DNA of 58,527 nt from Acidimicrobiales bacterium (GTDB taxonomy: Bacteria > Actinomycetota > Acidimicrobiia > Acidimicrobiales > RAAP-2). Made by a program: the position numbers and the translations under genes. The notes beneath the pieces were generated by a model. That model saw only the letters and a program-made list of their open reading frames with translations. It was not told the origin of the DNA and made no database searches. The stretch lies in NCBI GenBank assembly GCA_030039755.1, contig JASHUY010000082.1, positions 1 through 58,527 on the forward strand. The letters are read 5' to 3'. Positions 1 through 58,527 of this stretch are shown here, one piece after another. The first letter of the stretch is position 1, and the number at the start of each line of letters is the position of its first letter.

Positions 1-361
1 CGGACGCCACAGACTGCCCGGACACCGAGACCACCGGGCCCACGGTCACGAGGTGGCCGTCCCGGCGGAGCTCGGCCCCGAGCAGCGATGCCGACGGGAG
101 CCTGCGGACGAGCCGCGGCGCCGACCCGTCGCCGGCGACCCAGAGCTCGCTCGCGACCACGAGCTGCCCGGGTACGAGCTCGGGACGGAGCCGCGCGGCG
201 GTGCCCGCGACGGCGACCGCGGTGCACGGCTCCAGGGTCGGCAGGAGCTTCGCGACGACGTCGGCGACGCACGCGGCCCCCCTGCCGGTGACGACGGTGC
301 CGGCCCCCATGAAGTCGGCCTCCGCCCGCGTGGGGGCGAGCACGATCACGTCGTCACCCAT
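1..361 (-). CDS. hpnG: Hopanoid-associated nucleoside phosphorylase HpnG (N-terminal part, runs off the window)
   Basis: Reverse-strand translation from ATG at 361 is open to base 1 and gives about 120 residues beginning MGDDVIVLAPTRAEADFMGA. The stretch VAVAGTAARLRPELVPGQLVVAS resembles the glycine-rich strand of the MTA/SAH nucleosidase and purine phosphorylase fold, as in HpnG. In the known pathway HpnG removes adenine from adenosylhopane to give ribosylhopane in bacteriohopanepolyol side-chain synthesis. The ATG overlaps the squalene-hopene cyclase stop by 8 bases, so it is the next gene of the same operon, and that context is the main reason for naming it HpnG. The C-terminal half and the rest of the operon lie outside the window. 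A general MTA/SAH nucleosidase is the alternative. Confidence 0.72.
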   Translation of the reverse strand, partial: MGDDVIVLAPTRAEADFMGAGTVVTGRGAACVADVVAKLLPTLEPCTAVAVAGTAARLRPELVPGQLVVASELWVAGDGSAPRLVRRLPSASLLGAELRRDGHLVTVGPVVSVSGQSVAS

Positions 362-2294
362 GCGGGCCGCCCCCGTGCACGAAGCGGCCCAACGCGGTGA
401 CCGGGAACACGAGCCGGTAGAGGTGGTAGTTGATGTAGAAGTCGCCCGGGAACCCGGTCCCGGTGAACCACGGTTCGTCCCACGTGCCGTCCTCGCGCTG
501 GGTGGCACCGAGGAATTCCACGCCGCGGCGCGTCGACGCACGGTCGGGCTCGCCGGCGGCGAGCAGCGCGAGGAGCGCCCACGCCGTCTGGGAGGCGGTC
601 GAGGCTCCCCTTCCCGCCCACGCCGGGTCGTCGTAGGAACGGAGGTCCTCCCCCCACCCGCCGTCGTCCTGCTGACGGGCGTCGAGCCACTCGACGGCGC
701 GGCGCAGGGACGGATGCGTGAGCGGCACACCGGCCGCGACGAGCGCGGGGACCACCGCGCCCGTGCCGTACAGGAAATTGGCGCCCCAACGCCCGAACCA
801 CGATCCGTCAGGCTCCTGGTTGGCGAGGAGCCACGCGACCCCCCGGTCCATCGCGGCGCGGTCCGTGGGCCTCCCTGCGGACCCGAGCGCGGCGAGCATC
901 TCGACGACGTGCGCAGTCACGTCCGCGCTCGGCGGGTCGATCAGCTCGCCGAAGTCGCAGAACGGGAGCTTCCTGCAGAGCGTACGGGTGTTGTCGACGT
1001 CGAAGGCGGCCCAGCCCCCGTCGCTGCACTGCATGCCGAGCACCCAACGGGCCGCACGCGCGACCGAGCCGCGGTCCTCCTCGTCGCAGCGCAGGAGCGA
1101 GAGCACCACCTCCGCCGTGTCGTCGATGTCGGGGTAGTTGTCGTTCGCGAACTCGAACGCCCAACCGCCGGGTGCGAGATGCGGGCGGCGGACCTTCCAG
1201 TCGCCGTCGACGGTGACCTCCTCGTCGACGAGCCACCGCGCGGCGACGCGCATCGCCGGGTCGCCAGGCTCCAGGCCCGCCTCGGCGAGAGCGATGACCG
1301 ACAGGGCGGTGTCCCACACCGGCGACTGGCACGCTTCGAGCCTGCGGCCCTTCTCGTCGCGGGTCGTGAACCCCTCCAGACCGTCGAGCGCCTTGCGCAG
1401 CACCGGATGTGTCAGCGCGTAGCCCCGCAGGTGGAGCGCGATGATCGAGTAGACCCACGGGGGCTGGATGCCGCCCCAGCCGCCGTCGGCTTCCTGGTGC
1501 TCGACGATCCACCGTTCGGCCTCGCGCAGCGCCGCGGCGCGCAGCGCGCGTACCGGACGGCGCGCGTAACGCCGCGCCACCTTGTCCGCACGCTCGAGCG
1601 CACCCTCCCAGCTGAGGAACGGCCGCGGCGGGAGCGGTGGCAGCCCGCTGCGGAGCTCGTCGACGGCGACGCCGAGATCGCGCACCGGCCGGTAGGTGCT
1701 GACGATCGTGAGCGCGACGACGGTCTGGCGGGCCCAGCAACCGAAGTCGTAGATGTTGAGCGGCACCCAGGTCGGGAGGAAGACGAGCTCGGGCGGGAGG
1801 ACGGGGAGGTCGTCCCAAGACCACTTGCCGAAGAGGGCCAGCCACATCTTCGTGAAGACCCGCGCCCGCTCGAGACCCCCGCGGTCCCGGACGAAGGCCG
1901 ACGCCGAGGCCATGTGGGGGGCGTCGGGCGCGTCGCCCGCGAGCCGGAGCGCGACGTACGCCTCGATGGTCGTCGAGAGGTCGCCCGGACCGCCGTAGTA
2001 GTTGGCCCACGTGCCGTCCTCGCGCTGGTTGTCCCTGATCCATCGCGCGGAGTCCGCGGTGCTCTCCTCCGTGCGGATCCCGAGGAACTGGCGGAGGAGG
2101 AGGTCTTCGGCGTCCATGGAGACGTTCGTCTCGAGCTCGCCCTTCCACCAGCCCCCGTCGTGCTGCAGCGCGAGCAGCGCCTCGGTGGCCTTCTTCAAGG
2201 TGACGTCCGCGTCCGGCGCCGGCGAGGTCGGCGCGGCGGCTTCCACCTCCACCTGTGTCTCCTCCCCGAGCTCCAGCCGGTCGACCGCCGTCAT
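354..2294 (-). CDS. shc: Squalene-hopene cyclase
   Basis: The 646-residue protein is of normal length for class II triterpene cyclases, which protonate squalene and fold it into hopene at the membrane. The acid motif DIDDTA is at residues 389-394, matching the catalytic DXDD aspartates. Several QW-type repeats are visible, for example QREDGTW near 90, QEADGGWGG near 267 and C-terminal copies QEPDGSWFG, QQDDGGWG and QREDGTW. The ATG overlaps the TGA of the upstream polyprenyl synthase (ATGA), and the stop overlaps hpnG. About 30 acidic, Ala/Pro-rich residues precede the first repeat. The genes upstream make squalene, so squalene is the likely substrate. Confidence 0.96.
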   Translation of the reverse strand: MTAVDRLELGEETQVEVEAAAPTSPAPDADVTLKKATEALLALQHDGGWWKGELETNVSMDAEDLLLRQFLGIRTEESTADSARWIRDNQREDGTWANYYGGPGDLSTTIEAYVALRLAGDAPDAPHMASASAFVRDRGGLERARVFTKMWLALFGKWSWDDLPVLPPELVFLPTWVPLNIYDFGCWARQTVVALTIVSTYRPVRDLGVAVDELRSGLPPLPPRPFLSWEGALERADKVARRYARRPVRALRAAALREAERWIVEHQEADGGWGGIQPPWVYSIIALHLRGYALTHPVLRKALDGLEGFTTRDEKGRRLEACQSPVWDTALSVIALAEAGLEPGDPAMRVAARWLVDEEVTVDGDWKVRRPHLAPGGWAFEFANDNYPDIDDTAEVVLSLLRCDEEDRGSVARAARWVLGMQCSDGGWAAFDVDNTRTLCRKLPFCDFGELIDPPSADVTAHVVEMLAALGSAGRPTDRAAMDRGVAWLLANQEPDGSWFGRWGANFLYGTGAVVPALVAAGVPLTHPSLRRAVEWLDARQQDDGGWGEDLRSYDDPAWAGRGASTASQTAWALLALLAAGEPDRASTRRGVEFLGATQREDGTWDEPWFTGTGFPGDFYINYHLYRLVFPVTALGRFVHGGGPHG

Positions 2295-3361
2295 CGGTCC
2301 CTCGCGGTCACGTACCGTGCGACCTCCACCAGCTCCTCTTTGGGCTCGTCTTCGAGGTCCACGCGGTCGAGCGCCGCCAGCGCCGCGCGCAGGTGCTCGT
2401 CGGCGATGGCGGTCACGGCGTCGTGCACGCCTGCGCGCTCCAAGAGCCGCGTCGCCCGGTCGACCTCCCCTGCCTCGGGCGGCCGGGAGAAGACGGCGGC
2501 GAGCTCATCTGCGACCTCGCCGCCCCGCTCGAACGCGATCGCGACCGGGAGCGCCTTCTTCCTGGCGAGCAGGTCCGCGCCGACCGGCTTCCCGGTCACC
2601 GCGGGATCACCCCAGACTCCGAGCAGGTCGTCCACGGCCTGGAAGGCGATCCCGAGGTGCTCGCCGTACTCGCCGAGCGCGTCGGCCGTCTGTCGGTCGG
2701 CGCCACCGAGTACTGCGCCGATCGCGCTCGCGGCCGACAAGAGCGCGCCCGTCTTGCCGCGCTCCATTGCCAAGCACTCCTCGACGGTCACGCGCGGACG
2801 CGCCTCGAAGTCCATGTCGGCGGACTGGCCCGAGATCATCGCCTGGTTCGCCCAGGCGAGCCGCTTCGTCGCCTCCGTGCGTGACGCCGTCGGCGCGTCC
2901 AGCAGCACCTGCATCGCGAGCGCGGCCAGCGCGTCCCCGGCGACGATCGCCACGCCTTCGCCGAACTCGGCCCACACCGCCGGCCGGTGCCGGCGCTCGC
3001 GGTCGCCGTCGATGATGTCGTCGTGCAGGAGCGAGTAGTTGTGCACCAGCTCGACGGCGACAGCCCCCGGCATGGCGTCGTCCTCGCTCCCTCCCACCGA
3101 CGCGGCGCTGATGAGCACGAGCGCCGCGCGGACGTGCTTGCCCCCGCCGGCGAGGTGGTGGTGGACCGCCCCGTGGAGAGAGGGGTCGAGACGCTCGACC
3201 GCCGCGAGGAGCGCAGGCACGACGACCGACGACACCCTCGACAGCGCCTCGGGCGCCTGTACGGCCCCGGGCGCCTGCACGGCGGCGGGCCCCTGTACGG
3301 CCCCGGGTGCCTGCACGGAGGAGACCCCACCTGAGCCTGGCGGCGCGAGGGACGTCGTCAC
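2291..3361 (-). CDS. Polyprenyl diphosphate synthase (FPP/GGPP synthase family) of the hopanoid operon
   Basis: This trans-isoprenyl diphosphate synthase of about 356 residues elongates allylic diphosphates with IPP. The first aspartate-rich motif is LLHDDIIDGD. The second region is QAVDDLLGVWGD followed by TGKPVGADLLARKKALPV, as in actinobacterial IdsA-like enzymes. I chose GTG at 3361 because it overlaps the hpnE stop (GTGA), as at every junction in this operon; the frame stays open further upstream. Its place between hpnE and shc suggests it makes FPP for squalene, although chain length cannot be read from the sequence. The N-terminus carries four 6-residue repeats (VQAPGA type) before the conserved domain, encoded by an 18-bp tandem repeat at about 3246-3317. 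Confidence 0.88.
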   Translation of the reverse strand: MTTSLAPPGSGGVSSVQAPGAVQGPAAVQAPGAVQAPEALSRVSSVVVPALLAAVERLDPSLHGAVHHHLAGGGKHVRAALVLISAASVGGSEDDAMPGAVAVELVHNYSLLHDDIIDGDRERRHRPAVWAEFGEGVAIVAGDALAALAMQVLLDAPTASRTEATKRLAWANQAMISGQSADMDFEARPRVTVEECLAMERGKTGALLSAASAIGAVLGGADRQTADALGEYGEHLGIAFQAVDDLLGVWGDPAVTGKPVGADLLARKKALPVAIAFERGGEVADELAAVFSRPPEAGEVDRATRLLERAGVHDAVTAIADEHLRAALAALDRVDLEDEPKEELVEVARYVTARDR

Positions 3362-4764
3362 GCCGACGCCCTCTCGAGACCCGTGGCCTCTGCCGGCGAC
3401 GCCTGCGACGTCAGCGATGCGAGCGCGGTGGCGGCCGCCGCCTGGCCCGAGCGCACCGCGCCCTCCATGGTCGCCGGCCAACCGGTCGCGCACCAGGCGC
3501 CGGCCAGGAACACGCCGGGAAGCGAGGTCGCCGGCCGGGGCCGGAGGGCGGCGGTGCCGGGCCCGCCCCGGAAGGTCGCCGCGTGCTCGCGGCTCACCAC
3601 CGCGTCGACGAGCGCCGCGTCACGGGCCTTGGGGAAGAGCTCCCCGAGCGCGGCGTGGAACGTGCTGACGAGGTCGTCGGGGCGTGCGCCCACCCAGGTC
3701 GTCGCGTCGGACAAGGAGACGACGAGGCACTGGTGGCCGCTGGATGCGGGGATCCCGGCGGCAGAGGTGCGGTCGAAGACGAACTGCACCGGGGAGCAGA
3801 CCGCCGCGGCCATCGGGAGCTCGGTCACCTTGCGGTCGAAGACGAGGTGCACGTTCACGATCGGCGAGCGTCCGAGGCCGGAGAGGTTCCCGAGCGTCCC
3901 TGCAGGAAGGACCGACGGCGCGGCGTCGTGGGGGAGGGCCACGACGACGGCGTCCGCGTCCAGACGCCGGCTGCCCGCTGCGACCGCCAGCGGGTGCGCG
4001 CCGACGTGGGTGGGCTCCACCGCGTCCACCGCGGTGCCGAGCGCGAGCTCGACGCCCGCTGCGTCGAGCGCCCGCCTGCCGTGCTCGCCGTGGAGCTCCC
4101 CGAGCGGCACGGCCGCCCACCCGATGTCCGCGCCGTCGACGGTGTCGAGCAGGCCGGTGCGGAACACCTTCGCGGCCAGCGTGAGCGACGCCGACGCCGA
4201 CCCGACGTTCACGGTCGGGAGCACCACGAGGTCCCACAGCCGCTCGATCGCGCGAGGCGACTGCCCGTGACGCGCGAGCCACGCCCCGAAGGTCTCCTCG
4301 TCGAGGGCGGGGTCGTCGAGTGTGAGCCCGCGCAACGCGCGGACCGGCCGGGACAACCGCGCGCGCTCCGCCAGGGTGAGGTGGCGGTAGGCGAGGAGCG
4401 ACGGCCCGAGGTGGAACGGGGAAGGAAGCGCAACCGACGTCCGGTAGATGCGGCCGCGCCGCCCGCCTGGCGCGAGCACCGGGACCTCGAGCGCGCGCTG
4501 CAGGTTCACCTTGCCCGCCGCGCCGATGCGCTCGAGAAAGGCGCGGTAGGCCGTGCAACAGCGCAGGAACACGTGCTGGCCGTTGTCGAACATGAGGCCC
4601 TTGCGCTCGAATGACCAGGTGAGGCCGCCGAGGCGTCGGCGCTTCTCGACGAGCGTGACCTCGGCTCCCGCATCCCTCGCCGCGAGCGCGGCCGCCATCC
4701 CCGACAGCCCCCCTCCCACGACGACCACCCGGGACCCGCCCGTTGCCCGGGCGGCGGCGCTCAC
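3358..4764 (-). CDS. hpnE: Hydroxysqualene dehydroxylase HpnE (FAD-dependent)
   Basis: This is a 468-residue flavoprotein of the amine-oxidase/phytoene-desaturase superfamily. The dinucleotide motif VVVVGGGLSGMAAALAA is near residues 13-29, followed by the acidic VTLVEK that binds the ribose. The C-terminal FAD segment reads GVFLAGAWCATGWPATMEGAVRSG. In the known three-step route HpnE reductively removes the hydroxyl of hydroxysqualene to give squalene. GTG at 4764 is the start because it overlaps the hpnD stop in a GTGA junction. Carotenoid desaturases are the main look-alikes; the hpnC-hpnD-hpnE order argues for the squalene role. Confidence 0.92.
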   Translation of the reverse strand: MSAAARATGGSRVVVVGGGLSGMAAALAARDAGAEVTLVEKRRRLGGLTWSFERKGLMFDNGQHVFLRCCTAYRAFLERIGAAGKVNLQRALEVPVLAPGGRRGRIYRTSVALPSPFHLGPSLLAYRHLTLAERARLSRPVRALRGLTLDDPALDEETFGAWLARHGQSPRAIERLWDLVVLPTVNVGSASASLTLAAKVFRTGLLDTVDGADIGWAAVPLGELHGEHGRRALDAAGVELALGTAVDAVEPTHVGAHPLAVAAGSRRLDADAVVVALPHDAAPSVLPAGTLGNLSGLGRSPIVNVHLVFDRKVTELPMAAAVCSPVQFVFDRTSAAGIPASSGHQCLVVSLSDATTWVGARPDDLVSTFHAALGELFPKARDAALVDAVVSREHAATFRGGPGTAALRPRPATSLPGVFLAGAWCATGWPATMEGAVRSGQAAAATALASLTSQASPAEATGLERASA

Positions 4765-5636
4765 GACGCCCCCTGCACGCGGGCCGGCGACCCGACGGGC
4801 GAGACGAGACAGGACATGGCGACCCAGAGCTTCTCTGCGGCCGGGACCGAGACACGCCCCCGGGTCACGGCCATCGGGTCGCGGGCGATCCTCCGCAGGA
4901 GCCGGTAGTAGATCCCGGCCATCGCGCCGACGCAGGCCTGGCTGCGCCGGTCGAGCATCGAGAGGAGCCCGAGACCGCGCCCGAACCACTCCTCGGCGCG
5001 GGTGCACTCGAAGGCGACGAGCCGGCCGAGCGACTCGTCGTCGGAGAGGTCGGTCGGGCAGCCGTGCGCGGCCGCGTCGGCAGCAGGCAGGTAGACGCGG
5101 CCGCGCCTCCCGTCCTCTTTCACGTCGCGCAGGATGTTCGTGAGCTGGAGGGCCACTCCGAGGTCGTCCGCCAGTGCGTTCGCCCCCGGCTCGCGCGCCG
5201 CGCCGAACACGGCGAGCGACAGCCGGCCGATCGATCCCGCGACGCGCCGGCAGTACACGACGAGGTCGTCGAACGTGGCGTACGTCGTCTCTGCGACGTC
5301 CATCTCGCAGCCGTCCACGAGGTCGCCGAACGCGTCCATCGGCAGGTCGTATCGGGACTTCGCGTCCGCGATCGCGAGCAGCACGGCGTCGTCCGTCGGC
5401 TCGCTGACCGCGCCGAGCTGCTTGCGCACCCCGGCGAGCCCTTCGAGCTTGCGCTCGGGTGGTTCGTCGCCGTCGCCGATGTCGTCGATCCGGCGAGCGA
5501 GCGCGTAGACCGCGGAGAGCGCGCGACGCTCGGGGGGGTGCAGCAGCCGGATCCCGTAGGCGAAGTTCTTCGCCTCGCGGCGCGTGACGGCTTCGCACTC
5601 GCGATAGGCGCGTTCGACCGCCTCGTCCGGGGTCAC
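4761..5636 (-). CDS. hpnD: Presqualene diphosphate synthase HpnD
   Basis: This 291-residue protein is in the squalene/phytoene synthase family. The two Mg-diphosphate motifs are visible: RRIDDIGDGD near residue 48 and the downstream LQLTNILRDVKEDGRRGRVYLP. In hopanoid producers HpnD condenses two farnesyl diphosphates to presqualene diphosphate. It is assigned as HpnD rather than HpnC by similarity of its ends (REAKNFAYGIRLL and TNILRDVKED) and by its position second in the operon. GTG at 5636 overlaps the hpnC TGA by 4 bases. Confidence 0.9.
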   Translation of the reverse strand: MTPDEAVERAYRECEAVTRREAKNFAYGIRLLHPPERRALSAVYALARRIDDIGDGDEPPERKLEGLAGVRKQLGAVSEPTDDAVLLAIADAKSRYDLPMDAFGDLVDGCEMDVAETTYATFDDLVVYCRRVAGSIGRLSLAVFGAAREPGANALADDLGVALQLTNILRDVKEDGRRGRVYLPAADAAAHGCPTDLSDDESLGRLVAFECTRAEEWFGRGLGLLSMLDRRSQACVGAMAGIYYRLLRRIARDPMAVTRGRVSVPAAEKLWVAMSCLVSPVGSPARVQGAS

Positions 5637-6547
5637 GTGACGGCACCTGCCCGGATCGCCGCAGCACCGCCCGAGGCGCGGGCGCCGAGCGGGGTGAGCA
5701 GGACCAGCGCGAGCCGGGCTGCGAAGCGCGAGGTGCGGGGCCTGCACCTGCGGGCGAGCACGTCGAAATCCGCCGCCTCGATCGCGTCGAGCGCGGCCAT
5801 GCCGCCCGCCGCGAACGCCGCGACGGCGACGCGAGGACGGAGACGAAGGCTCGCCGCGAGCGGCGCGCCGGAGAAGAGCAGCTGCCGCGCGCGTGACGAC
5901 TCGAGCGCGACGACGCGGCGGAGCGCAGGCCCGGCGTGCGCGGCGCGGAGGTCGTGCTCGTCGCACCCCGCCGCCCGGAGGTCCACCATGGGCAGGTAGA
6001 CGCGGCCCTGCGCGAGGTCCTCTGCGACGTCCTGGAGGTGCTCGACGACCTGGAGCCCCGTGCACACGTCGTCGGAGAGCGCGACCCGGTCGGGCGTGGC
6101 GGCCCCGAAGATCTCGAGCACGAGCCGGCCGACCGGGTTCGCCGAGAGCCGGCAGTAGCCGACCAGGTCTTCGAAGGTCTCGTAGCGGCTGACGGTCTGG
6201 TCGTGGCGGTTCGCGTCGATGAGGTCGCGGAACGGCTGCAGCGTGAGACCGCGGGCGGCGATGGTCGCGCCGACGCGTCGCATGACCGCGTTGCCGGCCT
6301 GGCCGCGCGCGGCGCGCTCGAGCTCGCGGTCCAGCCACTCGAGACGCGCGAGGCGGTCACCCGCGGACTCGTCGCCGATGTCGTCGGTCAGGCGTGCGAA
6401 GCCGTAGACGGCCATCAGGTCGGCACGCACGGACGCGGGGAGCAGCCACGACGCGACCGGGAAATTTTCGTTCGTCGCCTGCACGTAGACGGATTCCGCG
6501 TCCGGAACGTCCGAACATTGCGGTGATCCTGTCGTCGTGCAGACCAC
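5633..6547 (-). CDS. hpnC: Hydroxysqualene synthase HpnC, first gene of the hopanoid operon
   Basis: This protein of about 304 residues is a second squalene/phytoene synthase homologue. Typical HpnC features are ENFPVASWLLP near the N-terminus, YGFARLTDDIGDE as the first aspartate motif, and LQDVAEDLAQGRVYLP as the second. HpnC converts presqualene diphosphate to hydroxysqualene. The frame is open to an ATG at 6670, but that start lies upstream of the promoter at 6591-6619. GTG at 6547 has a GAGGAG ribosome site six bases upstream and lies about 36 bases downstream of the expected transcription start, so I use it. All following genes are translationally coupled to it. Confidence 0.9.
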   Translation of the reverse strand: MVCTTTGSPQCSDVPDAESVYVQATNENFPVASWLLPASVRADLMAVYGFARLTDDIGDESAGDRLARLEWLDRELERAARGQAGNAVMRRVGATIAARGLTLQPFRDLIDANRHDQTVSRYETFEDLVGYCRLSANPVGRLVLEIFGAATPDRVALSDDVCTGLQVVEHLQDVAEDLAQGRVYLPMVDLRAAGCDEHDLRAAHAGPALRRVVALESSRARQLLFSGAPLAASLRLRPRVAVAAFAAGGMAALDAIEAADFDVLARRCRPRTSRFAARLALVLLTPLGARASGGAAAIRAGAVT

Positions 6548-6590
6548 CGCATGCTCCTCGTCGCGCGCGTCGGATTGGGGGTGCTCCACT

Positions 6591-6619
6591 GATATACGTG
6601 CAGAAGGGAGCCGGGTCAA
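6591..6619 (-). promoter_or_regulatory. Predicted housekeeping promoter of the hopanoid operon
   Basis: On the minus strand there is a TTGACC -35 element (6614-6619), a 17-base spacer and a TATATC -10 element (6591-6596). The spacing is ideal for a sigma-70/sigma-A promoter. Transcription would begin near 6583, leaving a short leader before the GAGGAG site and GTG of hpnC at 6547. Confidence 0.7.
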
Positions 6620-6863
6620 GCGCACGATAGCGGCAGCATAAGTGGAGTTCGGACCGGCCGTCGCGCCCATCGAACGCTCGTATGCGAGACGCGGGCGCGC
6701 GGTCGCACGCCCGACCCGGCACGCCGGGCGCGACGTGGTTCACGACAAAACAAACGATCGTCCGGTACCCGATTTTGCTGCTATCGACCGGGCGCGTCCG
6801 CCGGTGGGGGTCGGGGGAGGTCGCCGGGGCGCTGCACTGCCAGTTTCCGGCCGGGGGCCGCCG

Positions 6864-6876
6864 GGTATCCGATACC
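6864..6876. repeat. Short palindrome GGTATCCGATACC, candidate operator
   Basis: A perfect inverted repeat with 5-bp arms around a CCG centre lies about 60 bases upstream of the HTH gene and about 245 bases upstream of the hpnC promoter. The rest of the 390-base divergent region (6548-6938) shows the hpn promoter and nothing else I can name. A regulator-binding role is inference. Confidence 0.35.
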
Positions 6877-6938
6877 AGCGGAACAGGACTGGCCGCGGGT
6901 ACCACCCCAAGAACGGACACTGTGGGAGGCAGACGACC

Positions 6939-7436
6939 ATGTCGCAACACCTCGTCGACAGCGGGCAGCGGGTTTCCGCCGACCGCGAGGAAGTGCACAG
7001 GGACACCCTGCGCGAGGCAGGCGGAGAGGGCAACGGAAGTGCCCACCGCCACCAAGGCTTCGGGGGGAACGGTCGTGGCGGTGGGACGGGAGGAGGGCGT
7101 GCCCAGGACGTGACCCTGCGTGCGCTCGACGAGCTGTCCCACGCGCTGAGCGAGCTGACGGACGACCTGCAGCTGCTCGAGAGACGGCTGCTGGACCTCC
7201 ATCGTCAACGGTCCGAAGGACGCGCGTGGCGCGAGATCCTGGCCGAAGAGGACGTGCCGGGAACGATGCAGCTCGTGAGCCGCATGCTCGCCTGCCTCGC
7301 GAAGGCGAGCGGCTCGCTGCGTAAGGAGCTCGTCGACACCCTGCGGCGCGAGGGCGCGAGCATCCCTGCCATCGCCAAGCTCTTCGGCGTGACCCACCAG
7401 CGCGTCTCGAACCTGTTGCGGCGACCGCCGGAGTAG
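6939..7436 (+). CDS. Small helix-turn-helix DNA-binding protein
   Basis: The 165-residue protein has a Gly/His-rich, probably disordered N-terminus (residues 1-55), a Leu-rich helical middle (ELSHALSELTDDLQLLERRLLDL, about 65-87) and a C-terminal HTH reading ASIPAIAKLFGVTHQRVSNLL at about 140-160. This resembles HTH segments of small actinobacterial regulators. ATG at 6939 was chosen over a longer reading frame because GGGAGG lies 8 bases upstream. It is divergent from the hopanoid operon and 80 bases before pntAA, so it could regulate either; its target cannot be inferred further. Confidence 0.7.
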   Translation: MSQHLVDSGQRVSADREEVHRDTLREAGGEGNGSAHRHQGFGGNGRGGGTGGGRAQDVTLRALDELSHALSELTDDLQLLERRLLDLHRQRSEGRAWREILAEEDVPGTMQLVSRMLACLAKASGSLRKELVDTLRREGASIPAIAKLFGVTHQRVSNLLRRPPE

Positions 7437-7440
7437 CGCG

Positions 7441-7490
7441 CCCGGAGGACGCCGACCCCGGCCCGGAGGACGCCAACCCCGGCCCGGAGG
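7441..7490. repeat. 21-bp tandem repeat between the HTH gene and pntAA
   Basis: The unit CCCGGAGGACGCC(G/A)ACCCCGG begins at 7441, 7462 and 7483 (the last copy is partial), an exact 21-base period. It fills most of the 80-base gap before pntAA. No coding sense or terminator shape is obvious. Confidence 0.6.
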
Positions 7491-7516
7491 GACGCGCCTG
7501 CTAAGAAATTCCCTCT

Positions 7517-8647
7517 GTGAAACTGGCGATCGCGGCGGAGACGGTCGCGGGTGAGCGAAGGGTCGCCGTCGTCCCCGACGTGGCGAAGCGCCTCGTCTCC
7601 GCAGGGTGGTCCGTCTCGGTGCAGTCGGGCGCCGGCGTGGAGGCCGCCTTCACGGACGCCGCCTACGCGGCGGCGGGCGCGGACGTCGCGGCGGACGCTG
7701 CGTCGTGCCTCGCGGACGCGATGGCCGTCGTACGGGTGCAGCCGCCCAGCGCCGAGGAGGCCGCGCTCGTGCCCGAGGGTGCGCTCGTCCTCAGCTTCCT
7801 GCAGCCGGCCGCGTCGGTGGACGCGTTGCGGGTGCTCTCGGCCAGCGGCTGCAGCGTCTTCAGCTTCGACCTGCTTCCACGCATCAGCAGGGCGCAGTCC
7901 ATGGACGCCCTCTCCTCGCAGGCGACCGTGTCGGGCTACCGTGCCGCGCTGACGGCGGCGACCCGCCTGGGACGCTTCTTCCCGATGCTCATGACGGCGG
8001 CGGGGACCGTCCCCCCGGCCAGGGTGCTCGTCATGGGAGTCGGCGTGGCGGGCCTCCAGGCGATCGCCACCTGCCGGCGCCTCGGCGCGGTCGTGCGCGC
8101 CTACGACGTGCGGGCCGCGGCGAAAGAGGAGGCGGAGAGTCTCGGCGCCACGTTCGTGGACCTCGGCGTCAGCGCGGAGGGGATCGGCGGCTACGCGCGC
8201 GAGCTCACGCCCGAGGAGCTTGCCGCGCAGCAGCGCGCGCTCGTGGACGAGGTGACGAAGTCGGACGCGGTGGTCACGACCGCGGCGGTGCCGGGCCGGC
8301 GGGCGCCCGTGCTCGTGACGCGCGGCATGGTCGAGGCGATGGGGACGGGCACCGTCGTCGTGGACATGGCCGCCGACTCCGGCGGCAACTGCGAGGTCAC
8401 CGAGCGCGGCAAGGACGTCGTGCTGGAAGGCACCACGGTGGTGGGCATGGCCAATCCCGCGTCGGGGATGCCGACCCACGCCAGCGTGCTGTACGCGCGC
8501 AACGTCTTGAACATCTTCGCGCTGCTCTCCTCGGAGGGCGCGGTGGCGCCCGACTGGGACGACGAGATCGTGGCGGGGACCTGCGTGCTGCGTGAGGGCC
8601 GGCCCGCCGGCGCGTCCACCGCCGGGCTCCTCGGGAGCGCGCCGTGA
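7517..8647 (+). CDS. pntAA: NAD(P) transhydrogenase alpha-1 subunit (NAD-binding domain I)
   Basis: The 376-residue soluble subunit binds NAD(H) and passes hydride to NADP in domain III. The N-terminus KLAIAAETVAGERRVAVVPDVAKRL is the alanine-dehydrogenase/PNT signature. The Rossmann core shows VLVMGVGVAGLQAIATCRRLGA followed by VVRAYDVR. A loop with VDMAADSGGNCEVT contributes to the nucleotide site. It is encoded separately from the membrane domain, as in actinobacteria and Rhodospirillum. The GTG start lacks a clear Shine-Dalgarno sequence, and the stop overlaps pntAB by 4 bases. Confidence 0.95.
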   Translation: MKLAIAAETVAGERRVAVVPDVAKRLVSAGWSVSVQSGAGVEAAFTDAAYAAAGADVAADAASCLADAMAVVRVQPPSAEEAALVPEGALVLSFLQPAASVDALRVLSASGCSVFSFDLLPRISRAQSMDALSSQATVSGYRAALTAATRLGRFFPMLMTAAGTVPPARVLVMGVGVAGLQAIATCRRLGAVVRAYDVRAAAKEEAESLGATFVDLGVSAEGIGGYARELTPEELAAQQRALVDEVTKSDAVVTTAAVPGRRAPVLVTRGMVEAMGTGTVVVDMAADSGGNCEVTERGKDVVLEGTTVVGMANPASGMPTHASVLYARNVLNIFALLSSEGAVAPDWDDEIVAGTCVLREGRPAGASTAGLLGSAP

Positions 8648-9015
8648 CCGGTCTCGTGTGGTACCTCACCATCTTCGTGCTCGCGGCCTTCGTGGGTTAC
8701 GAGGTGATCTCGAAGGTGCCGAGCATCCTCCACACGCCGCTCATGTCCGGGTCCAACGCGATCCACGGCATCGTGCTCGTGGGCGCGCTCTTCATCATGG
8801 GCGAGGCGACCGGCCCCGCGCAGCTCGTCCTCGGCTTCGTCACGGTGTTCCTCGCAACCTTGAACATCGTGGGCGGCTTCGTCGTGACCGACCGGATGCT
8901 CGAGATGTTCCACGCGAAGCCACAGCGCGTTCCGCCACCCGCGCCGGCCGCCGATGCACGGCCTGCCGGACCTGACTCCGTCCCGGGTTCCGGGGCGGAG
9001 GACGGCCCGTCGTGA
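8644..9015 (+). CDS. pntAB: NAD(P) transhydrogenase alpha-2 subunit (membrane domain)
   Basis: This 123-residue protein has three or four hydrophobic segments (about residues 3-20, 40-56 and 60-82). The family signature EVISKVPSILHTPLMSGSNAI is recognisable. It forms part of the proton channel (domain II) with PntB. The tail after residue 95 is Pro/Ala-rich and probably disordered. GTG overlaps the pntAA stop, and its own stop overlaps the pntB start, so the three subunits are translationally coupled. Confidence 0.93.
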   Translation: MTGLVWYLTIFVLAAFVGYEVISKVPSILHTPLMSGSNAIHGIVLVGALFIMGEATGPAQLVLGFVTVFLATLNIVGGFVVTDRMLEMFHAKPQRVPPPAPAADARPAGPDSVPGSGAEDGPS

Positions 9016-10442
9016 CCCTCGTGCACCAGGGCTTCTCGTTCCCGCTGTCCACCTGGCGCTCGGCGGTCTACCTGATCGCGGTGATCGGCTTCGTCGTCGC
9101 GCTGAAGGGTCTGAGCTCGCCGCGCCACGCGCGCCGGGGCAATCTCCTCGGCGCAGGTGCCGCCTTGCTCGCGGTCGGCATGACCTTCTCGGCGGGGACA
9201 GTGAACCACTCCGTGCGCAACCTCGGGCTCGCCTTCGGCGCGATGGCGTTGGGCGCCGTGGTCGCGGTGCCGGCGGCGCGGCTCGTGAAGATGACCGCGA
9301 TGCCACAGATGGTCGCGATGTTCAACGGGGTGGGTGGCGGTGCTGCGGCGCTGATCTCGGTGACCGAGCTCCTCCACGCCCACACGACCGGCGTGAGCCC
9401 GGCCACCTACGTGATCGTCGAAGCAGTGCTCGGCGTCCTCATCGGGAGCGTCTCGTTCGCGGGCAGCGCGGTCTCGTTCGCAAAGCTCCAGGAGCTGATG
9501 CCCACGCGGCCGATCGTCTACCCCGCGCAGCAGGCCATCAACGGGCTCGTCGGCGCGGGGATCGTGGCGCTGTTCGTGACGGCGGTGGTCACCGGTTCGA
9601 CCGACTACGTCTTCGGCGTCCTCGGGCTCTCGCTCCTCCTCGGCGTGGCGTTCACCCTGCCGATCGGCGGTGCGGACGTCCCCGTGCTCATCTCGCTGCT
9701 CAACGCGTTCACGGGCCTCGCGGTCGCGGCGTCGGGCTTCACCCTCGGGAACCCCCTCCTCATCGTGGCCGGCACCCTCGTCGGCGCGTCCGGCATGCTG
9801 CTCACGCGCCTCATGAGCAAGGCGATGGGGCGCTCGATCCCGAACATCCTGTTCAGCGCGTTTGGCGCGGTGGTCACCGCGACCGGGACCGCAGAAGGGC
9901 TCGACGGGAAGGCAGTGAAGACCTCGACGCCCGAAGACGTGGGCGTCCTCCTCGCCTACGCCCGCAAGGTGGCGATCGTCCCCGGGTACGGGCTGGCGGT
10001 CGCCCAGGCGCAGCACGTCGTCAAGGAGCTTGCCGACGAGCTCATGTCGAGGGGAGTCGAGGTCTTCTACGCGATCCACCCGGTCGCCGGCCGGATGCCC
10101 GGCCACATGAACGTCCTCCTCGCGGAGGCGAACGTCCCCTACGACGAGCTGAAGGAGATGGACGAGGCGAACCCCGAGATGCCCACCGCCGACGTCGCGC
10201 TGGTCGTCGGCGCGAACGACACCGTGAACCCCGCAGCGGTCAACTCGCCCGGCAGCCCGATCTACGGGATGCCGATCATCCACGCAGACCTGGCTCAGCA
10301 CATCGTCTTTCTCAAGCGCTCGATGCGGCCGGGCTTCGCCGGGATCGACAACGCGCTGCTCTTCGACGATAAGACCGTCCTGTTGTTCGGCGACGCGAAG
10401 GACACGCTCCAGAAGCTCGTGACCGCCGTGAAGGCGGTCTGA
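9012..10442 (+). CDS. pntB: NAD(P) transhydrogenase beta subunit
   Basis: The 476-residue protein has an N-terminal multi-span membrane part (to about residue 260) and a C-terminal NADP-binding domain III. Recognisable segments are MVAMFNGVGGGAAAL in the membrane domain, and VPGYGLAVAQAQH, HPVAGRMPGHMNVLLAEA and VALVVGANDTVNPAA in domain III. It completes the proton-driven transhydrogenase, which normally makes NADPH from NADH at the expense of the proton gradient. The following 139 bases hold no gene; a GC-rich stem near 10456-10470 could be a weak terminator. Confidence 0.95.
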   Translation: MTLVHQGFSFPLSTWRSAVYLIAVIGFVVALKGLSSPRHARRGNLLGAGAALLAVGMTFSAGTVNHSVRNLGLAFGAMALGAVVAVPAARLVKMTAMPQMVAMFNGVGGGAAALISVTELLHAHTTGVSPATYVIVEAVLGVLIGSVSFAGSAVSFAKLQELMPTRPIVYPAQQAINGLVGAGIVALFVTAVVTGSTDYVFGVLGLSLLLGVAFTLPIGGADVPVLISLLNAFTGLAVAASGFTLGNPLLIVAGTLVGASGMLLTRLMSKAMGRSIPNILFSAFGAVVTATGTAEGLDGKAVKTSTPEDVGVLLAYARKVAIVPGYGLAVAQAQHVVKELADELMSRGVEVFYAIHPVAGRMPGHMNVLLAEANVPYDELKEMDEANPEMPTADVALVVGANDTVNPAAVNSPGSPIYGMPIIHADLAQHIVFLKRSMRPGFAGIDNALLFDDKTVLLFGDAKDTLQKLVTAVKAV

Positions 10443-10581
10443 ACCGGGCTCGCGTCGGCCGACCGGCCGAGTGCTGGTTGCCCGAGCGTGAACCGGCCCA
10501 CGCCCAGGGCCCCGAGGGCACGGGTGTCGCCGTGGCGTTCTAGGCTCGGCGCGCCGCGCGCAGGGCGTCGGCACGCCTTTC

Positions 10582-11631
10582 ATGACGCACCGCATGTTCT
10601 TCCCGCCCGCCCTCCTTCCGCCGCTCGCAGGCGGCCAGTTCCTCCGGGTGGACCTTTCTCCCGCCCCCATCGCCGTCCTCTCCTGCGCCCTCGCCCTCTA
10701 TCTCTGGGGCGTCGGGCGCCAGAACCGGCTCCACCCGCGCCATCCCTGGCCGGCCCACCGCACGGCCGCGTTCGTCGGAGGGGTGGGGGTGAGCGCGGTC
10801 GCGGTCGTGAGCTTCCTCGGGGCGTACGACAGGACGCTGTTCTGGGACCACATGATCCAGCACCTGCTCCTCATCATGGTGGCTGCGATCCTCTTCGCCG
10901 CCTCGTCACCCGTCGACCTGGTCTGGCGGGCCACCGCAGGCGCTGCGCACCGGCGGGTGACCGCCTTGCTGCGCTCCCGCCTCGCGCGCGTGGCCGGGCA
11001 CCCGGTCACGGCCTTCGTCCTCTACGGGCTGTTCGTGCCGGTCACGCACCTCACGATCCTCTTCAACTGGGCGATCGAGTACGAGGCGGTGGACCAGTTG
11101 GAGCACCTCCTCTTCCTTGCGATCGGCTACCTCTTCTGGCGCCAGATCTTCGGCGCGGACCCGAACCGGTACAGGATGCAGCCGCCGATGCGCGCGCTGC
11201 TGCTCTTCCTCGCCGTCCCCGTCGACACCTTCGTCGGGCTCACGCTCAGCCTCGAGACGAGCGAGATCTTCCCCGCGTTCTCGGCCGAGCACCGGACCTG
11301 GGGGCCGTCGCTCCTCACGGACCTGCACATCGGCGGGGTCATCATGTGGGTCGGGGGAGACGTCTTGATGATGCTCGCCCTCATCCCGGTCGTCGTCGCG
11401 TGGGTCAGGCGGGAGGAACGGCACGCGACGCGCTTCGACCGGGAGCTCGAGACCTACTTCCCGCACCAGAGTCCGCTCGGCCAGCCGACAGCGGGGTTCG
11501 CGTTGGGACGTCACCGGCCCCGTCCGCCGCGAGCGGGCGAGCCCCGCGACGCGTCGGCGGGCGGGTCGCCTGCTCCCGACCTTCCGTCGTCCCTGGGGCC
11601 GGGCCCGGCAGGCCCGATCGTGGGCGGATGA
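10582..11631 (+). CDS. CtaG-type cytochrome c oxidase assembly protein
   Basis: The 349-residue polytopic protein has about seven hydrophobic helices and the caa3-type CtaG features: FLGAYDRTLFWDHMIQHLLLIMVAA, a His-rich FNWAIEYEAVDQLEHLLFLAIGYLFW helix, and DLHIGGVIMWVGGDVLMM. Members of this family help assemble haem-copper oxidases in Gram-positive bacteria, by analogy with Bacillus CtaG. The C-terminal 50 residues are Pro/Arg-rich and probably cytoplasmic. No oxidase genes are adjacent, so the partner is not visible. Its stop overlaps the next gene in an ATGA junction. Confidence 0.82.
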   Translation: MTHRMFFPPALLPPLAGGQFLRVDLSPAPIAVLSCALALYLWGVGRQNRLHPRHPWPAHRTAAFVGGVGVSAVAVVSFLGAYDRTLFWDHMIQHLLLIMVAAILFAASSPVDLVWRATAGAAHRRVTALLRSRLARVAGHPVTAFVLYGLFVPVTHLTILFNWAIEYEAVDQLEHLLFLAIGYLFWRQIFGADPNRYRMQPPMRALLLFLAVPVDTFVGLTLSLETSEIFPAFSAEHRTWGPSLLTDLHIGGVIMWVGGDVLMMLALIPVVVAWVRREERHATRFDRELETYFPHQSPLGQPTAGFALGRHRPRPPRAGEPRDASAGGSPAPDLPSSLGPGPAGPIVGG

Positions 11632-13202
11632 GCGGAGCCGGGACCTGGGTCACCGGTCCCCCCGAGCCACCTCCGCGCTTCTCGGGGACCGCGCCGGCCT
11701 CACCAGCCTCTCCACCCGTGGCGGCGCCAACGGTCTCACCCGACGGTCGGGGCCCGTCGGAGGCGGTGCCGCGCGTGCATCGCCGCCGGCTTCCGGAGCC
11801 GACCCGTCGTGAGCGGGTTGCGCGCGCGGGCCGGATCGTCCGGTCCGGTGTGGGGCGTCTCGCGCCGCTGGCCGCCCGCCAGCTCCTCCACGCGCGGGGC
11901 GGCGGGGGGCTTCTCCCCGCCGCCGTGGCCGCGAGGGCGCTGCGCCTGATGTGCCAGGACCTCGGTGGGACGTTCGTCAAGTTCGGCCAGCTGGTCGCCT
12001 CGTCGCCGGGGCTCTTCGGCGAGGCGGTCGCCGACGAGTTCCGCGCGTGCCTCGACACCGGGCAGCCCGTCGCGTTCGACCTCGTCCGCCGGAGCATCGA
12101 GGACGACCTCGGCATGGACCTGGACGAGGCCTTCGCGTACCTGGACCCCCGGCCGATCGGCAGGGCCTCGATCGCCGTCGTCCACCGCGCGCGCCTCCAC
12201 GACGGGCGGGAGGTGGCGGTGAAGGTGCTGCGCCCGGGGATCGACTTGGAGGTCGCTGCCGACCTGCGGCTCATGGTTCCCCTGGCGGAGCTCGTCGCCA
12301 AGGAGACCGGGGAGCAGATCGCGGGGTCGGTGCTCCAGCTCCTCGACGGGCTCCGCCAGCAGCTCGCCGAGGAGCTCGACCTCCGGAACGAGGCGAGGGC
12401 GCTCGCGCACTTCCGCGCCCTCCTTTCGGAGGCTCGCCTCGAGCGCATCGCGGTTCCCGAGCCGTTCCCGGCGCTGTCCGGGCGGAACGTCCTCACGATG
12501 GAGCTGCTGCACGGCGTGGCGATCGACGACCTCGCCGCGGCCGCGGCCCGCGGACAGGATCCTGCGCCACTGGTCGAGCAGGTCGTGCGGGCGTTCTTCA
12601 CGACGACCGTCCGGTGGGGCGCGTTCCACGGCGACCTGCACGCCGGGAACATGCTCCTGCTCGACGACGGCCGTCTCGGCATCATCGACTGGGGCATCGT
12701 CGGCCGGCTCGACGGCGACACCCACCGGTTCGTCCTCCGGCTCCTCGACGCGGTGCTCGGCGACGAGGCGGCGTGGCCCGACATCACCGCCCACCTCACG
12801 CGCGTCTACGGGCGCGCGATCCAGGTCGGGCTCGGGATGTCCGACGACGACCTGACGAGGTTCCTCCGCGGCATCGTCGAGCCTGCACTGACGCGCCCCT
12901 TCGGCGAGGTCAGCCTCGCCGACATGCTCGAGGCGCCGCTCATCCAGGCCGCGAAGGCACGCGGGGCGCGTGCCCACCAGCGCCCGTTGCGCTCGGTGCT
13001 GCTGCGGCTGCGCACGAACCGCCGGATGATACGGCTGGCCGACGAGGCCGGCGGTCTCATGTCCGACTTCACACGGGGCGCGTTCCTCCTCGCAAAGCAG
13101 TTCATGCACTTCGAGCGCTACGGCAAGCTCTTCCTCGCCGACCGGCCGATCCTGGCGGACCACGACTTCCTCGCAGCACTCGTGGGCGAGGCCCGAACCT
13201 GA
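11628..13202 (+). CDS. ABC1/UbiB (AarF) family atypical kinase-like protein
   Basis: The 524-residue protein has the ABC1 signatures: KFGQ at 118-121 (KxGQ motif), GRASIAVVH in place of the Ala-rich loop (about 178-186), the catalytic lysine in VAVKVLRP (K199), HGDLHAGN near 334 and IDWG near 354 in the position of the kinase DFG. Relatives act as ATPases linked to quinone or lipid metabolism. A Pro-rich N-terminus of about 60 residues precedes the domain. ATG at 11628 overlaps the CtaG-like stop, suggesting a shared respiratory-chain role. Its exact function in an organism with no visible ubi genes is unknown. Confidence 0.87.
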   Translation: MSGAGTWVTGPPEPPPRFSGTAPASPASPPVAAPTVSPDGRGPSEAVPRVHRRRLPEPTRRERVARAGRIVRSGVGRLAPLAARQLLHARGGGGLLPAAVAARALRLMCQDLGGTFVKFGQLVASSPGLFGEAVADEFRACLDTGQPVAFDLVRRSIEDDLGMDLDEAFAYLDPRPIGRASIAVVHRARLHDGREVAVKVLRPGIDLEVAADLRLMVPLAELVAKETGEQIAGSVLQLLDGLRQQLAEELDLRNEARALAHFRALLSEARLERIAVPEPFPALSGRNVLTMELLHGVAIDDLAAAAARGQDPAPLVEQVVRAFFTTTVRWGAFHGDLHAGNMLLLDDGRLGIIDWGIVGRLDGDTHRFVLRLLDAVLGDEAAWPDITAHLTRVYGRAIQVGLGMSDDDLTRFLRGIVEPALTRPFGEVSLADMLEAPLIQAAKARGARAHQRPLRSVLLRLRTNRRMIRLADEAGGLMSDFTRGAFLLAKQFMHFERYGKLFLADRPILADHDFLAALVGEART

Positions 13203-13212
13203 CGGCCGACGC

Positions 13213-13665
13213 TCAGTTGGACGGCGCCTGACCCCCGGTGGCCGGTGTCGCCGGAAGCTCGCTCCCGCAGTACTTGCACTTCGTCGCCGCGACGGGCAGG
13301 TCTGTCGACAGGCAGTAGGGACAGGTCTTGGCCGGCGCCGGGGCGGCGAAGACGGTGACGCCGCGACGCGCCTGGCCCTTCCTGAAGGGGACGACGATCA
13401 CGAAGTACACGACGAGCATGAAGATGATGAAGTAGACGATCGCCGCGATGAACGCGCCGAAGTTCACGAAGGTGCTCGTGTTCCCCGCCGCGCCGAGCTG
13501 GACGCCGAGCCCGATCGGGTGGTTGCCCTGCGCGCGGTTGACGATCGGGTCGATGACCGCTGTCGCGAACGCCTTGATGAGGCCTTCGAAGGCGAGTGCC
13601 ACCACGAGGCCCACCGCCACTACGACGATGTTCCCCTGCGTCATGAAATTTCGGAACCCCTTCAC
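13213..13665 (-). CDS. mscL: Large-conductance mechanosensitive channel MscL with C-terminal zinc ribbon
   Basis: The 150-residue protein starts GFRNFMTQGNIVVVAVGLVVALAF, typical of MscL TM1, and has TM2 at about 68-93 (FGAFIAAIVYFIIFMLVVYFV). It opens under membrane tension to release solutes. The usual C-terminal helix bundle is replaced by a linker and a CPYC...CKYC zinc ribbon (C115, C118, C130, C133). The GTG start is preceded by a strong GAGGAGGGAG ribosome site. It converges with the ABC1-family gene, leaving a 10-base gap. Confidence 0.9.
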   Translation of the reverse strand: MKGFRNFMTQGNIVVVAVGLVVALAFEGLIKAFATAVIDPIVNRAQGNHPIGLGVQLGAAGNTSTFVNFGAFIAAIVYFIIFMLVVYFVIVVPFRKGQARRGVTVFAAPAPAKTCPYCLSTDLPVAATKCKYCGSELPATPATGGQAPSN

Positions 13666-13807
13666 CGCTCCCTCCTCGTACGCTCCACTGCAGGCCCGGG
13701 CGGTCCGGCCCCGGGGAGATTGTGCTCCGAGAAGCGTGGGGAGTGACGAGTAAGCTCCTTCCGTTCACGTGACCGTCTCCGAAAAGTACGTCGACGGGAG
13801 GTTTCCG

Positions 13808-14005
13808 GTGAAGGTCGAGGTCGACTTCGACGTGTGCTCGAGCAACGCCGTGTGCATGGGGATCGTGCCCGAGGTCTTCGAGGTCCGGGACGACGGGTAC
13901 CTCTACGTGCTCGACGAGCACCCGCCCGAGACGCTTCGCGACCGGCTGCGTGAAGCGGTGACGAGTTGCCCGACCGGTGCCATCACGCTGGTCGAGGACG
14001 ACTGA
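13808..14005 (+). CDS. Single-cluster ferredoxin (CxxNxxC...CP type)
   Basis: This acidic protein of 65 residues has only three cluster cysteines (C10, C16 and C54 followed by Pro), spaced C-x5-C...CP, as in small [3Fe-4S] or labile [4Fe-4S] ferredoxins that serve actinobacterial cytochromes P450. The variable central residue is Asn (CSSNAVC). GTG at 13808 was chosen because GGGAGG lies six bases upstream and the protein then begins MKVEVDFDVC, the usual form. An alternative GTG at 13769 adds 13 residues. It lies 9 bases before gltX. No P450 gene is nearby. Confidence 0.85.
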   Translation: MKVEVDFDVCSSNAVCMGIVPEVFEVRDDGYLYVLDEHPPETLRDRLREAVTSCPTGAITLVEDD

Positions 14006-14014
14006 GCCGGAGGC

Positions 14015-15526
14015 GTGCCGGTCCCCAGGGTCCGCTTCGCGCCGTCCCCGACGGGCTACTTCCACGTCGGGAGCGGGCGCACCGCGCTGTACAACTGGCT
14101 CTTTGCACGGCGCAACGGCGGCGTCTTCATCCTCCGCATCGAGGACACCGACACGGAGCGCAACCGCGAGGAGTGGGTGGACGGCATCGTCGAGGCGCTC
14201 GCGTGGCTCGGTCTGGAGCCGGACGAGGGCCCGTACCGCCAGTCGGAGCGCGCGGCGCGCTACCAGTCGGCCATCGACACGCTGTGGGACGCGGGCTACC
14301 TCTACGCGTGCGACTGCACGCAGGAGGCCGTGCGCACGCGCAGGATGATGGGCGCCACTCCCGGGTACGACGGTTTCTGCCGGGACCGCGGCCTTCCCCG
14401 GGAGGGCAACGCACTTCGCTTCCGCACGCCGGCGGAGGGCGAGACCCAGGTCCACGACCTGATCCGTGGCACGGTCACGTTCCGCAACAACACGATGGAG
14501 GACTTCGTCGTCGCACGCTCGAACGGGCAGCCGCTCTTCGTGCTCGCCAACATCGTCGACGACCGCGACATGAAGATCACCCACGTCATCCGCGGCGAGG
14601 AGTTGCTGCCGAGCGCGCCGAAGGCGATACTCATCTGGCGCGCGCTCGACGCCGCGGCGAAGGGCGGGGCGGGTCCGGGCGGGGCGGGTCCGGGGGAGGC
14701 GGGTCCGGGCGGGGCGACGCCGCTGCCGGTCTGGGCGCACCTCCCGATCCTCGTGAACGAGGACAGGGAGAAGCTGTCGAAGCGCCGGGACCCGGTCGCG
14801 GTCGAGATGTACCGCGACCAGGGCTATCTTCCCGAGGCGCTCCGCAATTACCTCGCCCTGCTCGGGTGGAGCCCGCCGGGGGGCGCAGAGAAGGTGCCCG
14901 TCGGGGTGCTCGTCGACAACTTCGCCCTGGAGGACGTGAACCACTCGCCTGCGTTCTTCGACGTGAAGAAGCTCTCCCACATGAACGGCGAGTACATCCG
15001 CGACCTGAGCGTCGACGAGTTCGTCGACCGGGTGCGGCCCTGGGTGGACCCCGTCACCCGGCGCGCGGCAGGTGGGTGGGTGCCGGAGTCGGTGGGCCCG
15101 CCGCCGTGGCCGCCCGAGCGCTTCGATGCCGCCGTGTTCCTGCGGCTGGCGCCGCTCGTCCAGGAGCGCGTGGCGACCCTCGCCGAGGTGCCGGGCCTCG
15201 TGGACTTCGTGTTCCTCCGGGACCCCGTCATGGACGCGGCGTCGTGGGAGAAGGCGATCGGCTCGGACCCAGGCGCAGCCGCGTTGCTCGACGCGGCGTT
15301 CCGCGCCTACGAGGAAGTGAGGTGGTCCGCAGACGCGCTCCGCGAGGCGACGGTCACGGTCGGGGAGCAGGCGGGGCGGAAGCTCGCGAAGGCGCAGGCG
15401 CCGATCCGGGTCGCGGTCACCGGACGCACCGTCGGGCCGCCGCTGTTCGAGTCGCTCGAGGTGCTCGGACGCGAAGAGGTGCTTCGCCGGCTCATGGCCG
15501 CGCTCCGGCGCGCCCGGACGGGCTGA
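14015..15526 (+). CDS. gltX: Glutamyl-tRNA synthetase
   Basis: The 503-residue class I synthetase charges tRNA-Glu. The HIGH-like motif is HVGSGRT at 17-23 and the KMSKS-like motif is KLSKR near 252. LRIEDTDTERN and the CDC...FC cysteine set near 93-130 are typical. A Gly/Pro/Ala insertion (GGAGPGGAGPGEAGPGG) of about 17 residues sits near 216-232 in the catalytic domain, encoded by a 15-bp tandem repeat. It is 9 bases after the ferredoxin gene and upstream of tRNA-Glu(CTC), a cognate tRNA 900 bases away. No glnS is visible, so it may also charge tRNA-Gln for transamidation; that is inference. Confidence 0.95.
   Translation: MPVPRVRFAPSPTGYFHVGSGRTALYNWLFARRNGGVFILRIEDTDTERNREEWVDGIVEALAWLGLEPDEGPYRQSERAARYQSAIDTLWDAGYLYACDCTQEAVRTRRMMGATPGYDGFCRDRGLPREGNALRFRTPAEGETQVHDLIRGTVTFRNNTMEDFVVARSNGQPLFVLANIVDDRDMKITHVIRGEELLPSAPKAILIWRALDAAAKGGAGPGGAGPGEAGPGGATPLPVWAHLPILVNEDREKLSKRRDPVAVEMYRDQGYLPEALRNYLALLGWSPPGGAEKVPVGVLVDNFALEDVNHSPAFFDVKKLSHMNGEYIRDLSVDEFVDRVRPWVDPVTRRAAGGWVPESVGPPPWPPERFDAAVFLRLAPLVQERVATLAEVPGLVDFVFLRDPVMDAASWEKAIGSDPGAAALLDAAFRAYEEVRWSADALREATVTVGEQAGRKLAKAQAPIRVAVTGRTVGPPLFESLEVLGREEVLRRLMAALRRARTG
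14662..14717. repeat. 15-bp in-frame tandem repeat inside gltX
   Basis: GGGCGGGGCGGGTCC is repeated with a 15-base period for about 3.5 copies, the third copy being changed (GGGGGAGGCGGGTCC). It encodes the repeated GGAGP pentapeptide in the glutamyl-tRNA synthetase. The period keeps the frame, so copy number can vary without truncating the protein. Confidence 0.75.
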
Positions 15527-15535
15527 TCACGCGCG

Positions 15536-16228
15536 GTGTTCCTCCTCCGCGTGATCACGGCCCCCTTCCGCTGGATCACGGCTCCTCTCCGCTGGGCTCT
15601 CAAGATCGCGCTGCTCCTGTTCGTCGCCATCGTCGTCTACTACGCCGTCACCCTCGTCCAGGTGTGGCTGACCTCTCGCCAGTACGCCCCCGTAAAGGCG
15701 CAGGCCATCGTGGTGATGGGAGCGGCAGCCTACGACGCGGCGCCGTCGCCCGACCTGCAGGCGCGGCTCGACCAGGCCTTCATCCTCTGGAAGGACACAT
15801 ACGCCCGCCTGATCGTGTGCACCGGATCGCGAGAGTCCGGGGATCAGTACACAGAGTCCGAGGTCGGCGAAATGTACCTTCACAACACAAAGGGCGTGCC
15901 GACCTCGGACATCGTCGAGGTGGGCGGCAGCGACAGCTGGACAAACCTCGCGCTCGCCGCCGCCGAGCTGCGCCCCCGGGGTGACACGGACGTGCTGATC
16001 GTGACCGACCCGTTCCACGAGGCACGCTCGATGGCGATCGCCACCGACGTCGGCCTCACCCCGCACCCGACGCCCACCCAGACCTCGCCGATCCACGGGA
16101 CCGCGGTGATCCCCTACTTCCTGAGCACAGCGGCGGCCGTCGCGCTGGGGCGCATCATCGGCTACAAGCCGCTCCACGGCCTCGGCGATATGGCCATCGG
16201 GTCGTCAGGTGGCGGCCGGGGGGGGTAA
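15536..16228 (+). CDS. YdcF/SanA-like DUF218 membrane-anchored protein
   Basis: The 230-residue protein has one N-terminal membrane helix (about 18-45, ALKIALLLFVAIVVYYAVTL) and an extracytoplasmic DUF218 domain. Family hallmarks are AIVVMGAAAYD near 62-72, LIVCTGSRESG near 96, a conserved serine/asparagine segment DSWTNLALAA and DVLIVTDPFHEARS. Relatives include YdcF, SanA and ElyC, linked to envelope integrity; the reaction is unknown. The GTG start lies 9 bases after gltX. A Gly-rich tail ends the protein. Confidence 0.82.
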   Translation: MFLLRVITAPFRWITAPLRWALKIALLLFVAIVVYYAVTLVQVWLTSRQYAPVKAQAIVVMGAAAYDAAPSPDLQARLDQAFILWKDTYARLIVCTGSRESGDQYTESEVGEMYLHNTKGVPTSDIVEVGGSDSWTNLALAAAELRPRGDTDVLIVTDPFHEARSMAIATDVGLTPHPTPTQTSPIHGTAVIPYFLSTAAAVALGRIIGYKPLHGLGDMAIGSSGGGRGG

Positions 16229-16323
16229 CGGGTGGGTCGGCGGCCGGCGGGGGTAAAGGGCGGGCTCGCGGACGCAGGCGGCGCACCCCGCACGTGGCCT
16301 CGGGTAACCTGGCTCCCGCCCAT

Positions 16324-16395
16324 TCGGGGGTGGTGTAATCGGCAACACGACAGGTTCTGGCCCTGTTATTGGGGGTTCGAGTCCTCCCCCCCGAG
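16324..16395 (+). tRNA. tRNA-Gln (anticodon CTG)
   Basis: The cloverleaf can be folded by hand. The 7-bp acceptor TCGGGGG/CCCCCGA pairs perfectly. The anticodon stem ACAGG/CCTGT encloses TTCTGGC, giving anticodon CTG. The T-arm is GGGGG-TTCGAGT-CCTCC with one G-U pair. The discriminator is G, and CCA is not encoded. Confidence 0.95.
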
Positions 16396-16427
16396 CTGTG
16401 CAGGCGTGCGCACGCGCATCTGCGCTC

Positions 16428-16500
16428 GGCCCCATCGTCTAGAGGCCTAGGACACCACCCTCTCAAGGTGGAGACACGGGTTCGAACCCCGTTGGGGCTG
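16428..16500 (+). tRNA. tRNA-Glu (anticodon CTC)
   Basis: Acceptor GGCCCCA pairs with TGGGGCT (one G-U pair). The anticodon stem CCACC/GGTGG encloses CTCTCAA, giving anticodon CTC. The T-arm is ACGGG-TTCGAAC-CCCGT. The discriminator is G, and CCA is not encoded. It lies 32 bases after tRNA-Gln, probably in the same transcript. Its 3' end is the last core-type feature before the accessory region. Confidence 0.95.
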
Positions 16501-16631
16501 CGTAAAGGATGCGATCTCTCGCGGTTGCCGAACTGTTGTGGGTCCGCTCGGAGAGCCTGGATCGAACGGCATGCGCGGCCCGCTGGCTGCTCCTTTCCGG
16601 GGAGGCCGGAGCCGCAGCGCTTCATGACGGG

Positions 16632-17885
16632 TCAGGACATGGTCGTTCCAAGAGCGCCTGCGGCGAGTCCAGCGACTGCCCCTTGGTCGATTGACGGGTT
16701 CGAGACCCAGCTGGCGACAGAGTCGGCGTCGAGCGCAGCCTGTCGGGCCAGGATCGCGGCGCCGCTGAGGCAGGCATGCTGCGCCGTGGTGCTCGCGGCG
16801 ATCGTCAGTGCACGCGTGGCGAGCGGGAGCGCTCGCTGGTAGATCACTCCGCGCACGACTGCGAGGAGCTCATCCCGGAGCTCCGCCAGGGCGCCGCCGA
16901 TGACGACCGTGTCGGGGTTGTAGAAGTTCACCAGCGACGCCAGGACCTCGCCTATCTGCTGCCCTGCTGCCCGGACCGCTATGAGCACGCGCGGTTCGCC
17001 TGCGCGTGCCATGCGCACGAGCTCGTCGGTGTCCTCGATAGCCATCCCTTCGAGTCGTAGCTGGCGAGCCACGGCAGAGGCTGAGGCAACCGCCTCGAGA
17101 CAGCCCCTGTTCCCGCACGGGCAGGTGACATCTACTCCGGCTACCCGAATGTGGCCGATGTCACCGGCGGCCCCGTCGGCACCTCGGTGCAACTTCCCGC
17201 CCGTGATGATCCCGCAGCCGATCCCGGTCGCCACCTTGACCACGAGCATGTGCTCACTTGAGAACTGACCGCTCCAATATGCGCCGAGTGCCATCACGTT
17301 CACGTCGTTGTCGACCACCGCGCGCGCCTCGAAACGCTCCATGAACCACGCCGGCACCGAGAACCCGTCCCAACCCGGCATGATCGGGGGCCGCACCGCC
17401 ATGCCTCGTTCGAAGTCGACGGGCCCGGGCAGCCCGATACCGATCGCGCGCACGTCCTGTGGTGACAGGCCCTCCTCGTCGAGCATTTGCCTGAATTCGG
17501 TCGTGACCTGCGTGAGCACTGCCTCAGGACCGGTCGCGATGTCGATTGGACCGAGCCGCATCTTGAAGATGCGTGCGTCGAGGTCCGCGATGCCGAGCTC
17601 GAAGTGTGATGCCCCGAGGTCAGCTCCGAGCAGCACTCCCGCGGCGCGGTTGAGCGAGAGCAGCACTGGTCGCCTTCCCCTGGTCGAGGTTCCGTTGCCG
17701 ACCTCGATGAGCAGACCGCATCGCAGGAGCGTGTCCACGCGTTGGGAGACCGTGGACGGGGACAAGCCCGTCAAGCGCGCGAGATCTGCGCGGCTGGACG
17801 CCTGCCGACTCGCGAGCAACTCGACCATCCGCATCAGACTCGGGAGGTCGCGTGCGCCCGTCGACCCGTTCGTTTCGCCTGCCAC
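16632..17885 (-). CDS. ROK-family transcriptional regulator
   Basis: The protein (about 417 residues) combines an N-terminal winged HTH (about 15-70, SSRADLARLTGLSPSTVSQRVDTLLRCG) with a C-terminal ROK sugar-kinase-like domain. The phosphate-type loops are LLGADLGASHFELGI and GIGLPGPVDF. The zinc motif reads CPCGNRGCLEAVAS, with an upstream GDIGHIRV histidine. Such proteins (NagC/XylR type) sense sugars or sugar phosphates. GTG at 17885 has GGAGGG nine bases upstream; ATG at 17906 would add seven residues. It is divergent from the oxidoreductase at 17992 and is the obvious candidate regulator of module A. Confidence 0.9.
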   Translation of the reverse strand: MAGETNGSTGARDLPSLMRMVELLASRQASSRADLARLTGLSPSTVSQRVDTLLRCGLLIEVGNGTSTRGRRPVLLSLNRAAGVLLGADLGASHFELGIADLDARIFKMRLGPIDIATGPEAVLTQVTTEFRQMLDEEGLSPQDVRAIGIGLPGPVDFERGMAVRPPIMPGWDGFSVPAWFMERFEARAVVDNDVNVMALGAYWSGQFSSEHMLVVKVATGIGCGIITGGKLHRGADGAAGDIGHIRVAGVDVTCPCGNRGCLEAVASASAVARQLRLEGMAIEDTDELVRMARAGEPRVLIAVRAAGQQIGEVLASLVNFYNPDTVVIGGALAELRDELLAVVRGVIYQRALPLATRALTIAASTTAQHACLSGAAILARQAALDADSVASWVSNPSIDQGAVAGLAAGALGTTMS

Positions 17886-17908
17886 CCTACGTCGCCCTCC
17901 GTCCATTA

Positions 17909-17953
17909 GTCCAATATCGGACGAAGCATAGCTAGTTGGTACGGAATTCGTCC
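17909..17953. promoter_or_regulatory. Candidate operator region between the ROK gene and module A
   Basis: Two inverted structures sit between the divergent genes. One is a 14-base near-palindrome GTCCAATATCGGAC (17909-17922). The other is a wider inverted repeat, GGACGAA (17919-17925) and TTCGTCC (17947-17953), with 21 bases between the arms. They fit a regulator site upstream of the plus-strand promoter. Binding by the ROK protein is inference. Confidence 0.45.
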
Positions 17954-17976
17954 ATACTTTCGCACCGAATCGCGAG

Positions 17977-17982
17977 TATAGT
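17977..17982 (+). promoter_or_regulatory. -10 element TATAGT of the module A operon; likely leaderless mRNA
   Basis: TATAGT ends nine bases before the GTG at 17992 and no ribosome site is present, so transcription would start at or next to the start codon. The -35 region (ATACTT with a 17-base spacer) is weak, fitting a regulated promoter. Confidence 0.45.
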
Positions 17983-17991
17983 TGGCAGCCC

Positions 17992-19128
17992 GTGAGCGCC
18001 AGAGACGTAGCCAAGGTCGGCATTGCCGTTGTCGGAGCGGGATTCGCCGGACGGGTCCACGCTCTTGCGGCGAGGCAAGCGGGCGCCAGGATCATCGGCG
18101 TCACCGCGTCCAACCCGGAGAGCTCGCGGACTGCTGCCGCGGCATTTGGGGCCGAACTTTCCTTCTCCGACCTCACCGCGCTCATCGAGCACGAAGACGT
18201 CGACGTCGTGCACGTGTGCACGCCGAACGGTACGCACCGGGAGATCGTGGAGATGGCGCTTTCCCGCGGCAAGCACGTCGTCTGCGAGAAGCCACTGGCC
18301 ACCAATGCCGTCGACTCGGCGAACCTCTCGGAGCTTGCGAAGGGATCTGGTCTCAGGGCCGCCGTGGCTTTCGCGTACCGCTATCACCCGATGGCTCGGC
18401 GCGCCTGGACGATGGTGCACGATGGTGCGCTCGGCGCGCTCCACCTGCTCCACGGTTCGTACCTCCAGGACTGGTTGCTCGCCCCGACAGCCGGGAATTG
18501 GCGCACCCTGGCCGCCGTCGGCGGTCCGTCGCGGGCGTTCGCCGACATTGGATCGCACTGGTGCGACCTCGCGGAGTGGATCTCGGGGTGTCGGATAACC
18601 GACCTGACCGCGCTCACGTCGACCGTCTACGACAAGCGTCCGAGCCCGTTCACGGAGGGGAGCCCGCCCTCGGCACTGTCGCGGGACTTCGTGCCCGTAG
18701 ACACCGAGGACATCGCGTGCCTTCTGTTTCGAGCGACCGGCGGTGTCGTCGGAACGCTCACCGTGAGCCAGGTGTCGGCAGGTAGGAAGAACCGGCTGTG
18801 GTTTCAGGTAGACGGTAGCGACGCGAGCGTGGCGTTCGACCAGGAGAACCCTGAGTGGCTATGGATCGGGACACGGCAGCTGAACAAGTTGGCACCTCGC
18901 GACGGCAGCGACGAAATAGGCACAGCCTTCGGCGCGAGCGCGCTGCCTCCCGGACACGCACGAGGTTTCGTCGAGAGCTTCACCGACCTGTTCGGGGAGG
19001 TCTACCGCTCCATGGGGAGCGACGATCCGGCGTCGTACCCGACGTTCGACGACGGGCTCCGGAGCACCCGGATCACCGAAGCGGTGCTTCTCTCGGCGAG
19101 CACCAAGGGCTGGGTGAGCGTCGAGTGA
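17992..19128 (+). CDS. Gfo/Idh/MocA-family oxidoreductase (first copy)
   Basis: The 378-residue NAD(P)-dependent dehydrogenase starts KVGIAVVGAGFAGRVHALAA (GxGxxG near residue 16). The family EKP motif is in HVVCEKPLATN near 100. The C-terminal alpha/beta domain shows DIGSHWCDLAEW, where the His and nearby residues normally form the substrate site. Relatives oxidise hydroxyls of sugars, inositols or amino-sugars. The stop overlaps the next gene (GTGA), so it is coupled to the isomerase. The substrate is unknown. Confidence 0.88.
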   Translation: MSARDVAKVGIAVVGAGFAGRVHALAARQAGARIIGVTASNPESSRTAAAAFGAELSFSDLTALIEHEDVDVVHVCTPNGTHREIVEMALSRGKHVVCEKPLATNAVDSANLSELAKGSGLRAAVAFAYRYHPMARRAWTMVHDGALGALHLLHGSYLQDWLLAPTAGNWRTLAAVGGPSRAFADIGSHWCDLAEWISGCRITDLTALTSTVYDKRPSPFTEGSPPSALSRDFVPVDTEDIACLLFRATGGVVGTLTVSQVSAGRKNRLWFQVDGSDASVAFDQENPEWLWIGTRQLNKLAPRDGSDEIGTAFGASALPPGHARGFVESFTDLFGEVYRSMGSDDPASYPTFDDGLRSTRITEAVLLSASTKGWVSVE

Positions 19129-20087
19129 AGCTCGGCGTACTGACCGCTTGCCTCCCGGACGTCCCGCTCTTCTCGATTGCGGACTGGGCGGCCGGTCACG
19201 AGTTCGAAGCGCTCGAGGTAGCGGTCTGGCCGGACGCTCCTGGCCGGCCGTTCGAGGCCAGTCACATCGACGTGACCACGCTCGACCAGGCGGAGGCAGA
19301 GAAGATCCGCGGGTACCTGGACGAGCGACGACTCTCGATCTCGGCACTCGCCTACTACGAGAACAACCTCCATCCGGACGCCGCCACGCGCCAGCGCCAT
19401 CATGCGCATCTGCGCGCCTGCATCGATGCTGCGCCGCTTCTCGGGGTCGAGCTCGTCGGCACCTTCGTCGGACGGGACTGGAACCTGTCGGTGCGCGAGA
19501 ACCTCCGTCTCGCAGAGCGTGAGCTTCCTCCGCTCGTGGAGTACGCGGGTGAGCGGGGGGCGAAGCTGATCGTCGAGAACTGCCCGATGGAAGGTTGGCA
19601 CCCCGACGGGTACCCGGCGAACCTCGCCTACTCGCCCGAGCTGTGGGAGTGGATGTGCTCCCTCGGGTTTTACCTGAACTACGACCCGTCCCACCTCACG
19701 TGGCTCGGGATCGACCCGATCCGCGCCCTGAAGGACTTCGCGCCCCGGATCCTCCACGCGCAGGCGAAGGACGTCCAGATCCTTCCGGACGGGCGTGACC
19801 GGGTCGGAATCTACGGCCGCGCGGTGCACCGTGCGGACCCGTGGGACAACGGGTGGTGGCGGTACCGCGTCCCGGGTCGGGGCTCCATCGACTGGAACGG
19901 CATCGTCGACGCGCTCTACGAAGTGGGCTTCGATGGCGTGCTCTCGGTCGAGCACGAGGATCCCATCTGGTCGGGCGATACCACGCGCGTGCTGAGTGGA
20001 CTCGCGATCTCCAGGGACACGCTTCGTCCTCTGATCCGACGCCAATTGGTTGACGGGTCGGTCTCCGGCAGTGGAGCGGAACGGTAG
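19125..20087 (+). CDS. Sugar phosphate isomerase/epimerase-like TIM-barrel protein (first copy)
   Basis: This protein of 320 residues belongs to the xylose-isomerase-like/AP-endonuclease-2 superfamily. Candidate metal ligands are the Glu of LIVENCPMEGW, Asp and His of NYDPSHL, His of LHAQAKD and Glu of LSVEHED, the usual order for these enzymes. GTG at 19125 overlaps the oxidoreductase stop by 4 bases. Together the two enzymes suggest oxidation followed by epimerisation or isomerisation of a keto-sugar; this pairing is common in catabolic operons. Confidence 0.87.
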   Translation: MKLGVLTACLPDVPLFSIADWAAGHEFEALEVAVWPDAPGRPFEASHIDVTTLDQAEAEKIRGYLDERRLSISALAYYENNLHPDAATRQRHHAHLRACIDAAPLLGVELVGTFVGRDWNLSVRENLRLAERELPPLVEYAGERGAKLIVENCPMEGWHPDGYPANLAYSPELWEWMCSLGFYLNYDPSHLTWLGIDPIRALKDFAPRILHAQAKDVQILPDGRDRVGIYGRAVHRADPWDNGWWRYRVPGRGSIDWNGIVDALYEVGFDGVLSVEHEDPIWSGDTTRVLSGLAISRDTLRPLIRRQLVDGSVSGSGAER

Positions 20088-20089
20088 CG

Positions 20090-21070
20090 GTGAGGTTCCT
20101 CGCGCGCCGCCTGGGCTTCTATATCGTCACGGCGTGGATCGCGGTCACGTTGAACTTCTTCATCCCGAGGCTCATGCCGGGCAATCCGGTCGAGCTCGTC
20201 TTCAGCCGCATCCGGCACTCGATAAGTCCTGCCGCGCTGCACGCGTTCACCATCGCCTTCGGGATCGACACCCGCGAGAGCTTGATAGGCCAGTACTTCG
20301 GCTATCTGGACCAGCTGTTCCACGGCAATCTTGGAATCTCGATCACGTACTTCCCCGCCACCGTGTCCTCAGTGATCCGCGCGTCACTGCTGTGGACAGT
20401 CGGCCTCCTCGGTGTGGTCACCGTCCTGAGCTTCAGCATTGGAACGCTCCTCGGGGTAGTGGCGGCGAACCGCCGTGGGACGTGGGTGGACTCCCTCCTT
20501 CCGGTCAGCACCTTCCTCTCCGCCGTGCCGTACTTCTGGCTCGGCCTGGTGGTCCTCACCGTGTTTGGTGTGGATCTGCATTGGTTCCCGCTGAGTATGG
20601 GCTACTCGTCTTCGCTCACACCCGGGTTCACGTGGAGCTTCATCGCGAGCGTGCTCGACCACGCGATCCTGCCCGCGGTCACGATCATCGTGAGCTCGGT
20701 CGCGGGATGGCTCCTCGGTATGCGCAACGTGATGATGGCGACCCTCGGGGAGGACTATGTCCTGTTGGCGGAGGCGAAGGGGCTTTCCCGCATGCGCGTC
20801 ACGTTCACCTACGCAGCGCGCAATGCGATCCTCCCGAACATGGCCGGGTTCGCCCTGTCCCTCGGGTTCATCGTGAGTGGCGCGCTGCTCACCGAGGTCG
20901 TGTTCTCCTACCCCGGGATCGGCTACGTGCTCTTCGAGGCGGTCTCGAACGAGGACTACCCCCTCATGCAGGGGATCTTCCTCATCATCGTGATCATGGT
21001 GCTGCTCGCGAACCTCGGCGCGGACGCCATGTACGCCGCGCTCGACCCGCGCACGCGAGAGGCAGGCTGA
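20090..21070 (+). CDS. Opp/Dpp-type ABC importer permease, DppB-like (system 1)
   Basis: The 326-residue protein has six predicted membrane helices and the N-terminal FLARRLGFYIVTAWIAVTLNFFIPRLMPGNP signature of DppB/OppB permeases. The cytoplasmic coupling loop reads DYVLLAEAKGLS...RNAILP near 222-248. It forms a heterodimeric pore with the next gene. GTG starts 2 bases after the isomerase stop. Confidence 0.93.
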   Translation: MRFLARRLGFYIVTAWIAVTLNFFIPRLMPGNPVELVFSRIRHSISPAALHAFTIAFGIDTRESLIGQYFGYLDQLFHGNLGISITYFPATVSSVIRASLLWTVGLLGVVTVLSFSIGTLLGVVAANRRGTWVDSLLPVSTFLSAVPYFWLGLVVLTVFGVDLHWFPLSMGYSSSLTPGFTWSFIASVLDHAILPAVTIIVSSVAGWLLGMRNVMMATLGEDYVLLAEAKGLSRMRVTFTYAARNAILPNMAGFALSLGFIVSGALLTEVVFSYPGIGYVLFEAVSNEDYPLMQGIFLIIVIMVLLANLGADAMYAALDPRTREAG

Positions 21071-21073
21071 CCC

Positions 21074-22047
21074 ATGTCGACCGTCGCGGCGACCGTGAGC
21101 CGGGTGCCCCAGGGAACCCAGGCCCGGCCGCGCGGCTGGCTGCGGAGCGCGGCACGATCTCGAAAGGTGCAGGTCGGGTTCGGGATCGTCCTCTTCTTCG
21201 TGCTGCTCGGGGTGATCGGGCCGCACTTCGTGGCCAACCCGTCGGCGACCGGCCCGGATGCGTTTGCGCCGCCCTCGGCGACCCACCTGCTGGGCACCAC
21301 CGACACGGGTCAGGACGTGTTCGCCCAGTTGGTCGACGGCACGTCCGCCTCGCTGATCGTCGGCTTCGGAGCGTCGGCCGTCGCCATGGTGATCGCCGTC
21401 ACGTTCGGCTTGCTCAGCGCATTCCTAGGTGGCGTGTGGGACGACATCCTGTCGACGTTCACGAACGCGATTTTGGTGATTCCCGCGCTGCCCCTGGTCA
21501 TCGTATTGGCGGGTTACCTTCGAGGCGCAGGGACCGTTGTCGTCTCGATCGTGATCGCCGTGACCGCGTGGCCGTGGACCGCGAGGATCCTGCGTGCACA
21601 GACGCTTTCGCTCAGGCGGCGCGACTACGTCCAGGCGGCGCGGGTTGCGGGGGAGTCGACGATGCGGATGATCTGGTTCGAGATCGTCCCCAACGAGATC
21701 CCGCTCATCGCAGCGCAATTCCTCATCACCGTCGTCTACGCGATTCTCATCCAGGCGGGACTCGCCTTTCTCGGTGTCGGCTCCGTGACGACCTGGAGCT
21801 GGGGCACGATGCTGTACTGGGCGCAGAACGCCGAGGCGCTGACCAGTGGCGCGTGGTGGTGGTTCGTGCCCCCCGGCCTGTGCCTCGCGCTGCTCGGCAC
21901 CGGACTCGCGCTCATGAACTTCGGCGTCGACGAGATCGCGAATCCCCGCCTGAGCGCGTCTCGCAGGGGTAGCCTCCGGAGGCGGCTGCGCCTCGCCCCT
22001 CTTGTAGGCATCGGCGGTTCGCCCGTTCGGCGAAGCAGTGACGCGCC

Positions 22048-22051
<4 letters not shown>
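21074..22051 (+). CDS. Opp/Dpp-type ABC importer permease, DppC-like (system 1)
   Basis: The 325-residue protein has the DppC N-terminal helix, the periplasmic loop HLLGTTDTGQDVFAQLVDGTSASL and the coupling loop RRRDYVQAARVAGES...NEIPLI. The ATG is 3 bases after the partner permease, and the stop overlaps the first ATPase by 4 bases. A basic tail after residue 290 is unusual but low-complexity. Confidence 0.93.
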
Positions 22052-23161
<1,110 letters not shown>

Positions 23162-23169
<8 letters not shown>

Positions 23170-24361
23170 CCCGACCGCCCCCATACGTCTCGACCCGACT
23201 GGCACGTCTGTCTCGCAGCGAGAGTGGCAACGAACCGATCCCATCTTGCACGTCGAGTCCCTGCGCAAGTACTACCCTGTCCAGGACCAGTCGATCCGGT
23301 CGGTCGTGTCCAGGCGGCGAGTGGTGCGTGCCGTCGACGACGTGTCCTTCGACCTGTATGCAGGCGCGAGCCTCGCCCTCGTGGGAGAGAGCGGCTCGGG
23401 GAAGTCCACGGTCGGACGAGCCGTGGCGCGACTCGAGCGGCCGACGTCCGGCGAGATCGTCTTCAAGGGAACGAGGGCCGGCTCTTGGCGTCGCTCCGTC
23501 CTCCGTCGCTACCGGTCCGACGTGCAACTGATCTTCCAGGACCCCTACGCGTCCCTGAACCCCGTGCACACGGTGGCCTATCACCTCGAGCGGCCGCTCC
23601 GCATTCACCACCTCGTCTCCTCACGAAAAGAAGCCAGGGCGCAGGTCCTGTCGTTGCTCGAGCAGGTGCACCTCACCCCGGCCGACCAGGTCATCGACAA
23701 GCTGCCGCACGAGCTGTCAGGGGGACAGCGTCAGCGCGTGGCGATCGCCCGGACGCTCGCGGTGCAGCCGAGCGTCCTCATCGCCGACGAGCCGGTCTCG
23801 ATGCTCGACGTCTCGGTCCGGTTGAGCGTCCTCAACCTGCTGTCGGACCTTGTCCGGAAAAAGGAGCTAGCACTCCTGTACGTGACGCACGACATCGCGT
23901 CAGCCCGCTACTTCACCGAGCGCATGCTGGTCATGTACGCGGGAGAGATCGTCGAGTCGGGGCCGGCGGAAGCCGTCACCCAGCAACCCGCACATCCCTA
24001 CACCCAACTTCTCGTCGCCGCAGCGCCCGATCCGGAGCAGTCTCTTCGGTCCGGGCGACGGACGGTCCGTGCCACAGGAGAGAACCCCAGTCTGATCAAT
24101 CCGCCGAGCGGTTGTCGCTTCCACCCGCGCTGCCCTCACGCGATGGACGTCTGTCGAAGGGAACGACCGCCGAAATTCGCTGTCGACGAGACGCGCTGGA
24201 GCGCGTGCTGGCTCCTCTCCGGATCCGAGGCAAAAGCCGGCGCATCGCCGAATGCCGCGGTGCGGTCCCAGTCCGCCTCGTCGGTGACGCCGCCATCCGC
24301 CCTCGCCACGGCGCAAGAGCGTCTAGAAGAACCAACCTCATGGAGCGTAGCTCATGACTGA
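23162..24361 (+). CDS. Opp/Dpp-type ABC importer ATPase, DppF-like (system 1)
   Basis: The 399-residue ATPase has Walker A GESGSGKST (near 80), signature LSGGQRQRV, Walker B VLIADEPVSMLD and switch His YVTHDIA, plus the C-terminal CRFHPRCPHAMDVC motif. It starts with ATG at 23162, overlapping DppD by 8 bases. The last 50 residues are a Ser/Ala-rich tail. Opp/Dpp importers are not limited to peptides; many take up oligosaccharides or glycosides, which fits the neighbours. Confidence 0.93.
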
Positions 24362-24374
24362 AAAGGAGGGGGAA

Positions 24375-26063
24375 ATGAGAATAATCCACAAGGAACGGCC
24401 CGCCTTGGCGGCGCTGTTGGCGGCGCTGCTGGCGCTGTCGTTGGCGGTGCTGCTGCTTCCGGCGGCATCCGCGTCCGCATCGCGGCTGGCAAGCGGCCCT
24501 TCGGGCAGCCTGACAATCATCGCCGACCCAGAGGGGCCGTTCGCTCCCGGCTTCAACCCGTTCTCTCTGACGAACAGTGCCCACACACAGGGTGCTACCG
24601 CCATGATCTACGAACCGTTGATGCAGTACAACCTCTCGAAGACAGGCCAGATCTACCCCTGGCTCGCCACTTCGTGGTCATGGGCCGATGGTGGGCGAGA
24701 GCTCGTCCTGAACATCCGGAAGGGGGTGAAGTACACCGACGGCAAGCCGTTCACCGCCGCGACAGTCGCGTTCACCTTCAACCTCATGAAGAAGTTCCCC
24801 GCACTCGACGGCGTGGGCGTGACATTCACGAGCGCCAGCGCTCCGAGCCCCACAAAGGCCACGATCAAGTTCCCGCGCCCCGGGTACCAGCAGTTGTTCC
24901 TCGTCAGCGAAGTGCTCATCGTGCCAGAGTTCATCTGGAAGAACATCAAGAACCCGGTGACGTACGTCGACACAAAACCCATCGGGACGGGGCCCTACAC
25001 CCTCAAGTCGTTCTCCACCGAAGAGTTCACCTTGACGGCGAACACCCACTACTGGCAGCCCGGCAAGCCCAAGATCGCTGAGCTCCACTTCTTGTCGTAC
25101 TCGGGCAACTCGAGCGCGGACCTACCGATCGATGCAGGCACCATCGACTGGAACACGGTCTTCAATTCCGACTACAAGTCGGCCTTCCTGGCCAAGGATC
25201 CGAAGCACCACTTCGAGACGGTGGCGCCGATCGGTAACTTCTACATGTGTACGAACGACGCGAAGGCACCGTACAACAACGTGACGGTCCGCAAGGCCCT
25301 CAGTGAGGCCCTCACACGCAATGCCATCGTGACAGAAGGAGAGAAGGGCTTCTACTTCGCAACGGACAACGCCACCGGCCTCTCGCTTCCGCGGTGGAGC
25401 AAGTGGCTGACATCCGCCTATGCCACCGACACAGTGAAGTTCGACCCAGCAAAGGCGAAGTCGCTTCTCGAGAGCGCCGGGTTCAAGATGGGAGCGAACG
25501 GGATGCTCAATGAGCCGACAGGCAAGCCGTTCAACTTGACGCTTCTCGGACCGTCTCCCTACACCGACTGGATGACCGACCTCGAGCTCATATCAAGCCA
25601 ACTCCGAAAGGCCGGCATCAACGCGACGGTGAGCGGCGTCTCCGAGAGCGCCTGGGCGAGCGACTACACGGTCGGCAACTACACAATGACGTTCTGCGGC
25701 GAGTTCACGACCGGCGACCCGTACTCGATCTACGACTACATGCTGAACTCCTCCCTCTCCGCACCGATCGGGAAGAGCGCCATCGGCGACGTCCAGCGCT
25801 TCACGAGCACGAAGGCCGATGCAGCGCTGGCCGCAGCGTCGTCCACCGACAGCACAGCGCAGTTGAAGAAGGACTACGCGACCCTTGAGTCGATCATGGT
25901 CAACACAGTCCCCGCGATCCCGATCTTCGATGGTGGTGAGTGGGCCGGCTACACGACGACACACGCGGTCGGGTGGCCGAGCGCAGCGGATCCATACGAG
26001 GCGAATGCTCTCATGTCCCCATGGGACGAGGTCATCGCCATACGCCTGCGGCCGGCGACGTGA
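24375..26063 (+). CDS. Family 5 extracellular solute-binding protein (system 1)
   Basis: The 562-residue binding protein of the Opp/Dpp family (SBP_bac_5) captures substrate for the adjacent importer. A signal peptide spans about residues 8-34 (LAALLAALLALSLAVLLLP). There is no lipobox cysteine, unusual for a Gram-positive-type binding protein. Family motifs include YEPLMQYN, NIRKGVKYTDGKPFTAATVAFTFN and GTGPYTLKSF. ATG at 24375 is chosen because AAGGAGG lies just upstream; an ATG at 24354 would add seven residues. Thr is often encoded by ACA (6 of the first 14 Thr codons). Confidence 0.94.
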   Translation: MRIIHKERPALAALLAALLALSLAVLLLPAASASASRLASGPSGSLTIIADPEGPFAPGFNPFSLTNSAHTQGATAMIYEPLMQYNLSKTGQIYPWLATSWSWADGGRELVLNIRKGVKYTDGKPFTAATVAFTFNLMKKFPALDGVGVTFTSASAPSPTKATIKFPRPGYQQLFLVSEVLIVPEFIWKNIKNPVTYVDTKPIGTGPYTLKSFSTEEFTLTANTHYWQPGKPKIAELHFLSYSGNSSADLPIDAGTIDWNTVFNSDYKSAFLAKDPKHHFETVAPIGNFYMCTNDAKAPYNNVTVRKALSEALTRNAIVTEGEKGFYFATDNATGLSLPRWSKWLTSAYATDTVKFDPAKAKSLLESAGFKMGANGMLNEPTGKPFNLTLLGPSPYTDWMTDLELISSQLRKAGINATVSGVSESAWASDYTVGNYTMTFCGEFTTGDPYSIYDYMLNSSLSAPIGKSAIGDVQRFTSTKADAALAAASSTDSTAQLKKDYATLESIMVNTVPAIPIFDGGEWAGYTTTHAVGWPSAADPYEANALMSPWDEVIAIRLRPAT

Positions 26064-27226
26064 GCCGGGAGCCAGGAGCCGATACGCATATTGGCATCGT
26101 CGGGTGCGGGAACATCCTCAGCGCCTACGTGCGGGGCCTGCGAACGCTCCCGACGATGCACGTGCTCGGATGCGCTGACGTCGACCAGGAGCGAGCGTCG
26201 CAGGCTGCCGAGGCCCACGGCATCAAGGAGTTCTCGTCCGTCGACGAGCTGCTCGATGACGATGCGGTGGACGTCGTCGTGAACATCACGCCGCCAGTTG
26301 CCCACGCGGCTGTGAGCAAGGCGGCGGTGTCCAGAGGCAAGCACGTCTACAGCGAGAAACCCATCTCCGCGTCGCTAGCCGAAGCCGACTCGCTATTGCA
26401 TGCGCTGTCGACGGCGTCTGGTCGGCTGGGTTGCGCACCAGACACCTTCCTGGCGGCGCCGAACCAGACGGCGAGAGCGGCTATCGACGCCGGGCTCATC
26501 GGCGAACCGATCGGCGCGGCAGCGACGATTCCCCACAGTCGCGCCGAGGAGTGGCACCCGGACCCGTCGTTCCTCTTCGGGCCGGGAGGTGGACCCCTTC
26601 TCGATATGGGGCCGTACTACATCGTGGGCCTCGTCAACTGCCTCGGTCCTATCTACTCAGTGAGCGGCGCGACGCGGATTGGTGCGAATCCGCGTCGCGT
26701 CACCGCAACGAACCGGCGGGTGGACACGGTGCGAGTGACCGTGCCGACGCACGCGGTCGCCATCTTGCGGTTCGCCTCAGGTGTCCTGGGAACCCTCACC
26801 GCCAGCTTCGACCTGTGGTCGGACCATGTCCAGCACATCGAGGTCTACGGCACGGAGGGCATCCTGCGTCTGCCCGATCCCGACAAGTTCGAGGGAGACG
26901 TCACCTTCAAGGCGAACGCTCAGAATGAGTGGAGGGTGGTTCCGCCCGTGCTGGCACTTCAGAACTGGTCGTCGAAGGACGGAGTGCCCCGCGGTCTCGG
27001 GGTGGCGGATCTCGTGGACTCGCTCGCGGGGTCCCTGCATCGGACGAGCGCCGAGCTCGGCTACCACGTGCTCGAAGTGCTCGAGTCGATCGAGGAGTCG
27101 AGCAGAACCGAAACCGTGCAGCGTCTCGAAAGTTGTCCGTCGAGACCCCCGGCACTGCGCGCCGGCGATCTCCTCGGCAAGGTCGCCTCGACCGGCGATG
27201 CGTCGGTAAGGGCCAGCGAGCCATAG
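26060..27226 (+). CDS. Gfo/Idh/MocA-family oxidoreductase (second copy)
   Basis: The 388-residue dehydrogenase is a distant paralogue of the one at 17992. The nucleotide motif is HIGIVGCGNILSAYVRGL near 10, and the EKP motif is in HVYSEKPISAS near 95. The C-terminal domain has GPLLDMGPYYIVGLVNCLG. GTG overlaps the binding-protein stop (GTGA), linking it to the importer. It probably acts on the imported compound or a derivative, but the substrate is not identifiable. Confidence 0.88.
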   Translation: MSREPGADTHIGIVGCGNILSAYVRGLRTLPTMHVLGCADVDQERASQAAEAHGIKEFSSVDELLDDDAVDVVVNITPPVAHAAVSKAAVSRGKHVYSEKPISASLAEADSLLHALSTASGRLGCAPDTFLAAPNQTARAAIDAGLIGEPIGAAATIPHSRAEEWHPDPSFLFGPGGGPLLDMGPYYIVGLVNCLGPIYSVSGATRIGANPRRVTATNRRVDTVRVTVPTHAVAILRFASGVLGTLTASFDLWSDHVQHIEVYGTEGILRLPDPDKFEGDVTFKANAQNEWRVVPPVLALQNWSSKDGVPRGLGVADLVDSLAGSLHRTSAELGYHVLEVLESIEESSRTETVQRLESCPSRPPALRAGDLLGKVASTGDASVRASEP

Positions 27227-27254
27227 GTCCCACATCTCAAAGGAGGCAATCTCG

Positions 27255-28193
27255 ATGCAACTGAAGTTCGGAGTGGATCTCATCACCTTCTACCATCCCG
27301 GCTTTTGGGGCACTGCGGACGGGGCGGAATTCCAGAAGCGAGCGCTCGAGGACCCGCGCAAGTTCTGGGAGCGGACGGCGGAGTCGGTCGCGCAGTCAGG
27401 GGTGACTGGGCTCGAGCTCACGTTCAGCCCCGGCGACTGGGAGACCGCGCTCGCGACGTTCGGGAGCGGGTCGGGGTTCTCGAACTTCCTCGAGTCGTAC
27501 GGGCTCGAAGCGATCAGCGGCTTCTTCAGCGGGTTCGAGTACAGCGCGAATCTGCTCGACGCCGGCTCACAGCAGAAGGTCATCGAGCTGGCCACCCGCT
27601 ACGCGGCCTTCCTGGCGGCATGCGGAGGTCCGATCCTCGTCGCCGGCATGCCGATGCGCCAGAGAGGCACCCCTGACGCGCCCGTGTTCGTGGACTTCGA
27701 CTATGTCAAGGCGGTGTCCGACCTCATCAACCGAGTCGGTGCTGCGACCGCCGGCGAGGGCGTGCGGCTGGCCCTGCATCCCGAGGTCGGGTCGGTGTTC
27801 TGTGCCCGACGTGACATCGACCTGTTCCTCGCGCTGACCGATCCCTCCTACGTGGACTTCTGCCCCGATACGGCGCACATCTTGCTGGGTGGCGTGTCCC
27901 CGGTCGACGTCCTCCAGGACCACCACGAGCGCGTGGTGATCGCTCACTGGAAGGACGCCGTGGGACGGTGGCCCAACGACGATCTTTCGAACGAGGCGAG
28001 GTTCGAGCTGGAGGCCAACTACTTCAAGCGCGTCGGCACGGGAAGCGTCGACTGGCATGGATGGATCCGCACCTTGGACGACGTGCGTTTCAGCGGGTGG
28101 ACGATCCTCGAGCTCGACGACGCAGAGAACCCTGTCGAACAGGTCACCGAGGCCCGCCGGTTCGTCGAGAACCTCGCGGCTGTGACGCTGTAG
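27255..28193 (+). CDS. Sugar phosphate isomerase/epimerase-like TIM-barrel protein (second copy)
   Basis: The 312-residue TIM-barrel enzyme is of the same superfamily as the one at 19125. Likely metal ligands are Glu of LALHPEVGS, Asp/His of DFCPDTAHI, His of IAHWKDA and Glu of ILELDD. ATG at 27255 follows an excellent AAAGGAGG site. The two oxidoreductase-isomerase pairs flanking the importer suggest two consecutive oxidation/isomerisation steps. Confidence 0.87.
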   Translation: MQLKFGVDLITFYHPGFWGTADGAEFQKRALEDPRKFWERTAESVAQSGVTGLELTFSPGDWETALATFGSGSGFSNFLESYGLEAISGFFSGFEYSANLLDAGSQQKVIELATRYAAFLAACGGPILVAGMPMRQRGTPDAPVFVDFDYVKAVSDLINRVGAATAGEGVRLALHPEVGSVFCARRDIDLFLALTDPSYVDFCPDTAHILLGGVSPVDVLQDHHERVVIAHWKDAVGRWPNDDLSNEARFELEANYFKRVGTGSVDWHGWIRTLDDVRFSGWTILELDDAENPVEQVTEARRFVENLAAVTL

Positions 28194-28298
28194 CGGGGAG
28201 CGCCAAGGCAGCCGACGACGCGGAAGACGCACCGAGATCGGATCGGGGAGAGCGATGACCGACGCACAGCTCCCCCTCTCGCATGTCGCCCGATCGAT

Positions 28299-28520
28299 GT
28301 GTGGAGCACGCTGACCAAAGAGATCCTCGGGGCCATGATCGCTGGTGGGGCGAGACCCGGTGGCGTCTGTCGCCAGATCATCGACCACATCGACCACATC
28401 GACCACATCGACCACATCGACCTCATCGATGCGTCGATCGCTGCGCTCACGAGTCAGACCCACGTCACGCGTCGTAGAACCCCTCGCCACGCGATCGTTG
28501 CGTCGACGTGCAGAGGCTGA
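28299..28520 (+). pseudogene. Possible remnant of an IS110-family transposase
   Basis: In this frame the segment reads LTKEILGAMIAG, then a repeated DHI motif, then LIDASIAALTSQ. IS110 transposases have a comparable order: a segment like GRAMLEALIAG and, about 50 residues later, HIDHLDAMIARL. The intervening part would be deleted and the DHI codons expanded. No DEDD catalytic residues, terminal repeats or C-terminal domain are present. The rest of the 450-base gap (28194-28644) shows only an 18-codon open frame at 28255 and nothing else I can name. The identification is by eye and tentative. Confidence 0.3.
28380..28424. repeat. 9-bp tandem repeat ATCGACCAC
   Basis: Four exact copies of ATCGACCAC are followed by one variant (ATCGACCTC) and a partial ATCGAT, a strict 9-base period. 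In one frame it encodes repeated Asp-His-Ile. It lies in the gene-poor gap before the TetR gene. Confidence 0.85.
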
Positions 28521-28644
28521 CGGTCGGCGAGCTCGGGGACGGCCGCTGCATATCGGCCGGGCGATCAGTGAAGGCTCTCAAGTGTCAGCCCGAATGACGA
28601 TGGAGCAGGATGTACCCTTGCACCAGGAAGGCGGGATCAAGCGA

Positions 28645-29289
28645 ATGCCCAACGTACGGAACGCGGAGCGTCGTAGACAGATCCTCGAGGCGGCGATCCG
28701 GATCATCGGGCGGGACGGACCGGGCGCGGTGACGCACCGTGCCGTCGCTCTCGAAGCGGGAGTACCACTCGCAGCCACGACCTATTACTTCGCGTCCAAA
28801 GAGGAGCTTTTCAACGAAGCGCTCACGCTCTCGGTTCAGTCCGACCTGTCCGAGCTCGAGGAGCTGGTCGCCGCGGTGCCGTCGAGGATCGCCTCGGTCG
28901 AGATGTTCGCACAAGAGGTCGCCCGGTTCCTCGTGCTCCAGGTACGCCGCCGCCGTCCGACGGTCGTCGCGCAGTACGAGCTCGAGCTCGAGGCGGCGCG
29001 GGTTCCCGCGCTCAGGCCGGCAGCCCGGGCCTCGACCGACGCGTACATCCGTCTCTGCGAGGTGATGTTCGAGCGCGCCGGCTCCTCCAGCCCGAGTGGT
29101 GATGCCCGGCTCCTCGTGGCCCTGATGGACGGCCTGCTCCTCGACGAGCTTTCGGCGCCCCACCCGCGTTTCACCGTAGCGGCGGTGGCGCGGCAGCTGC
29201 AGCGCTTCATCGAGGGCCTTCTCGGCGTCGCTCGAGCGGACGACAACCGACGCGATGGCGAGCGGGCGGTGCGCGGAAAGACCGGTTGA
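28645..29289 (+). CDS. TetR-family transcriptional regulator (upstream of the VOC operon)
   Basis: The 214-residue protein has a classical N-terminal TetR HTH: ERRRQILEAAIRIIGRDGPGAVTHRAVALEAGVPLAATTYYFASKEELFNEAL (about 7-60). The C-terminal half is helical and would bind a ligand. ATG at 28645 gives the usual short N-terminus; ATG at 28594 or 28600 would add about 15-17 residues. The stop codon lies within the TTGACA of the next promoter, which carries the palindrome GGTACATATGTACC, so this protein is the first candidate to bind it. Confidence 0.88.
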   Translation: MPNVRNAERRRQILEAAIRIIGRDGPGAVTHRAVALEAGVPLAATTYYFASKEELFNEALTLSVQSDLSELEELVAAVPSRIASVEMFAQEVARFLVLQVRRRRPTVVAQYELELEAARVPALRPAARASTDAYIRLCEVMFERAGSSSPSGDARLLVALMDGLLLDELSAPHPRFTVAAVARQLQRFIEGLLGVARADDNRRDGERAVRGKTG

Positions 29290-29315
29290 CAAAAACGGTA
29301 CATATGTACCAAAAT
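29286..29315 (+). promoter_or_regulatory. Promoter with embedded 14-bp perfect palindrome (operator)
   Basis: TTGACA (29286-29291) and CAAAAT (29310-29315) are separated by 18 bases. The spacer contains GGTACATATGTACC (29297-29310), a perfect palindrome that would place a dimeric repressor between the two polymerase contacts. A close relative of this site occurs at 47209-47222. Confidence 0.65.
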
Positions 29316-29357
29316 GCGGTGGTTGGCACGAGCTGGTCGACCGAAGAGGGGACGAAT

Positions 29358-29819
29358 TTGGCGCGGACGGAGTTGGACCGGCACGTGGCCCGTATCCACC
29401 ACGTCGGCATCTCGGTCGGCGACCTCGAGCGCTCCGTTCACTTCTACCGGGACCTTCTCGGGATCGAGGTCATCGGAATCACCGGCGAGGAGGACGTTGG
29501 CTCAGTCTCCGGGATCACCGGCGCCCGTGCCCGGTTTGCGGACCTCGACGCGGGCAACGGGCAACTCCTCGAGCTCATCGAGTACCAGACAGGGACCGAC
29601 AGCCAGCCCCGGGCGGCGAATGCGGCGGGGACGTCGCACCTGTCTCTTCGCGTTGGGGACATGGGAGCCATGCTCACGGTGCTTGCGGCGGACGGGATCA
29701 CTCCGCTCGGCGCGACGGCAACCCTCTCGGGCGGCGTCTGGGAGGGTTGCACGGTGGTCTACGTCCGCGACCCCGACGGCATGATCGTCGAGCTCATCGA
29801 ACGAAGCGACGATGGCTGA
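29358..29819 (+). CDS. VOC/glyoxalase-family protein (methylmalonyl-CoA epimerase-like)
   Basis: This protein of about 153 residues has two beta-alpha-beta-beta-beta halves: RIHHVGISVGDLERSVHFYRDLLGIEV and TSHLSLRVGDMGAMLTVL. Candidate metal ligands are the His of RIHHVGI, Glu of LLELIEY, His of TSHLS and Glu of MIVELIER. The frame extends to 29286, but that start overlaps the promoter. TTG at 29358 has GAGGGG six bases upstream and is preferred. The reaction is not predictable; VOC enzymes include epimerases, dioxygenases and lyases. Its stop overlaps the SDR start. Confidence 0.82.
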   Translation: MARTELDRHVARIHHVGISVGDLERSVHFYRDLLGIEVIGITGEEDVGSVSGITGARARFADLDAGNGQLLELIEYQTGTDSQPRAANAAGTSHLSLRVGDMGAMLTVLAADGITPLGATATLSGGVWEGCTVVYVRDPDGMIVELIERSDDG

Positions 29820-30621
29820 CGGCCCACCTGCCATGTTCTCCCTCGAGGGGAAGGCGGCTCTTGTCACCGGCGCCGCGTCAGGCATCGGCTTGGCCGTCGC
29901 GTGCCGTTTCCACGAGGCGGGAGCCCGGGTAGCCGCGCTCGACATGCAGGAGTCCGACCAGCTCCGCGACAGAGGGATGGCCCTGCTCCGTGTCGATGTC
30001 AGCAAGGAGGAAGAGGTCGCCCGCGGGTTCGAGGAGGCGTCGGACCTGCTCGGCGACCTGGACGTGCTCGTGAACAACGCAGGCGTCGCGGGCGGGACGT
30101 GGCTCCTGGGTGAGCACCCGCGCGAAGACGTCGACAAGACCGTTGCCACCAACCTCTTCGGTGTCCTGTCGGGTCTCCGGCACGGACCCGCGCACATGAG
30201 GGATGGGGGCAGCATCATCAACACGGCGTCGATCGCCGGTCTCATGGCGTCACCCATGCTCGGCGTGTACGCGATGACGAAGGCGGGCGTCATTTCCCTC
30301 ACGACCACGGCCGCGCACGAGCTCGGCCATCGGGGCATCCGGGTGAACGCGGTCTGTCCCGGAACGGTCATCACGCCGATGGAGCCGGCGGACGGTGAGG
30401 AGGCGCGGGTCGCCCCGTTCGTGACCGCCCTGGGACGACCGGCGACCGTCGACGACCTCGCCGGCGTCTTCCACTTCCTCGCGGCCGACGAGAGCAGGTA
30501 CGTCACCGCCCAGGTGCTCGCCGTCGACGGAGGCTGGTCGGCGGGCTGGAACCAGCGAGCGTGGGACGCGCTGGTCGCTGCGGGACGACCCGGGCGGTCT
30601 CCTGCGGACCCGGACGAGTAG
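29812..30621 (+). CDS. Short-chain dehydrogenase/reductase (SDR)
   Basis: The 269-residue classical SDR has cofactor loop TGAASGIG (19-26), NNAG near 88-91, catalytic Ser near 140 and YAMTK (Y153, K157). The Asp after the second strand (AALDMQ) favours NAD(H). It is a soluble NAD-dependent dehydrogenase of an unknown hydroxyl or keto substrate. It overlaps the VOC gene by 8 bases and is followed after 10 bases by the decarboxylase. Confidence 0.93.
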   Translation: MADGPPAMFSLEGKAALVTGAASGIGLAVACRFHEAGARVAALDMQESDQLRDRGMALLRVDVSKEEEVARGFEEASDLLGDLDVLVNNAGVAGGTWLLGEHPREDVDKTVATNLFGVLSGLRHGPAHMRDGGSIINTASIAGLMASPMLGVYAMTKAGVISLTTTAAHELGHRGIRVNAVCPGTVITPMEPADGEEARVAPFVTALGRPATVDDLAGVFHFLAADESRYVTAQVLAVDGGWSAGWNQRAWDALVAAGRPGRSPADPDE

Positions 30622-30631
30622 CGACGAAGTC

Positions 30632-32080
30632 GTGGGGGGAGTGGTGACCTCGGCGGGGCGGCTCGACGAGAGCCTTTCGGTCCGCGATGGACGTCTCTTC
30701 GTAGAGCAGTGCGACGCCGTCGAGTTGGCGAGACGTTTCGGCACGCCGCTCTACGTCATCTCCGAGGATCAGCTCCGCCGGAACGCCCGACGCCTGTCGG
30801 CTGCCTTCTCGGCGAGCTGGGCCGGCCCCGTGCAGCTGCTGCCGTCGATCAAGGCCAACAACGTCCTCGCTCTCCGGCGCATCTTGACGGCCGAAGGTCT
30901 GGGCTGTGACACCTTCGGCCTTGCCGAGCTCGAGGCGGCACTCGGGTGCGGGGTGCCACCGGCGTTGATCTCCGTGAACGGAGCCGGCAAGTCGTCGGCG
31001 CTCGTCGAGCGCGCGGTCGCAGAGGGCTGTGCCGTCACTCTCGACGCGCCCCGTGAGCTCGAGCTCGCGGCATCGGCCGCCGACCGGACCGGCCGCCCGG
31101 CTCGCGTACGCGTACGGGTTCGTCCCGACCTGTCGGAGCTGGGGAAGCTGCCGAGCGACTTCAGCCCGGAGGGTGCGGCGATCGTCGACGTGGCGCGCCG
31201 GTACAAGGCGGGAATCCCGATGAACGAGCTCTTGCCAATGGGGGCTCGGGCGCTCAACGACGCCCGGATCGATCTGACCGGAGTTCACGCGCACCTTGCG
31301 CGCCACACGACCCGGCTCGATGCGTGGGCGACGATGATGCGGGCCTTCGGTGACACGGTCGGCACGCTGTCAGCTGCATGGGACGGATGGCAGCCCACCG
31401 AGCTCGATGTCGGTGGTGGCATCCCCACCGGTCGGGATCCGACCGGCACCGCCATCGAGAGGGTCGCGGCTGCCCGGGGCGAGACGCCCACCTTCGAGCA
31501 ATTCGCGGAGGTCATCGGATCCTCACTGGCCGAGACGATTGTCCGTTACGGCATCGATCCCCGTGCCACGACGCTCCAGGTGGAGCCGGGCCGCGCCTGC
31601 TATGCGGACGCCGGCACCCACCTCAGCACGGTGCTCAACGTGAAGCAGGAGACCGATCCTTCGCCGCCGCTTGTGTTCGTCGAGCTGGACACGAGCGAGG
31701 TGTTCCTGCTCGACGTCCATCTCGAGCACAATCGGTGGCAGGCGCACGTCGCCAACAAGATGGAAGCTGTCGCCACGCTCAAGGCCGACCTCGTCGGCAC
31801 GAGTTGCGGATTCGACACGATCGTGCCGGAAGCATCCCTGCCCGACGTTGGGCCCGGAGACGTGGTTGCGTTCCTGGACACGGGCGCCTACCAAGAAGTG
31901 TGCGCCAGCAATTTCAACGCGATGGGACGACCCGCGACGGTGCTCGTCTCAGGGGCCGACGCGCAGGTCGTCCGACGGGCCGAGACCTTCGCCGACGTGT
32001 TCGGGCGCGACCTCCCACCCTTGCCGAAGACGGCTGACCGAGAGGAGACTCAGTGCAAGGCGGTAACGAATCGCGCATAG
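30632..32080 (+). CDS. Fold-III PLP-dependent decarboxylase (LysA/ornithine decarboxylase-like)
   Basis: The 482-residue protein has the alanine-racemase-like barrel and C-terminal beta domain of group IV decarboxylases. The PLP lysine is in LPSIKANNVLAL near 70. The phosphate-binding Gly-rich segment is ELDVGGGIPTG, the conserved EPGR motif is in QVEPGRACYADAG, the catalytic-Cys region reads GTSCGFDTIVPE, and DTGAYQE is the usual aromatic site. Relatives decarboxylate diaminopimelate, ornithine or arginine; the sequence is too divergent to choose. The start could also be GTG at 30641 or 30644. Its 3' end overlaps the next gene by 28 bases. Confidence 0.87.
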   Translation: MGGVVTSAGRLDESLSVRDGRLFVEQCDAVELARRFGTPLYVISEDQLRRNARRLSAAFSASWAGPVQLLPSIKANNVLALRRILTAEGLGCDTFGLAELEAALGCGVPPALISVNGAGKSSALVERAVAEGCAVTLDAPRELELAASAADRTGRPARVRVRVRPDLSELGKLPSDFSPEGAAIVDVARRYKAGIPMNELLPMGARALNDARIDLTGVHAHLARHTTRLDAWATMMRAFGDTVGTLSAAWDGWQPTELDVGGGIPTGRDPTGTAIERVAAARGETPTFEQFAEVIGSSLAETIVRYGIDPRATTLQVEPGRACYADAGTHLSTVLNVKQETDPSPPLVFVELDTSEVFLLDVHLEHNRWQAHVANKMEAVATLKADLVGTSCGFDTIVPEASLPDVGPGDVVAFLDTGAYQEVCASNFNAMGRPATVLVSGADAQVVRRAETFADVFGRDLPPLPKTADREETQCKAVTNRA

Positions 32081-34035
32081 AGCACCTACGAGCGAGCCCC
32101 CGGCACGGTCGGCTCTCAGAGTCGGGGGGACGACCGCACGGGCTTCAGCGTCTCGCAGGGCCGATCCTCCGTTCGGCCGCTGCACTCGTCGTGGTCTCCC
32201 TCGCACTTGTGGCCAACTCAGGGGTGGCGGTCGCGTCGGGGGTCACAAAAACAGTCATCACCGACGCAGAGTTCGCCGGTTCACCGCCCAACTACATCTT
32301 CCCGTTCTCGACACTCGCGTACTTCAGCATTGCGAACGGCGACTTCGAGTACATGCTGTACCGACCGCTGTATTGGTTCGGGACAGGTTCAGCGCCGAAG
32401 CTCAACGGTTCGCTGTCGTTGGCACAGTCTCCGGTCGCCTCCAACGGCGATCGGACCTTCAAGATCACGTTGAAGCCCTACAAGTGGTCGAACGGGACGT
32501 CGGTGACCTCGACAGACGTTCTCTTCTGGATGAACATCTGGCGCCAGAAGCCGACAGGTTACGCCGGCTGGTTCCCTGGCGGGCTCTCGCTGCCGACAAG
32601 CCTGAAGTCGTTCACGGTCACAAGCAAGACGAAGTTCACGATGACTTTCACCCGCCGCCTCAATCCCCACTGGCTGCTCTACAACGAGCTCTCCGAGATC
32701 ACCCCGCTCCCGCTGGCGTGGACACGGACCTCCCTCTCCGCCGCCCCAGGTTCAGGCGGGTGCGCAACTGCCGCGTACGGGACCGCCGACGTCGCCTGCA
32801 AGGCTGTGTACGTCTTCTTGTCCGAGCAGTCGGGATTCGATCCGACAAGACCGAGCACAGCCATCGACGCGCTCCCGACGTACGACACGAACCCGCTGTG
32901 GCGGGTCGTCGACGGCCCCTGGTACCTGTCCTCGTTCGGTGCCACAGCGCCGGTGACCTTCAAGGCCAACCCGGACTACTCGGGTCCGAACAAGCCGACT
33001 TACAGGGAGCTCATCCTGAAGCCGTTCACGACAGAGGCATCCGAGTACGCGGCCCTCGTGGGAGGCACAGTGGAGGTCGGGGTGCTTCCCGCCACAGAAG
33101 TCACGTCGCCCGCGACCCCACCGTCGTCACCTTCGCAGAACCTGCACCCGGGTGCCAACAACCCCCGGCTTGCCTCGTCGTTCAACCTCGACCCCGTGTA
33201 CCGGTGGGGCTATGCCTATGTGACGCCCAACTTCAATTCGACGGGCGACCACGGGGTGGCTGGCCACATCATCCGTCAGCTCTACTTCCGTCAGGCCCTC
33301 CAGGCCCTGATCGACCAGCCGCTCTACATCAAGCGGCTGTACAAGGGCTATGCGGTCCCGACCTACGGGCCGGTCCCCATCTGGCCCAAGAACCCCTACG
33401 CGTCGAAGGCGGAATCACGCAACCCCTACCCGTACGATCCCGCGAAGGCGACCCGCCTTCTCCGCGATCACGGCTGGCGCGTCGTACCCGGCGGGACCGA
33501 CACGTGCCAGAAGCCCGGCTCGGGCCAGCACGAGTGCGGTGCGGGGATCAAGCGGGGCGCGAAGCTGAGCTTCACACTCCAGTACACGTCCGGCACAAAG
33601 GCTCTCGGCGATCTGATGGACGCGGAGCGCTCGAGCTGGGCGTCGGCAGGCATCCACGTCGTCCTGAGCAGCGCATCATCCGACACGGTCCTGGGCAAGC
33701 TCGTGCCTTGTCCGAAGGGCTGCTCATGGGAGCTGGAGGACTACGGCCTGGGCTGGATCTACTACCCCGACTTCTACCCGACCGGCGAGGAGACCTTCGC
33801 TTCGGGAGCCTCGTCGAACGCAGGTCTGTTCGACACAGAGCGGAACGACCGCCTCATCTTTCAGACCGACACCACGCGGACGAGCTTGACGGCCTACGAG
33901 AACTGGCTCGCTCAACGTCTTCCCGTCGTGTGGGAGCCGCAGGTCGAGACACTCTACGAGTTCCACAAGGGCATCACGCACCGGCCGATGGACCCCTTGC
34001 AGAACAACACACCGGCCACATGGCACTGGTCCTAA
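32053..34035 (+). CDS. Family 5 extracellular solute-binding protein (module B, first)
   Basis: The 660-residue protein has a signal peptide after an unusually long basic N-region (hydrophobic core about 41-56, AAALVVVSLALVANSG). There is no lipobox cysteine. SBP_bac_5 features include YRPLYWFG, KPYKWSNGTSVTSTDVLFWMNIWR and RQALQALIDQPLYI. GTG follows a GAGGAG site. No permease is directly beside it; it probably serves the importer at 39024-43026, which has its own binding protein. ACA is frequent among Thr codons (9 of 21 counted from codon 66 on). Confidence 0.92.
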   Translation: MQGGNESRIEHLRASPRHGRLSESGGRPHGLQRLAGPILRSAAALVVVSLALVANSGVAVASGVTKTVITDAEFAGSPPNYIFPFSTLAYFSIANGDFEYMLYRPLYWFGTGSAPKLNGSLSLAQSPVASNGDRTFKITLKPYKWSNGTSVTSTDVLFWMNIWRQKPTGYAGWFPGGLSLPTSLKSFTVTSKTKFTMTFTRRLNPHWLLYNELSEITPLPLAWTRTSLSAAPGSGGCATAAYGTADVACKAVYVFLSEQSGFDPTRPSTAIDALPTYDTNPLWRVVDGPWYLSSFGATAPVTFKANPDYSGPNKPTYRELILKPFTTEASEYAALVGGTVEVGVLPATEVTSPATPPSSPSQNLHPGANNPRLASSFNLDPVYRWGYAYVTPNFNSTGDHGVAGHIIRQLYFRQALQALIDQPLYIKRLYKGYAVPTYGPVPIWPKNPYASKAESRNPYPYDPAKATRLLRDHGWRVVPGGTDTCQKPGSGQHECGAGIKRGAKLSFTLQYTSGTKALGDLMDAERSSWASAGIHVVLSSASSDTVLGKLVPCPKGCSWELEDYGLGWIYYPDFYPTGEETFASGASSNAGLFDTERNDRLIFQTDTTRTSLTAYENWLAQRLPVVWEPQVETLYEFHKGITHRPMDPLQNNTPATWHWS

Positions 34036-34080
34036 AGGGAAGTCTCAGGTTCAGGCCAGGAGGGCAGGGGAAGCAATGAC

Positions 34081-35550
34081 GTGATCGCGGCGTACCCAGA
34101 CAAACTCAGCTACCTCCCGGGCGAGTGCGTGAAGGTCATGTGCTCTACCGACCACCCAAGCTTCCGAGGAGAAGTGAGGCTCGAAAGTCGGCCGCAGGAG
34201 CTTGTCCGGCATCTCGTGGAGCACCGCGGCCTTTTCCAGGAGGTGCCCGCGCACGCGTCCTCGGAGGGCTGCGGCTGGAGGGAGACGTTCACCGTTCCGA
34301 TCGACCACCGCTGGCCGTCCGGCGTCTACTCGCTGACCTTGCACACGGACTCGCCCACGGAGGTTGCCCGCGCTCTGTTTGCGGTCAGGCCTCGCGTGCC
34401 GAGCACGCCGATATTGCTCGTGCTCTCTACGAACACCTACAACGCGTACAACGACTGGGGCGGACCCAACCTCTACGAGGGAGGAACGAGGGTCTCGTTC
34501 ATGCGCCCCCTCGCCCCGGGGCTTGTCTACAAGGAAGAGCCTGCAGCCCGAATCGCCGATATCTCCACAGCTGGCCTGAAGGATGCTCTGGACGGGTATC
34601 GGCGCTGGGCGATGGAGCGCGGTCTGTCGGTGTGGTCCGGCGCGGCAGGTTGGTGGAATTGGGAAAGAAGATTCTTCGGATGGGCCGAGAAGTCAGGCTT
34701 CCGTATGGACGTCGCGACGAACGCCGATCTCGAGTTCCATCCAGAAGTGCTCGACGGTCACCGACTCGTCGTCAGCGTGGGTCACGACGAGTACTGGTCA
34801 TGGGGCATGCGTGACAATCTTGAATCTTTCATCGGCGCGGGTGGCAACGTGGCGTTCTTCTCGGGAAATGCCGTGTGTTGGCAAATCAGATATGAGGACG
34901 ATGGGAATGCCTTCGTGGCTTACAAGTATTTCTGCACAAGAGACCCAGTAGTGGACAGCGAGAATGCCCACCAACTGACGAGCATGTGGAGTGATCGGCG
35001 TATTGGAAGACCTGAGAACGAGCTCACCGGCGTGAGCTTTACGCGGGGAGGGTATGTGCGGTTCGGCCAAGGAGTGCCGCGGGGTTCGGGCGGATACACG
35101 GTGTGGCGACCAGAGCACTGGGCATTAGAAGGTACCGGCGTCCGCTACGGCGACCAGGTTGGCATGAGCGATCGTGTGGTCGCGTACGAGGCGGACGGCT
35201 GCGACTTCGTTCTCCGGGATGGGCTCCCTACCGCGACGCACACGGACGGCACTCCACCAGAATTCGAGATTCTCGCGACGTCGCCAGCACACCTCTGGGC
35301 GACGGACGAATTGCCGAACACATTTCTCGGCGAGCCGGGCGACCTCGAGATGGCGGCTCACTGTGTTCTGGGGGACGCATCGCAGACGCAGGTGCGGAGG
35401 TTTGCACATGGCAACGCGGTCATGGGGATGTACACGCGGGGCGGGACGGTGTTCACGACCGGCTGTACGGACTGGTCCTACGGCTTGGATCGGCCCGATC
35501 CGGTCGTCGAGCGAATTACTGCGAACGTGCTCGAGCGCTTGTCGGCGTAG
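34081..35550 (+). CDS. N,N-dimethylformamidase large-subunit-family protein (paralogue 1)
   Basis: The 489-residue protein resembles the catalytic C-terminal region of the DMFase beta subunit family. The hallmarks are NTYNAYNDWGG (118-128) and GHDEYWSWGMRD (234-245). In DMFase a mononuclear iron is held by two Tyr and one Glu; by order and spacing Y120 or Y123, Y150 and E237 are the likely equivalents here. DMFase hydrolyses N,N-dimethylformamide, but family members are diverse, so I infer only an iron-dependent amide hydrolase. No signal peptide is visible, and no small (alpha) subunit is encoded nearby. It follows the binding protein by 45 bases. Confidence 0.83.
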   Translation: MIAAYPDKLSYLPGECVKVMCSTDHPSFRGEVRLESRPQELVRHLVEHRGLFQEVPAHASSEGCGWRETFTVPIDHRWPSGVYSLTLHTDSPTEVARALFAVRPRVPSTPILLVLSTNTYNAYNDWGGPNLYEGGTRVSFMRPLAPGLVYKEEPAARIADISTAGLKDALDGYRRWAMERGLSVWSGAAGWWNWERRFFGWAEKSGFRMDVATNADLEFHPEVLDGHRLVVSVGHDEYWSWGMRDNLESFIGAGGNVAFFSGNAVCWQIRYEDDGNAFVAYKYFCTRDPVVDSENAHQLTSMWSDRRIGRPENELTGVSFTRGGYVRFGQGVPRGSGGYTVWRPEHWALEGTGVRYGDQVGMSDRVVAYEADGCDFVLRDGLPTATHTDGTPPEFEILATSPAHLWATDELPNTFLGEPGDLEMAAHCVLGDASQTQVRRFAHGNAVMGMYTRGGTVFTTGCTDWSYGLDRPDPVVERITANVLERLSA

Positions 35551-35593
35551 GTCGGGTCGCACGCAACGAGGGAGGGCAGGTTGATGGTCGGGT

Positions 35594-35620
35594 GCGAGCA
35601 GAGTGAGCGCGAGCAGAGTG
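35594..35620. repeat. 12-bp direct repeat GCGAGCAGAGTG
   Basis: Two exact copies, starting at 35594 and 35609 (15-base period), lie in the 194-base gap between the two DMFase-like genes, just before a GGGGACGGTTCCC stem (35637-35649). The stem could attenuate or end the upstream transcript, but no T-run follows. Confidence 0.55.
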
Positions 35621-35692
35621 GGTAAGGGGACGGTTCCCTCCCCGGTTCACAGGAGCAAATCGCCGGCAGAGGCAGCGAGGCGGGCTGCGCCA

Positions 35693-35721
35693 TTGACGTA
35701 TAACATCGGATGTATTATAAA
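35693..35721 (+). promoter_or_regulatory. Strong promoter with palindrome ACATCGGATGT
   Basis: TTGACG (35693-35698), a 17-base spacer and TATAAA (35716-35721) make the best sigma-A-type promoter in the window. The spacer contains the 11-base palindrome ACATCGGATGT (35703-35713), a likely operator. Transcription would start about 17 bases before the ATG at 35745, so the second half of module B has its own control. Confidence 0.7.
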
Positions 35722-35744
35722 GGTGTCCGACGCGGGGGACTTGA

Positions 35745-37277
35745 ATGATCTGGGCGTACACGCGGGAGTTGAGCTACCTAGCCGGACAGCGCGTGAGCGT
35801 GATGGCGTCGACCGATCGGGAGACCTTCTCGATCGAGGTGGCGAGGGAGGGATCGGCTCCGGAGGTCGTCTGGCGCATGGAGAATTGCCCTGGGCGGTAT
35901 CAACCCTTTCCGGCTGATGCGGCGTCCCACGGTTGTCGGTGGTCGGAGAGCGTTTCGATCCCCACGGCGGAGGACTGGCCGTCGGCGGTGTACTCGCTGA
36001 CTCTCAGATCCGAATCGGACGACCCGGCTCGCGCGCTCTTCGTGCTTCGGCCGACTCGCCCTGCCTCGCCGGTCCTGCTCGTGCTCGCGACGAACACGTA
36101 CCAGGCGTACAACGATTGTGGCGGACCTTGTCTCTACGACGGCGCGGTGCGAGTGTCGTTCGACCGGCCGTTCGCCGCGGGACTGCTGCACAAGCCGGAT
36201 CCGTCTGCCCGGATCGCCAATCTCTCCGACACCGTCGATCGGGATTGCCTGCACTTTCGGCGGTGGGCGCAGGACCATGGGCTGTCGTCCTGGTCGGGGG
36301 CGGCGGGTTGGCACAACTGGGAGCGACCCTTCGTCAGATGGGCCGAGAAGTCCGGGTTCCGCTTCGACGTGGCGACCAATGCCGACCTGGAATTCCACCC
36401 GGAAATTCTCGACGGCCATCGGCTCGTCGTGAGCGTCGGTCACGACGAATACTGGTCGTGGGGCATGCGCGATGCCCTGGAGGACTTCATTGTCAGGGGC
36501 GGCAATGCCGCCTTCTTCTCTGGCAACGATGTGTGCTGGCAGATCCGGTACGAGGATGGCGGCGACGCCTTCGTGGCGTACAAGTACCGATACAGCGAGG
36601 ATCCCGTCTACGGGACCAGTGAGGATCGATTCCTCACGAGCTTGTGGAGTGACCGTCGGGTCGGCCGCCCCGAGAACCGGCTCACCGGAGTCAGTTCAAC
36701 TCGCGGTGGCTACGTGCGCATGGGCCTCGGCGTCTCGCACGGGTCGGGTGGGTACACCGTGTGGCGGCCCGACCACTGGGCCCTTGAAGGAACGGGATTG
36801 CGCTACGGCGACCTCTTCGGAGCGGAAGACTTCGTGGTCGCGTACGAAGCGGACGGGTGTGAGCTCGCCCTCGAGGACGGCCTCCCCGTCCCGACTGGCT
36901 CGGACGGCACTCCTGTCGGCTTCGAGATCTTGGCGACTTCTCCCGCTCACCTGTGGTCATCCGAGGAGCTGCCAGCTAGGTACCTCGGCGAACCAGGGGA
37001 CCTCGAGATGGCTGCGGAATGCATCTTCGGCGAGGCGACTCCGGAGACGACGGGGCGCCTCTCCAGTGGCAATGCCGTCATGGGCACGTACACCAACGGC
37101 GGAACGGTGTTCACGACCGGTTGTACCGACTGGTCGTACGGGCTCCACCGGCCGGATCCCGTGGTGGAGCGGATCACCGCCAACGTTCTCACTCGGCTCT
37201 CAGGACCTGCACGAGAGCTGGAATTCGACTCCGCCTCGGACGAGGCGTCCCATTCCGCGGCCTATTCCCGCCCCTAG
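35745..37277 (+). CDS. N,N-dimethylformamidase large-subunit-family protein (paralogue 2)
   Basis: The 510-residue protein is colinear with the preceding gene (34081) and mostly identical in the catalytic core: NTYQAYNDCGG (117-127), AEKSGFRFDVATNADLEFHPE and GHDEYWSWGMRD (232-243), E235 being the presumed iron ligand. Differences include His149 (GLLHKPDP) where paralogue 1 has Tyr150 (GLVYKEEP), a candidate ligand position, and a C-terminal extension of about 20 residues. The amide-hydrolase role is inferred from the family. It heads the transcript from the promoter at 35693 and precedes the binding protein by 11 bases. Confidence 0.83.
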   Translation: MIWAYTRELSYLAGQRVSVMASTDRETFSIEVAREGSAPEVVWRMENCPGRYQPFPADAASHGCRWSESVSIPTAEDWPSAVYSLTLRSESDDPARALFVLRPTRPASPVLLVLATNTYQAYNDCGGPCLYDGAVRVSFDRPFAAGLLHKPDPSARIANLSDTVDRDCLHFRRWAQDHGLSSWSGAAGWHNWERPFVRWAEKSGFRFDVATNADLEFHPEILDGHRLVVSVGHDEYWSWGMRDALEDFIVRGGNAAFFSGNDVCWQIRYEDGGDAFVAYKYRYSEDPVYGTSEDRFLTSLWSDRRVGRPENRLTGVSSTRGGYVRMGLGVSHGSGGYTVWRPDHWALEGTGLRYGDLFGAEDFVVAYEADGCELALEDGLPVPTGSDGTPVGFEILATSPAHLWSSEELPARYLGEPGDLEMAAECIFGEATPETTGRLSSGNAVMGTYTNGGTVFTTGCTDWSYGLHRPDPVVERITANVLTRLSGPARELEFDSASDEASHSAAYSRP

Positions 37278-37288
37278 GAGGCGCAATC

Positions 37289-38965
37289 ATGAATTCTGCA
37301 CTGTCACGATCAAGAGCGTTGCTCCTCGCAGCGGGGACCCTCGTGCTCGCGCTGGGTCTCGGCAGCTTCGGGGGGAGTGCCGCCGCAAACAGCACTGGCG
37401 GGGGTGCGAGTGACCAGAATCTCCTCTTGGGGATCCATCTGGACATCGACTCCCTCAATCCGTTCGTCGCGGTCCAGGTCTCCTCGCTCGCGGTCTACGA
37501 GTACACGTACCCGGCGCTCGTCCAGTACAACACCGCATTGCAGATCGTTCCCTACTTCGCCACCTCGTGGCAGCAGTCCACGAACGGCCTCACGTGGACC
37601 TTCACCACCAGGTCCCACGCGAAATGGTCCGACGGCACGCCCCTCACGGCAGCGGACGCCGCGTGGACCATCAACACCGTCCTCAAGTACGCGACCGGAG
37701 GGGCGGCCGAGCTCGCCGGCTACCTCGCAGGGGTGAAGTCAGCCAGCGCGCCGAACGCGGACACCCTTGTCGTCCACATGGCACAACCCGAGGCGGCGTT
37801 CCTCGCGGACATCCGCGAGATGCCCATCCTCCCGAAGGAAGTCTGGTCCCGGTACGCGACGGGGACAAAGGGAGCGACCCTGAAGACCTTCGCGAACGAT
37901 CCGTCGCCGGGCCATCCGGTGGTGGGCGGCGGTCCGTTCATGGTGACCTCGTACGACAAGCTTGGAGTCACGATCCTCGAGCGGAACCCCAACTACTTCG
38001 GGAGCAAGCCCGACGTCGCCGAACTGGGCATCGAGTACTTCTCGAGCCCCGATGCCGAGTTGGAAGCACTCAAGGATGGCCAAATCGACGCAGTTTGGAC
38101 AGTGGTTCCGAGCGGGGCGAATTCGCTCAAGGCCGACAAGAGCCTCGTCGTGCACTCTCAACCCGGACTGAACGTGCACGACTTCATCTTCAACGACTAC
38201 TCGAAGCAGAAGACCGACCTGGCGCTCACGCTCCCCGTCGTCCACCAAGCATTCGACTACGCCATCAACCGTAGCGAGATCGTGAAATACGCCTTCGATG
38301 GCTATGCACAGCCGGCATCGTCACCGATCCTCTCCGCCACCGGCAAGTGGCACGATCCGGCGATCAAGACGCCGCCCTACGACCTCGCCAAGGCGAACCA
38401 ACTCCTCAACGAGGCCGGGTTCAAGATGGGGGCCAACGGGGTTCGCATCGCCGACGGTCAACCGATGTCCTACACGGTCTACATGGCAGACGACGAGCTC
38501 GGCCCCGGTACAGAGGTCTTCCAGATCATGAAGGGCGACTTCCAGAAGATCGGCGTCCAACTCACTCTCGAGGCGCTGACAGACTCGACTGCGGCGACAT
38601 ACACGGTCCAGCCGAGCACAAAGTTCCACCTCATGATGTGGGGCTGGACGCCTCCTCCGGACCCGAGCTTCATGCTGAACACGTACACGTGCACACAGTT
38701 CGGCGGGTGGAGCGAGACCGGGTTCTGCAACGCCACCTACGACAAGCTGTTCGACGAGCAGTCGGCCGCGACGACACCGACGAAGCGGCTCCAGATCGTC
38801 TACCAAATGGAGCAGGTACTGGCGAAGGACATCCCTGAGATCATGTATGCCGACCAGGACTGGATCGACGCTTGGAGCACCAAGTGGACCGGGTTTGGTG
38901 AGACCGCACAAGGTTTCTTCACGCCGCTCACCACGATGGGTCTCGTACATGTGCATGAGACCTGA
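37289..38965 (+). CDS. Family 5 extracellular solute-binding protein (system 2)
   Basis: The 558-residue SBP_bac_5 protein has a signal peptide at about 8-33 (ALLLAAGTLVLALGLG) and no lipobox cysteine. Motifs include YTYPALVQYN, RSHAKWSDGTPLTAADAAWTIN and NRSEIVKYAF. ATG at 37289 follows TAGGAGG. It lies between the DMFase-like gene and the permeases, so it is the dedicated receptor of importer 2. Confidence 0.94.
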   Translation: MNSALSRSRALLLAAGTLVLALGLGSFGGSAAANSTGGGASDQNLLLGIHLDIDSLNPFVAVQVSSLAVYEYTYPALVQYNTALQIVPYFATSWQQSTNGLTWTFTTRSHAKWSDGTPLTAADAAWTINTVLKYATGGAAELAGYLAGVKSASAPNADTLVVHMAQPEAAFLADIREMPILPKEVWSRYATGTKGATLKTFANDPSPGHPVVGGGPFMVTSYDKLGVTILERNPNYFGSKPDVAELGIEYFSSPDAELEALKDGQIDAVWTVVPSGANSLKADKSLVVHSQPGLNVHDFIFNDYSKQKTDLALTLPVVHQAFDYAINRSEIVKYAFDGYAQPASSPILSATGKWHDPAIKTPPYDLAKANQLLNEAGFKMGANGVRIADGQPMSYTVYMADDELGPGTEVFQIMKGDFQKIGVQLTLEALTDSTAATYTVQPSTKFHLMMWGWTPPPDPSFMLNTYTCTQFGGWSETGFCNATYDKLFDEQSAATTPTKRLQIVYQMEQVLAKDIPEIMYADQDWIDAWSTKWTGFGETAQGFFTPLTTMGLVHVHET

Positions 38966-39023
38966 TGGAGATCCAGCCGAGCGTACTGAAGGTGGCATAG
39001 CTCGCCGCGAGCAGACCTAGACG

Positions 39024-39992
39024 ATGAATCGCAGTGCCGCGGACTATGCGCTTCGCCGCGGGGCGCTGGCACTGGTGACGATCTTTCTCGTCGTCAGCTT
39101 CAACTTCGTGCTCTTCAGGTTACTTCCCGGCAGCTTCGTCACGAACCTGTCGCACATTCCGAACGCGACGCCCGCGTTTCGACGTGCGATCGCTGCCGAG
39201 TTCGGACTTGAGCGGTCGAAGTGGGAGCAGTACATCATCTACCTCCAGCAGCTGCTCCATGGCAACCTCGGCGTTTCCTATGCGAATGATCGCCCCGTGT
39301 TGTCCAACCTCACGACGGACATCGCCAACACCGTGCCGATGGTGTCCCTCGGCACCCTTGCCGCGATCGTGCTCGGCACCCTGACCGGTGTCGCGAGTGC
39401 CTGGCGGCGTCGCACGGTCGTCGACCATGGCCTGACGGGAACGGCGCTCGCGTTCTACTCCTTCCCGACCCAGTGGCTCGGGCTGATGCTCATCCTGTTG
39501 CTCGGAAGCGTTCTTCCGACGAGCGGCATGCACACACCGTTTCTGATCGGGGCGCCGTGGTGGAAGAGCGCACTCGACGAGCTGCACCACATGATCCTGC
39601 CTTCACTGACGGTCATGTTGACCCTCCTCGGCCAGTACACGCTGGTGGTCCGCTCGGCGACGCTCGAGGCGATGAGCGAGGATTACGTGCTCACCGCTCG
39701 AGCCAAAGGCCTTCGTGGGAGCCGGGTCCTCTGGCGCCACGTCGTACGCAACGCGTTGCTTCCGGTCACGACGCTCGTCGCGCTCTCGATCGGCTTCATC
39801 GTGGGCGGAGCGATCCTCGTGGAGACGGTGTTCAGCTGGCCGGGGATCGGGCTCGCGGTGTACCAGGCGGTCTCCGAACGGGACTACCCGATGCTGCAGG
39901 GAGCGTTCCTGCTGCTCACGATCTCGGTCGTCGTCTGCAACTACCTTGCAGACCTTCTCTACTTTCGCCTCGATCCGAGAGTCGCCCGGTGA
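39024..39992 (+). CDS. Opp/Dpp-type ABC importer permease, DppB-like (system 2)
   Basis: The 322-residue six-helix permease has the DppB start VTIFLVVSFNFVLFRLLPG and coupling loop EDYVLTARAKGLRGS...RNALLPV near 212-240. It follows the binding protein by 58 bases. Its TGA overlaps the GTG of the next permease. Confidence 0.93.
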   Translation: MNRSAADYALRRGALALVTIFLVVSFNFVLFRLLPGSFVTNLSHIPNATPAFRRAIAAEFGLERSKWEQYIIYLQQLLHGNLGVSYANDRPVLSNLTTDIANTVPMVSLGTLAAIVLGTLTGVASAWRRRTVVDHGLTGTALAFYSFPTQWLGLMLILLLGSVLPTSGMHTPFLIGAPWWKSALDELHHMILPSLTVMLTLLGQYTLVVRSATLEAMSEDYVLTARAKGLRGSRVLWRHVVRNALLPVTTLVALSIGFIVGGAILVETVFSWPGIGLAVYQAVSERDYPMLQGAFLLLTISVVVCNYLADLLYFRLDPRVAR

Positions 39993-40951
39993 TCGGGCTG
40001 CCCACGAGCTCACCGGAGGTCGTCTCGCCGGCCCGAGAGACGCGGCCGAATTGGCTCAGTCGGGCGGTCAACGCTGTGCGCAAGAGACCCTCGGCGGCGG
40101 TGGGGCTCTTCGTCATCGCTGCGTTCGTCGTCCTGGCGGTCTTCGCTCCTTGGATCTCGCCCTACAGCACCTCGAGCCCGACCGGGCCCATCTACGCGGC
40201 ACCGTCGGCGAGCCATTGGCTCGGCACCAACAGCCTCGGGATCGACGAGCTCAGCTTGTTGATCGTGGGCAGCCGAATTTCGCTTCTCGTCGGCTCTTGC
40301 GCGGCGGTCGTCGCCGGCTTGATCGGTGGAACCGTCGGATTGGTCTCCGGCTACTTCGGCGGGGCGGTCGACGTCGTGCTGATGAGGACGACGGACTTCT
40401 TCATCGTGATCCCGCCCATCCCCTTGATGATCGTGATCGCCGCCGTGTGGGGGCCGAGCCTCGGGCACATCATCCTCGTGATAGGGCTCCTCCTCTGGGC
40501 TACGACCGCTCGCGTGATCCGCGCTCAGACCAAGTCGGTGAGACAGAGGGGGTTCGTCAAGCGGGCGGAGACGCTCGGCGAGCGAAGTGCCCGCACGATC
40601 GTCCGTCACGTCCTGCCGCAGGTGGCACCGCTCCTCCTCGCCAACGTGATCCTCACGGTCGCGCTCTCCATCTTCTACGAGACCGCTCTTGACTTCCTGG
40701 GCATCGGCGACCCAACTGCGGTCTCATGGGGAACGATCATCCAGAACGCGTTCTTGGAGACCGCGACCAGCAACGGCGCGTGGTGGGCGATCGTGCCGGC
40801 AGGGCTCGCGATCGCGCTGGTCATCATCAGCTGTTATCTCGTCGGTCAAGCTCTCGAGGACGCGCTGAATCCGAGGTTGAGTGGGGGCTACCTGCTCGTG
40901 CGGCCTTGGAAGCTCCGCCCCTTGACCGGTCGTGAGGCGGAGGATCTGTGA
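39989..40951 (+). CDS. Opp/Dpp-type ABC importer permease, DppC-like (system 2)
   Basis: The 320-residue DppC-like permease has HWLGTNSLGIDELSLLIVGSRISLLVG after the first helix and the coupling loop RQRGFVKRAETLGERS...VLPQVAPL. GTG at 39989 is fixed by the GTGA overlap with the upstream gene, although the frame is open further upstream. The stop overlaps the ATPase start by 4 bases. Confidence 0.93.
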   Translation: MIGLPTSSPEVVSPARETRPNWLSRAVNAVRKRPSAAVGLFVIAAFVVLAVFAPWISPYSTSSPTGPIYAAPSASHWLGTNSLGIDELSLLIVGSRISLLVGSCAAVVAGLIGGTVGLVSGYFGGAVDVVLMRTTDFFIVIPPIPLMIVIAAVWGPSLGHIILVIGLLLWATTARVIRAQTKSVRQRGFVKRAETLGERSARTIVRHVLPQVAPLLLANVILTVALSIFYETALDFLGIGDPTAVSWGTIIQNAFLETATSNGAWWAIVPAGLAIALVIISCYLVGQALEDALNPRLSGGYLLVRPWKLRPLTGREAEDL

Positions 40952-43026
40952 GCCAGCCGCTGCTTCGGGTTCGCGGCCTGAACGTCTGGTACGAGCTCCG
41001 CGGCCGCACGGAGGTGCACGCGGTCCGCGACGTCGACCTCGACCTCGACGAGGGCGAGCGGGTCGGGCTCGTAGGTGAGTCCGGTTCTGGGAAGACCAGC
41101 GTGATCATGGCGCTCATGGGTCTCCTGCCGAGCACCGGTTCGCTCTCCGGAGAGGTGCTGCTCTCGGGAGAGCGAACCCTCGAGCGGGGCGAACGCTCTG
41201 CCCGGGCATCGAGGTGGCGGCACACCGCCATGGTCTTCCAGGGCGCGATGAACGCCCTCAACCCGGTCAAGACGGTCGGCTGGCAGATCATCGAGCCAAT
41301 GCTCGTCCACGGCGTCGCGGACAAGGGCCAGGCGACGCGCCGCACCCACGAACTGCTGGAGCGGGTCGGTCTACCCGGTGCCACTGCACGGCGCTATCCG
41401 CACGAGCTGTCCGGCGGCATGCGTCAACGAGCCTGCGTCGCGATGGCCCTGGCCTGTCGCCCGAAGGTCCTTCTCGCCGACGAGCCGACCACCGCGCTCG
41501 ACGTCGTCATTCAGGCACAGATCATCGAGCTCCTCGACGACGTGGCGAGTGAGCTTGGGATGGGCGTGATCGTGGTCACGCACGACCTTCCAGTCGTTGC
41601 AAGGCTCTGCCCGAGAGCCGCCGTGATGTACGCGGGCGAGGTGGTCGAGAGCGGACCAACCGACGCGCTCTTCCATTCGCCGCGCCACCCCTACACGAAA
41701 CGGCTCTTCGAGGCGGTCCCCGATCTCTCGCTTGGTGAGGAGGTCTCCTCCATCCCGGGTTCACCACCACAGCTCGACCGGCCCATCGTCGGCTGTTCCT
41801 TCGCACCGCGCTGCGACCTCGGCTTTGAGCGCTGCACCGTCGAGCGGCCCCGTCTGCGGCTCGTGACGCCCGACCAACTTGCAGCGTGCCATCTGAACGA
41901 GATGCCGTCGGAGCAAGTTGCGCCAGCCTCGTCGCACGAGCTCGGCCCGCAACAATCCGAGCCGGACGCAGCGCACGCCACGTGCGGCCCGGCCACCCGT
42001 CGCGACCCGCTGCTCCGACTGTCGGAGATCCAGGTGAAGTATGCGCTCAGGCGCGGACCGTGGGACTGGCTGGGACGACGTCCGAGGGAATACGTCCGGG
42101 CGGTGGACGGCGTCTCGCTCGAGGTTCGGCGCGGTGAGATGCTGGCGCTGATCGGGGAATCCGGCTGCGGAAAGACGAGCACTGCGCAGGCGATCCTCCG
42201 TCTCGTTGAGCCGGCAAGCGGCACGGTTGAGTTCGACGGGGCTGAGGTCACGCGCCTGACTCGGCGTGCCCTACGACCACTCCGGCGTCGTGTGCAGATG
42301 ATCTACCAGGATCCCTACGACAGCCTCGACCCGCGCCTCAACGTTCGTGGCATCGTGGAAGACGGCCTCGTCGCAAACCGGTTGGGAGACCGTAGTGAGC
42401 GCAACGTCCGCGTGCGGCGAGCACTCGAGCGAGTGGAGCTGAGCCCACCCGAGCGCTACCTGGAGCGGCTCCCGCACGAGCTCTCCGGGGGCCAGCGCCA
42501 GCGAGTGGCGATCGCCAGCGCACTCGTGCTCGAGCCGGAGCTCCTGGTGGCGGACGAGCCCGTGTCGATGCTCGATGTCTCCGTGCGTGCCGGCATTTTG
42601 TCCCTCTTAAGTCGTCTTTGCCATGAAGACGGCACGGCTGTCGTCATGATCACGCACGATCTCTCGACGGCCGCCCACTTTGCAGACCGTGTCGCAGTCA
42701 TGTACTTGGGGCGCGTCGTCGAGATAGGGACGGTGCGCGAAGTCATCCGTGCACCCCGACATCCCTACACCAAGGTGCTGCTCTCCGCGGTGCCTGACAG
42801 GGACCCGTGCGTCCGCGCCCGCCCGATCTTGCTCGGCGAGGCTCCTAGCGCAGCCATGATCCCGAGCGGCTGCCGCTTCCATCCGCGCTGTCCGATGGCA
42901 GAGCCCACGTGCTCAGAGCTGGACCCGCAGCTGGAACCCGCAAAGGGCCACCGCGTAGCGTGCACCCTGGCACCCCGCTTGCAGACGGCTCCGGCGGCGG
43001 TGACCGGCGCTGAAGTCGCACCGTAG
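40948..43026 (+). CDS. Opp/Dpp-type double ATPase, DppD-DppF fusion (system 2)
   Basis: The 692-residue protein carries two complete ATPase domains. Domain 1 has GESGSGKTS near 48, [21 protein letters not shown] and VVTHDLP, with a CSFAPRCDLGFERC extension. Domain 2 (from about residue 350) has GESGCGKTS, LSGGQRQRV, LLVADEPVSMLD and MITHDLS, ending with CRFHPRCPMAEPTC. It therefore supplies both nucleotide-binding sites. The linker of about 40 residues is polar. The TetR gene follows after 8 bases. Confidence 0.94.
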   Translation: MSQPLLRVRGLNVWYELRGRTEVHAVRDVDLDLDEGERVGLVGESGSGKTSVIMALMGLLPSTGSLSGEVLLSGERTLERGERSARASRWRHTAMVFQGAMNALNPVKTVGWQIIEPMLVHGVADKGQATRRTHELLERVGLPGATARRYPHELSGGMRQRACVAMALACRPKVLLADEPTTALDVVIQAQIIELLDDVASELGMGVIVVTHDLPVVARLCPRAAVMYAGEVVESGPTDALFHSPRHPYTKRLFEAVPDLSLGEEVSSIPGSPPQLDRPIVGCSFAPRCDLGFERCTVERPRLRLVTPDQLAACHLNEMPSEQVAPASSHELGPQQSEPDAAHATCGPATRRDPLLRLSEIQVKYALRRGPWDWLGRRPREYVRAVDGVSLEVRRGEMLALIGESGCGKTSTAQAILRLVEPASGTVEFDGAEVTRLTRRALRPLRRRVQMIYQDPYDSLDPRLNVRGIVEDGLVANRLGDRSERNVRVRRALERVELSPPERYLERLPHELSGGQRQRVAIASALVLEPELLVADEPVSMLDVSVRAGILSLLSRLCHEDGTAVVMITHDLSTAAHFADRVAVMYLGRVVEIGTVREVIRAPRHPYTKVLLSAVPDRDPCVRARPILLGEAPSAAMIPSGCRFHPRCPMAEPTCSELDPQLEPAKGHRVACTLAPRLQTAPAAVTGAEVAP

Positions 43027-43034
43027 GAGGATTC

Positions 43035-43736
43035 GTGCCCAAACTGATCGATCACGACGTGCGGCGGGCAGAGCTCGCGTCCGCCGTATGGACGGTAGTC
43101 ACGGAACGCGGCCCCGAGGGCGCGACCGTACGCGAGATCGCTCGGGCATCCGGGTGGTCGACCGGCGTCATCTCCCATTACTTCCGCGACAAGAATGACC
43201 TGATTCGCTTTGCCTTCAATCTCTCGATCGAACGCTCCGTCGAGCGGATCCTCGCACACGCAACCAATCAGGCGCCCCTCGAAGCAATTCGGATCATCCT
43301 CCAGGAGTCGCTGCCGAGCTCCGAGGAGCAACGCGTCGAGAATCGCGTCTGGGGCGTTGTGCTCGGCCAGGCCTTCACCGATCCGGACCTCGCGCTCGAG
43401 TTCCGTTCGCTGTACCGGCAATGGAAGGATCGCCTCGTCCGACTGGTTGTCCAGGGCCAAGCCGATGGTTCGATACGTCAAGACGTAGACGCCGAGCAAT
43501 GGGCGAGATTGGTAATGGCGATCGTCGACGGCTACACGATCCAGTCGTTCTACCTATCGAGTAGCCGGGAAGATCAACGGGAGCAGGTCGCCACGCTGGA
43601 CCGCTATGTCGAGGATATCGCATCGACGAGGAGAGAAACGGTCGAAGGTGTCCCGGCCGCTCCGCGCCGAAGGTTCGCGGAGGTGGAACCCGTTGTCAAA
43701 CCCCGTAGGGGGAGTCGCCGGACTCCGTCTCGCTGA
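43035..43736 (+). CDS. TetR/BetI-like transcriptional regulator at the end of the importer 2 operon
   Basis: The 233-residue protein has a TetR HTH at about 10-58 (AVWTVVTERGPEGATVREIARASGWSTGVISHYFRDKNDLI). The C-terminal part resembles BetI-type ligand domains. GTG follows TAGGAGG. The last 13 codons overlap the convergent decarboxylase gene by 41 bases, and its Arg-rich tail may be a by-product of that overlap. It is a second candidate for the GGTAC-type sites nearby. Confidence 0.88.
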   Translation: MPKLIDHDVRRAELASAVWTVVTERGPEGATVREIARASGWSTGVISHYFRDKNDLIRFAFNLSIERSVERILAHATNQAPLEAIRIILQESLPSSEEQRVENRVWGVVLGQAFTDPDLALEFRSLYRQWKDRLVRLVVQGQADGSIRQDVDAEQWARLVMAIVDGYTIQSFYLSSSREDQREQVATLDRYVEDIASTRRETVEGVPAAPRRRFAEVEPVVKPRRGSRRTPSR

Positions 43737-44940
43737 TGCGTCGAAGCGGCGACGCCAGCGACATTGCGGTTTCGAGGTCCTCCAAGAACGGGTCGATTGC
43801 CCGCTCGTTCTGTGGCATCGGTACGAGCACCATCGCGACATTGCGGGGATGGTTACGCGTTGAGAACATCCATCCCTTCGTTCGTAGCTCCGCGACCACG
43901 TGACTGAGGTCCAGCTCGTCGGAGAACAAGAGGGAGACATTGATCCTCGAACCGGGGTAGATCTGTACGCCGTCAATCGCTTCGACTCCACTAAAGAGCC
44001 TGTCGCGCAGTTTCATCGTCTGGAGCGAGACGGCCGTGTATCCGTCCTCGCCAAGGAGGGTCACCATGGCCCAAGCGCCGGCGATGGGCCCGGTACCACG
44101 CGTCCCGGCGATCGTTCCATTCGGTGGGCACATGGCCTTTGCCGCTTCCAGAAGCGCGTCGTCTCGGAAGAAGAGGGTGCTGGCCGGAGGCGGCGCCATA
44201 CCGTTCTTGTGCAGATCTGCGCTGATGGACGAGACACCTGGTACGCGGAAGTCCCACAGCGGAATTTCGCGGTCGTACCCGCTCCGCTCGAGAAACGGAA
44301 GGATGTAGCCACCGAAACAGGCATCGACGTGAAGGTGGACTCCACGGGTCTCGGCGATCTCACCGATTCGCGTGATCGGATCGACGCTTCCGTAGGCCCA
44401 GGTTCCGGCGGTGGCCACGATCGCGATCGTGTCGTCTCGAATCGCCGCATCGATCGCCGCAGGGTCGACGTCGCAGGCGGACCCCTGTCTCGCGGGCACG
44501 ATGATCGGTTCAAAGCCGAACATGCTGCATGCCTTGGGCAACGAGTAATGGCCGTACTCCGGAAAGACGACACTTCCACGACGGCGTGCCCTGCTGCTCG
44601 CCGCTAGCAGGGCGCAAAGGTTCGACTCGGTTCCGCCCGAGGTGACGAAGCCAGTCGGATGGTCGGCGCCGAGGAGTCGTCCCATCCATGTCACGATCTC
44701 CGTCTGCATGGCGAGCGCACCAACCCCGGTCAACCAGGTCTCGCCGTGGAGGAAGCGCATGTACGTCTCCGCTGCAAGGTTTCGCACGTCGTCACCCCAC
44801 GGCAAGTCGCCCGTTGAGACGAGGTGGGGTCCCTCGTCGAAGAGGTTGCGCTCGATGATCTCGAAATGCGAGTCGCGTTCCAGGGCGGCGACGCGGTGTT
44901 GGAAGTCATCGAGGGAGATCCCGCTCGGGAACTGGAACAT
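43696..44940 (-). CDS. PLP-dependent decarboxylase/lyase (sphingosine-1-phosphate lyase/MfnA-like)
   Basis: The 414-residue fold-I PLP enzyme has a Gly-rich segment VTSGGTESNLCALLAA near 100, Asp of LHVDACFGGYILPF and PLP lysine in SISADLHKNGM near 244. This combination is typical of group II decarboxylases related to S1P lyase and archaeal tyrosine/aspartate decarboxylase MfnA. It would cleave or decarboxylate an amino acid or amino-alcohol phosphate; the substrate is unknown. ATG follows AAAGGAGGG. It is divergent from the ureohydrolase, with overlapping -10 elements between them. Confidence 0.87.
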   Translation of the reverse strand: MFQFPSGISLDDFQHRVAALERDSHFEIIERNLFDEGPHLVSTGDLPWGDDVRNLAAETYMRFLHGETWLTGVGALAMQTEIVTWMGRLLGADHPTGFVTSGGTESNLCALLAASSRARRRGSVVFPEYGHYSLPKACSMFGFEPIIVPARQGSACDVDPAAIDAAIRDDTIAIVATAGTWAYGSVDPITRIGEIAETRGVHLHVDACFGGYILPFLERSGYDREIPLWDFRVPGVSSISADLHKNGMAPPPASTLFFRDDALLEAAKAMCPPNGTIAGTRGTGPIAGAWAMVTLLGEDGYTAVSLQTMKLRDRLFSGVEAIDGVQIYPGSRINVSLLFSDELDLSHVVAELRTKGWMFSTRNHPRNVAMVLVPMPQNERAIDPFLEDLETAMSLASPLRRISETESGDSPYGV

Positions 44941-44955
44941 GCGCCCTCCTTTTTA

Positions 44956-44988
44956 GTACGCGCATCGTATTATAATCCTCGTCGTACC
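44956..44988. promoter_or_regulatory. Bidirectional promoter core with symmetric GTACG/CGTAC arms
   Basis: ATTATAAT (44969-44976) gives a perfect TATAAT on each strand (plus 44971-44976; minus 44969-44974). It is flanked symmetrically by GTACG (44956-44960) and CGTAC (44983-44987). The minus-strand arm reads GGTACGAC (44981-44988), identical to a site at 47196-47203. Both -35 regions are poor, fitting activator or repressor control of both genes together. Confidence 0.55.
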
Positions 44989-45032
44989 GGACTGCCGGTG
45001 GATCGGCCCGGTGCGAGTGGGAGGAGACGCGA

Positions 45033-46052
45033 ATGAGCCCTAGTGACCAGATTCCGCCGGGTGGCGAGGATCCTGAGGCGCTTGCGTCGATGAGGTCGAT
45101 GTTCGGGCCGGACGTGACCTTCCTCGGTGTACCGCGGGCGGACAAGCGCCGACGTGAGGATCTCGAGTCCGCTGACGTCGTCGTCGTAGGAGCGCCCTTC
45201 GACAGCGGCACGTCGTACCGGTCGGGGGCTCGCTTCGGCCCCCTCGCGATCCGCACCGGAGACGCACAACCGGCCGTGCCGCGGCGACCTCATCTCACGC
45301 TCGGAATCGACCCGTTTGCAGCGTTGCGGGTCGTGGACATCGGCGATGTGCTCATGCCCCCCGGCGACATAGAAAGGAGCCATGCGAACCTGCGTGAGGT
45401 CGTCGCCCGGGTGGTAGCCGCAGAGGCCATTCCAGTTGTCCTGGGTGGGGACCACTCGATCGCCTATGCAGACATTTCCGGCGTCGCGGACGTGCTTGGC
45501 TTTGGCAAAGTTGGGGTACTTCACTTCGACGCCCACCCAGACACCTGGGACACCGAGTTCGGCTCCCTCTACGGCCACGGTACGCCAATGCGGCGCCTGA
45601 TCGAATCGGGTGCGGTCTCGGGTGAACAGTTCGTCCAGATTGGGCTCCGAGGGTACTGGCCCGATCCGCGGCTCCAAGAGTGGATGCATCACCAGAAGAT
45701 GACGTGGTTCGAGATGGCGACAATCTCCACTCGCGGTCTAGACGACTGCTTGTCGCATGCCTTCTCCATCCTGCTGGCGGGAGCAAACGCGGTATTCGTA
45801 TCGATCGACATCGACGTCGTGGATCCCGCTTTTGCGCCGGGGACGGGAGTGCCGGAGGTCGGCGGACTCACGAGTCGGCAACTGCTCGACGCGGTCCGAC
45901 GCGCAGGCCTGGAACTTCCAGTGGTTGGTGCCGAGGTGGTCGAGGTAAGTCCACCCTATGATGCTGCGGGGACAATCACCGCCTATCTGGCGAATCGGGT
46001 CGTCCTCGAAATGCTCTCAGGAATAGCTCGTCGGCGAGCAAGCTCAGAGTGA
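45033..46052 (+). CDS. Agmatinase/arginase-family ureohydrolase
   Basis: The 339-residue ureohydrolase keeps all six Mn ligands: H141 (GGDHS), D166, H168 and D170 (DAHPD), and D259 and D261 (SIDIDVVDP). Such enzymes hydrolyse a guanidino group to urea plus an amine (agmatine, guanidinobutyrate, guanidinopropionate and others) or hydrolyse formiminoglutamate. The N-terminal DSGTSYRSGARFGP is typical of the agmatinase branch. A GGGAGGAG site precedes the ATG. Divergence from a decarboxylase suggests the two may act on successive intermediates, but not in a fixed order. Confidence 0.92.
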   Translation: MSPSDQIPPGGEDPEALASMRSMFGPDVTFLGVPRADKRRREDLESADVVVVGAPFDSGTSYRSGARFGPLAIRTGDAQPAVPRRPHLTLGIDPFAALRVVDIGDVLMPPGDIERSHANLREVVARVVAAEAIPVVLGGDHSIAYADISGVADVLGFGKVGVLHFDAHPDTWDTEFGSLYGHGTPMRRLIESGAVSGEQFVQIGLRGYWPDPRLQEWMHHQKMTWFEMATISTRGLDDCLSHAFSILLAGANAVFVSIDIDVVDPAFAPGTGVPEVGGLTSRQLLDAVRRAGLELPVVGAEVVEVSPPYDAAGTITAYLANRVVLEMLSGIARRRASSE

Positions 46053-46076
46053 ATAGCCTCGCCCATCTTGAGCGAG

Positions 46077-47021
46077 CTACTTGAGAAACAGCGCGTTCGG
46101 CGGGGATGCCACGCCGCCCTTGAGGTTGAGCGGCGCCGACGCGAACAGCCCCTCGTAGACACCGTCGGCTTCGCAATCAGCGGCAAGCATCGACAGATCG
46201 AACAACTCGCCCATCGGAAGACCGAGAAGTGGCAAGAGTGCGTAGTGAGCGAATGAGTTAGAGCCAGGACTTATGGAAGGAGGCGGTGTCAGGGCAGGGG
46301 GGTAGAGCTCCACTGCGGGGTTGTCTGCTGCGACGGCTGCGACGTGCAAGTCCCACAACAGGCGGAGAAGATCTTCGCTGGGGCGCAGTCCCGGGAAGCG
46401 CAGATCGCGCGCAAGTGCGCCCCGGGCCCTCGCATCGAGCCCCGTGTACCACTCGACCCATCCAAAATGCAGAAGCAGGATGTCGCCCTCCTCGACCTGG
46501 CTCGGCGATGAGTCGATCGCTTGGGCCAGTTCTTCAGCAGACACAGCGTCCGCCTCGTCCATTCGCAAGGGCGGCATGTCGACACGGCGGCGATGAGCTG
46601 CGAGATCGACGAGCACACCCCGTCCGACGATTCCCCGGCGGGCCCAATGGTGAACGCCATGCGAAGAATCCGGAAGTCCACCGTAGTATCCGAGCCCAGG
46701 CGCTCGGACGTGGCGGAACCCGTCCCACTGGCTTGAGGCCTGCGTGTTCCAATTGGCGATCTCGTCGTCCTCCCAATCCCCGAAGGAAAGTATGTGGTGG
46801 GCGGGAGGTTGCCTGTTGAACAGCGGCGGATCAGGAATCTCCATCTCCCAGTTGAGGGGAAACACCTTGCCACTGCGAACGAGACGGGCTGCTTCGACGA
46901 CCCGCTCGCGCGTGAGCAGGTTCAAGCAACCGAGAACGTCTGTCGATCCGAAGACCCCCCAGGAGTGGCGCTCCGGACGCCCCGCCATCGCCGGGAGTTG
47001 GTCGTAGGTCGGGAGGTTCAC
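46077..47021 (-). CDS. Cyclase-family metal-dependent hydrolase (kynurenine-formamidase-like superfamily)
   Basis: The 314-residue protein belongs to the cyclase family (PF04199 type). The usual HxGTHxDxPxH metal motif appears as SSQWDGFRHV near 96, the variant found in a subgroup of longer cyclase-family proteins. DILLLHFGWVEWY and a C-terminal SFAHYALLPLLGLPMGELFDL are also typical. Known relatives hydrolyse amides or cyclic imides (N-formylkynurenine, isatin). The GTG start has an AAGAGAG site. It converges with the ureohydrolase, leaving a 24-base gap. Confidence 0.84.
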   Translation of the reverse strand: MNLPTYDQLPAMAGRPERHSWGVFGSTDVLGCLNLLTRERVVEAARLVRSGKVFPLNWEMEIPDPPLFNRQPPAHHILSFGDWEDDEIANWNTQASSQWDGFRHVRAPGLGYYGGLPDSSHGVHHWARRGIVGRGVLVDLAAHRRRVDMPPLRMDEADAVSAEELAQAIDSSPSQVEEGDILLLHFGWVEWYTGLDARARGALARDLRFPGLRPSEDLLRLLWDLHVAAVAADNPAVELYPPALTPPPSISPGSNSFAHYALLPLLGLPMGELFDLSMLAADCEADGVYEGLFASAPLNLKGGVASPPNALFLK

Positions 47022-47185
47022 GATGCTCTCTTAGCACCCGAGAGGTCGCGGCCACCTCTGGGGGAACGCAGATGGTGGAACTGCGGGTTCCCGAGCGGTG
47101 GCGTGTTCAGCAGGGGATCCCGGAGGACCTCCGACGGAAGCCGGGAACCCGGGGATGGGAGACGTGTGAGCGCGTGCATGTCCTC

Positions 47186-47222
47186 TTGACAAGGTGGTAC
47201 GACAAGATGGTACAAATGTACC
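47186..47222 (+). promoter_or_regulatory. Promoter with GGTAC operators for the C45-MDR-PhyH operon
   Basis: TTGACA (47186-47191) is followed by GGTACGAC (47196-47203) and the palindrome GGTACAAATGTACC (47209-47222), which differs at one position from the operator at 29297. An extended -10 (TGGTACAAA, 19-base spacing) lies inside the palindrome. Transcription would start near 47224. The remainder of the 330-base gap contains the small frame at 47276 and no other feature I can support. Confidence 0.6.
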
Positions 47223-47275
47223 ACATTGCGTTGCTGGGGCGGTCGATCGCCCGATCGTGCTGAAAAGGAGGTCGA

Positions 47276-47353
47276 GTGACCGCCGAAGACACCCTTGCAG
47301 CAGGCGGACTCGTGATCCACGTCCTAAGTAGGTTGAAATACACGGTCAGCTGA
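47276..47353 (+). CDS. 25-codon small ORF coupled to the C45 hydrolase gene
   Basis: GTG at 47276 is preceded by AAAAGGAGG, one of the best ribosome sites in the window. The frame encodes VTAEDTLAAGGLVIHVLSRL plus five residues and stops with TGA overlapping the ATG of the next gene (TGATG). The C45 gene itself has no good ribosome site, so translation probably couples through this leader. It could instead be a relict N-terminus. No function is assigned. Confidence 0.5.
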   Translation: MTAEDTLAAGGLVIHVLSRLKYTVS

Positions 47354-48459
47354 TGCGCCACTTCGTTTCCGCTCCATCGGACCCCGCCACGCGGGGCTTC
47401 GCGTTCGGCTCGTCCAACCGGGCCGAGATTCGTCACACGCTCCAGGTGTACGGACAGCTGTTCGACGCGTTGGCTGGTTCGCCGGTCCCGATTGACGACG
47501 TGGGCGAGTCAGCCATGTCCGCGATCTCTTCGTTCTCTCCCATGCTCGCGACCGAGATCGAAGCAATGGCAGACGGTGCGGGCGTTCCCGCAGTTCGGCT
47601 CGCGGCGCTCAACGCCAGGACCGAAGTGCTTGCGACGATTGCGTCACGCGCTACCGGGGAGTGCTCGACCGCGGTGCTGCTCCGAGCCGACTCGCAGAGT
47701 CCGGTTTCGGTCCAGACGTGGGACTGGCACGCCGAGCTCGCCAACTCCTGGCTCGTCTGGACGGTCCATCATCCCGACGGACACATCGTCCACAGCCTCA
47801 CGGAGTACGGCATCGTCGGCAAGATCGGCGTCAACAGCGAGAAGCTCGGGCTTCACCTGAACTTCCTCACCCACGAGCGAGACGGCGTCGGAGTAGGGGT
47901 GCCTGTCCACGTACTGGCCCGAGCGGTGCTCGACTCCCGAGGCTCGTTCGCAGATGCTCTCGCGCTCATGTCGTCTGCGAAGTGCTCCGCGTCGTCTGCG
48001 CTCACGCTCGTCGGGTACGACGGCCGCGAGTCGTGCGTGCTGAGCGCGGAGCTGTGCCCGCTCGGCACCAGATACGTCCCGAGCGACGGACTCGGGCGCC
48101 TGGTTCGCACGAACCACTTCCTCGACCCGTTCTTCGCCAAGGGTGACCGCGCGTGGTTCGACAACCCGGACTCCTTCATGCGGCTCGACCTCCTCACCCG
48201 TGCGGTCGGTTCGATGGAGCACCGCGACGAACGGTCGTTGACTCTCGCGATGGCGAGCCACTTCGGCGACAGCGGAGCCATCTGCCGCCATCCCCCGCAG
48301 GGAGTCGACCTGGGTTCGCGGTACGCGACCCTCGCGACCGTGTCACTCGACTTGGAGGGGTGTTCGCTGCGGGTGCATCCCGGCGGCCCATGCCAAGCGG
48401 CGGAGTGGTGGGATACCGCAGCTTGTGAAAGCACCCGCGTCGGCGTCGATCGGAGCTGA
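47353..48459 (+). CDS. C45-family autoproteolytic acyltransferase/amidohydrolase (first copy)
   Basis: The 368-residue Ntn-hydrolase is related to isopenicillin N acyltransferase and other C45 proteins. After self-cleavage before the conserved Cys (GEC/STAV, C104) that cysteine would be the N-terminal nucleophile. Downstream VQTWDWH, EYGIVGKIGVNSEKLGLHLNFL and RTNHFLDPFF match the family. It cleaves or transfers an acyl group on an amide. No signal peptide is visible, so it acts in the cytoplasm. It starts the operon with the MDR and PhyH genes under the GGTAC-site promoter. Confidence 0.87.
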   Translation: MRHFVSAPSDPATRGFAFGSSNRAEIRHTLQVYGQLFDALAGSPVPIDDVGESAMSAISSFSPMLATEIEAMADGAGVPAVRLAALNARTEVLATIASRATGECSTAVLLRADSQSPVSVQTWDWHAELANSWLVWTVHHPDGHIVHSLTEYGIVGKIGVNSEKLGLHLNFLTHERDGVGVGVPVHVLARAVLDSRGSFADALALMSSAKCSASSALTLVGYDGRESCVLSAELCPLGTRYVPSDGLGRLVRTNHFLDPFFAKGDRAWFDNPDSFMRLDLLTRAVGSMEHRDERSLTLAMASHFGDSGAICRHPPQGVDLGSRYATLATVSLDLEGCSLRVHPGGPCQAAEWWDTAACESTRVGVDRS

Positions 48460-48534
48460 GCTGGCGAGCACCTGTCGTGGCCGAAGACGATGGGGCAACT
48501 CGAACGGCCCGTTGGGACTCTTTCCAGGAGAGAT

Positions 48535-49488
48535 ATGAGAGCGGTCGTAGTCCGACAGTTCGGGGATCCTTCGGTGATGGCGTACGAAGAGCTAGCCGAC
48601 CCCGAGCCAGGCGAGGACGAGGTACGGATCGCGCTGCACGCTGCCGGCACCAACCCCGTCGATGCGGGCAACCGGGCAGATGGCACCTGGGCGGGCATCC
48701 ACTTGCCCTGGATCCCCGGTTACGAGTTCGCGGGAGTGGTTGACCGCGTGGGAGTTGCGGTTAGGAACCTTCGGCCGGGCACCCGCGTGGTCGCCATGAG
48801 CGACTTCCCTCTACAGGGCGGCGGCTACGCCGAGTATGCCGTGGTCGCGGAGCGGGATGCGTCCGCACTCGCCTCGACCGTTTCCTTTGTGGATGCAGCA
48901 GCGACGCCGCTGGCAGGTGGCACTGCATGGGACGTGCTTGCGCGGCTGGATCTCAGAGCAGGCGACAAATTGCTGGTTCTCGGCGCGAGCGGCGGAGTTG
49001 GCTCGTACTTGGTCCAACTCGCCGCCATGCGTGGTGTCGAAGTTCTGGCAGTGTGCCGACGTGAGAACCACGAGCGGCTCCGGCGGCTGGGAGCTGCGTC
49101 CTGCATCGACTACACCGACAGCCGGGTCCTCGACGAGTCGTCGAGAGCGGGTGGAGCTCGAGTGGACGCGCTCGCCAGCCTGGTCGACGGCATGACGATT
49201 GACCCGTGGCTGAAGGCAATAAAGAAGAATGGCCAAATCGCAGCGATCGAACCACCCGATATCGACCTGGGTCATCTTGTCGACGCCAACCTGACTCTGC
49301 ACGGGATCCTGCTCTCTCCGACAGCCGAACGTACCCGCGCGCTCGTTGGCCTCCTCGCCTCCGGCGAACTTGTCGCTCCCATCGCTCGCGTCCTTCCCTT
49401 GGCGCAGGCTGCGGATGCCCATACGCTGCTCGAGCAGGGTCACGTGGGCGGCAAGATCGTGCTCACCACTCAGGGGAAGGCTGACTGA
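48535..49488 (+). CDS. Medium-chain (quinone oxidoreductase-like) NADP-dependent reductase
   Basis: The 317-residue MDR protein has GroES-like N-terminal fold (GTNPVDAGNR, IPGYEFAGVV) and Rossmann segment LLVLGASGGVGSYLVQLA near 156. Zinc-ligand cysteines are absent, as in the zinc-independent quinone oxidoreductase branch. ATG at 48535 follows AGGAGAG and is preferred to an ATG at 48490 that lacks one. Double-bond or quinone reduction is the likely activity; substrate unknown. Confidence 0.9.
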   Translation: MRAVVVRQFGDPSVMAYEELADPEPGEDEVRIALHAAGTNPVDAGNRADGTWAGIHLPWIPGYEFAGVVDRVGVAVRNLRPGTRVVAMSDFPLQGGGYAEYAVVAERDASALASTVSFVDAAATPLAGGTAWDVLARLDLRAGDKLLVLGASGGVGSYLVQLAAMRGVEVLAVCRRENHERLRRLGAASCIDYTDSRVLDESSRAGGARVDALASLVDGMTIDPWLKAIKKNGQIAAIEPPDIDLGHLVDANLTLHGILLSPTAERTRALVGLLASGELVAPIARVLPLAQAADAHTLLEQGHVGGKIVLTTQGKAD

Positions 49489-49521
49489 CGAGATCTACGC
49501 GTTCATTGATGGGGGCGGAAG

Positions 49522-50262
49522 TTGTCGCAGTTCGAAGAGAAGGGATGGGTCCGCCTACCGAAGGCGTTCGACCCGTCGGGAATGGCAGAAGCGCTGTGGC
49601 ACGCGCTCAGGGCGCACGGAATGCGGCCGGACGACCCGATGACGTGGAAACAGAGCGGCGGTCAAGCCTTGGCGGACAAGTGGCTCACCAAGTTTGGGAA
49701 ATCGGGCGTGTTCGCTGGGGTGGCCAACCACGAAGTCGACGCTGCCCTTGACCAGCTCCTCGGGGACGGCTGGATCGAGCAGTCCGGAAGATGGGGAAGT
49801 CCATTGGTGACCTTCCCGACGGAAGGCGGTTGGGATGTCCCCACCGGCGGATGGCACCTCGACATGCCTCCCGCCAATCCACTCTCAGCGGTCCGGATGT
49901 TCGCGTATCTGAGTGAGGTCCGGGAACATGGCGGCGGCACGCTCATCGTCGAGGGGTCTCACCGGTTGGCCACGGCGTACCCCGGCTTGCATTCGCGGGT
50001 GGTGCGGAACCGACTATCGGAACTGCACCCGTGGTTTCGGGAGCTCTGGCAACCGGTGGACGTTGAGCGTCGCCTCCCGGTGCTGATGGACGAGGGAGCG
50101 CACGTGCGCAGCGTTCGGGTGCGGGTCGTCGAGCTGACCGGATCGCCCGGCGACGTGGTGCTGTGGCATCCGTCCCTCTTTCATGTCGGTGCTCCCAATG
50201 CGTCGAGCCAGCCTCGATTGATGCTCACCCACACTGTGCTCCGGCGCGCAGATTCGAGCTGA
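49522..50262 (+). CDS. Phytanoyl-CoA dioxygenase (PhyH)-family Fe(II)/2-oxoglutarate oxygenase
   Basis: The 246-residue protein has the facial triad H112-x-D114 (WHLDMP) and a distal His at 221 (HPSLFHVGAPN), with R232 positioned to bind 2-oxoglutarate. PhyH enzymes hydroxylate unactivated carbons. The start is TTG at 49522 with a GGGGGCGG ribosome site; no better start exists. It is the last gene before a convergent junction with module D (73-base gap). Confidence 0.85.
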   Translation: MSQFEEKGWVRLPKAFDPSGMAEALWHALRAHGMRPDDPMTWKQSGGQALADKWLTKFGKSGVFAGVANHEVDAALDQLLGDGWIEQSGRWGSPLVTFPTEGGWDVPTGGWHLDMPPANPLSAVRMFAYLSEVREHGGGTLIVEGSHRLATAYPGLHSRVVRNRLSELHPWFRELWQPVDVERRLPVLMDEGAHVRSVRVRVVELTGSPGDVVLWHPSLFHVGAPNASSQPRLMLTHTVLRRADSS

Positions 50263-50335
50263 TGTCGGACGACTCGCTTCGGGGAGGGACGCGGGCTACG
50301 TCTCGGCGACCGTTAGGCCTCGGGGCAACCTGTCG

Positions 50336-52180
50336 TTACAGCTCGACCCGTGGTACGTCCGCCATGAGTTGCCTCGTGTACGCCTCGTCGGAGTGATCGA
50401 GAACCGCCTCCGACGGCCCACGGTCAACGACGCGACCGTCCCTCAGCACGATGATGTCCTGACCGATGCTGCGCACCAGGGCCAAGTTGTGGGTTATGAA
50501 GATCATCGTCAGGTGGCGTTCCTGCTGCAACGATCGGAGCATCTCGATGATCACAGCTTGTACGGAAACGTCGAGGGCAGAGGTGACCTCATCGCAGATG
50601 AGCATTTCCGGCTCGACGACCAGCGCACGCGCTATCGCTACTCGCTGGCGCTCTCCTCCGGAGAGCTCATCAGGGAAGAGGTCGAGATAGCGCTCGTTGA
50701 GCGAGACACTCTCCAGCGCCGCACGCGTCCGCTCCGCTCGCTCATGGGCTTTGATCTCGAAGAACTGTCTGAGCTGCTGTGACACGATCTGTTCGACGGT
50801 GTGACGCGGATTGAGCGAGGTGTAGGGATTCTGGAATATGTACTGGATCCGCCGAAGAGCGACCGAGGGCCGTTGCCGCGCTGACCGCGCCAACTCCTGA
50901 CCATCAAAGCGGAGCTTCCCCTTCCAGTTGCTGTGGAGCCCGGCGATGCAGCGGGCGAGAGTCGTCTTGCCCGAGCCCGATTCGCCCACTACGGCCAGGC
51001 ACCTGTCAGTGTCCACGGTTAGGTCCACTCCGAAAAGAACCTGGGAGTCCCCGTAGAAGGCGTCGAGGGCCTCAACAGAAAGTAGTGATGCCTTTGAAGT
51101 TACCGGGCGGACGGTCGGGACGAGCATCTTCCTCTCCATCGAGCCGCGCAACTCACTGGCGCGGTGACAGCGGACCTGCTGATTGCCGACGGATTGCGTC
51201 GTCGGCGCCTCCATCCGACAGCGCTCGATTACCCAAGGACACCGGGTCGAGAACGAGCAACCTTGGGGTCGCCGGCCTGGCGGCGGGGGTTGACCGGGTA
51301 TCCCCTGCAGCACGTGTGCGCGCTCAGGCGAGGGCACGGCGTCGAGTAGGGAGCGAGTATAAGGGTGTCCCGGGCGGCTGAACACCTCTGCCGTCGGACC
51401 GAGTTCGATCAGTTGGCCCGCGTACATGACCGCGACGGTAGTGGCGAGCCCGTCAACCACGGCGAGGTCGTGGCTGACGTAGACGGCCGCCACGTCGTAA
51501 AGGCAGCACAGCGATCGCACGCTGTCGAGGACATGCCGCTGGGTGGTTACATCAAGGCCGGTCGTCGGCTCGTCTAGGACGATCAATGAGGGTCTGCACG
51601 AGAAGGCCATCGCCAAGGCAACGCGCTGTTGCTGCCCACCCGAGAGCTGGTGAGGATAGCGACGGAGCACGTTCGCCTCTAGGCGGGCCTCGCCGAGGAT
51701 GTCGGCAAGGCGCGCTTCGATGGCTCGGGCCTCGATCTGGTGGCTGCTCAGCGCCTCTCGCAACTGAATTCCAATCCGAAGCGCGGGGTTGAGCGCTGCC
51801 GACGGATCTTGAGGCACGTACGCGACACGAGCCCCACGCAGGTTGCGTAGCTGGCGTGCTGGGATGCTCAACAAATCAACCCCGTTTAGGCGAACTTCTC
51901 CGGCAGCAATCGCCAGGCCACGCCGACTGTGACCGAGCAAACCCAATGCGATCGTCGTCTTGCCGGATCCGGACTCTCCGACAAGTCCGAGGACTTCGCC
52001 TGCAGCGACGTCAAACGAAACGTCGGTAACGATCGCTACTCCGTGTTCTCCGAGTCGAACCTCGAACCCACGCACCTCGAGCACGGTTGAAGCGGACCCT
52101 GGGACTGCCTTCGCGAATCCGACCGGATTTGCCGCGATTCCCCGAAGCGGAATGGCCAGCGGTGTGGGCATCTCTCCCAT
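50336..52180 (-). CDS. Opp/Dpp-type double ATPase, DppD-DppF fusion (system 3)
   Basis: The 614-residue protein has two ATPase domains. The first has GESGSGKTT near 67, LSGGQQQRV, LIVLDEPTTGLD and YVSHDLA with a CSFSTRCPWVIERC extension. The second has GESGSGKTT near 400, LSGGERQRV, MLICDEVTSALD and FITHNLA. Unlike the system 2 fusion, the second domain lacks the C-terminal cysteine extension. It starts with an ATG overlapping the permease stop (TAATG). It is the last gene of the operon. Confidence 0.94.
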   Translation of the reverse strand: MGEMPTPLAIPLRGIAANPVGFAKAVPGSASTVLEVRGFEVRLGEHGVAIVTDVSFDVAAGEVLGLVGESGSGKTTIALGLLGHSRRGLAIAAGEVRLNGVDLLSIPARQLRNLRGARVAYVPQDPSAALNPALRIGIQLREALSSHQIEARAIEARLADILGEARLEANVLRRYPHQLSGGQQQRVALAMAFSCRPSLIVLDEPTTGLDVTTQRHVLDSVRSLCCLYDVAAVYVSHDLAVVDGLATTVAVMYAGQLIELGPTAEVFSRPGHPYTRSLLDAVPSPERAHVLQGIPGQPPPPGRRPQGCSFSTRCPWVIERCRMEAPTTQSVGNQQVRCHRASELRGSMERKMLVPTVRPVTSKASLLSVEALDAFYGDSQVLFGVDLTVDTDRCLAVVGESGSGKTTLARCIAGLHSNWKGKLRFDGQELARSARQRPSVALRRIQYIFQNPYTSLNPRHTVEQIVSQQLRQFFEIKAHERAERTRAALESVSLNERYLDLFPDELSGGERQRVAIARALVVEPEMLICDEVTSALDVSVQAVIIEMLRSLQQERHLTMIFITHNLALVRSIGQDIIVLRDGRVVDRGPSEAVLDHSDEAYTRQLMADVPRVEL

Positions 52181-53100
52181 TACGTCGGCGCGGACTCGAG
52201 CAGTGCGGCCTCCTCGGTACGTCGCTCGAGTCCGATCGTCACTCGAGCCACGGCGTCGGTAAAGGTGTTGGTGCCGATCGTCAGCAGTGCGATTAGCAGT
52301 GCCGGTACCACCACTCCCCAGGGGTTGGCGACGATCGCAACACGGTTTGTATTGATCATCGTTCCCCAGTTCGCAGCGGGAGGTTGCGGACCGAAGCCGA
52401 GGAAGCTTAGACCGGAAATGATAATGATGGAGTAGGTCAGCCGGATCCCAATTTCAACCATGAGAGGGCTCACGAGGTTCGGTAGTAACTCCTTGGTGAT
52501 GATCCGATGCGTCCGCATCCCCTGCAGTTCGAGCACCTTGATGAAATCTCGCTCAGACAGGTCGAGCGTGGCCGAACGGAGCACACGCGCTACCTGGGGA
52601 AGATGGGAGATGCCAACTGCAAGGACGATCAACCAGAGCTTGGGTCCGACAAGACTCACAAGCAAGAGGGCAAAGATGATCTGCGGAAAGGCGAGAAGGA
52701 CGTCGACCGTCCGCATGACCAAACCGTCAATACGACCTCGAACGTAGGCGGCGTAAATGCCGGCAGCCGAGCCGACGGCAACCCCCAAGGTAGTCGCTGC
52801 GAAGGCCATTGCGAGGAGCACCCAGCCCCCGCCGAGGACTCGGGACAGCACGTCTCGCCCGAGGACATCGCCTCCGAGAAGAAACTGCGAACTTGGTCGT
52901 GCGAAAGGAGTGGTAACGATCGCCGTTGTCGAATAGGGCATGACAAATGGTCCAACGATGGCGACGAGCACTACGAACCCGCTCAAGGCGAGTCCGGTAG
53001 TTCCTCGTCCAGTTCTCGCCGCGGTGATGAGCGTACTGCGACGGCGACGCCGCACGCTGACTGCGGCCGGGCTAGCCATCGCTTGTCTCGATCGATGCAT
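52180..53100 (-). CDS. Opp/Dpp-type ABC importer permease, DppC-like (system 3)
   Basis: The 306-residue DppC-like permease shows FLLGGDVLGRDVLSRVLGGGWVLL and the coupling loop SERDFIKVLELQGMRTHRI...ELLPNLVSP near 188-215. It has an Arg-rich N-terminus before the first helix. It lies 1 base after the DppB-like gene; ATG at 53079 is an alternative start. Confidence 0.92.
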   Translation of the reverse strand: MHRSRQAMASPAAVSVRRRRRSTLITAARTGRGTTGLALSGFVVLVAIVGPFVMPYSTTAIVTTPFARPSSQFLLGGDVLGRDVLSRVLGGGWVLLAMAFAATTLGVAVGSAAGIYAAYVRGRIDGLVMRTVDVLLAFPQIIFALLLVSLVGPKLWLIVLAVGISHLPQVARVLRSATLDLSERDFIKVLELQGMRTHRIITKELLPNLVSPLMVEIGIRLTYSIIIISGLSFLGFGPQPPAANWGTMINTNRVAIVANPWGVVVPALLIALLTIGTNTFTDAVARVTIGLERRTEEAALLESAPT

Positions 53101-53101
53101 C

Positions 53102-54097
53102 TCAGCGAGCGATTCTGCGTCGAGGAGTGGCGAGGAGCGCGATCACGTCCGTGAGAATGTTGATGACGACGTAGAAAGCAGCAAGGATGAGGACGATTAT
53201 CTGGATTACCGGCAGATCGCGGTCGGCTACAGCATTGACCAGCCCTTGACCAATGCCGGGAAAATCGAACACCGTCTCGACCACGACGATGCCTCCTGCC
53301 AGATACAAGAACACGAGCCCGATCACCTGGATGGTTGGCCCGACCGCGTTGGGGAGGGCATGGACAAGGACGACGCGACGCTCGGAGAGGCCCTTCAGGC
53401 GTGCCATTTCCACGTAGTCTGATTCCAAAGCCTCAACCATCGCGGCTCGCGTCATGCGCTGCATGTACGGGACGATGATCAGAACGAGCGTCGTTACAGG
53501 CAAAACCATCAGACGGGGCTGGGACCAGGCGTACGTTCCCGGACTGATCATTGACACGGCAGGCAGCAAGTGGAAGACCAGCGTGGACAAGAGAATGATC
53601 AGCGCGATGGCCACAACGAATGTCGGCAGCGCAGCAACGCCAAGGAAGACGACCGAGCTTGCGTGATCGAAGAAGCTGTCTTTGCGGAGCGCGGCGAGCG
53701 CGCCAAGACCGACACCGAGCACCGTCCCGATCGCACCGCTGACCAGGACGAGAAACGCGGAATTGACGAGACGGGGCTCGACCTGTCCCCAGACGGGCAT
53801 ACCGTTGGCGAGCGAGTCACCGAGCCGCCCGGAGAGGAGGCCCGTGAGCCAGATCCAGTATTGGTCGAAGATACCTCGGTTGAGGTGCAGTTGATGCTCA
53901 AGGGCAATAACGCGCGCCCTGCTCGCCGTGTGGCCGAGAATGGCATAGGCGGCATTGCCGGGCAATACTTCGGTCGCAAGAAAGACGATCGTTGCCACGA
54001 CCAGCAGCGTGGCCACGCCGAGTGCGGCACGTCGCCAGAGCAGTTGAGCGATCGGGTGTGGTCGTTTTGCGGTGAGCCTCCCCGTCACTACCACCAT
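53102..54097 (-). CDS. Opp/Dpp-type ABC importer permease, DppB-like (system 3)
   Basis: The 331-residue DppB-like permease has N-terminal LLWRRAALGVATLLVVATIVFLATEVLPGN and the coupling loop SDYVEMARLKGLS...HALPNAVGP near 228-255. The ATG follows GGGAGG and overlaps the upstream C45 gene by 10 bases, tying importer and hydrolase together. Confidence 0.93.
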   Translation of the reverse strand: MVVVTGRLTAKRPHPIAQLLWRRAALGVATLLVVATIVFLATEVLPGNAAYAILGHTASRARVIALEHQLHLNRGIFDQYWIWLTGLLSGRLGDSLANGMPVWGQVEPRLVNSAFLVLVSGAIGTVLGVGLGALAALRKDSFFDHASSVVFLGVAALPTFVVAIALIILLSTLVFHLLPAVSMISPGTYAWSQPRLMVLPVTTLVLIIVPYMQRMTRAAMVEALESDYVEMARLKGLSERRVVLVHALPNAVGPTIQVIGLVFLYLAGGIVVVETVFDFPGIGQGLVNAVADRDLPVIQIIVLILAAFYVVINILTDVIALLATPRRRIAR

Positions 54098-55164
54098 CTC
54101 ATCACCTCCCAGGTGCCGAGATGGGGCGGCCCCGGGCAGATTTGCAGATCGGGGGGATAAATAGATGGCTCAGCGCTGATAAGTGCCGCGATAGCAGCGA
54201 AAGTCGCCGTGTCTCGCAGCTCGGTTGGCGTGACACTGACCGGAACACTTCGATCCGCGAGGATTCGCTTTACGTCCTCCAGCCCGGAGCCGGGCTGAAA
54301 CGCAGTCCTGATGAATGCCAATCGCTCTGCCGAGGTTGAGCCGCGAGAGCTGGCAGAAGTGCGCCACGACCCGCCTTCGTCGAACCGCTTCGTTACGGGG
54401 TGATTGGTATGGCATAGCAGACCGCCCGCCACCGCGACCTCGACCACCTCATCACTCGAGCATTCGAAGCCGCGAATGACGCCCGGCCCGGCGAGCGCGT
54501 AGTGCTGCCCAGACGCGTGGGGAATCTCGGTGACGAGCTTGCATGCTTGGGCGAACGACGGGGTTTCGAGAAGCGTGCGCAATACGAAAGCGACGGGTAG
54601 GCCTGCCGGGGAGTGGGTGAGCATCGGCATGGTGTTGACGCATACGCCAAGCCCGTGGCGCGCGATTCCCGTAAGGCCGATCATTCCTGCCGCCGTCAAC
54701 ACCATCGACTCTGAGCCAGCGCGGGTTTCCAGATGGAGCAAGAGCTGCGAGCCGTCGAGGTAGCTCGGAAGGTCCATGTTCTGGGCCAGGAGCGCGGTTG
54801 CCTGCTTGCGCTGCACTCCGGCGGAGACCGTAGCACCGAGCACACTGCATCCCGACCCTTGCTCGGCCAAGTGCCACCACTGCTCGTCCATGAAGTTGTA
54901 GGTAAGCACGTCGCTGAGATCGGCGTGAGCTGCCTCGGCGATCCCACGGACCTCTTCGAGAAGGTCGGGTGCCAGTGCCTCGCAGATGGCGACAAAGTGG
55001 GTTTCAGCAAGGAAGGATTCGAGGTAGCGACGAGGGGAATCACCCGTCGCACGCCCGAGCGCGTCATGCCAGCGCTGGAGCGCATCGGCTATGAGGTCGC
55101 GAGCCGCCTCACCGTGGGCCTGCCCCCGGGCCCGTCCTGATCCCCGGCACTCGATCACCTGCAT
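54088..55164 (-). CDS. C45-family autoproteolytic acyltransferase/amidohydrolase (second copy)
   Basis: The protein of about 358 residues has the C45 N-terminus MQVIECRGSGRARGQAHGEAA (spread over the start), EEVRGIAEAAHADLSDVLTYNFMDE, and the self-cleavage site GSGC/SVLG with the nucleophile Cys near 106. Further features are LLAQNMDLPSYLD and GIARHGLGVCVNTMP. It is closer to classical acyl-CoA:6-APA acyltransferase-like proteins than the copy at 47353. ATG at 55164 has AGGTGG upstream; ATG at 55179 is an alternative. It probably cleaves an amide bond in the compound imported by system 3. Confidence 0.87.
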   Translation of the reverse strand: MQVIECRGSGRARGQAHGEAARDLIADALQRWHDALGRATGDSPRRYLESFLAETHFVAICEALAPDLLEEVRGIAEAAHADLSDVLTYNFMDEQWWHLAEQGSGCSVLGATVSAGVQRKQATALLAQNMDLPSYLDGSQLLLHLETRAGSESMVLTAAGMIGLTGIARHGLGVCVNTMPMLTHSPAGLPVAFVLRTLLETPSFAQACKLVTEIPHASGQHYALAGPGVIRGFECSSDEVVEVAVAGGLLCHTNHPVTKRFDEGGSWRTSASSRGSTSAERLAFIRTAFQPGSGLEDVKRILADRSVPVSVTPTELRDTATFAAIAALISAEPSIYPPDLQICPGPPHLGTWEVMRWW

Positions 55165-55261
55165 CGTCACCACCTGCATCCTCGTCGCAACATGCGCACG
55201 CGATGCACCGACCGGTTACGAATTTCGCTCCGACCAACTTCATGCGGCTGTGTGTACGACA

Positions 55262-56404
55262 TCAGCCCCTCGCCTCCGCTTCTATCTCGACGACCATGTG
55301 CTCGAAGGCGAGGGCGGGAAGGCCGACCAGACTGACTTCAACCTCCTCTCCGAGTGCCTGTCGCAGCAGCGAAGCAACCAGAGATCGATCGGCGTGAGTG
55401 GTATTGCGGAAGAAGGCAGTGACACGGAGAAGGTCGGTCAGGCCGAGCCCGAAAGGTGCAAGGACCACCTCGATGTTTCGCAGGCTTCGCGTCGTCTGGA
55501 CCGCAAGCTCGTCCGGGTTAATGACAGCGGCAGTGCTCGTGAGTGACACCTGTCCACCGACGAGCGCGGTCCTGCCGACAAGGCATCCGTGGCGGTACGG
55601 GAGATGGAATGGCCAGTCCCAGTGCCCTTCGGGGGAGGAGTGGGCCACCTCGCCTGCACCGTCCCGTCTCTTAACGGCGAGTAGCTGCATTACGATCAAT
55701 TCGCCTGGTCGCGCTAACCACGGCACGGGAATACCAGTTGCTACCGGCCCAGGTTCGTCGAAGTACTTGGAGCGGACACGAGCGGCCGTTGCCCAGTCCT
55801 CCATCGTCCCGGAACCGACATAGTAGATGTTGAACTTCACCGCTTCCGCGAAGGTGGCGCCGCACGCTCGAATTGCGGCGTCCAGTTCACTCATAAGCCT
55901 GTGCGACTGCTCGGCGATCCCCCCTTCCCCTGGTCGGCCGCGGCCACTTACAAAGATGACGTTGCCGGTTGCAAGCCGGTCTGGGAAGAGGCTCGACCCA
56001 TCGGCGTGAGCGTGCCCGCTGTCAGGCGACTTGCCGTCCGCAGGTGGCAATTCGATTTGGATCGGTGTCGGCGAGGAGATTGCTTGTAAGACGAGGCGCC
56101 TGCCGGCCTCAGGAGGCATCGGCATGGGTACGAGGAGCACGCTGGGTTTGACAGTCTCGCCGAGGGCTTCTGAAAGCTCCGATTCGATGTCGGAAGGTGC
56201 CGCCAGCGCTTTGTCGTAGAACGCATCGAGACTTAGGCAAGATCCGAGCGAGCGACCAGCCGCCTGCAACCGCCGCTCGATACGCCGGAGTTCGAATTGC
56301 ACGCTCTCGCGAAGTCGGCTTCCTCCGCTCCGCTTATCGAGCCCACTCTCGGTGCCGATGAAAGCCAGTCCGTCGACCGTGTCGGAGGGCTGGCGGGCGT
56401 TCAT
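55262..56404 (-). CDS. Three-domain RidA/YjgF-family protein
   Basis: The 380-residue protein is three RidA-like domains in a row: about 10-112, 138-247 and 265-380. Domain 2 shows NVIFVSGRGRPG, AAIRACGATFAEAVKFNIYYV and RPGELIVMQLLAVKR. Domain 3 shows LVGGQVSLTS and LRNIEVVLAPFGLGLTDLLRVTAFF. Single RidA proteins form trimers and hydrolyse enamines/imines, so this fusion may be a one-chain trimer. The Arg needed for deaminase activity in RidA is not seen at the expected place in any domain (domain 2 reads ATGIPV there). The function is therefore uncertain. It starts 10 bases after the MmgE/PrpD stop. Confidence 0.82.
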   Translation of the reverse strand: MNARQPSDTVDGLAFIGTESGLDKRSGGSRLRESVQFELRRIERRLQAAGRSLGSCLSLDAFYDKALAAPSDIESELSEALGETVKPSVLLVPMPMPPEAGRRLVLQAISSPTPIQIELPPADGKSPDSGHAHADGSSLFPDRLATGNVIFVSGRGRPGEGGIAEQSHRLMSELDAAIRACGATFAEAVKFNIYYVGSGTMEDWATAARVRSKYFDEPGPVATGIPVPWLARPGELIVMQLLAVKRRDGAGEVAHSSPEGHWDWPFHLPYRHGCLVGRTALVGGQVSLTSTAAVINPDELAVQTTRSLRNIEVVLAPFGLGLTDLLRVTAFFRNTTHADRSLVASLLRQALGEEVEVSLVGLPALAFEHMVVEIEAEARG

Positions 56405-56414
56405 GGCATCCCGT

Positions 56415-57887
56415 TCATGACTTCCGTCGAGTTGTCCGACCGAGCTGACGCGGGAACAACGCGTCGAGGTTGCTCAGTTGGTCGAGGCAGCTTACGGCAT
56501 GTGCCAGGTCCGCGGCGCCTGTTCGACCGAGGCTTGGCACGGCGAGCCGCATGAATTTCTCCTCCAGCTGCATCTCGCTGAGCGGACGCTGCGGGCCGCC
56601 GCTCGGATGTTCCGCCGACCCCTCGAGCCAATCGCCGGAGCGCAGCTCGATCCGCACCTTGGCCGGCATCCGACTGCGGTCCTCGTCGTAGATCCGGGTG
56701 AACTCGGAATCAGACGAGAACCTCACCCTCTCCGACAATGCCCCGATATCCGGATTGGCGAGGCGACGCGGGTCGTACCACTCCGGCCCCGGCTGCACGG
56801 CGAGCAGCGCCATGCTGACGGCGTAATTGATGCTGAACTCGGCGTCCACGAGGTTCGCTGGATGCGGGTCTGTGAAGCCGAAGTCTTCGATCACGCCGAC
56901 ACCGACGACCTCGACACTCGCCACCTCGTTAGACGTGAGTGGTCGGCCGCGGGTGGCATCGATGACGGCGTCGAGGGTCGTGTGCAACCAGCGGCAGCAG
57001 CTGTAGGGTTTGATGCCGGAACTAAGAATCCGCCACTCGCTGCCGAGGCCATCGGTCAGCTCAGCCTCTCTCAGCTGGTCCGAGGCGCTCATCCGCCAGA
57101 GCGATCTGGTCCCCTCGAGCACCCGCCTTGGGCCGCGGAATCCCGCTGTTCGTAGGCGACAGGCCTGCACACCGCCAAAGGCGGCCCAGGCGACGCTGTC
57201 CTTGTGCCACGACAGGGGGCGCTCGCCCCAATTCCACTGCCGAGCCGAAGGGAGGCTCGCAATCACGCCAGCCAGACCGAGTACCTCTGCAGTCTCGAGG
57301 GACGGCATGCCGCTCGCCCTGGCCGCCGCGGCGGCGGCACCGAGCGTCTGGTGGGTCCCGATTCCCCACACCTCTGCCTCTCGCCCGACCGACGGCCAGA
57401 TCGAAGCGGCGACGCGTTCGCTTACCTCATAACCGGCGATAATCGCCACGAGGAGCCCCTGCCCGTCGACATGGCGCTCTTCTCCGACTGCAAGCGCAGA
57501 GGACACCACGCTTGAAGCAGGATGGCCGAACAGCGATGACTCGTCGTAATCGAGCGCGTTCACGTAGAAGGCATTTAGCAGTGCCGCCACCTCGGCTGCG
57601 GTCGTTTCATCGTGGCCGAGTAAGTGGGCCGAACCCTGGGCTGCAGCGAGGTTCCCATAAGCCACGAGCACTGCTTCGCCGAGCTCGGTCGTCGATCCAG
57701 CCAGTCCACAGCCGAGCGAATCGAGCAGTATCCGCTTGGCTGCGGCGACGACCGGCTCAGGCAGTTCGCTATAGGTAAGACCGCTGCAGAACTCCGCCAG
57801 CGCCGAGGTCGGAGAGGGCACTTGGGCCTTGCTCTGCACGTCGAGCTGGGCAGACGGGACCGTCGAGCTAGTCAATCCAGGCCTCAC
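56415..57887 (-). CDS. MmgE/PrpD-family protein
   Basis: This protein of about 490 residues is in the MmgE/PrpD family (2-methylcitrate dehydratase, iminodisuccinate epimerase, cis-aconitate decarboxylase relatives). Recognisable segments are AKRILLDSLGCGLAGS, AFYVNALDYDES...GHPASSVVSSALAVGE, GIGTHQTLGAAAAAARASGM and KPYSCCRWLHTTLDAVI. GTG at 57887 overlaps the binding-protein stop by 20 bases; an ATG at 57959 would overlap by 92 bases and is less likely. In this setting an iminodisuccinate-type substrate or a hydroxy-acid dehydration are possible, but neither can be shown. Confidence 0.87.
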   Translation of the reverse strand: MRPGLTSSTVPSAQLDVQSKAQVPSPTSALAEFCSGLTYSELPEPVVAAAKRILLDSLGCGLAGSTTELGEAVLVAYGNLAAAQGSAHLLGHDETTAAEVAALLNAFYVNALDYDESSLFGHPASSVVSSALAVGEERHVDGQGLLVAIIAGYEVSERVAASIWPSVGREAEVWGIGTHQTLGAAAAAARASGMPSLETAEVLGLAGVIASLPSARQWNWGERPLSWHKDSVAWAAFGGVQACRLRTAGFRGPRRVLEGTRSLWRMSASDQLREAELTDGLGSEWRILSSGIKPYSCCRWLHTTLDAVIDATRGRPLTSNEVASVEVVGVGVIEDFGFTDPHPANLVDAEFSINYAVSMALLAVQPGPEWYDPRRLANPDIGALSERVRFSSDSEFTRIYDEDRSRMPAKVRIELRSGDWLEGSAEHPSGGPQRPLSEMQLEEKFMRLAVPSLGRTGAADLAHAVSCLDQLSNLDALFPRQLGRTTRRKS

Positions 57888-58527
57888 GGAAGCGGTAGGT
57901 CGTGAGCGAGAAGGAGCTGCGATCAGGGACGAAGCCCTGGACTCGTGCGTTGTGGGCATCGATCTGGTTGTACCAACCCCAGTTCAGATAACCGCCCTCG
58001 TCCCATTCGATCTTTTGCGCTTCGTGAATCAGCTCGGTTTGCTTGACCTTTGTAATCGTCGCGTAGGCCTCGGTGACGTACTTGAGCCATTCTTCGTTGT
58101 GCCAGTGCGTTTCGTTGTATGGAGCGGTGGGCAACATGCTTGTGGCTGCTTGGACGAGGAAGTCCCGAGTGGCCCAGTAGGTAACCGAAAACGTGCTCTT
58201 CAAGAAGTACTTGGCAAAGAAGGCTGTCGGCGTCGCGTTGAGGACGCTGACATTCACGCCAGCGGCGACCGCTTGGGCGGCAAAGACTTCAGAAGCCTCG
58301 ACCACCCCGAGAGCGACGTCGGAGGTAACAAGCTGGACCGACATCCCTTCTCTACCGGCCTGCTTGAGCAGACTTTTGGCTTGATCGATGTCCTGACGGC
58401 GTTGCGGAAGGGCGTCGTCGTATGCTGGGTCGTAGCGACCGTAAAGGTCGTTCGCGATGGATCCCTGCCCGTCGAGCACAGAGGTGATGAGCCCGGGTCG
58501 ATTAGCAATCAACCGAAAGGCTTGGCG
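57868..58527 (-). CDS. Family 5 extracellular solute-binding protein (system 3), C-terminal part
   Basis: The frame is open to the window edge and reads RQAFRLIANRPGLITSVLDGQG at the right end, a typical SBP_bac_5 core segment. It continues with IDQAKSLLKQAG and ends YRFREAWID. About 219 residues are visible; the N-terminus and signal peptide lie outside. It is the receptor of importer 3 and the first visible gene of this minus-strand operon. Confidence 0.9.
   Translation of the reverse strand, partial: RQAFRLIANRPGLITSVLDGQGSIANDLYGRYDPAYDDALPQRRQDIDQAKSLLKQAGREGMSVQLVTSDVALGVVEASEVFAAQAVAAGVNVSVLNATPTAFFAKYFLKSTFSVTYWATRDFLVQAATSMLPTAPYNETHWHNEEWLKYVTEAYATITKVKQTELIHEAQKIEWDEGGYLNWGWYNQIDAHNARVQGFVPDRSSFSLTTYRFREAWID

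Follow-up and report, generated by a model that had tools for sequence, protein, structure and literature searches.

Gene content of the region

The window is a 58,527-nucleotide contig (JASHUY010000082.1) from an Acidimicrobiales bacterium. Its left part includes a core flank, syntenic in the genus, with the gltX gene for glutamyl-tRNA synthetase (14015–15526, forward strand; Pfam). Two tRNA genes, located with ARAGORN, follow on the same strand. These are tRNA-Gln (CTG; 16324–16396), where the order is the same in relatives, and tRNA-Glu (CTC; 16428–16501). Further right are three groups of genes with Opp-type importers (units A, B and D) and a number of loose genes (C). A ROK-family regulator (16632–17834, reverse strand; Pfam), with a start picked inside a longer open reading frame, precedes unit A (17992–28193, forward strand; Pfam). 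Unit A encodes, in order, a GFO/IDH/MocA protein, a sugar-isomerase-like protein, two Opp permeases, two ATPases, an SBP family 5 binding protein and a second pair of GFO/IDH/MocA and sugar-isomerase-like proteins.

The next genes, all on the forward strand, lead into unit B. A TetR regulator (28645–29289; Pfam TetR_C_31) and an SDR (29812–30621; Pfam) enclose a gene (29286–29819) that, in a correction to the first reading, probably encodes a VOC/glyoxalase-like protein; it was judged from NCBIfam matches, all below cut-offs, and the Pfam scan took another frame there. Next are a PLP decarboxylase of the Orn/DAP type (ODC; 30632–32080; Pfam, NCBIfam, PDB) and the SBP family 5 protein SBP2 (32053–34035; Pfam). 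The DMFase-family proteins DMF1 (34081–35550) and DMF2 (35745–37277; Pfam) are 67% identical. SBP3 (37289–38965) has a start chosen by eye; the assignment is from Pfam, on the longer open reading frame, and from a 56% homologue on C190, another contig of the same genome. Two Opp permeases (39024–39992 and 39989–40951) and a fused double ATPase (40948–43026) were assigned from Pfam and from C190 homologues at 59–71%. A second TetR regulator, of BetI type, completes the run (43035–43736; Pfam).

The strand then alternates. A second PLP enzyme (PLPdc; 43696–44940, reverse) is followed by a ureohydrolase (ARG; 45033–46052, forward), a cyclase-family hydrolase (CYC; 46077–47021, reverse) and, on the forward strand, the C45 amidohydrolase C45a (47353–48459; Pfam, NCBIfam), an MDR (48490–49488) and a PhyH protein (49522–50262). 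Unit D is on the reverse strand throughout. It comprises a fused ATPase and two permeases (50336–54097; Pfam), a second C45 amidohydrolase, C45b (54088–55179; Pfam, NCBIfam, PDB), overlapping the permease gene by 10 bases, a multi-domain Rid-like protein (RidA; 55262–56404; Pfam, NCBIfam, PDB), an MmgE/PrpD family protein (56415–57959) and the C-terminal part of an SBP family 5 protein (57868–58512; profile positions 226–345 of 368), whose gene runs off the contig end. An earlier note on positions 28645–58527 had named two Opp-type permease/ATPase sets, binding proteins, and SDR, MDR, PhyH and MmgE/PrpD enzymes, and Pfam matches bear out each of these, the binding proteins being SBP2, SBP3 and the fragment at the contig end. 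The cyclase family also matched, yet weakly and over part of the profile (E 8.7e-11).

A change in composition at tRNA-Glu

In 8 of 12 same-genus genomes, contiguous DNA homology stops at 16501, the last base of tRNA-Glu; for the other four, no listed match spans this position. The GC content falls at the same base, from 0.71–0.73 to 0.63–0.66 in the four blocks that make up 16502–58527. Tetranucleotide usage shifts with it (r 0.98 within the core, 0.85–0.94 between core and island), as does GC3 (0.90–0.95 in 6 core genes versus 0.67–0.89 in 34 island genes). The composition break and the genus DNA search rule out ordinary host genes.

Integrases use tRNA-Glu as a site in the genus. The 3' end of the gene is repeated around elements in relatives (36-base repeats). 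Contig G006:C80 has two copies separated by about 6.5 kb, one of them next to a Phage_integrase gene, and G009:C6 has a HipA gene between two copies. A clear integrase follows tRNA-Glu at locus L066; at L067 the match falls slightly short of the cut-off (26.4 of 27.1 bits). Counting against an island, two of the four genes tested behind tRNA-Glu in relatives are not integrases, and at L216 both repeats are close to contig ends. Pfam identified no integrase among the scanned genes of the window, and the window has no exact repeat of the tRNA end of at least 14 bases; the far border is outside the contig. Taken together, the homology stop, the fall in GC and the tRNA-Glu 3' repeats around an integrase element mean that the block is best read, from its sequence, as a genomic island of the tRNA-borne kind, with the 3' end of tRNA-Glu(CTC) as its insertion point. 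The co-location described in the earlier note hence holds, for a block that appears to have been acquired and that begins at 16502 rather than 28645. The third Opp set, with its sugar-type enzymes (16632–28193), is in the same compositional block and had been omitted.

A break exactly at a tRNA could also arise if assembly had joined the core, at the 74-base tRNA-Glu, to DNA from elsewhere in the genome or from a different organism. With 247 contigs and 70% completeness, the assembly is a draft and probably a MAG. Seven genus loci carry an identical tRNA-Glu, parts of which also recur in elements; moreover, genus contig L065 ends 2 bases past it and family-level contig L074 starts at it. Against this, insertions in the genus use the same tRNA-Glu site, so the same break is predicted without any such join, and the assembly holds a 56–71% homologue of unit B. 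We regard an assembly join as unlikely.

Several island genes are rare in the order, in favour of an island. SBP3 and ODC (both at E 1e-50) and RidA (1e-20) were each found in 1 of 198 order genomes, their own included, and C45a and C45b in 4 of 198 (1e-20, own included); C45b occurred in 1 of 396 phylum genomes (1e-30). The searches score the best few candidates per genome only, so this rarity may be overstated. With a homologue in 48 of the 198 order genomes at 1e-50, ARG is not rare and counts against the island reading.

Candidate iron amidases of unit B

Both DMF proteins contain DMFA2_C (E 1.2e-75 and 2.8e-73; Pfam), in keeping with the two DMFase-family proteins noted earlier. DMF1 was also compared by profile with the PDB and modelled (pLDDT 90). 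At 1e-20 or better the model matches beta-Phe acylase and DMFase chains only (Foldseek), and DMF1 is predicted to have the DMFA2_C fold. The kind of protein concerned is the DMFase large subunit or N-acetyl-(R)-beta-phenylalanine acylase (PDB 6lvb, 8i5a), with which DMF1 shares DMFA2_C; nine such chains match at 8e-24 to 1e-20 (TMq 0.56–0.59). DMF1 is shorter (489 versus 727–775 amino acids), identity is 16–21% and the rmsd is 7.6–8.5. Two Tyr and one Glu are the iron ligands expected of the family; the iron-site positions are taken from PMC7686228. In DMF1, Y123, Y132, H235 and E237 are invariant in 25 of 25 alignment rows. In the PDB profile alignment, read by eye, Y123, H235 and E237 stand for Y399, H519 and E521, and Y132 is at most a candidate for Y440. 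A Tyr, a His and a Glu of the iron-site region, as placed in that paper, are hence invariant in the DMF1 rows too. By family, and for DMF1 also by model, the two proteins are candidate DMFase-fold iron amidases. Unlike the 6lvb/8i5a kind, DMF1 is coupled to an Opp importer.

A second version of unit B, at 56–71%, lies on C190. The order of binding protein, permease, permease and ATPase is kept, and the DMFase gene is at the other end. The neighbours differ from those in the window, and the host-like composition of C190 counts against the island reading as regards a donor.

C45 amidohydrolases and the Rid-like protein

The two C45 amidohydrolases noted earlier are confirmed by C45_proenzyme (203 and 172 bits, cut-off 85; NCBIfam), with Pfam C45/AAT matches at 1e-9 and 3.7e-18. 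The nucleophile Cys is aligned for C45b and was read by eye for C45a; on these sequence features, both are predicted C45 amidohydrolases. C45b matches the C45 acyl-CoA:6-APA acyltransferase family (PDB 2x1d) at 2.1e-15, with the Cys aligned but, unlike that family, it sits in an Opp uptake unit. The claim of a three-domain RidA protein held as far as a Rid protein with two Pfam stretches; the third domain is not among them. We take Arg105 to be the catalytic residue of the RidA imine deaminase. In the 152–243 domain an Ala lies opposite the YabJ Arg. In the 264–378 domain the aligned PDB chain is also without Arg at this point, and the N-terminal part is outside the alignment.

PLP enzymes and the ureohydrolase

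Decarboxylases of two PLP folds had been noted. The first, ODC, is nearest diaminopimelate decarboxylase, with the LysA model below cut-off (213 of 298 bits; NCBIfam). For the second, PLPdc, Pfam and NCBIfam name decarboxylases (top model MfnA, 232 of 299 bits, below cut-off), but ten sphingosine-1-phosphate (S1P) lyase sequences lead the PDB ranking (best match 3mad, 6.9e-45), ahead of any amino-acid decarboxylase (5e-28). The product has 414 amino acids versus 514 in 3mad.

ARG belongs to the arginase family (1.8e-86; Pfam) and exceeds the TIGR01230 cut-off (185 bits, cut-off 174), which upholds the agmatinase-family ureohydrolase of the earlier note. The family is common to ARG and the agmatinase/guanidino-acid ureohydrolases (PDB 9fek, 7oi1, 3nio); agmatinase 2 and guanidinobutyrase are the nearest entries. 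ARG is a predicted member of this kind, with a specificity that is not deducible; for human AGMAT, PMC9772407 warns that the name agmatinase can mislead. Of the 12 genus genomes, 11 carry a homologue of ARG about 66% identical in DNA. A tree was built without pieces below 270 amino acids, below 35% identity or with a stop, the truncated ARG of L198 among them. There the island ARG is not part of the 11-row genus clade, a point for an island, but it forms a long branch for whose placement the tree tool gives a warning.

Elsewhere ARG adjoins TetR and cytosine permease genes, or Pyridoxal_deC, which is named at genus locus L205 (DLH at L205 and L209). A PLPdc homologue adjoins ARG in 10 of 11 genus loci, and at 5 of the 9 order loci whose ARG reaches at least 58%. 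This makes an agmatine route, decarboxylase followed by ureohydrolase, attractive. It was rejected since the PLP enzyme in the window is nearest S1P lyase and divergently placed. The ARG-adjacent decarboxylases of L195 and L205 are nearest 4obu, and so of another subfamily.

Neighbourhoods of homologous genes

The earlier note had joined these genes into one pathway importing and dismantling a single compound. In its fullest form, amidases, ureohydrolase, PLP enzymes and Rid would act in sequence on an amide or guanidino compound. All units lie in a single compositional block, with close gene spacing within units, and the pairing of PLPdc and ARG homologues described above points the same way. 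From 28645 on, though, there are five strand changes.

We examined the best 80 of 594 confirmed DMFase relatives (E 1e-8; flanks of up to 10 kb, full in 37 of 80 and under 21 kb in total at 43). These 80 loci hold no homologue of ARG, C45a, C45b, CYC, RidA, MmgE, ODC or PLPdc; with flanks of this length, C45b, RidA and MmgE at the spacing of the window could be missed. Nine further order loci (E 1e-10, 6.3 to 20 kb) also lack all of these except PLPdc, a homologue of which is present at one, L054. A full Opp set occurs at 1 of the best 80 (L140). Another of them, L080 (Bauldia), has GFO/IDH, isomerase-like, ROK and ABC ATPase homologues around the DMFase gene, recalling unit A and favouring a single pathway.

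Plasmid loci were picked by hand from the records listed in our searches (14 of 14, 20 of 67, 20 of 66, 20 of 205, 30 of 649, 15 of 624 and 15 of 26). On Sinorhizobium BG8 plasmid pEMPC1, homologues of C45a, RidA and C45b lie within 15 kb, together with glutamine-synthetase-like, DAO and ALDH genes. This too favours one pathway, but in the 45 kb examined neither DMFase nor ARG was matched at 1e-5. At two RidA loci, L162 and L163, there is likewise no match to C45 or DMFase; the edge of L162 reaches an annotated C45 gene. C45 and an Opp importer occur together in 3 of 11 C45 loci examined (L166, L169, L176).

The neighbourhoods of DMFase, ARG, C45 and RidA homologues, with those of unit B on C190 and of the 4obu-like decarboxylases, led us to reject one pathway as the main reading, and we give it only a slim chance. 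More specifically, an undescribed pathway might import an N-acylated guanidino or amino-alcohol compound, with release by DMFase-fold and C45 enzymes, breakage of the core by the S1P-lyase-like aldolase and ureohydrolase, and completion by Rid, MmgE and PhyH proteins; the BG8 cluster would be a partial version. This we consider highly improbable. The earlier note had proposed seeking the same neighbourhood in other genomes, and had named homologues scattered without one as evidence against it. The DMFase loci, C190 and the neighbours of ARG come close to that outcome: at the loci compared the full set is not kept together, but DMFase with Opp and C45 with Opp recur. Import coupled to C–N hydrolysis is hence supported by gene neighbourhoods at the level of modules (C190; L166, L169, L176). 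The BG8 cluster, PLPdc beside ARG, and L080 offer hints of wider links. In a limited literature search, dimethylformamidase shared no paper with agmatinase or with phenylalanine acylase, and none combined the C45 family peptidase with oligopeptide and ABC transporters.

Discussion

The region is probably the left 42 kb of a tRNA-Glu(CTC) genomic island, in which three Opp-type uptake units and loose genes form a mosaic. Unit A would be a sugar-acid or polyol-like uptake unit. In unit B, two DMFase-fold iron amidases would join SBP2, SBP3 and their permeases and ATPase; in unit D, a C45 amidohydrolase, a Rid-like protein and an MmgE/PrpD protein would join the binding protein, permeases and ATPase. 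The ureohydrolase, second C45 protein and S1P-lyase-like PLP enzyme would be loose genes, for which the module idea rests on little. Each binding protein of B and D may deliver a compound of peptide-like or N-acyl type, and that of A a sugar derivative; an amidase would then cut the amide bond of the imported compound inside the cell, and other enzymes would feed the cleaved parts into metabolism. We infer the substrates, the cellular site of hydrolysis and the regulation, and the modules may serve different compounds. The families, gene order and insertion point rest on sequence comparison, as does the recurrence of two modules. These modules, a DMFase-fold amidase or a C45 amidase with an Opp importer, are two small units to work on, and the block shows how a lineage of the order may gain uptake capacity at tRNA-Glu.

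Catabolic genomic islands borne on tRNA genes are a known general kind in bacteria. Unlike these, the present block has no integrase or second repeat in view, its right end being outside the contig. It shares with them a foreign-looking composition that starts at a tRNA 3' end, an integration site used in the genus, and a load of transport and catabolic genes.

Gene content of the window

The window is the entire contig C145 of a 2.98 Mb draft genome (247 contigs, 70% complete). The earlier note had placed an island for import and amide breakdown at 28645-58527. The gene families that it named between 28645 and the contig end are present in our Pfam scans. Its left limit had to be moved, as the gene set extends leftward to 16632. 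At this left end, outside the original interval, Pfam identified a sugar-type uptake unit (16632-28193). This contains a ROK regulator, two GFO/IDH/MocA genes, two sugar-isomerase-like genes and a full Opp set with a binding protein. Four genes were relabelled, two of them as a VOC-like protein (29286-29819) and a DAP-decarboxylase-like enzyme (30632-32080). For the PLP enzyme at 43696-44940 the nearest PDB entry is S1P lyase, and Pfam and NCBIfam name decarboxylases. In our alignment, one domain of the Rid-like protein has Ala opposite a YabJ Arg, which we take to be Arg105.

DNA homology stops at a tRNA-Glu

The gene order gltX, DUF218 gene, tRNA-Gln, tRNA-Glu is common to the window and same-genus genomes. 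In 8 of 12 genus genomes, contiguous DNA homology runs up to the final base of the tRNA-Glu (16501) and no further; for the other four, the matches listed do not span this border. To its right, the genus matches listed are short pieces only, chiefly within ATPase genes. The border may possibly be an assembly join, because contigs of relatives (L065 and L074) likewise break at tRNA-Glu. Base composition also changes at this point. Two core blocks left of the border have GC contents of 0.73 and 0.71, and the four island blocks have 0.66, 0.66, 0.64 and 0.63. Tetranucleotide profiles correlate at 0.98 within the core versus 0.85-0.94 between core and island, and GC3 drops from 0.90-0.95 to 0.67-0.89. 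The neighbourhood has the appearance of an acquired block. There is no integrase among the window genes scanned, and no second copy of the tRNA-Glu repeat in the window, so the right end of the island is open.

In relatives, one contig (G006:C80, 41-6691) has an integrase-bearing element of ~6.5 kb between two perfect repeats of the final 36 bases of tRNA-Glu, which lie near the contig's two ends; the phage integrase adjoins one of the repeats. In another (G009:C6, 4068-6240), a HipA gene is flanked by two tRNA-Glu 3' end copies with 0 and 2 mismatches, a small tRNA-borne insertion. Four genes lying behind tRNA-Glu in relatives were tested: a clear integrase, a second gene just under the cut-off, and two that are not integrases.

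Homologue neighbourhoods do not bear out one pathway

One scan of genome contigs gave 594 DMFase-homologue loci, of which we took the best 80 and scored neighbour homologues at E 1e-8; full flanks were available in 37 of the 80. No homologue of the ureohydrolase (45033-46052), either C45 amidohydrolase (47353-48459 and 54088-55179), the cyclase-family hydrolase or RidA was found in these loci. The same was true for MmgE, both PLP decarboxylase-type genes (30632-32080 and 43696-44940), MDR and PhyH. SDR was present in 10 of these 80 loci, and ABC ATPase or GFO/IDH in several; a full Opp set occurred in one (L140) and genes like those of the sugar-type unit in one (L080). In L080 (Bauldia sp. 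MAG, 2500-16900), GFO/IDH, isomerase-like, ROK and ABC ATPase homologues surround the DMFase homologue, a partial likeness to the sugar-type unit and to the window's DMFase-importer unit. Among the best 80 of 594 loci (mainly L100-L155), DMFA2_C proteins occur commonly in records of Poribacteria, Planctomycetota and Verrucomicrobiota, with no full Opp set found beside them at 1e-8. Nine further DMFase loci of the order gave homologues of the 43696-44940 PLP enzyme in 1/9, SDR in 2/9 and ABC ATPase in 3/9.

Ureohydrolase homologues keep other company than that in the window. On two Streptomyces plasmids the neighbours are TetR and a cytosine permease. Among order loci with 58% identity or more, a homologue of the PLP enzyme is present in 5/9 (Pyridoxal_deC is named in L193 and L195). 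In two order genomes (L200 and L204), a ~50% homologue has Opp permease and ATPase genes as neighbours. In the genus loci (L205-L215) the PLP enzyme homologue adjoins the ureohydrolase in 10 of 11, the eleventh being cut by a contig end. Pyridoxal_deC is named near the ureohydrolase in L205, and dienelactone hydrolase in L205 and L209. In L205 (4421-7882), Pyridoxal_deC comes first, followed by dienelactone hydrolase and then the ureohydrolase, and a gene weakly matching the ADI family (PF02274, 3.4e-6) lies close by. The pairing in the genus loci possibly serves arginine or guanidino-acid use. In the ureohydrolase tree the 11 genus copies form one starred clade; the island copy lies outside, on its own long branch.

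Opp sets accompany C45 genes in Shinella (L166), Sulfitobacter (L169) and Nonomuraea (L176), 3 of the 11 C45 loci examined (L161, L164-L169, L172, L175, L176, L199). The Sulfitobacter set is accompanied by M55, P1 and M42 peptidases. Sinorhizobium BG8 pEMPC1 (L161) carries homologues of the first C45 protein (40%), RidA (29%) and the second C45 protein (41%), all inside 15 kb. Ten neighbours scanned include glutamine-synthetase, DAO, ALDH, deacetylase and Rieske genes. The Sinorhizobium cluster (NZ_CP044012.1 793000-838000, 9584-29705) comprises two C45, a Rid-like, two polysaccharide-deacetylase-family, a glutamine-synthetase-like, a DAO and an ALDH gene.

The DMFase-importer unit (32053-43026 region) has a counterpart elsewhere in this genome, on contig C190. 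Its binding protein (SBP3), two permeases and ATPase occur there in identical order at 56-71% identity, with the ATPase encoded by two separate genes and a 59% DMFase homologue at the opposite end. Six neighbours were named: TetR, ECH, amidohydrolase, FAD amine-oxidase-like, acyl-CoA-ligase-like and one without family. The comparison, over 40 kb, turned up no homologue of the ureohydrolase, C45 or RidA, and a search with SBP3 across 198 order genomes gave no further genome at 1e-50.

The proposal of one new pathway built from all units is not borne out by these neighbourhoods. Within individual modules, it is credible that import is coupled to amide hydrolysis. The best leads are two small amidase-importer units.

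DMF1 resembles iron-dependent amidases

A model of the first DMFase-family protein, DMF1 (34081-35550), built from 25 sequences, has pLDDT 90.2 and pTM 0.92. Its best structure matches are nine chains belonging to N-acetyl-(R)-beta-phenylalanine acylase or DMFase (8e-24 to 1e-20, TMq 0.56-0.59); the next structure match is only 5e-7. The DMFase large subunit without the small subunit is inactive, and the iron ligands are Y399, Y440 and E521, with H519 nearby, according to a study of DMFase (PMC7686228). By eye, the alignment places DMF1 Y123, H235 and E237 at Y399, H519 and E521. These three residues and Y132 are invariant in 25/25 rows; Y132 is a possible second Tyr ligand. Because its predicted fold matches these enzymes and three of its invariant residues align with those of the iron-site region, DMF1 is a likely, but unproven, iron amidase.
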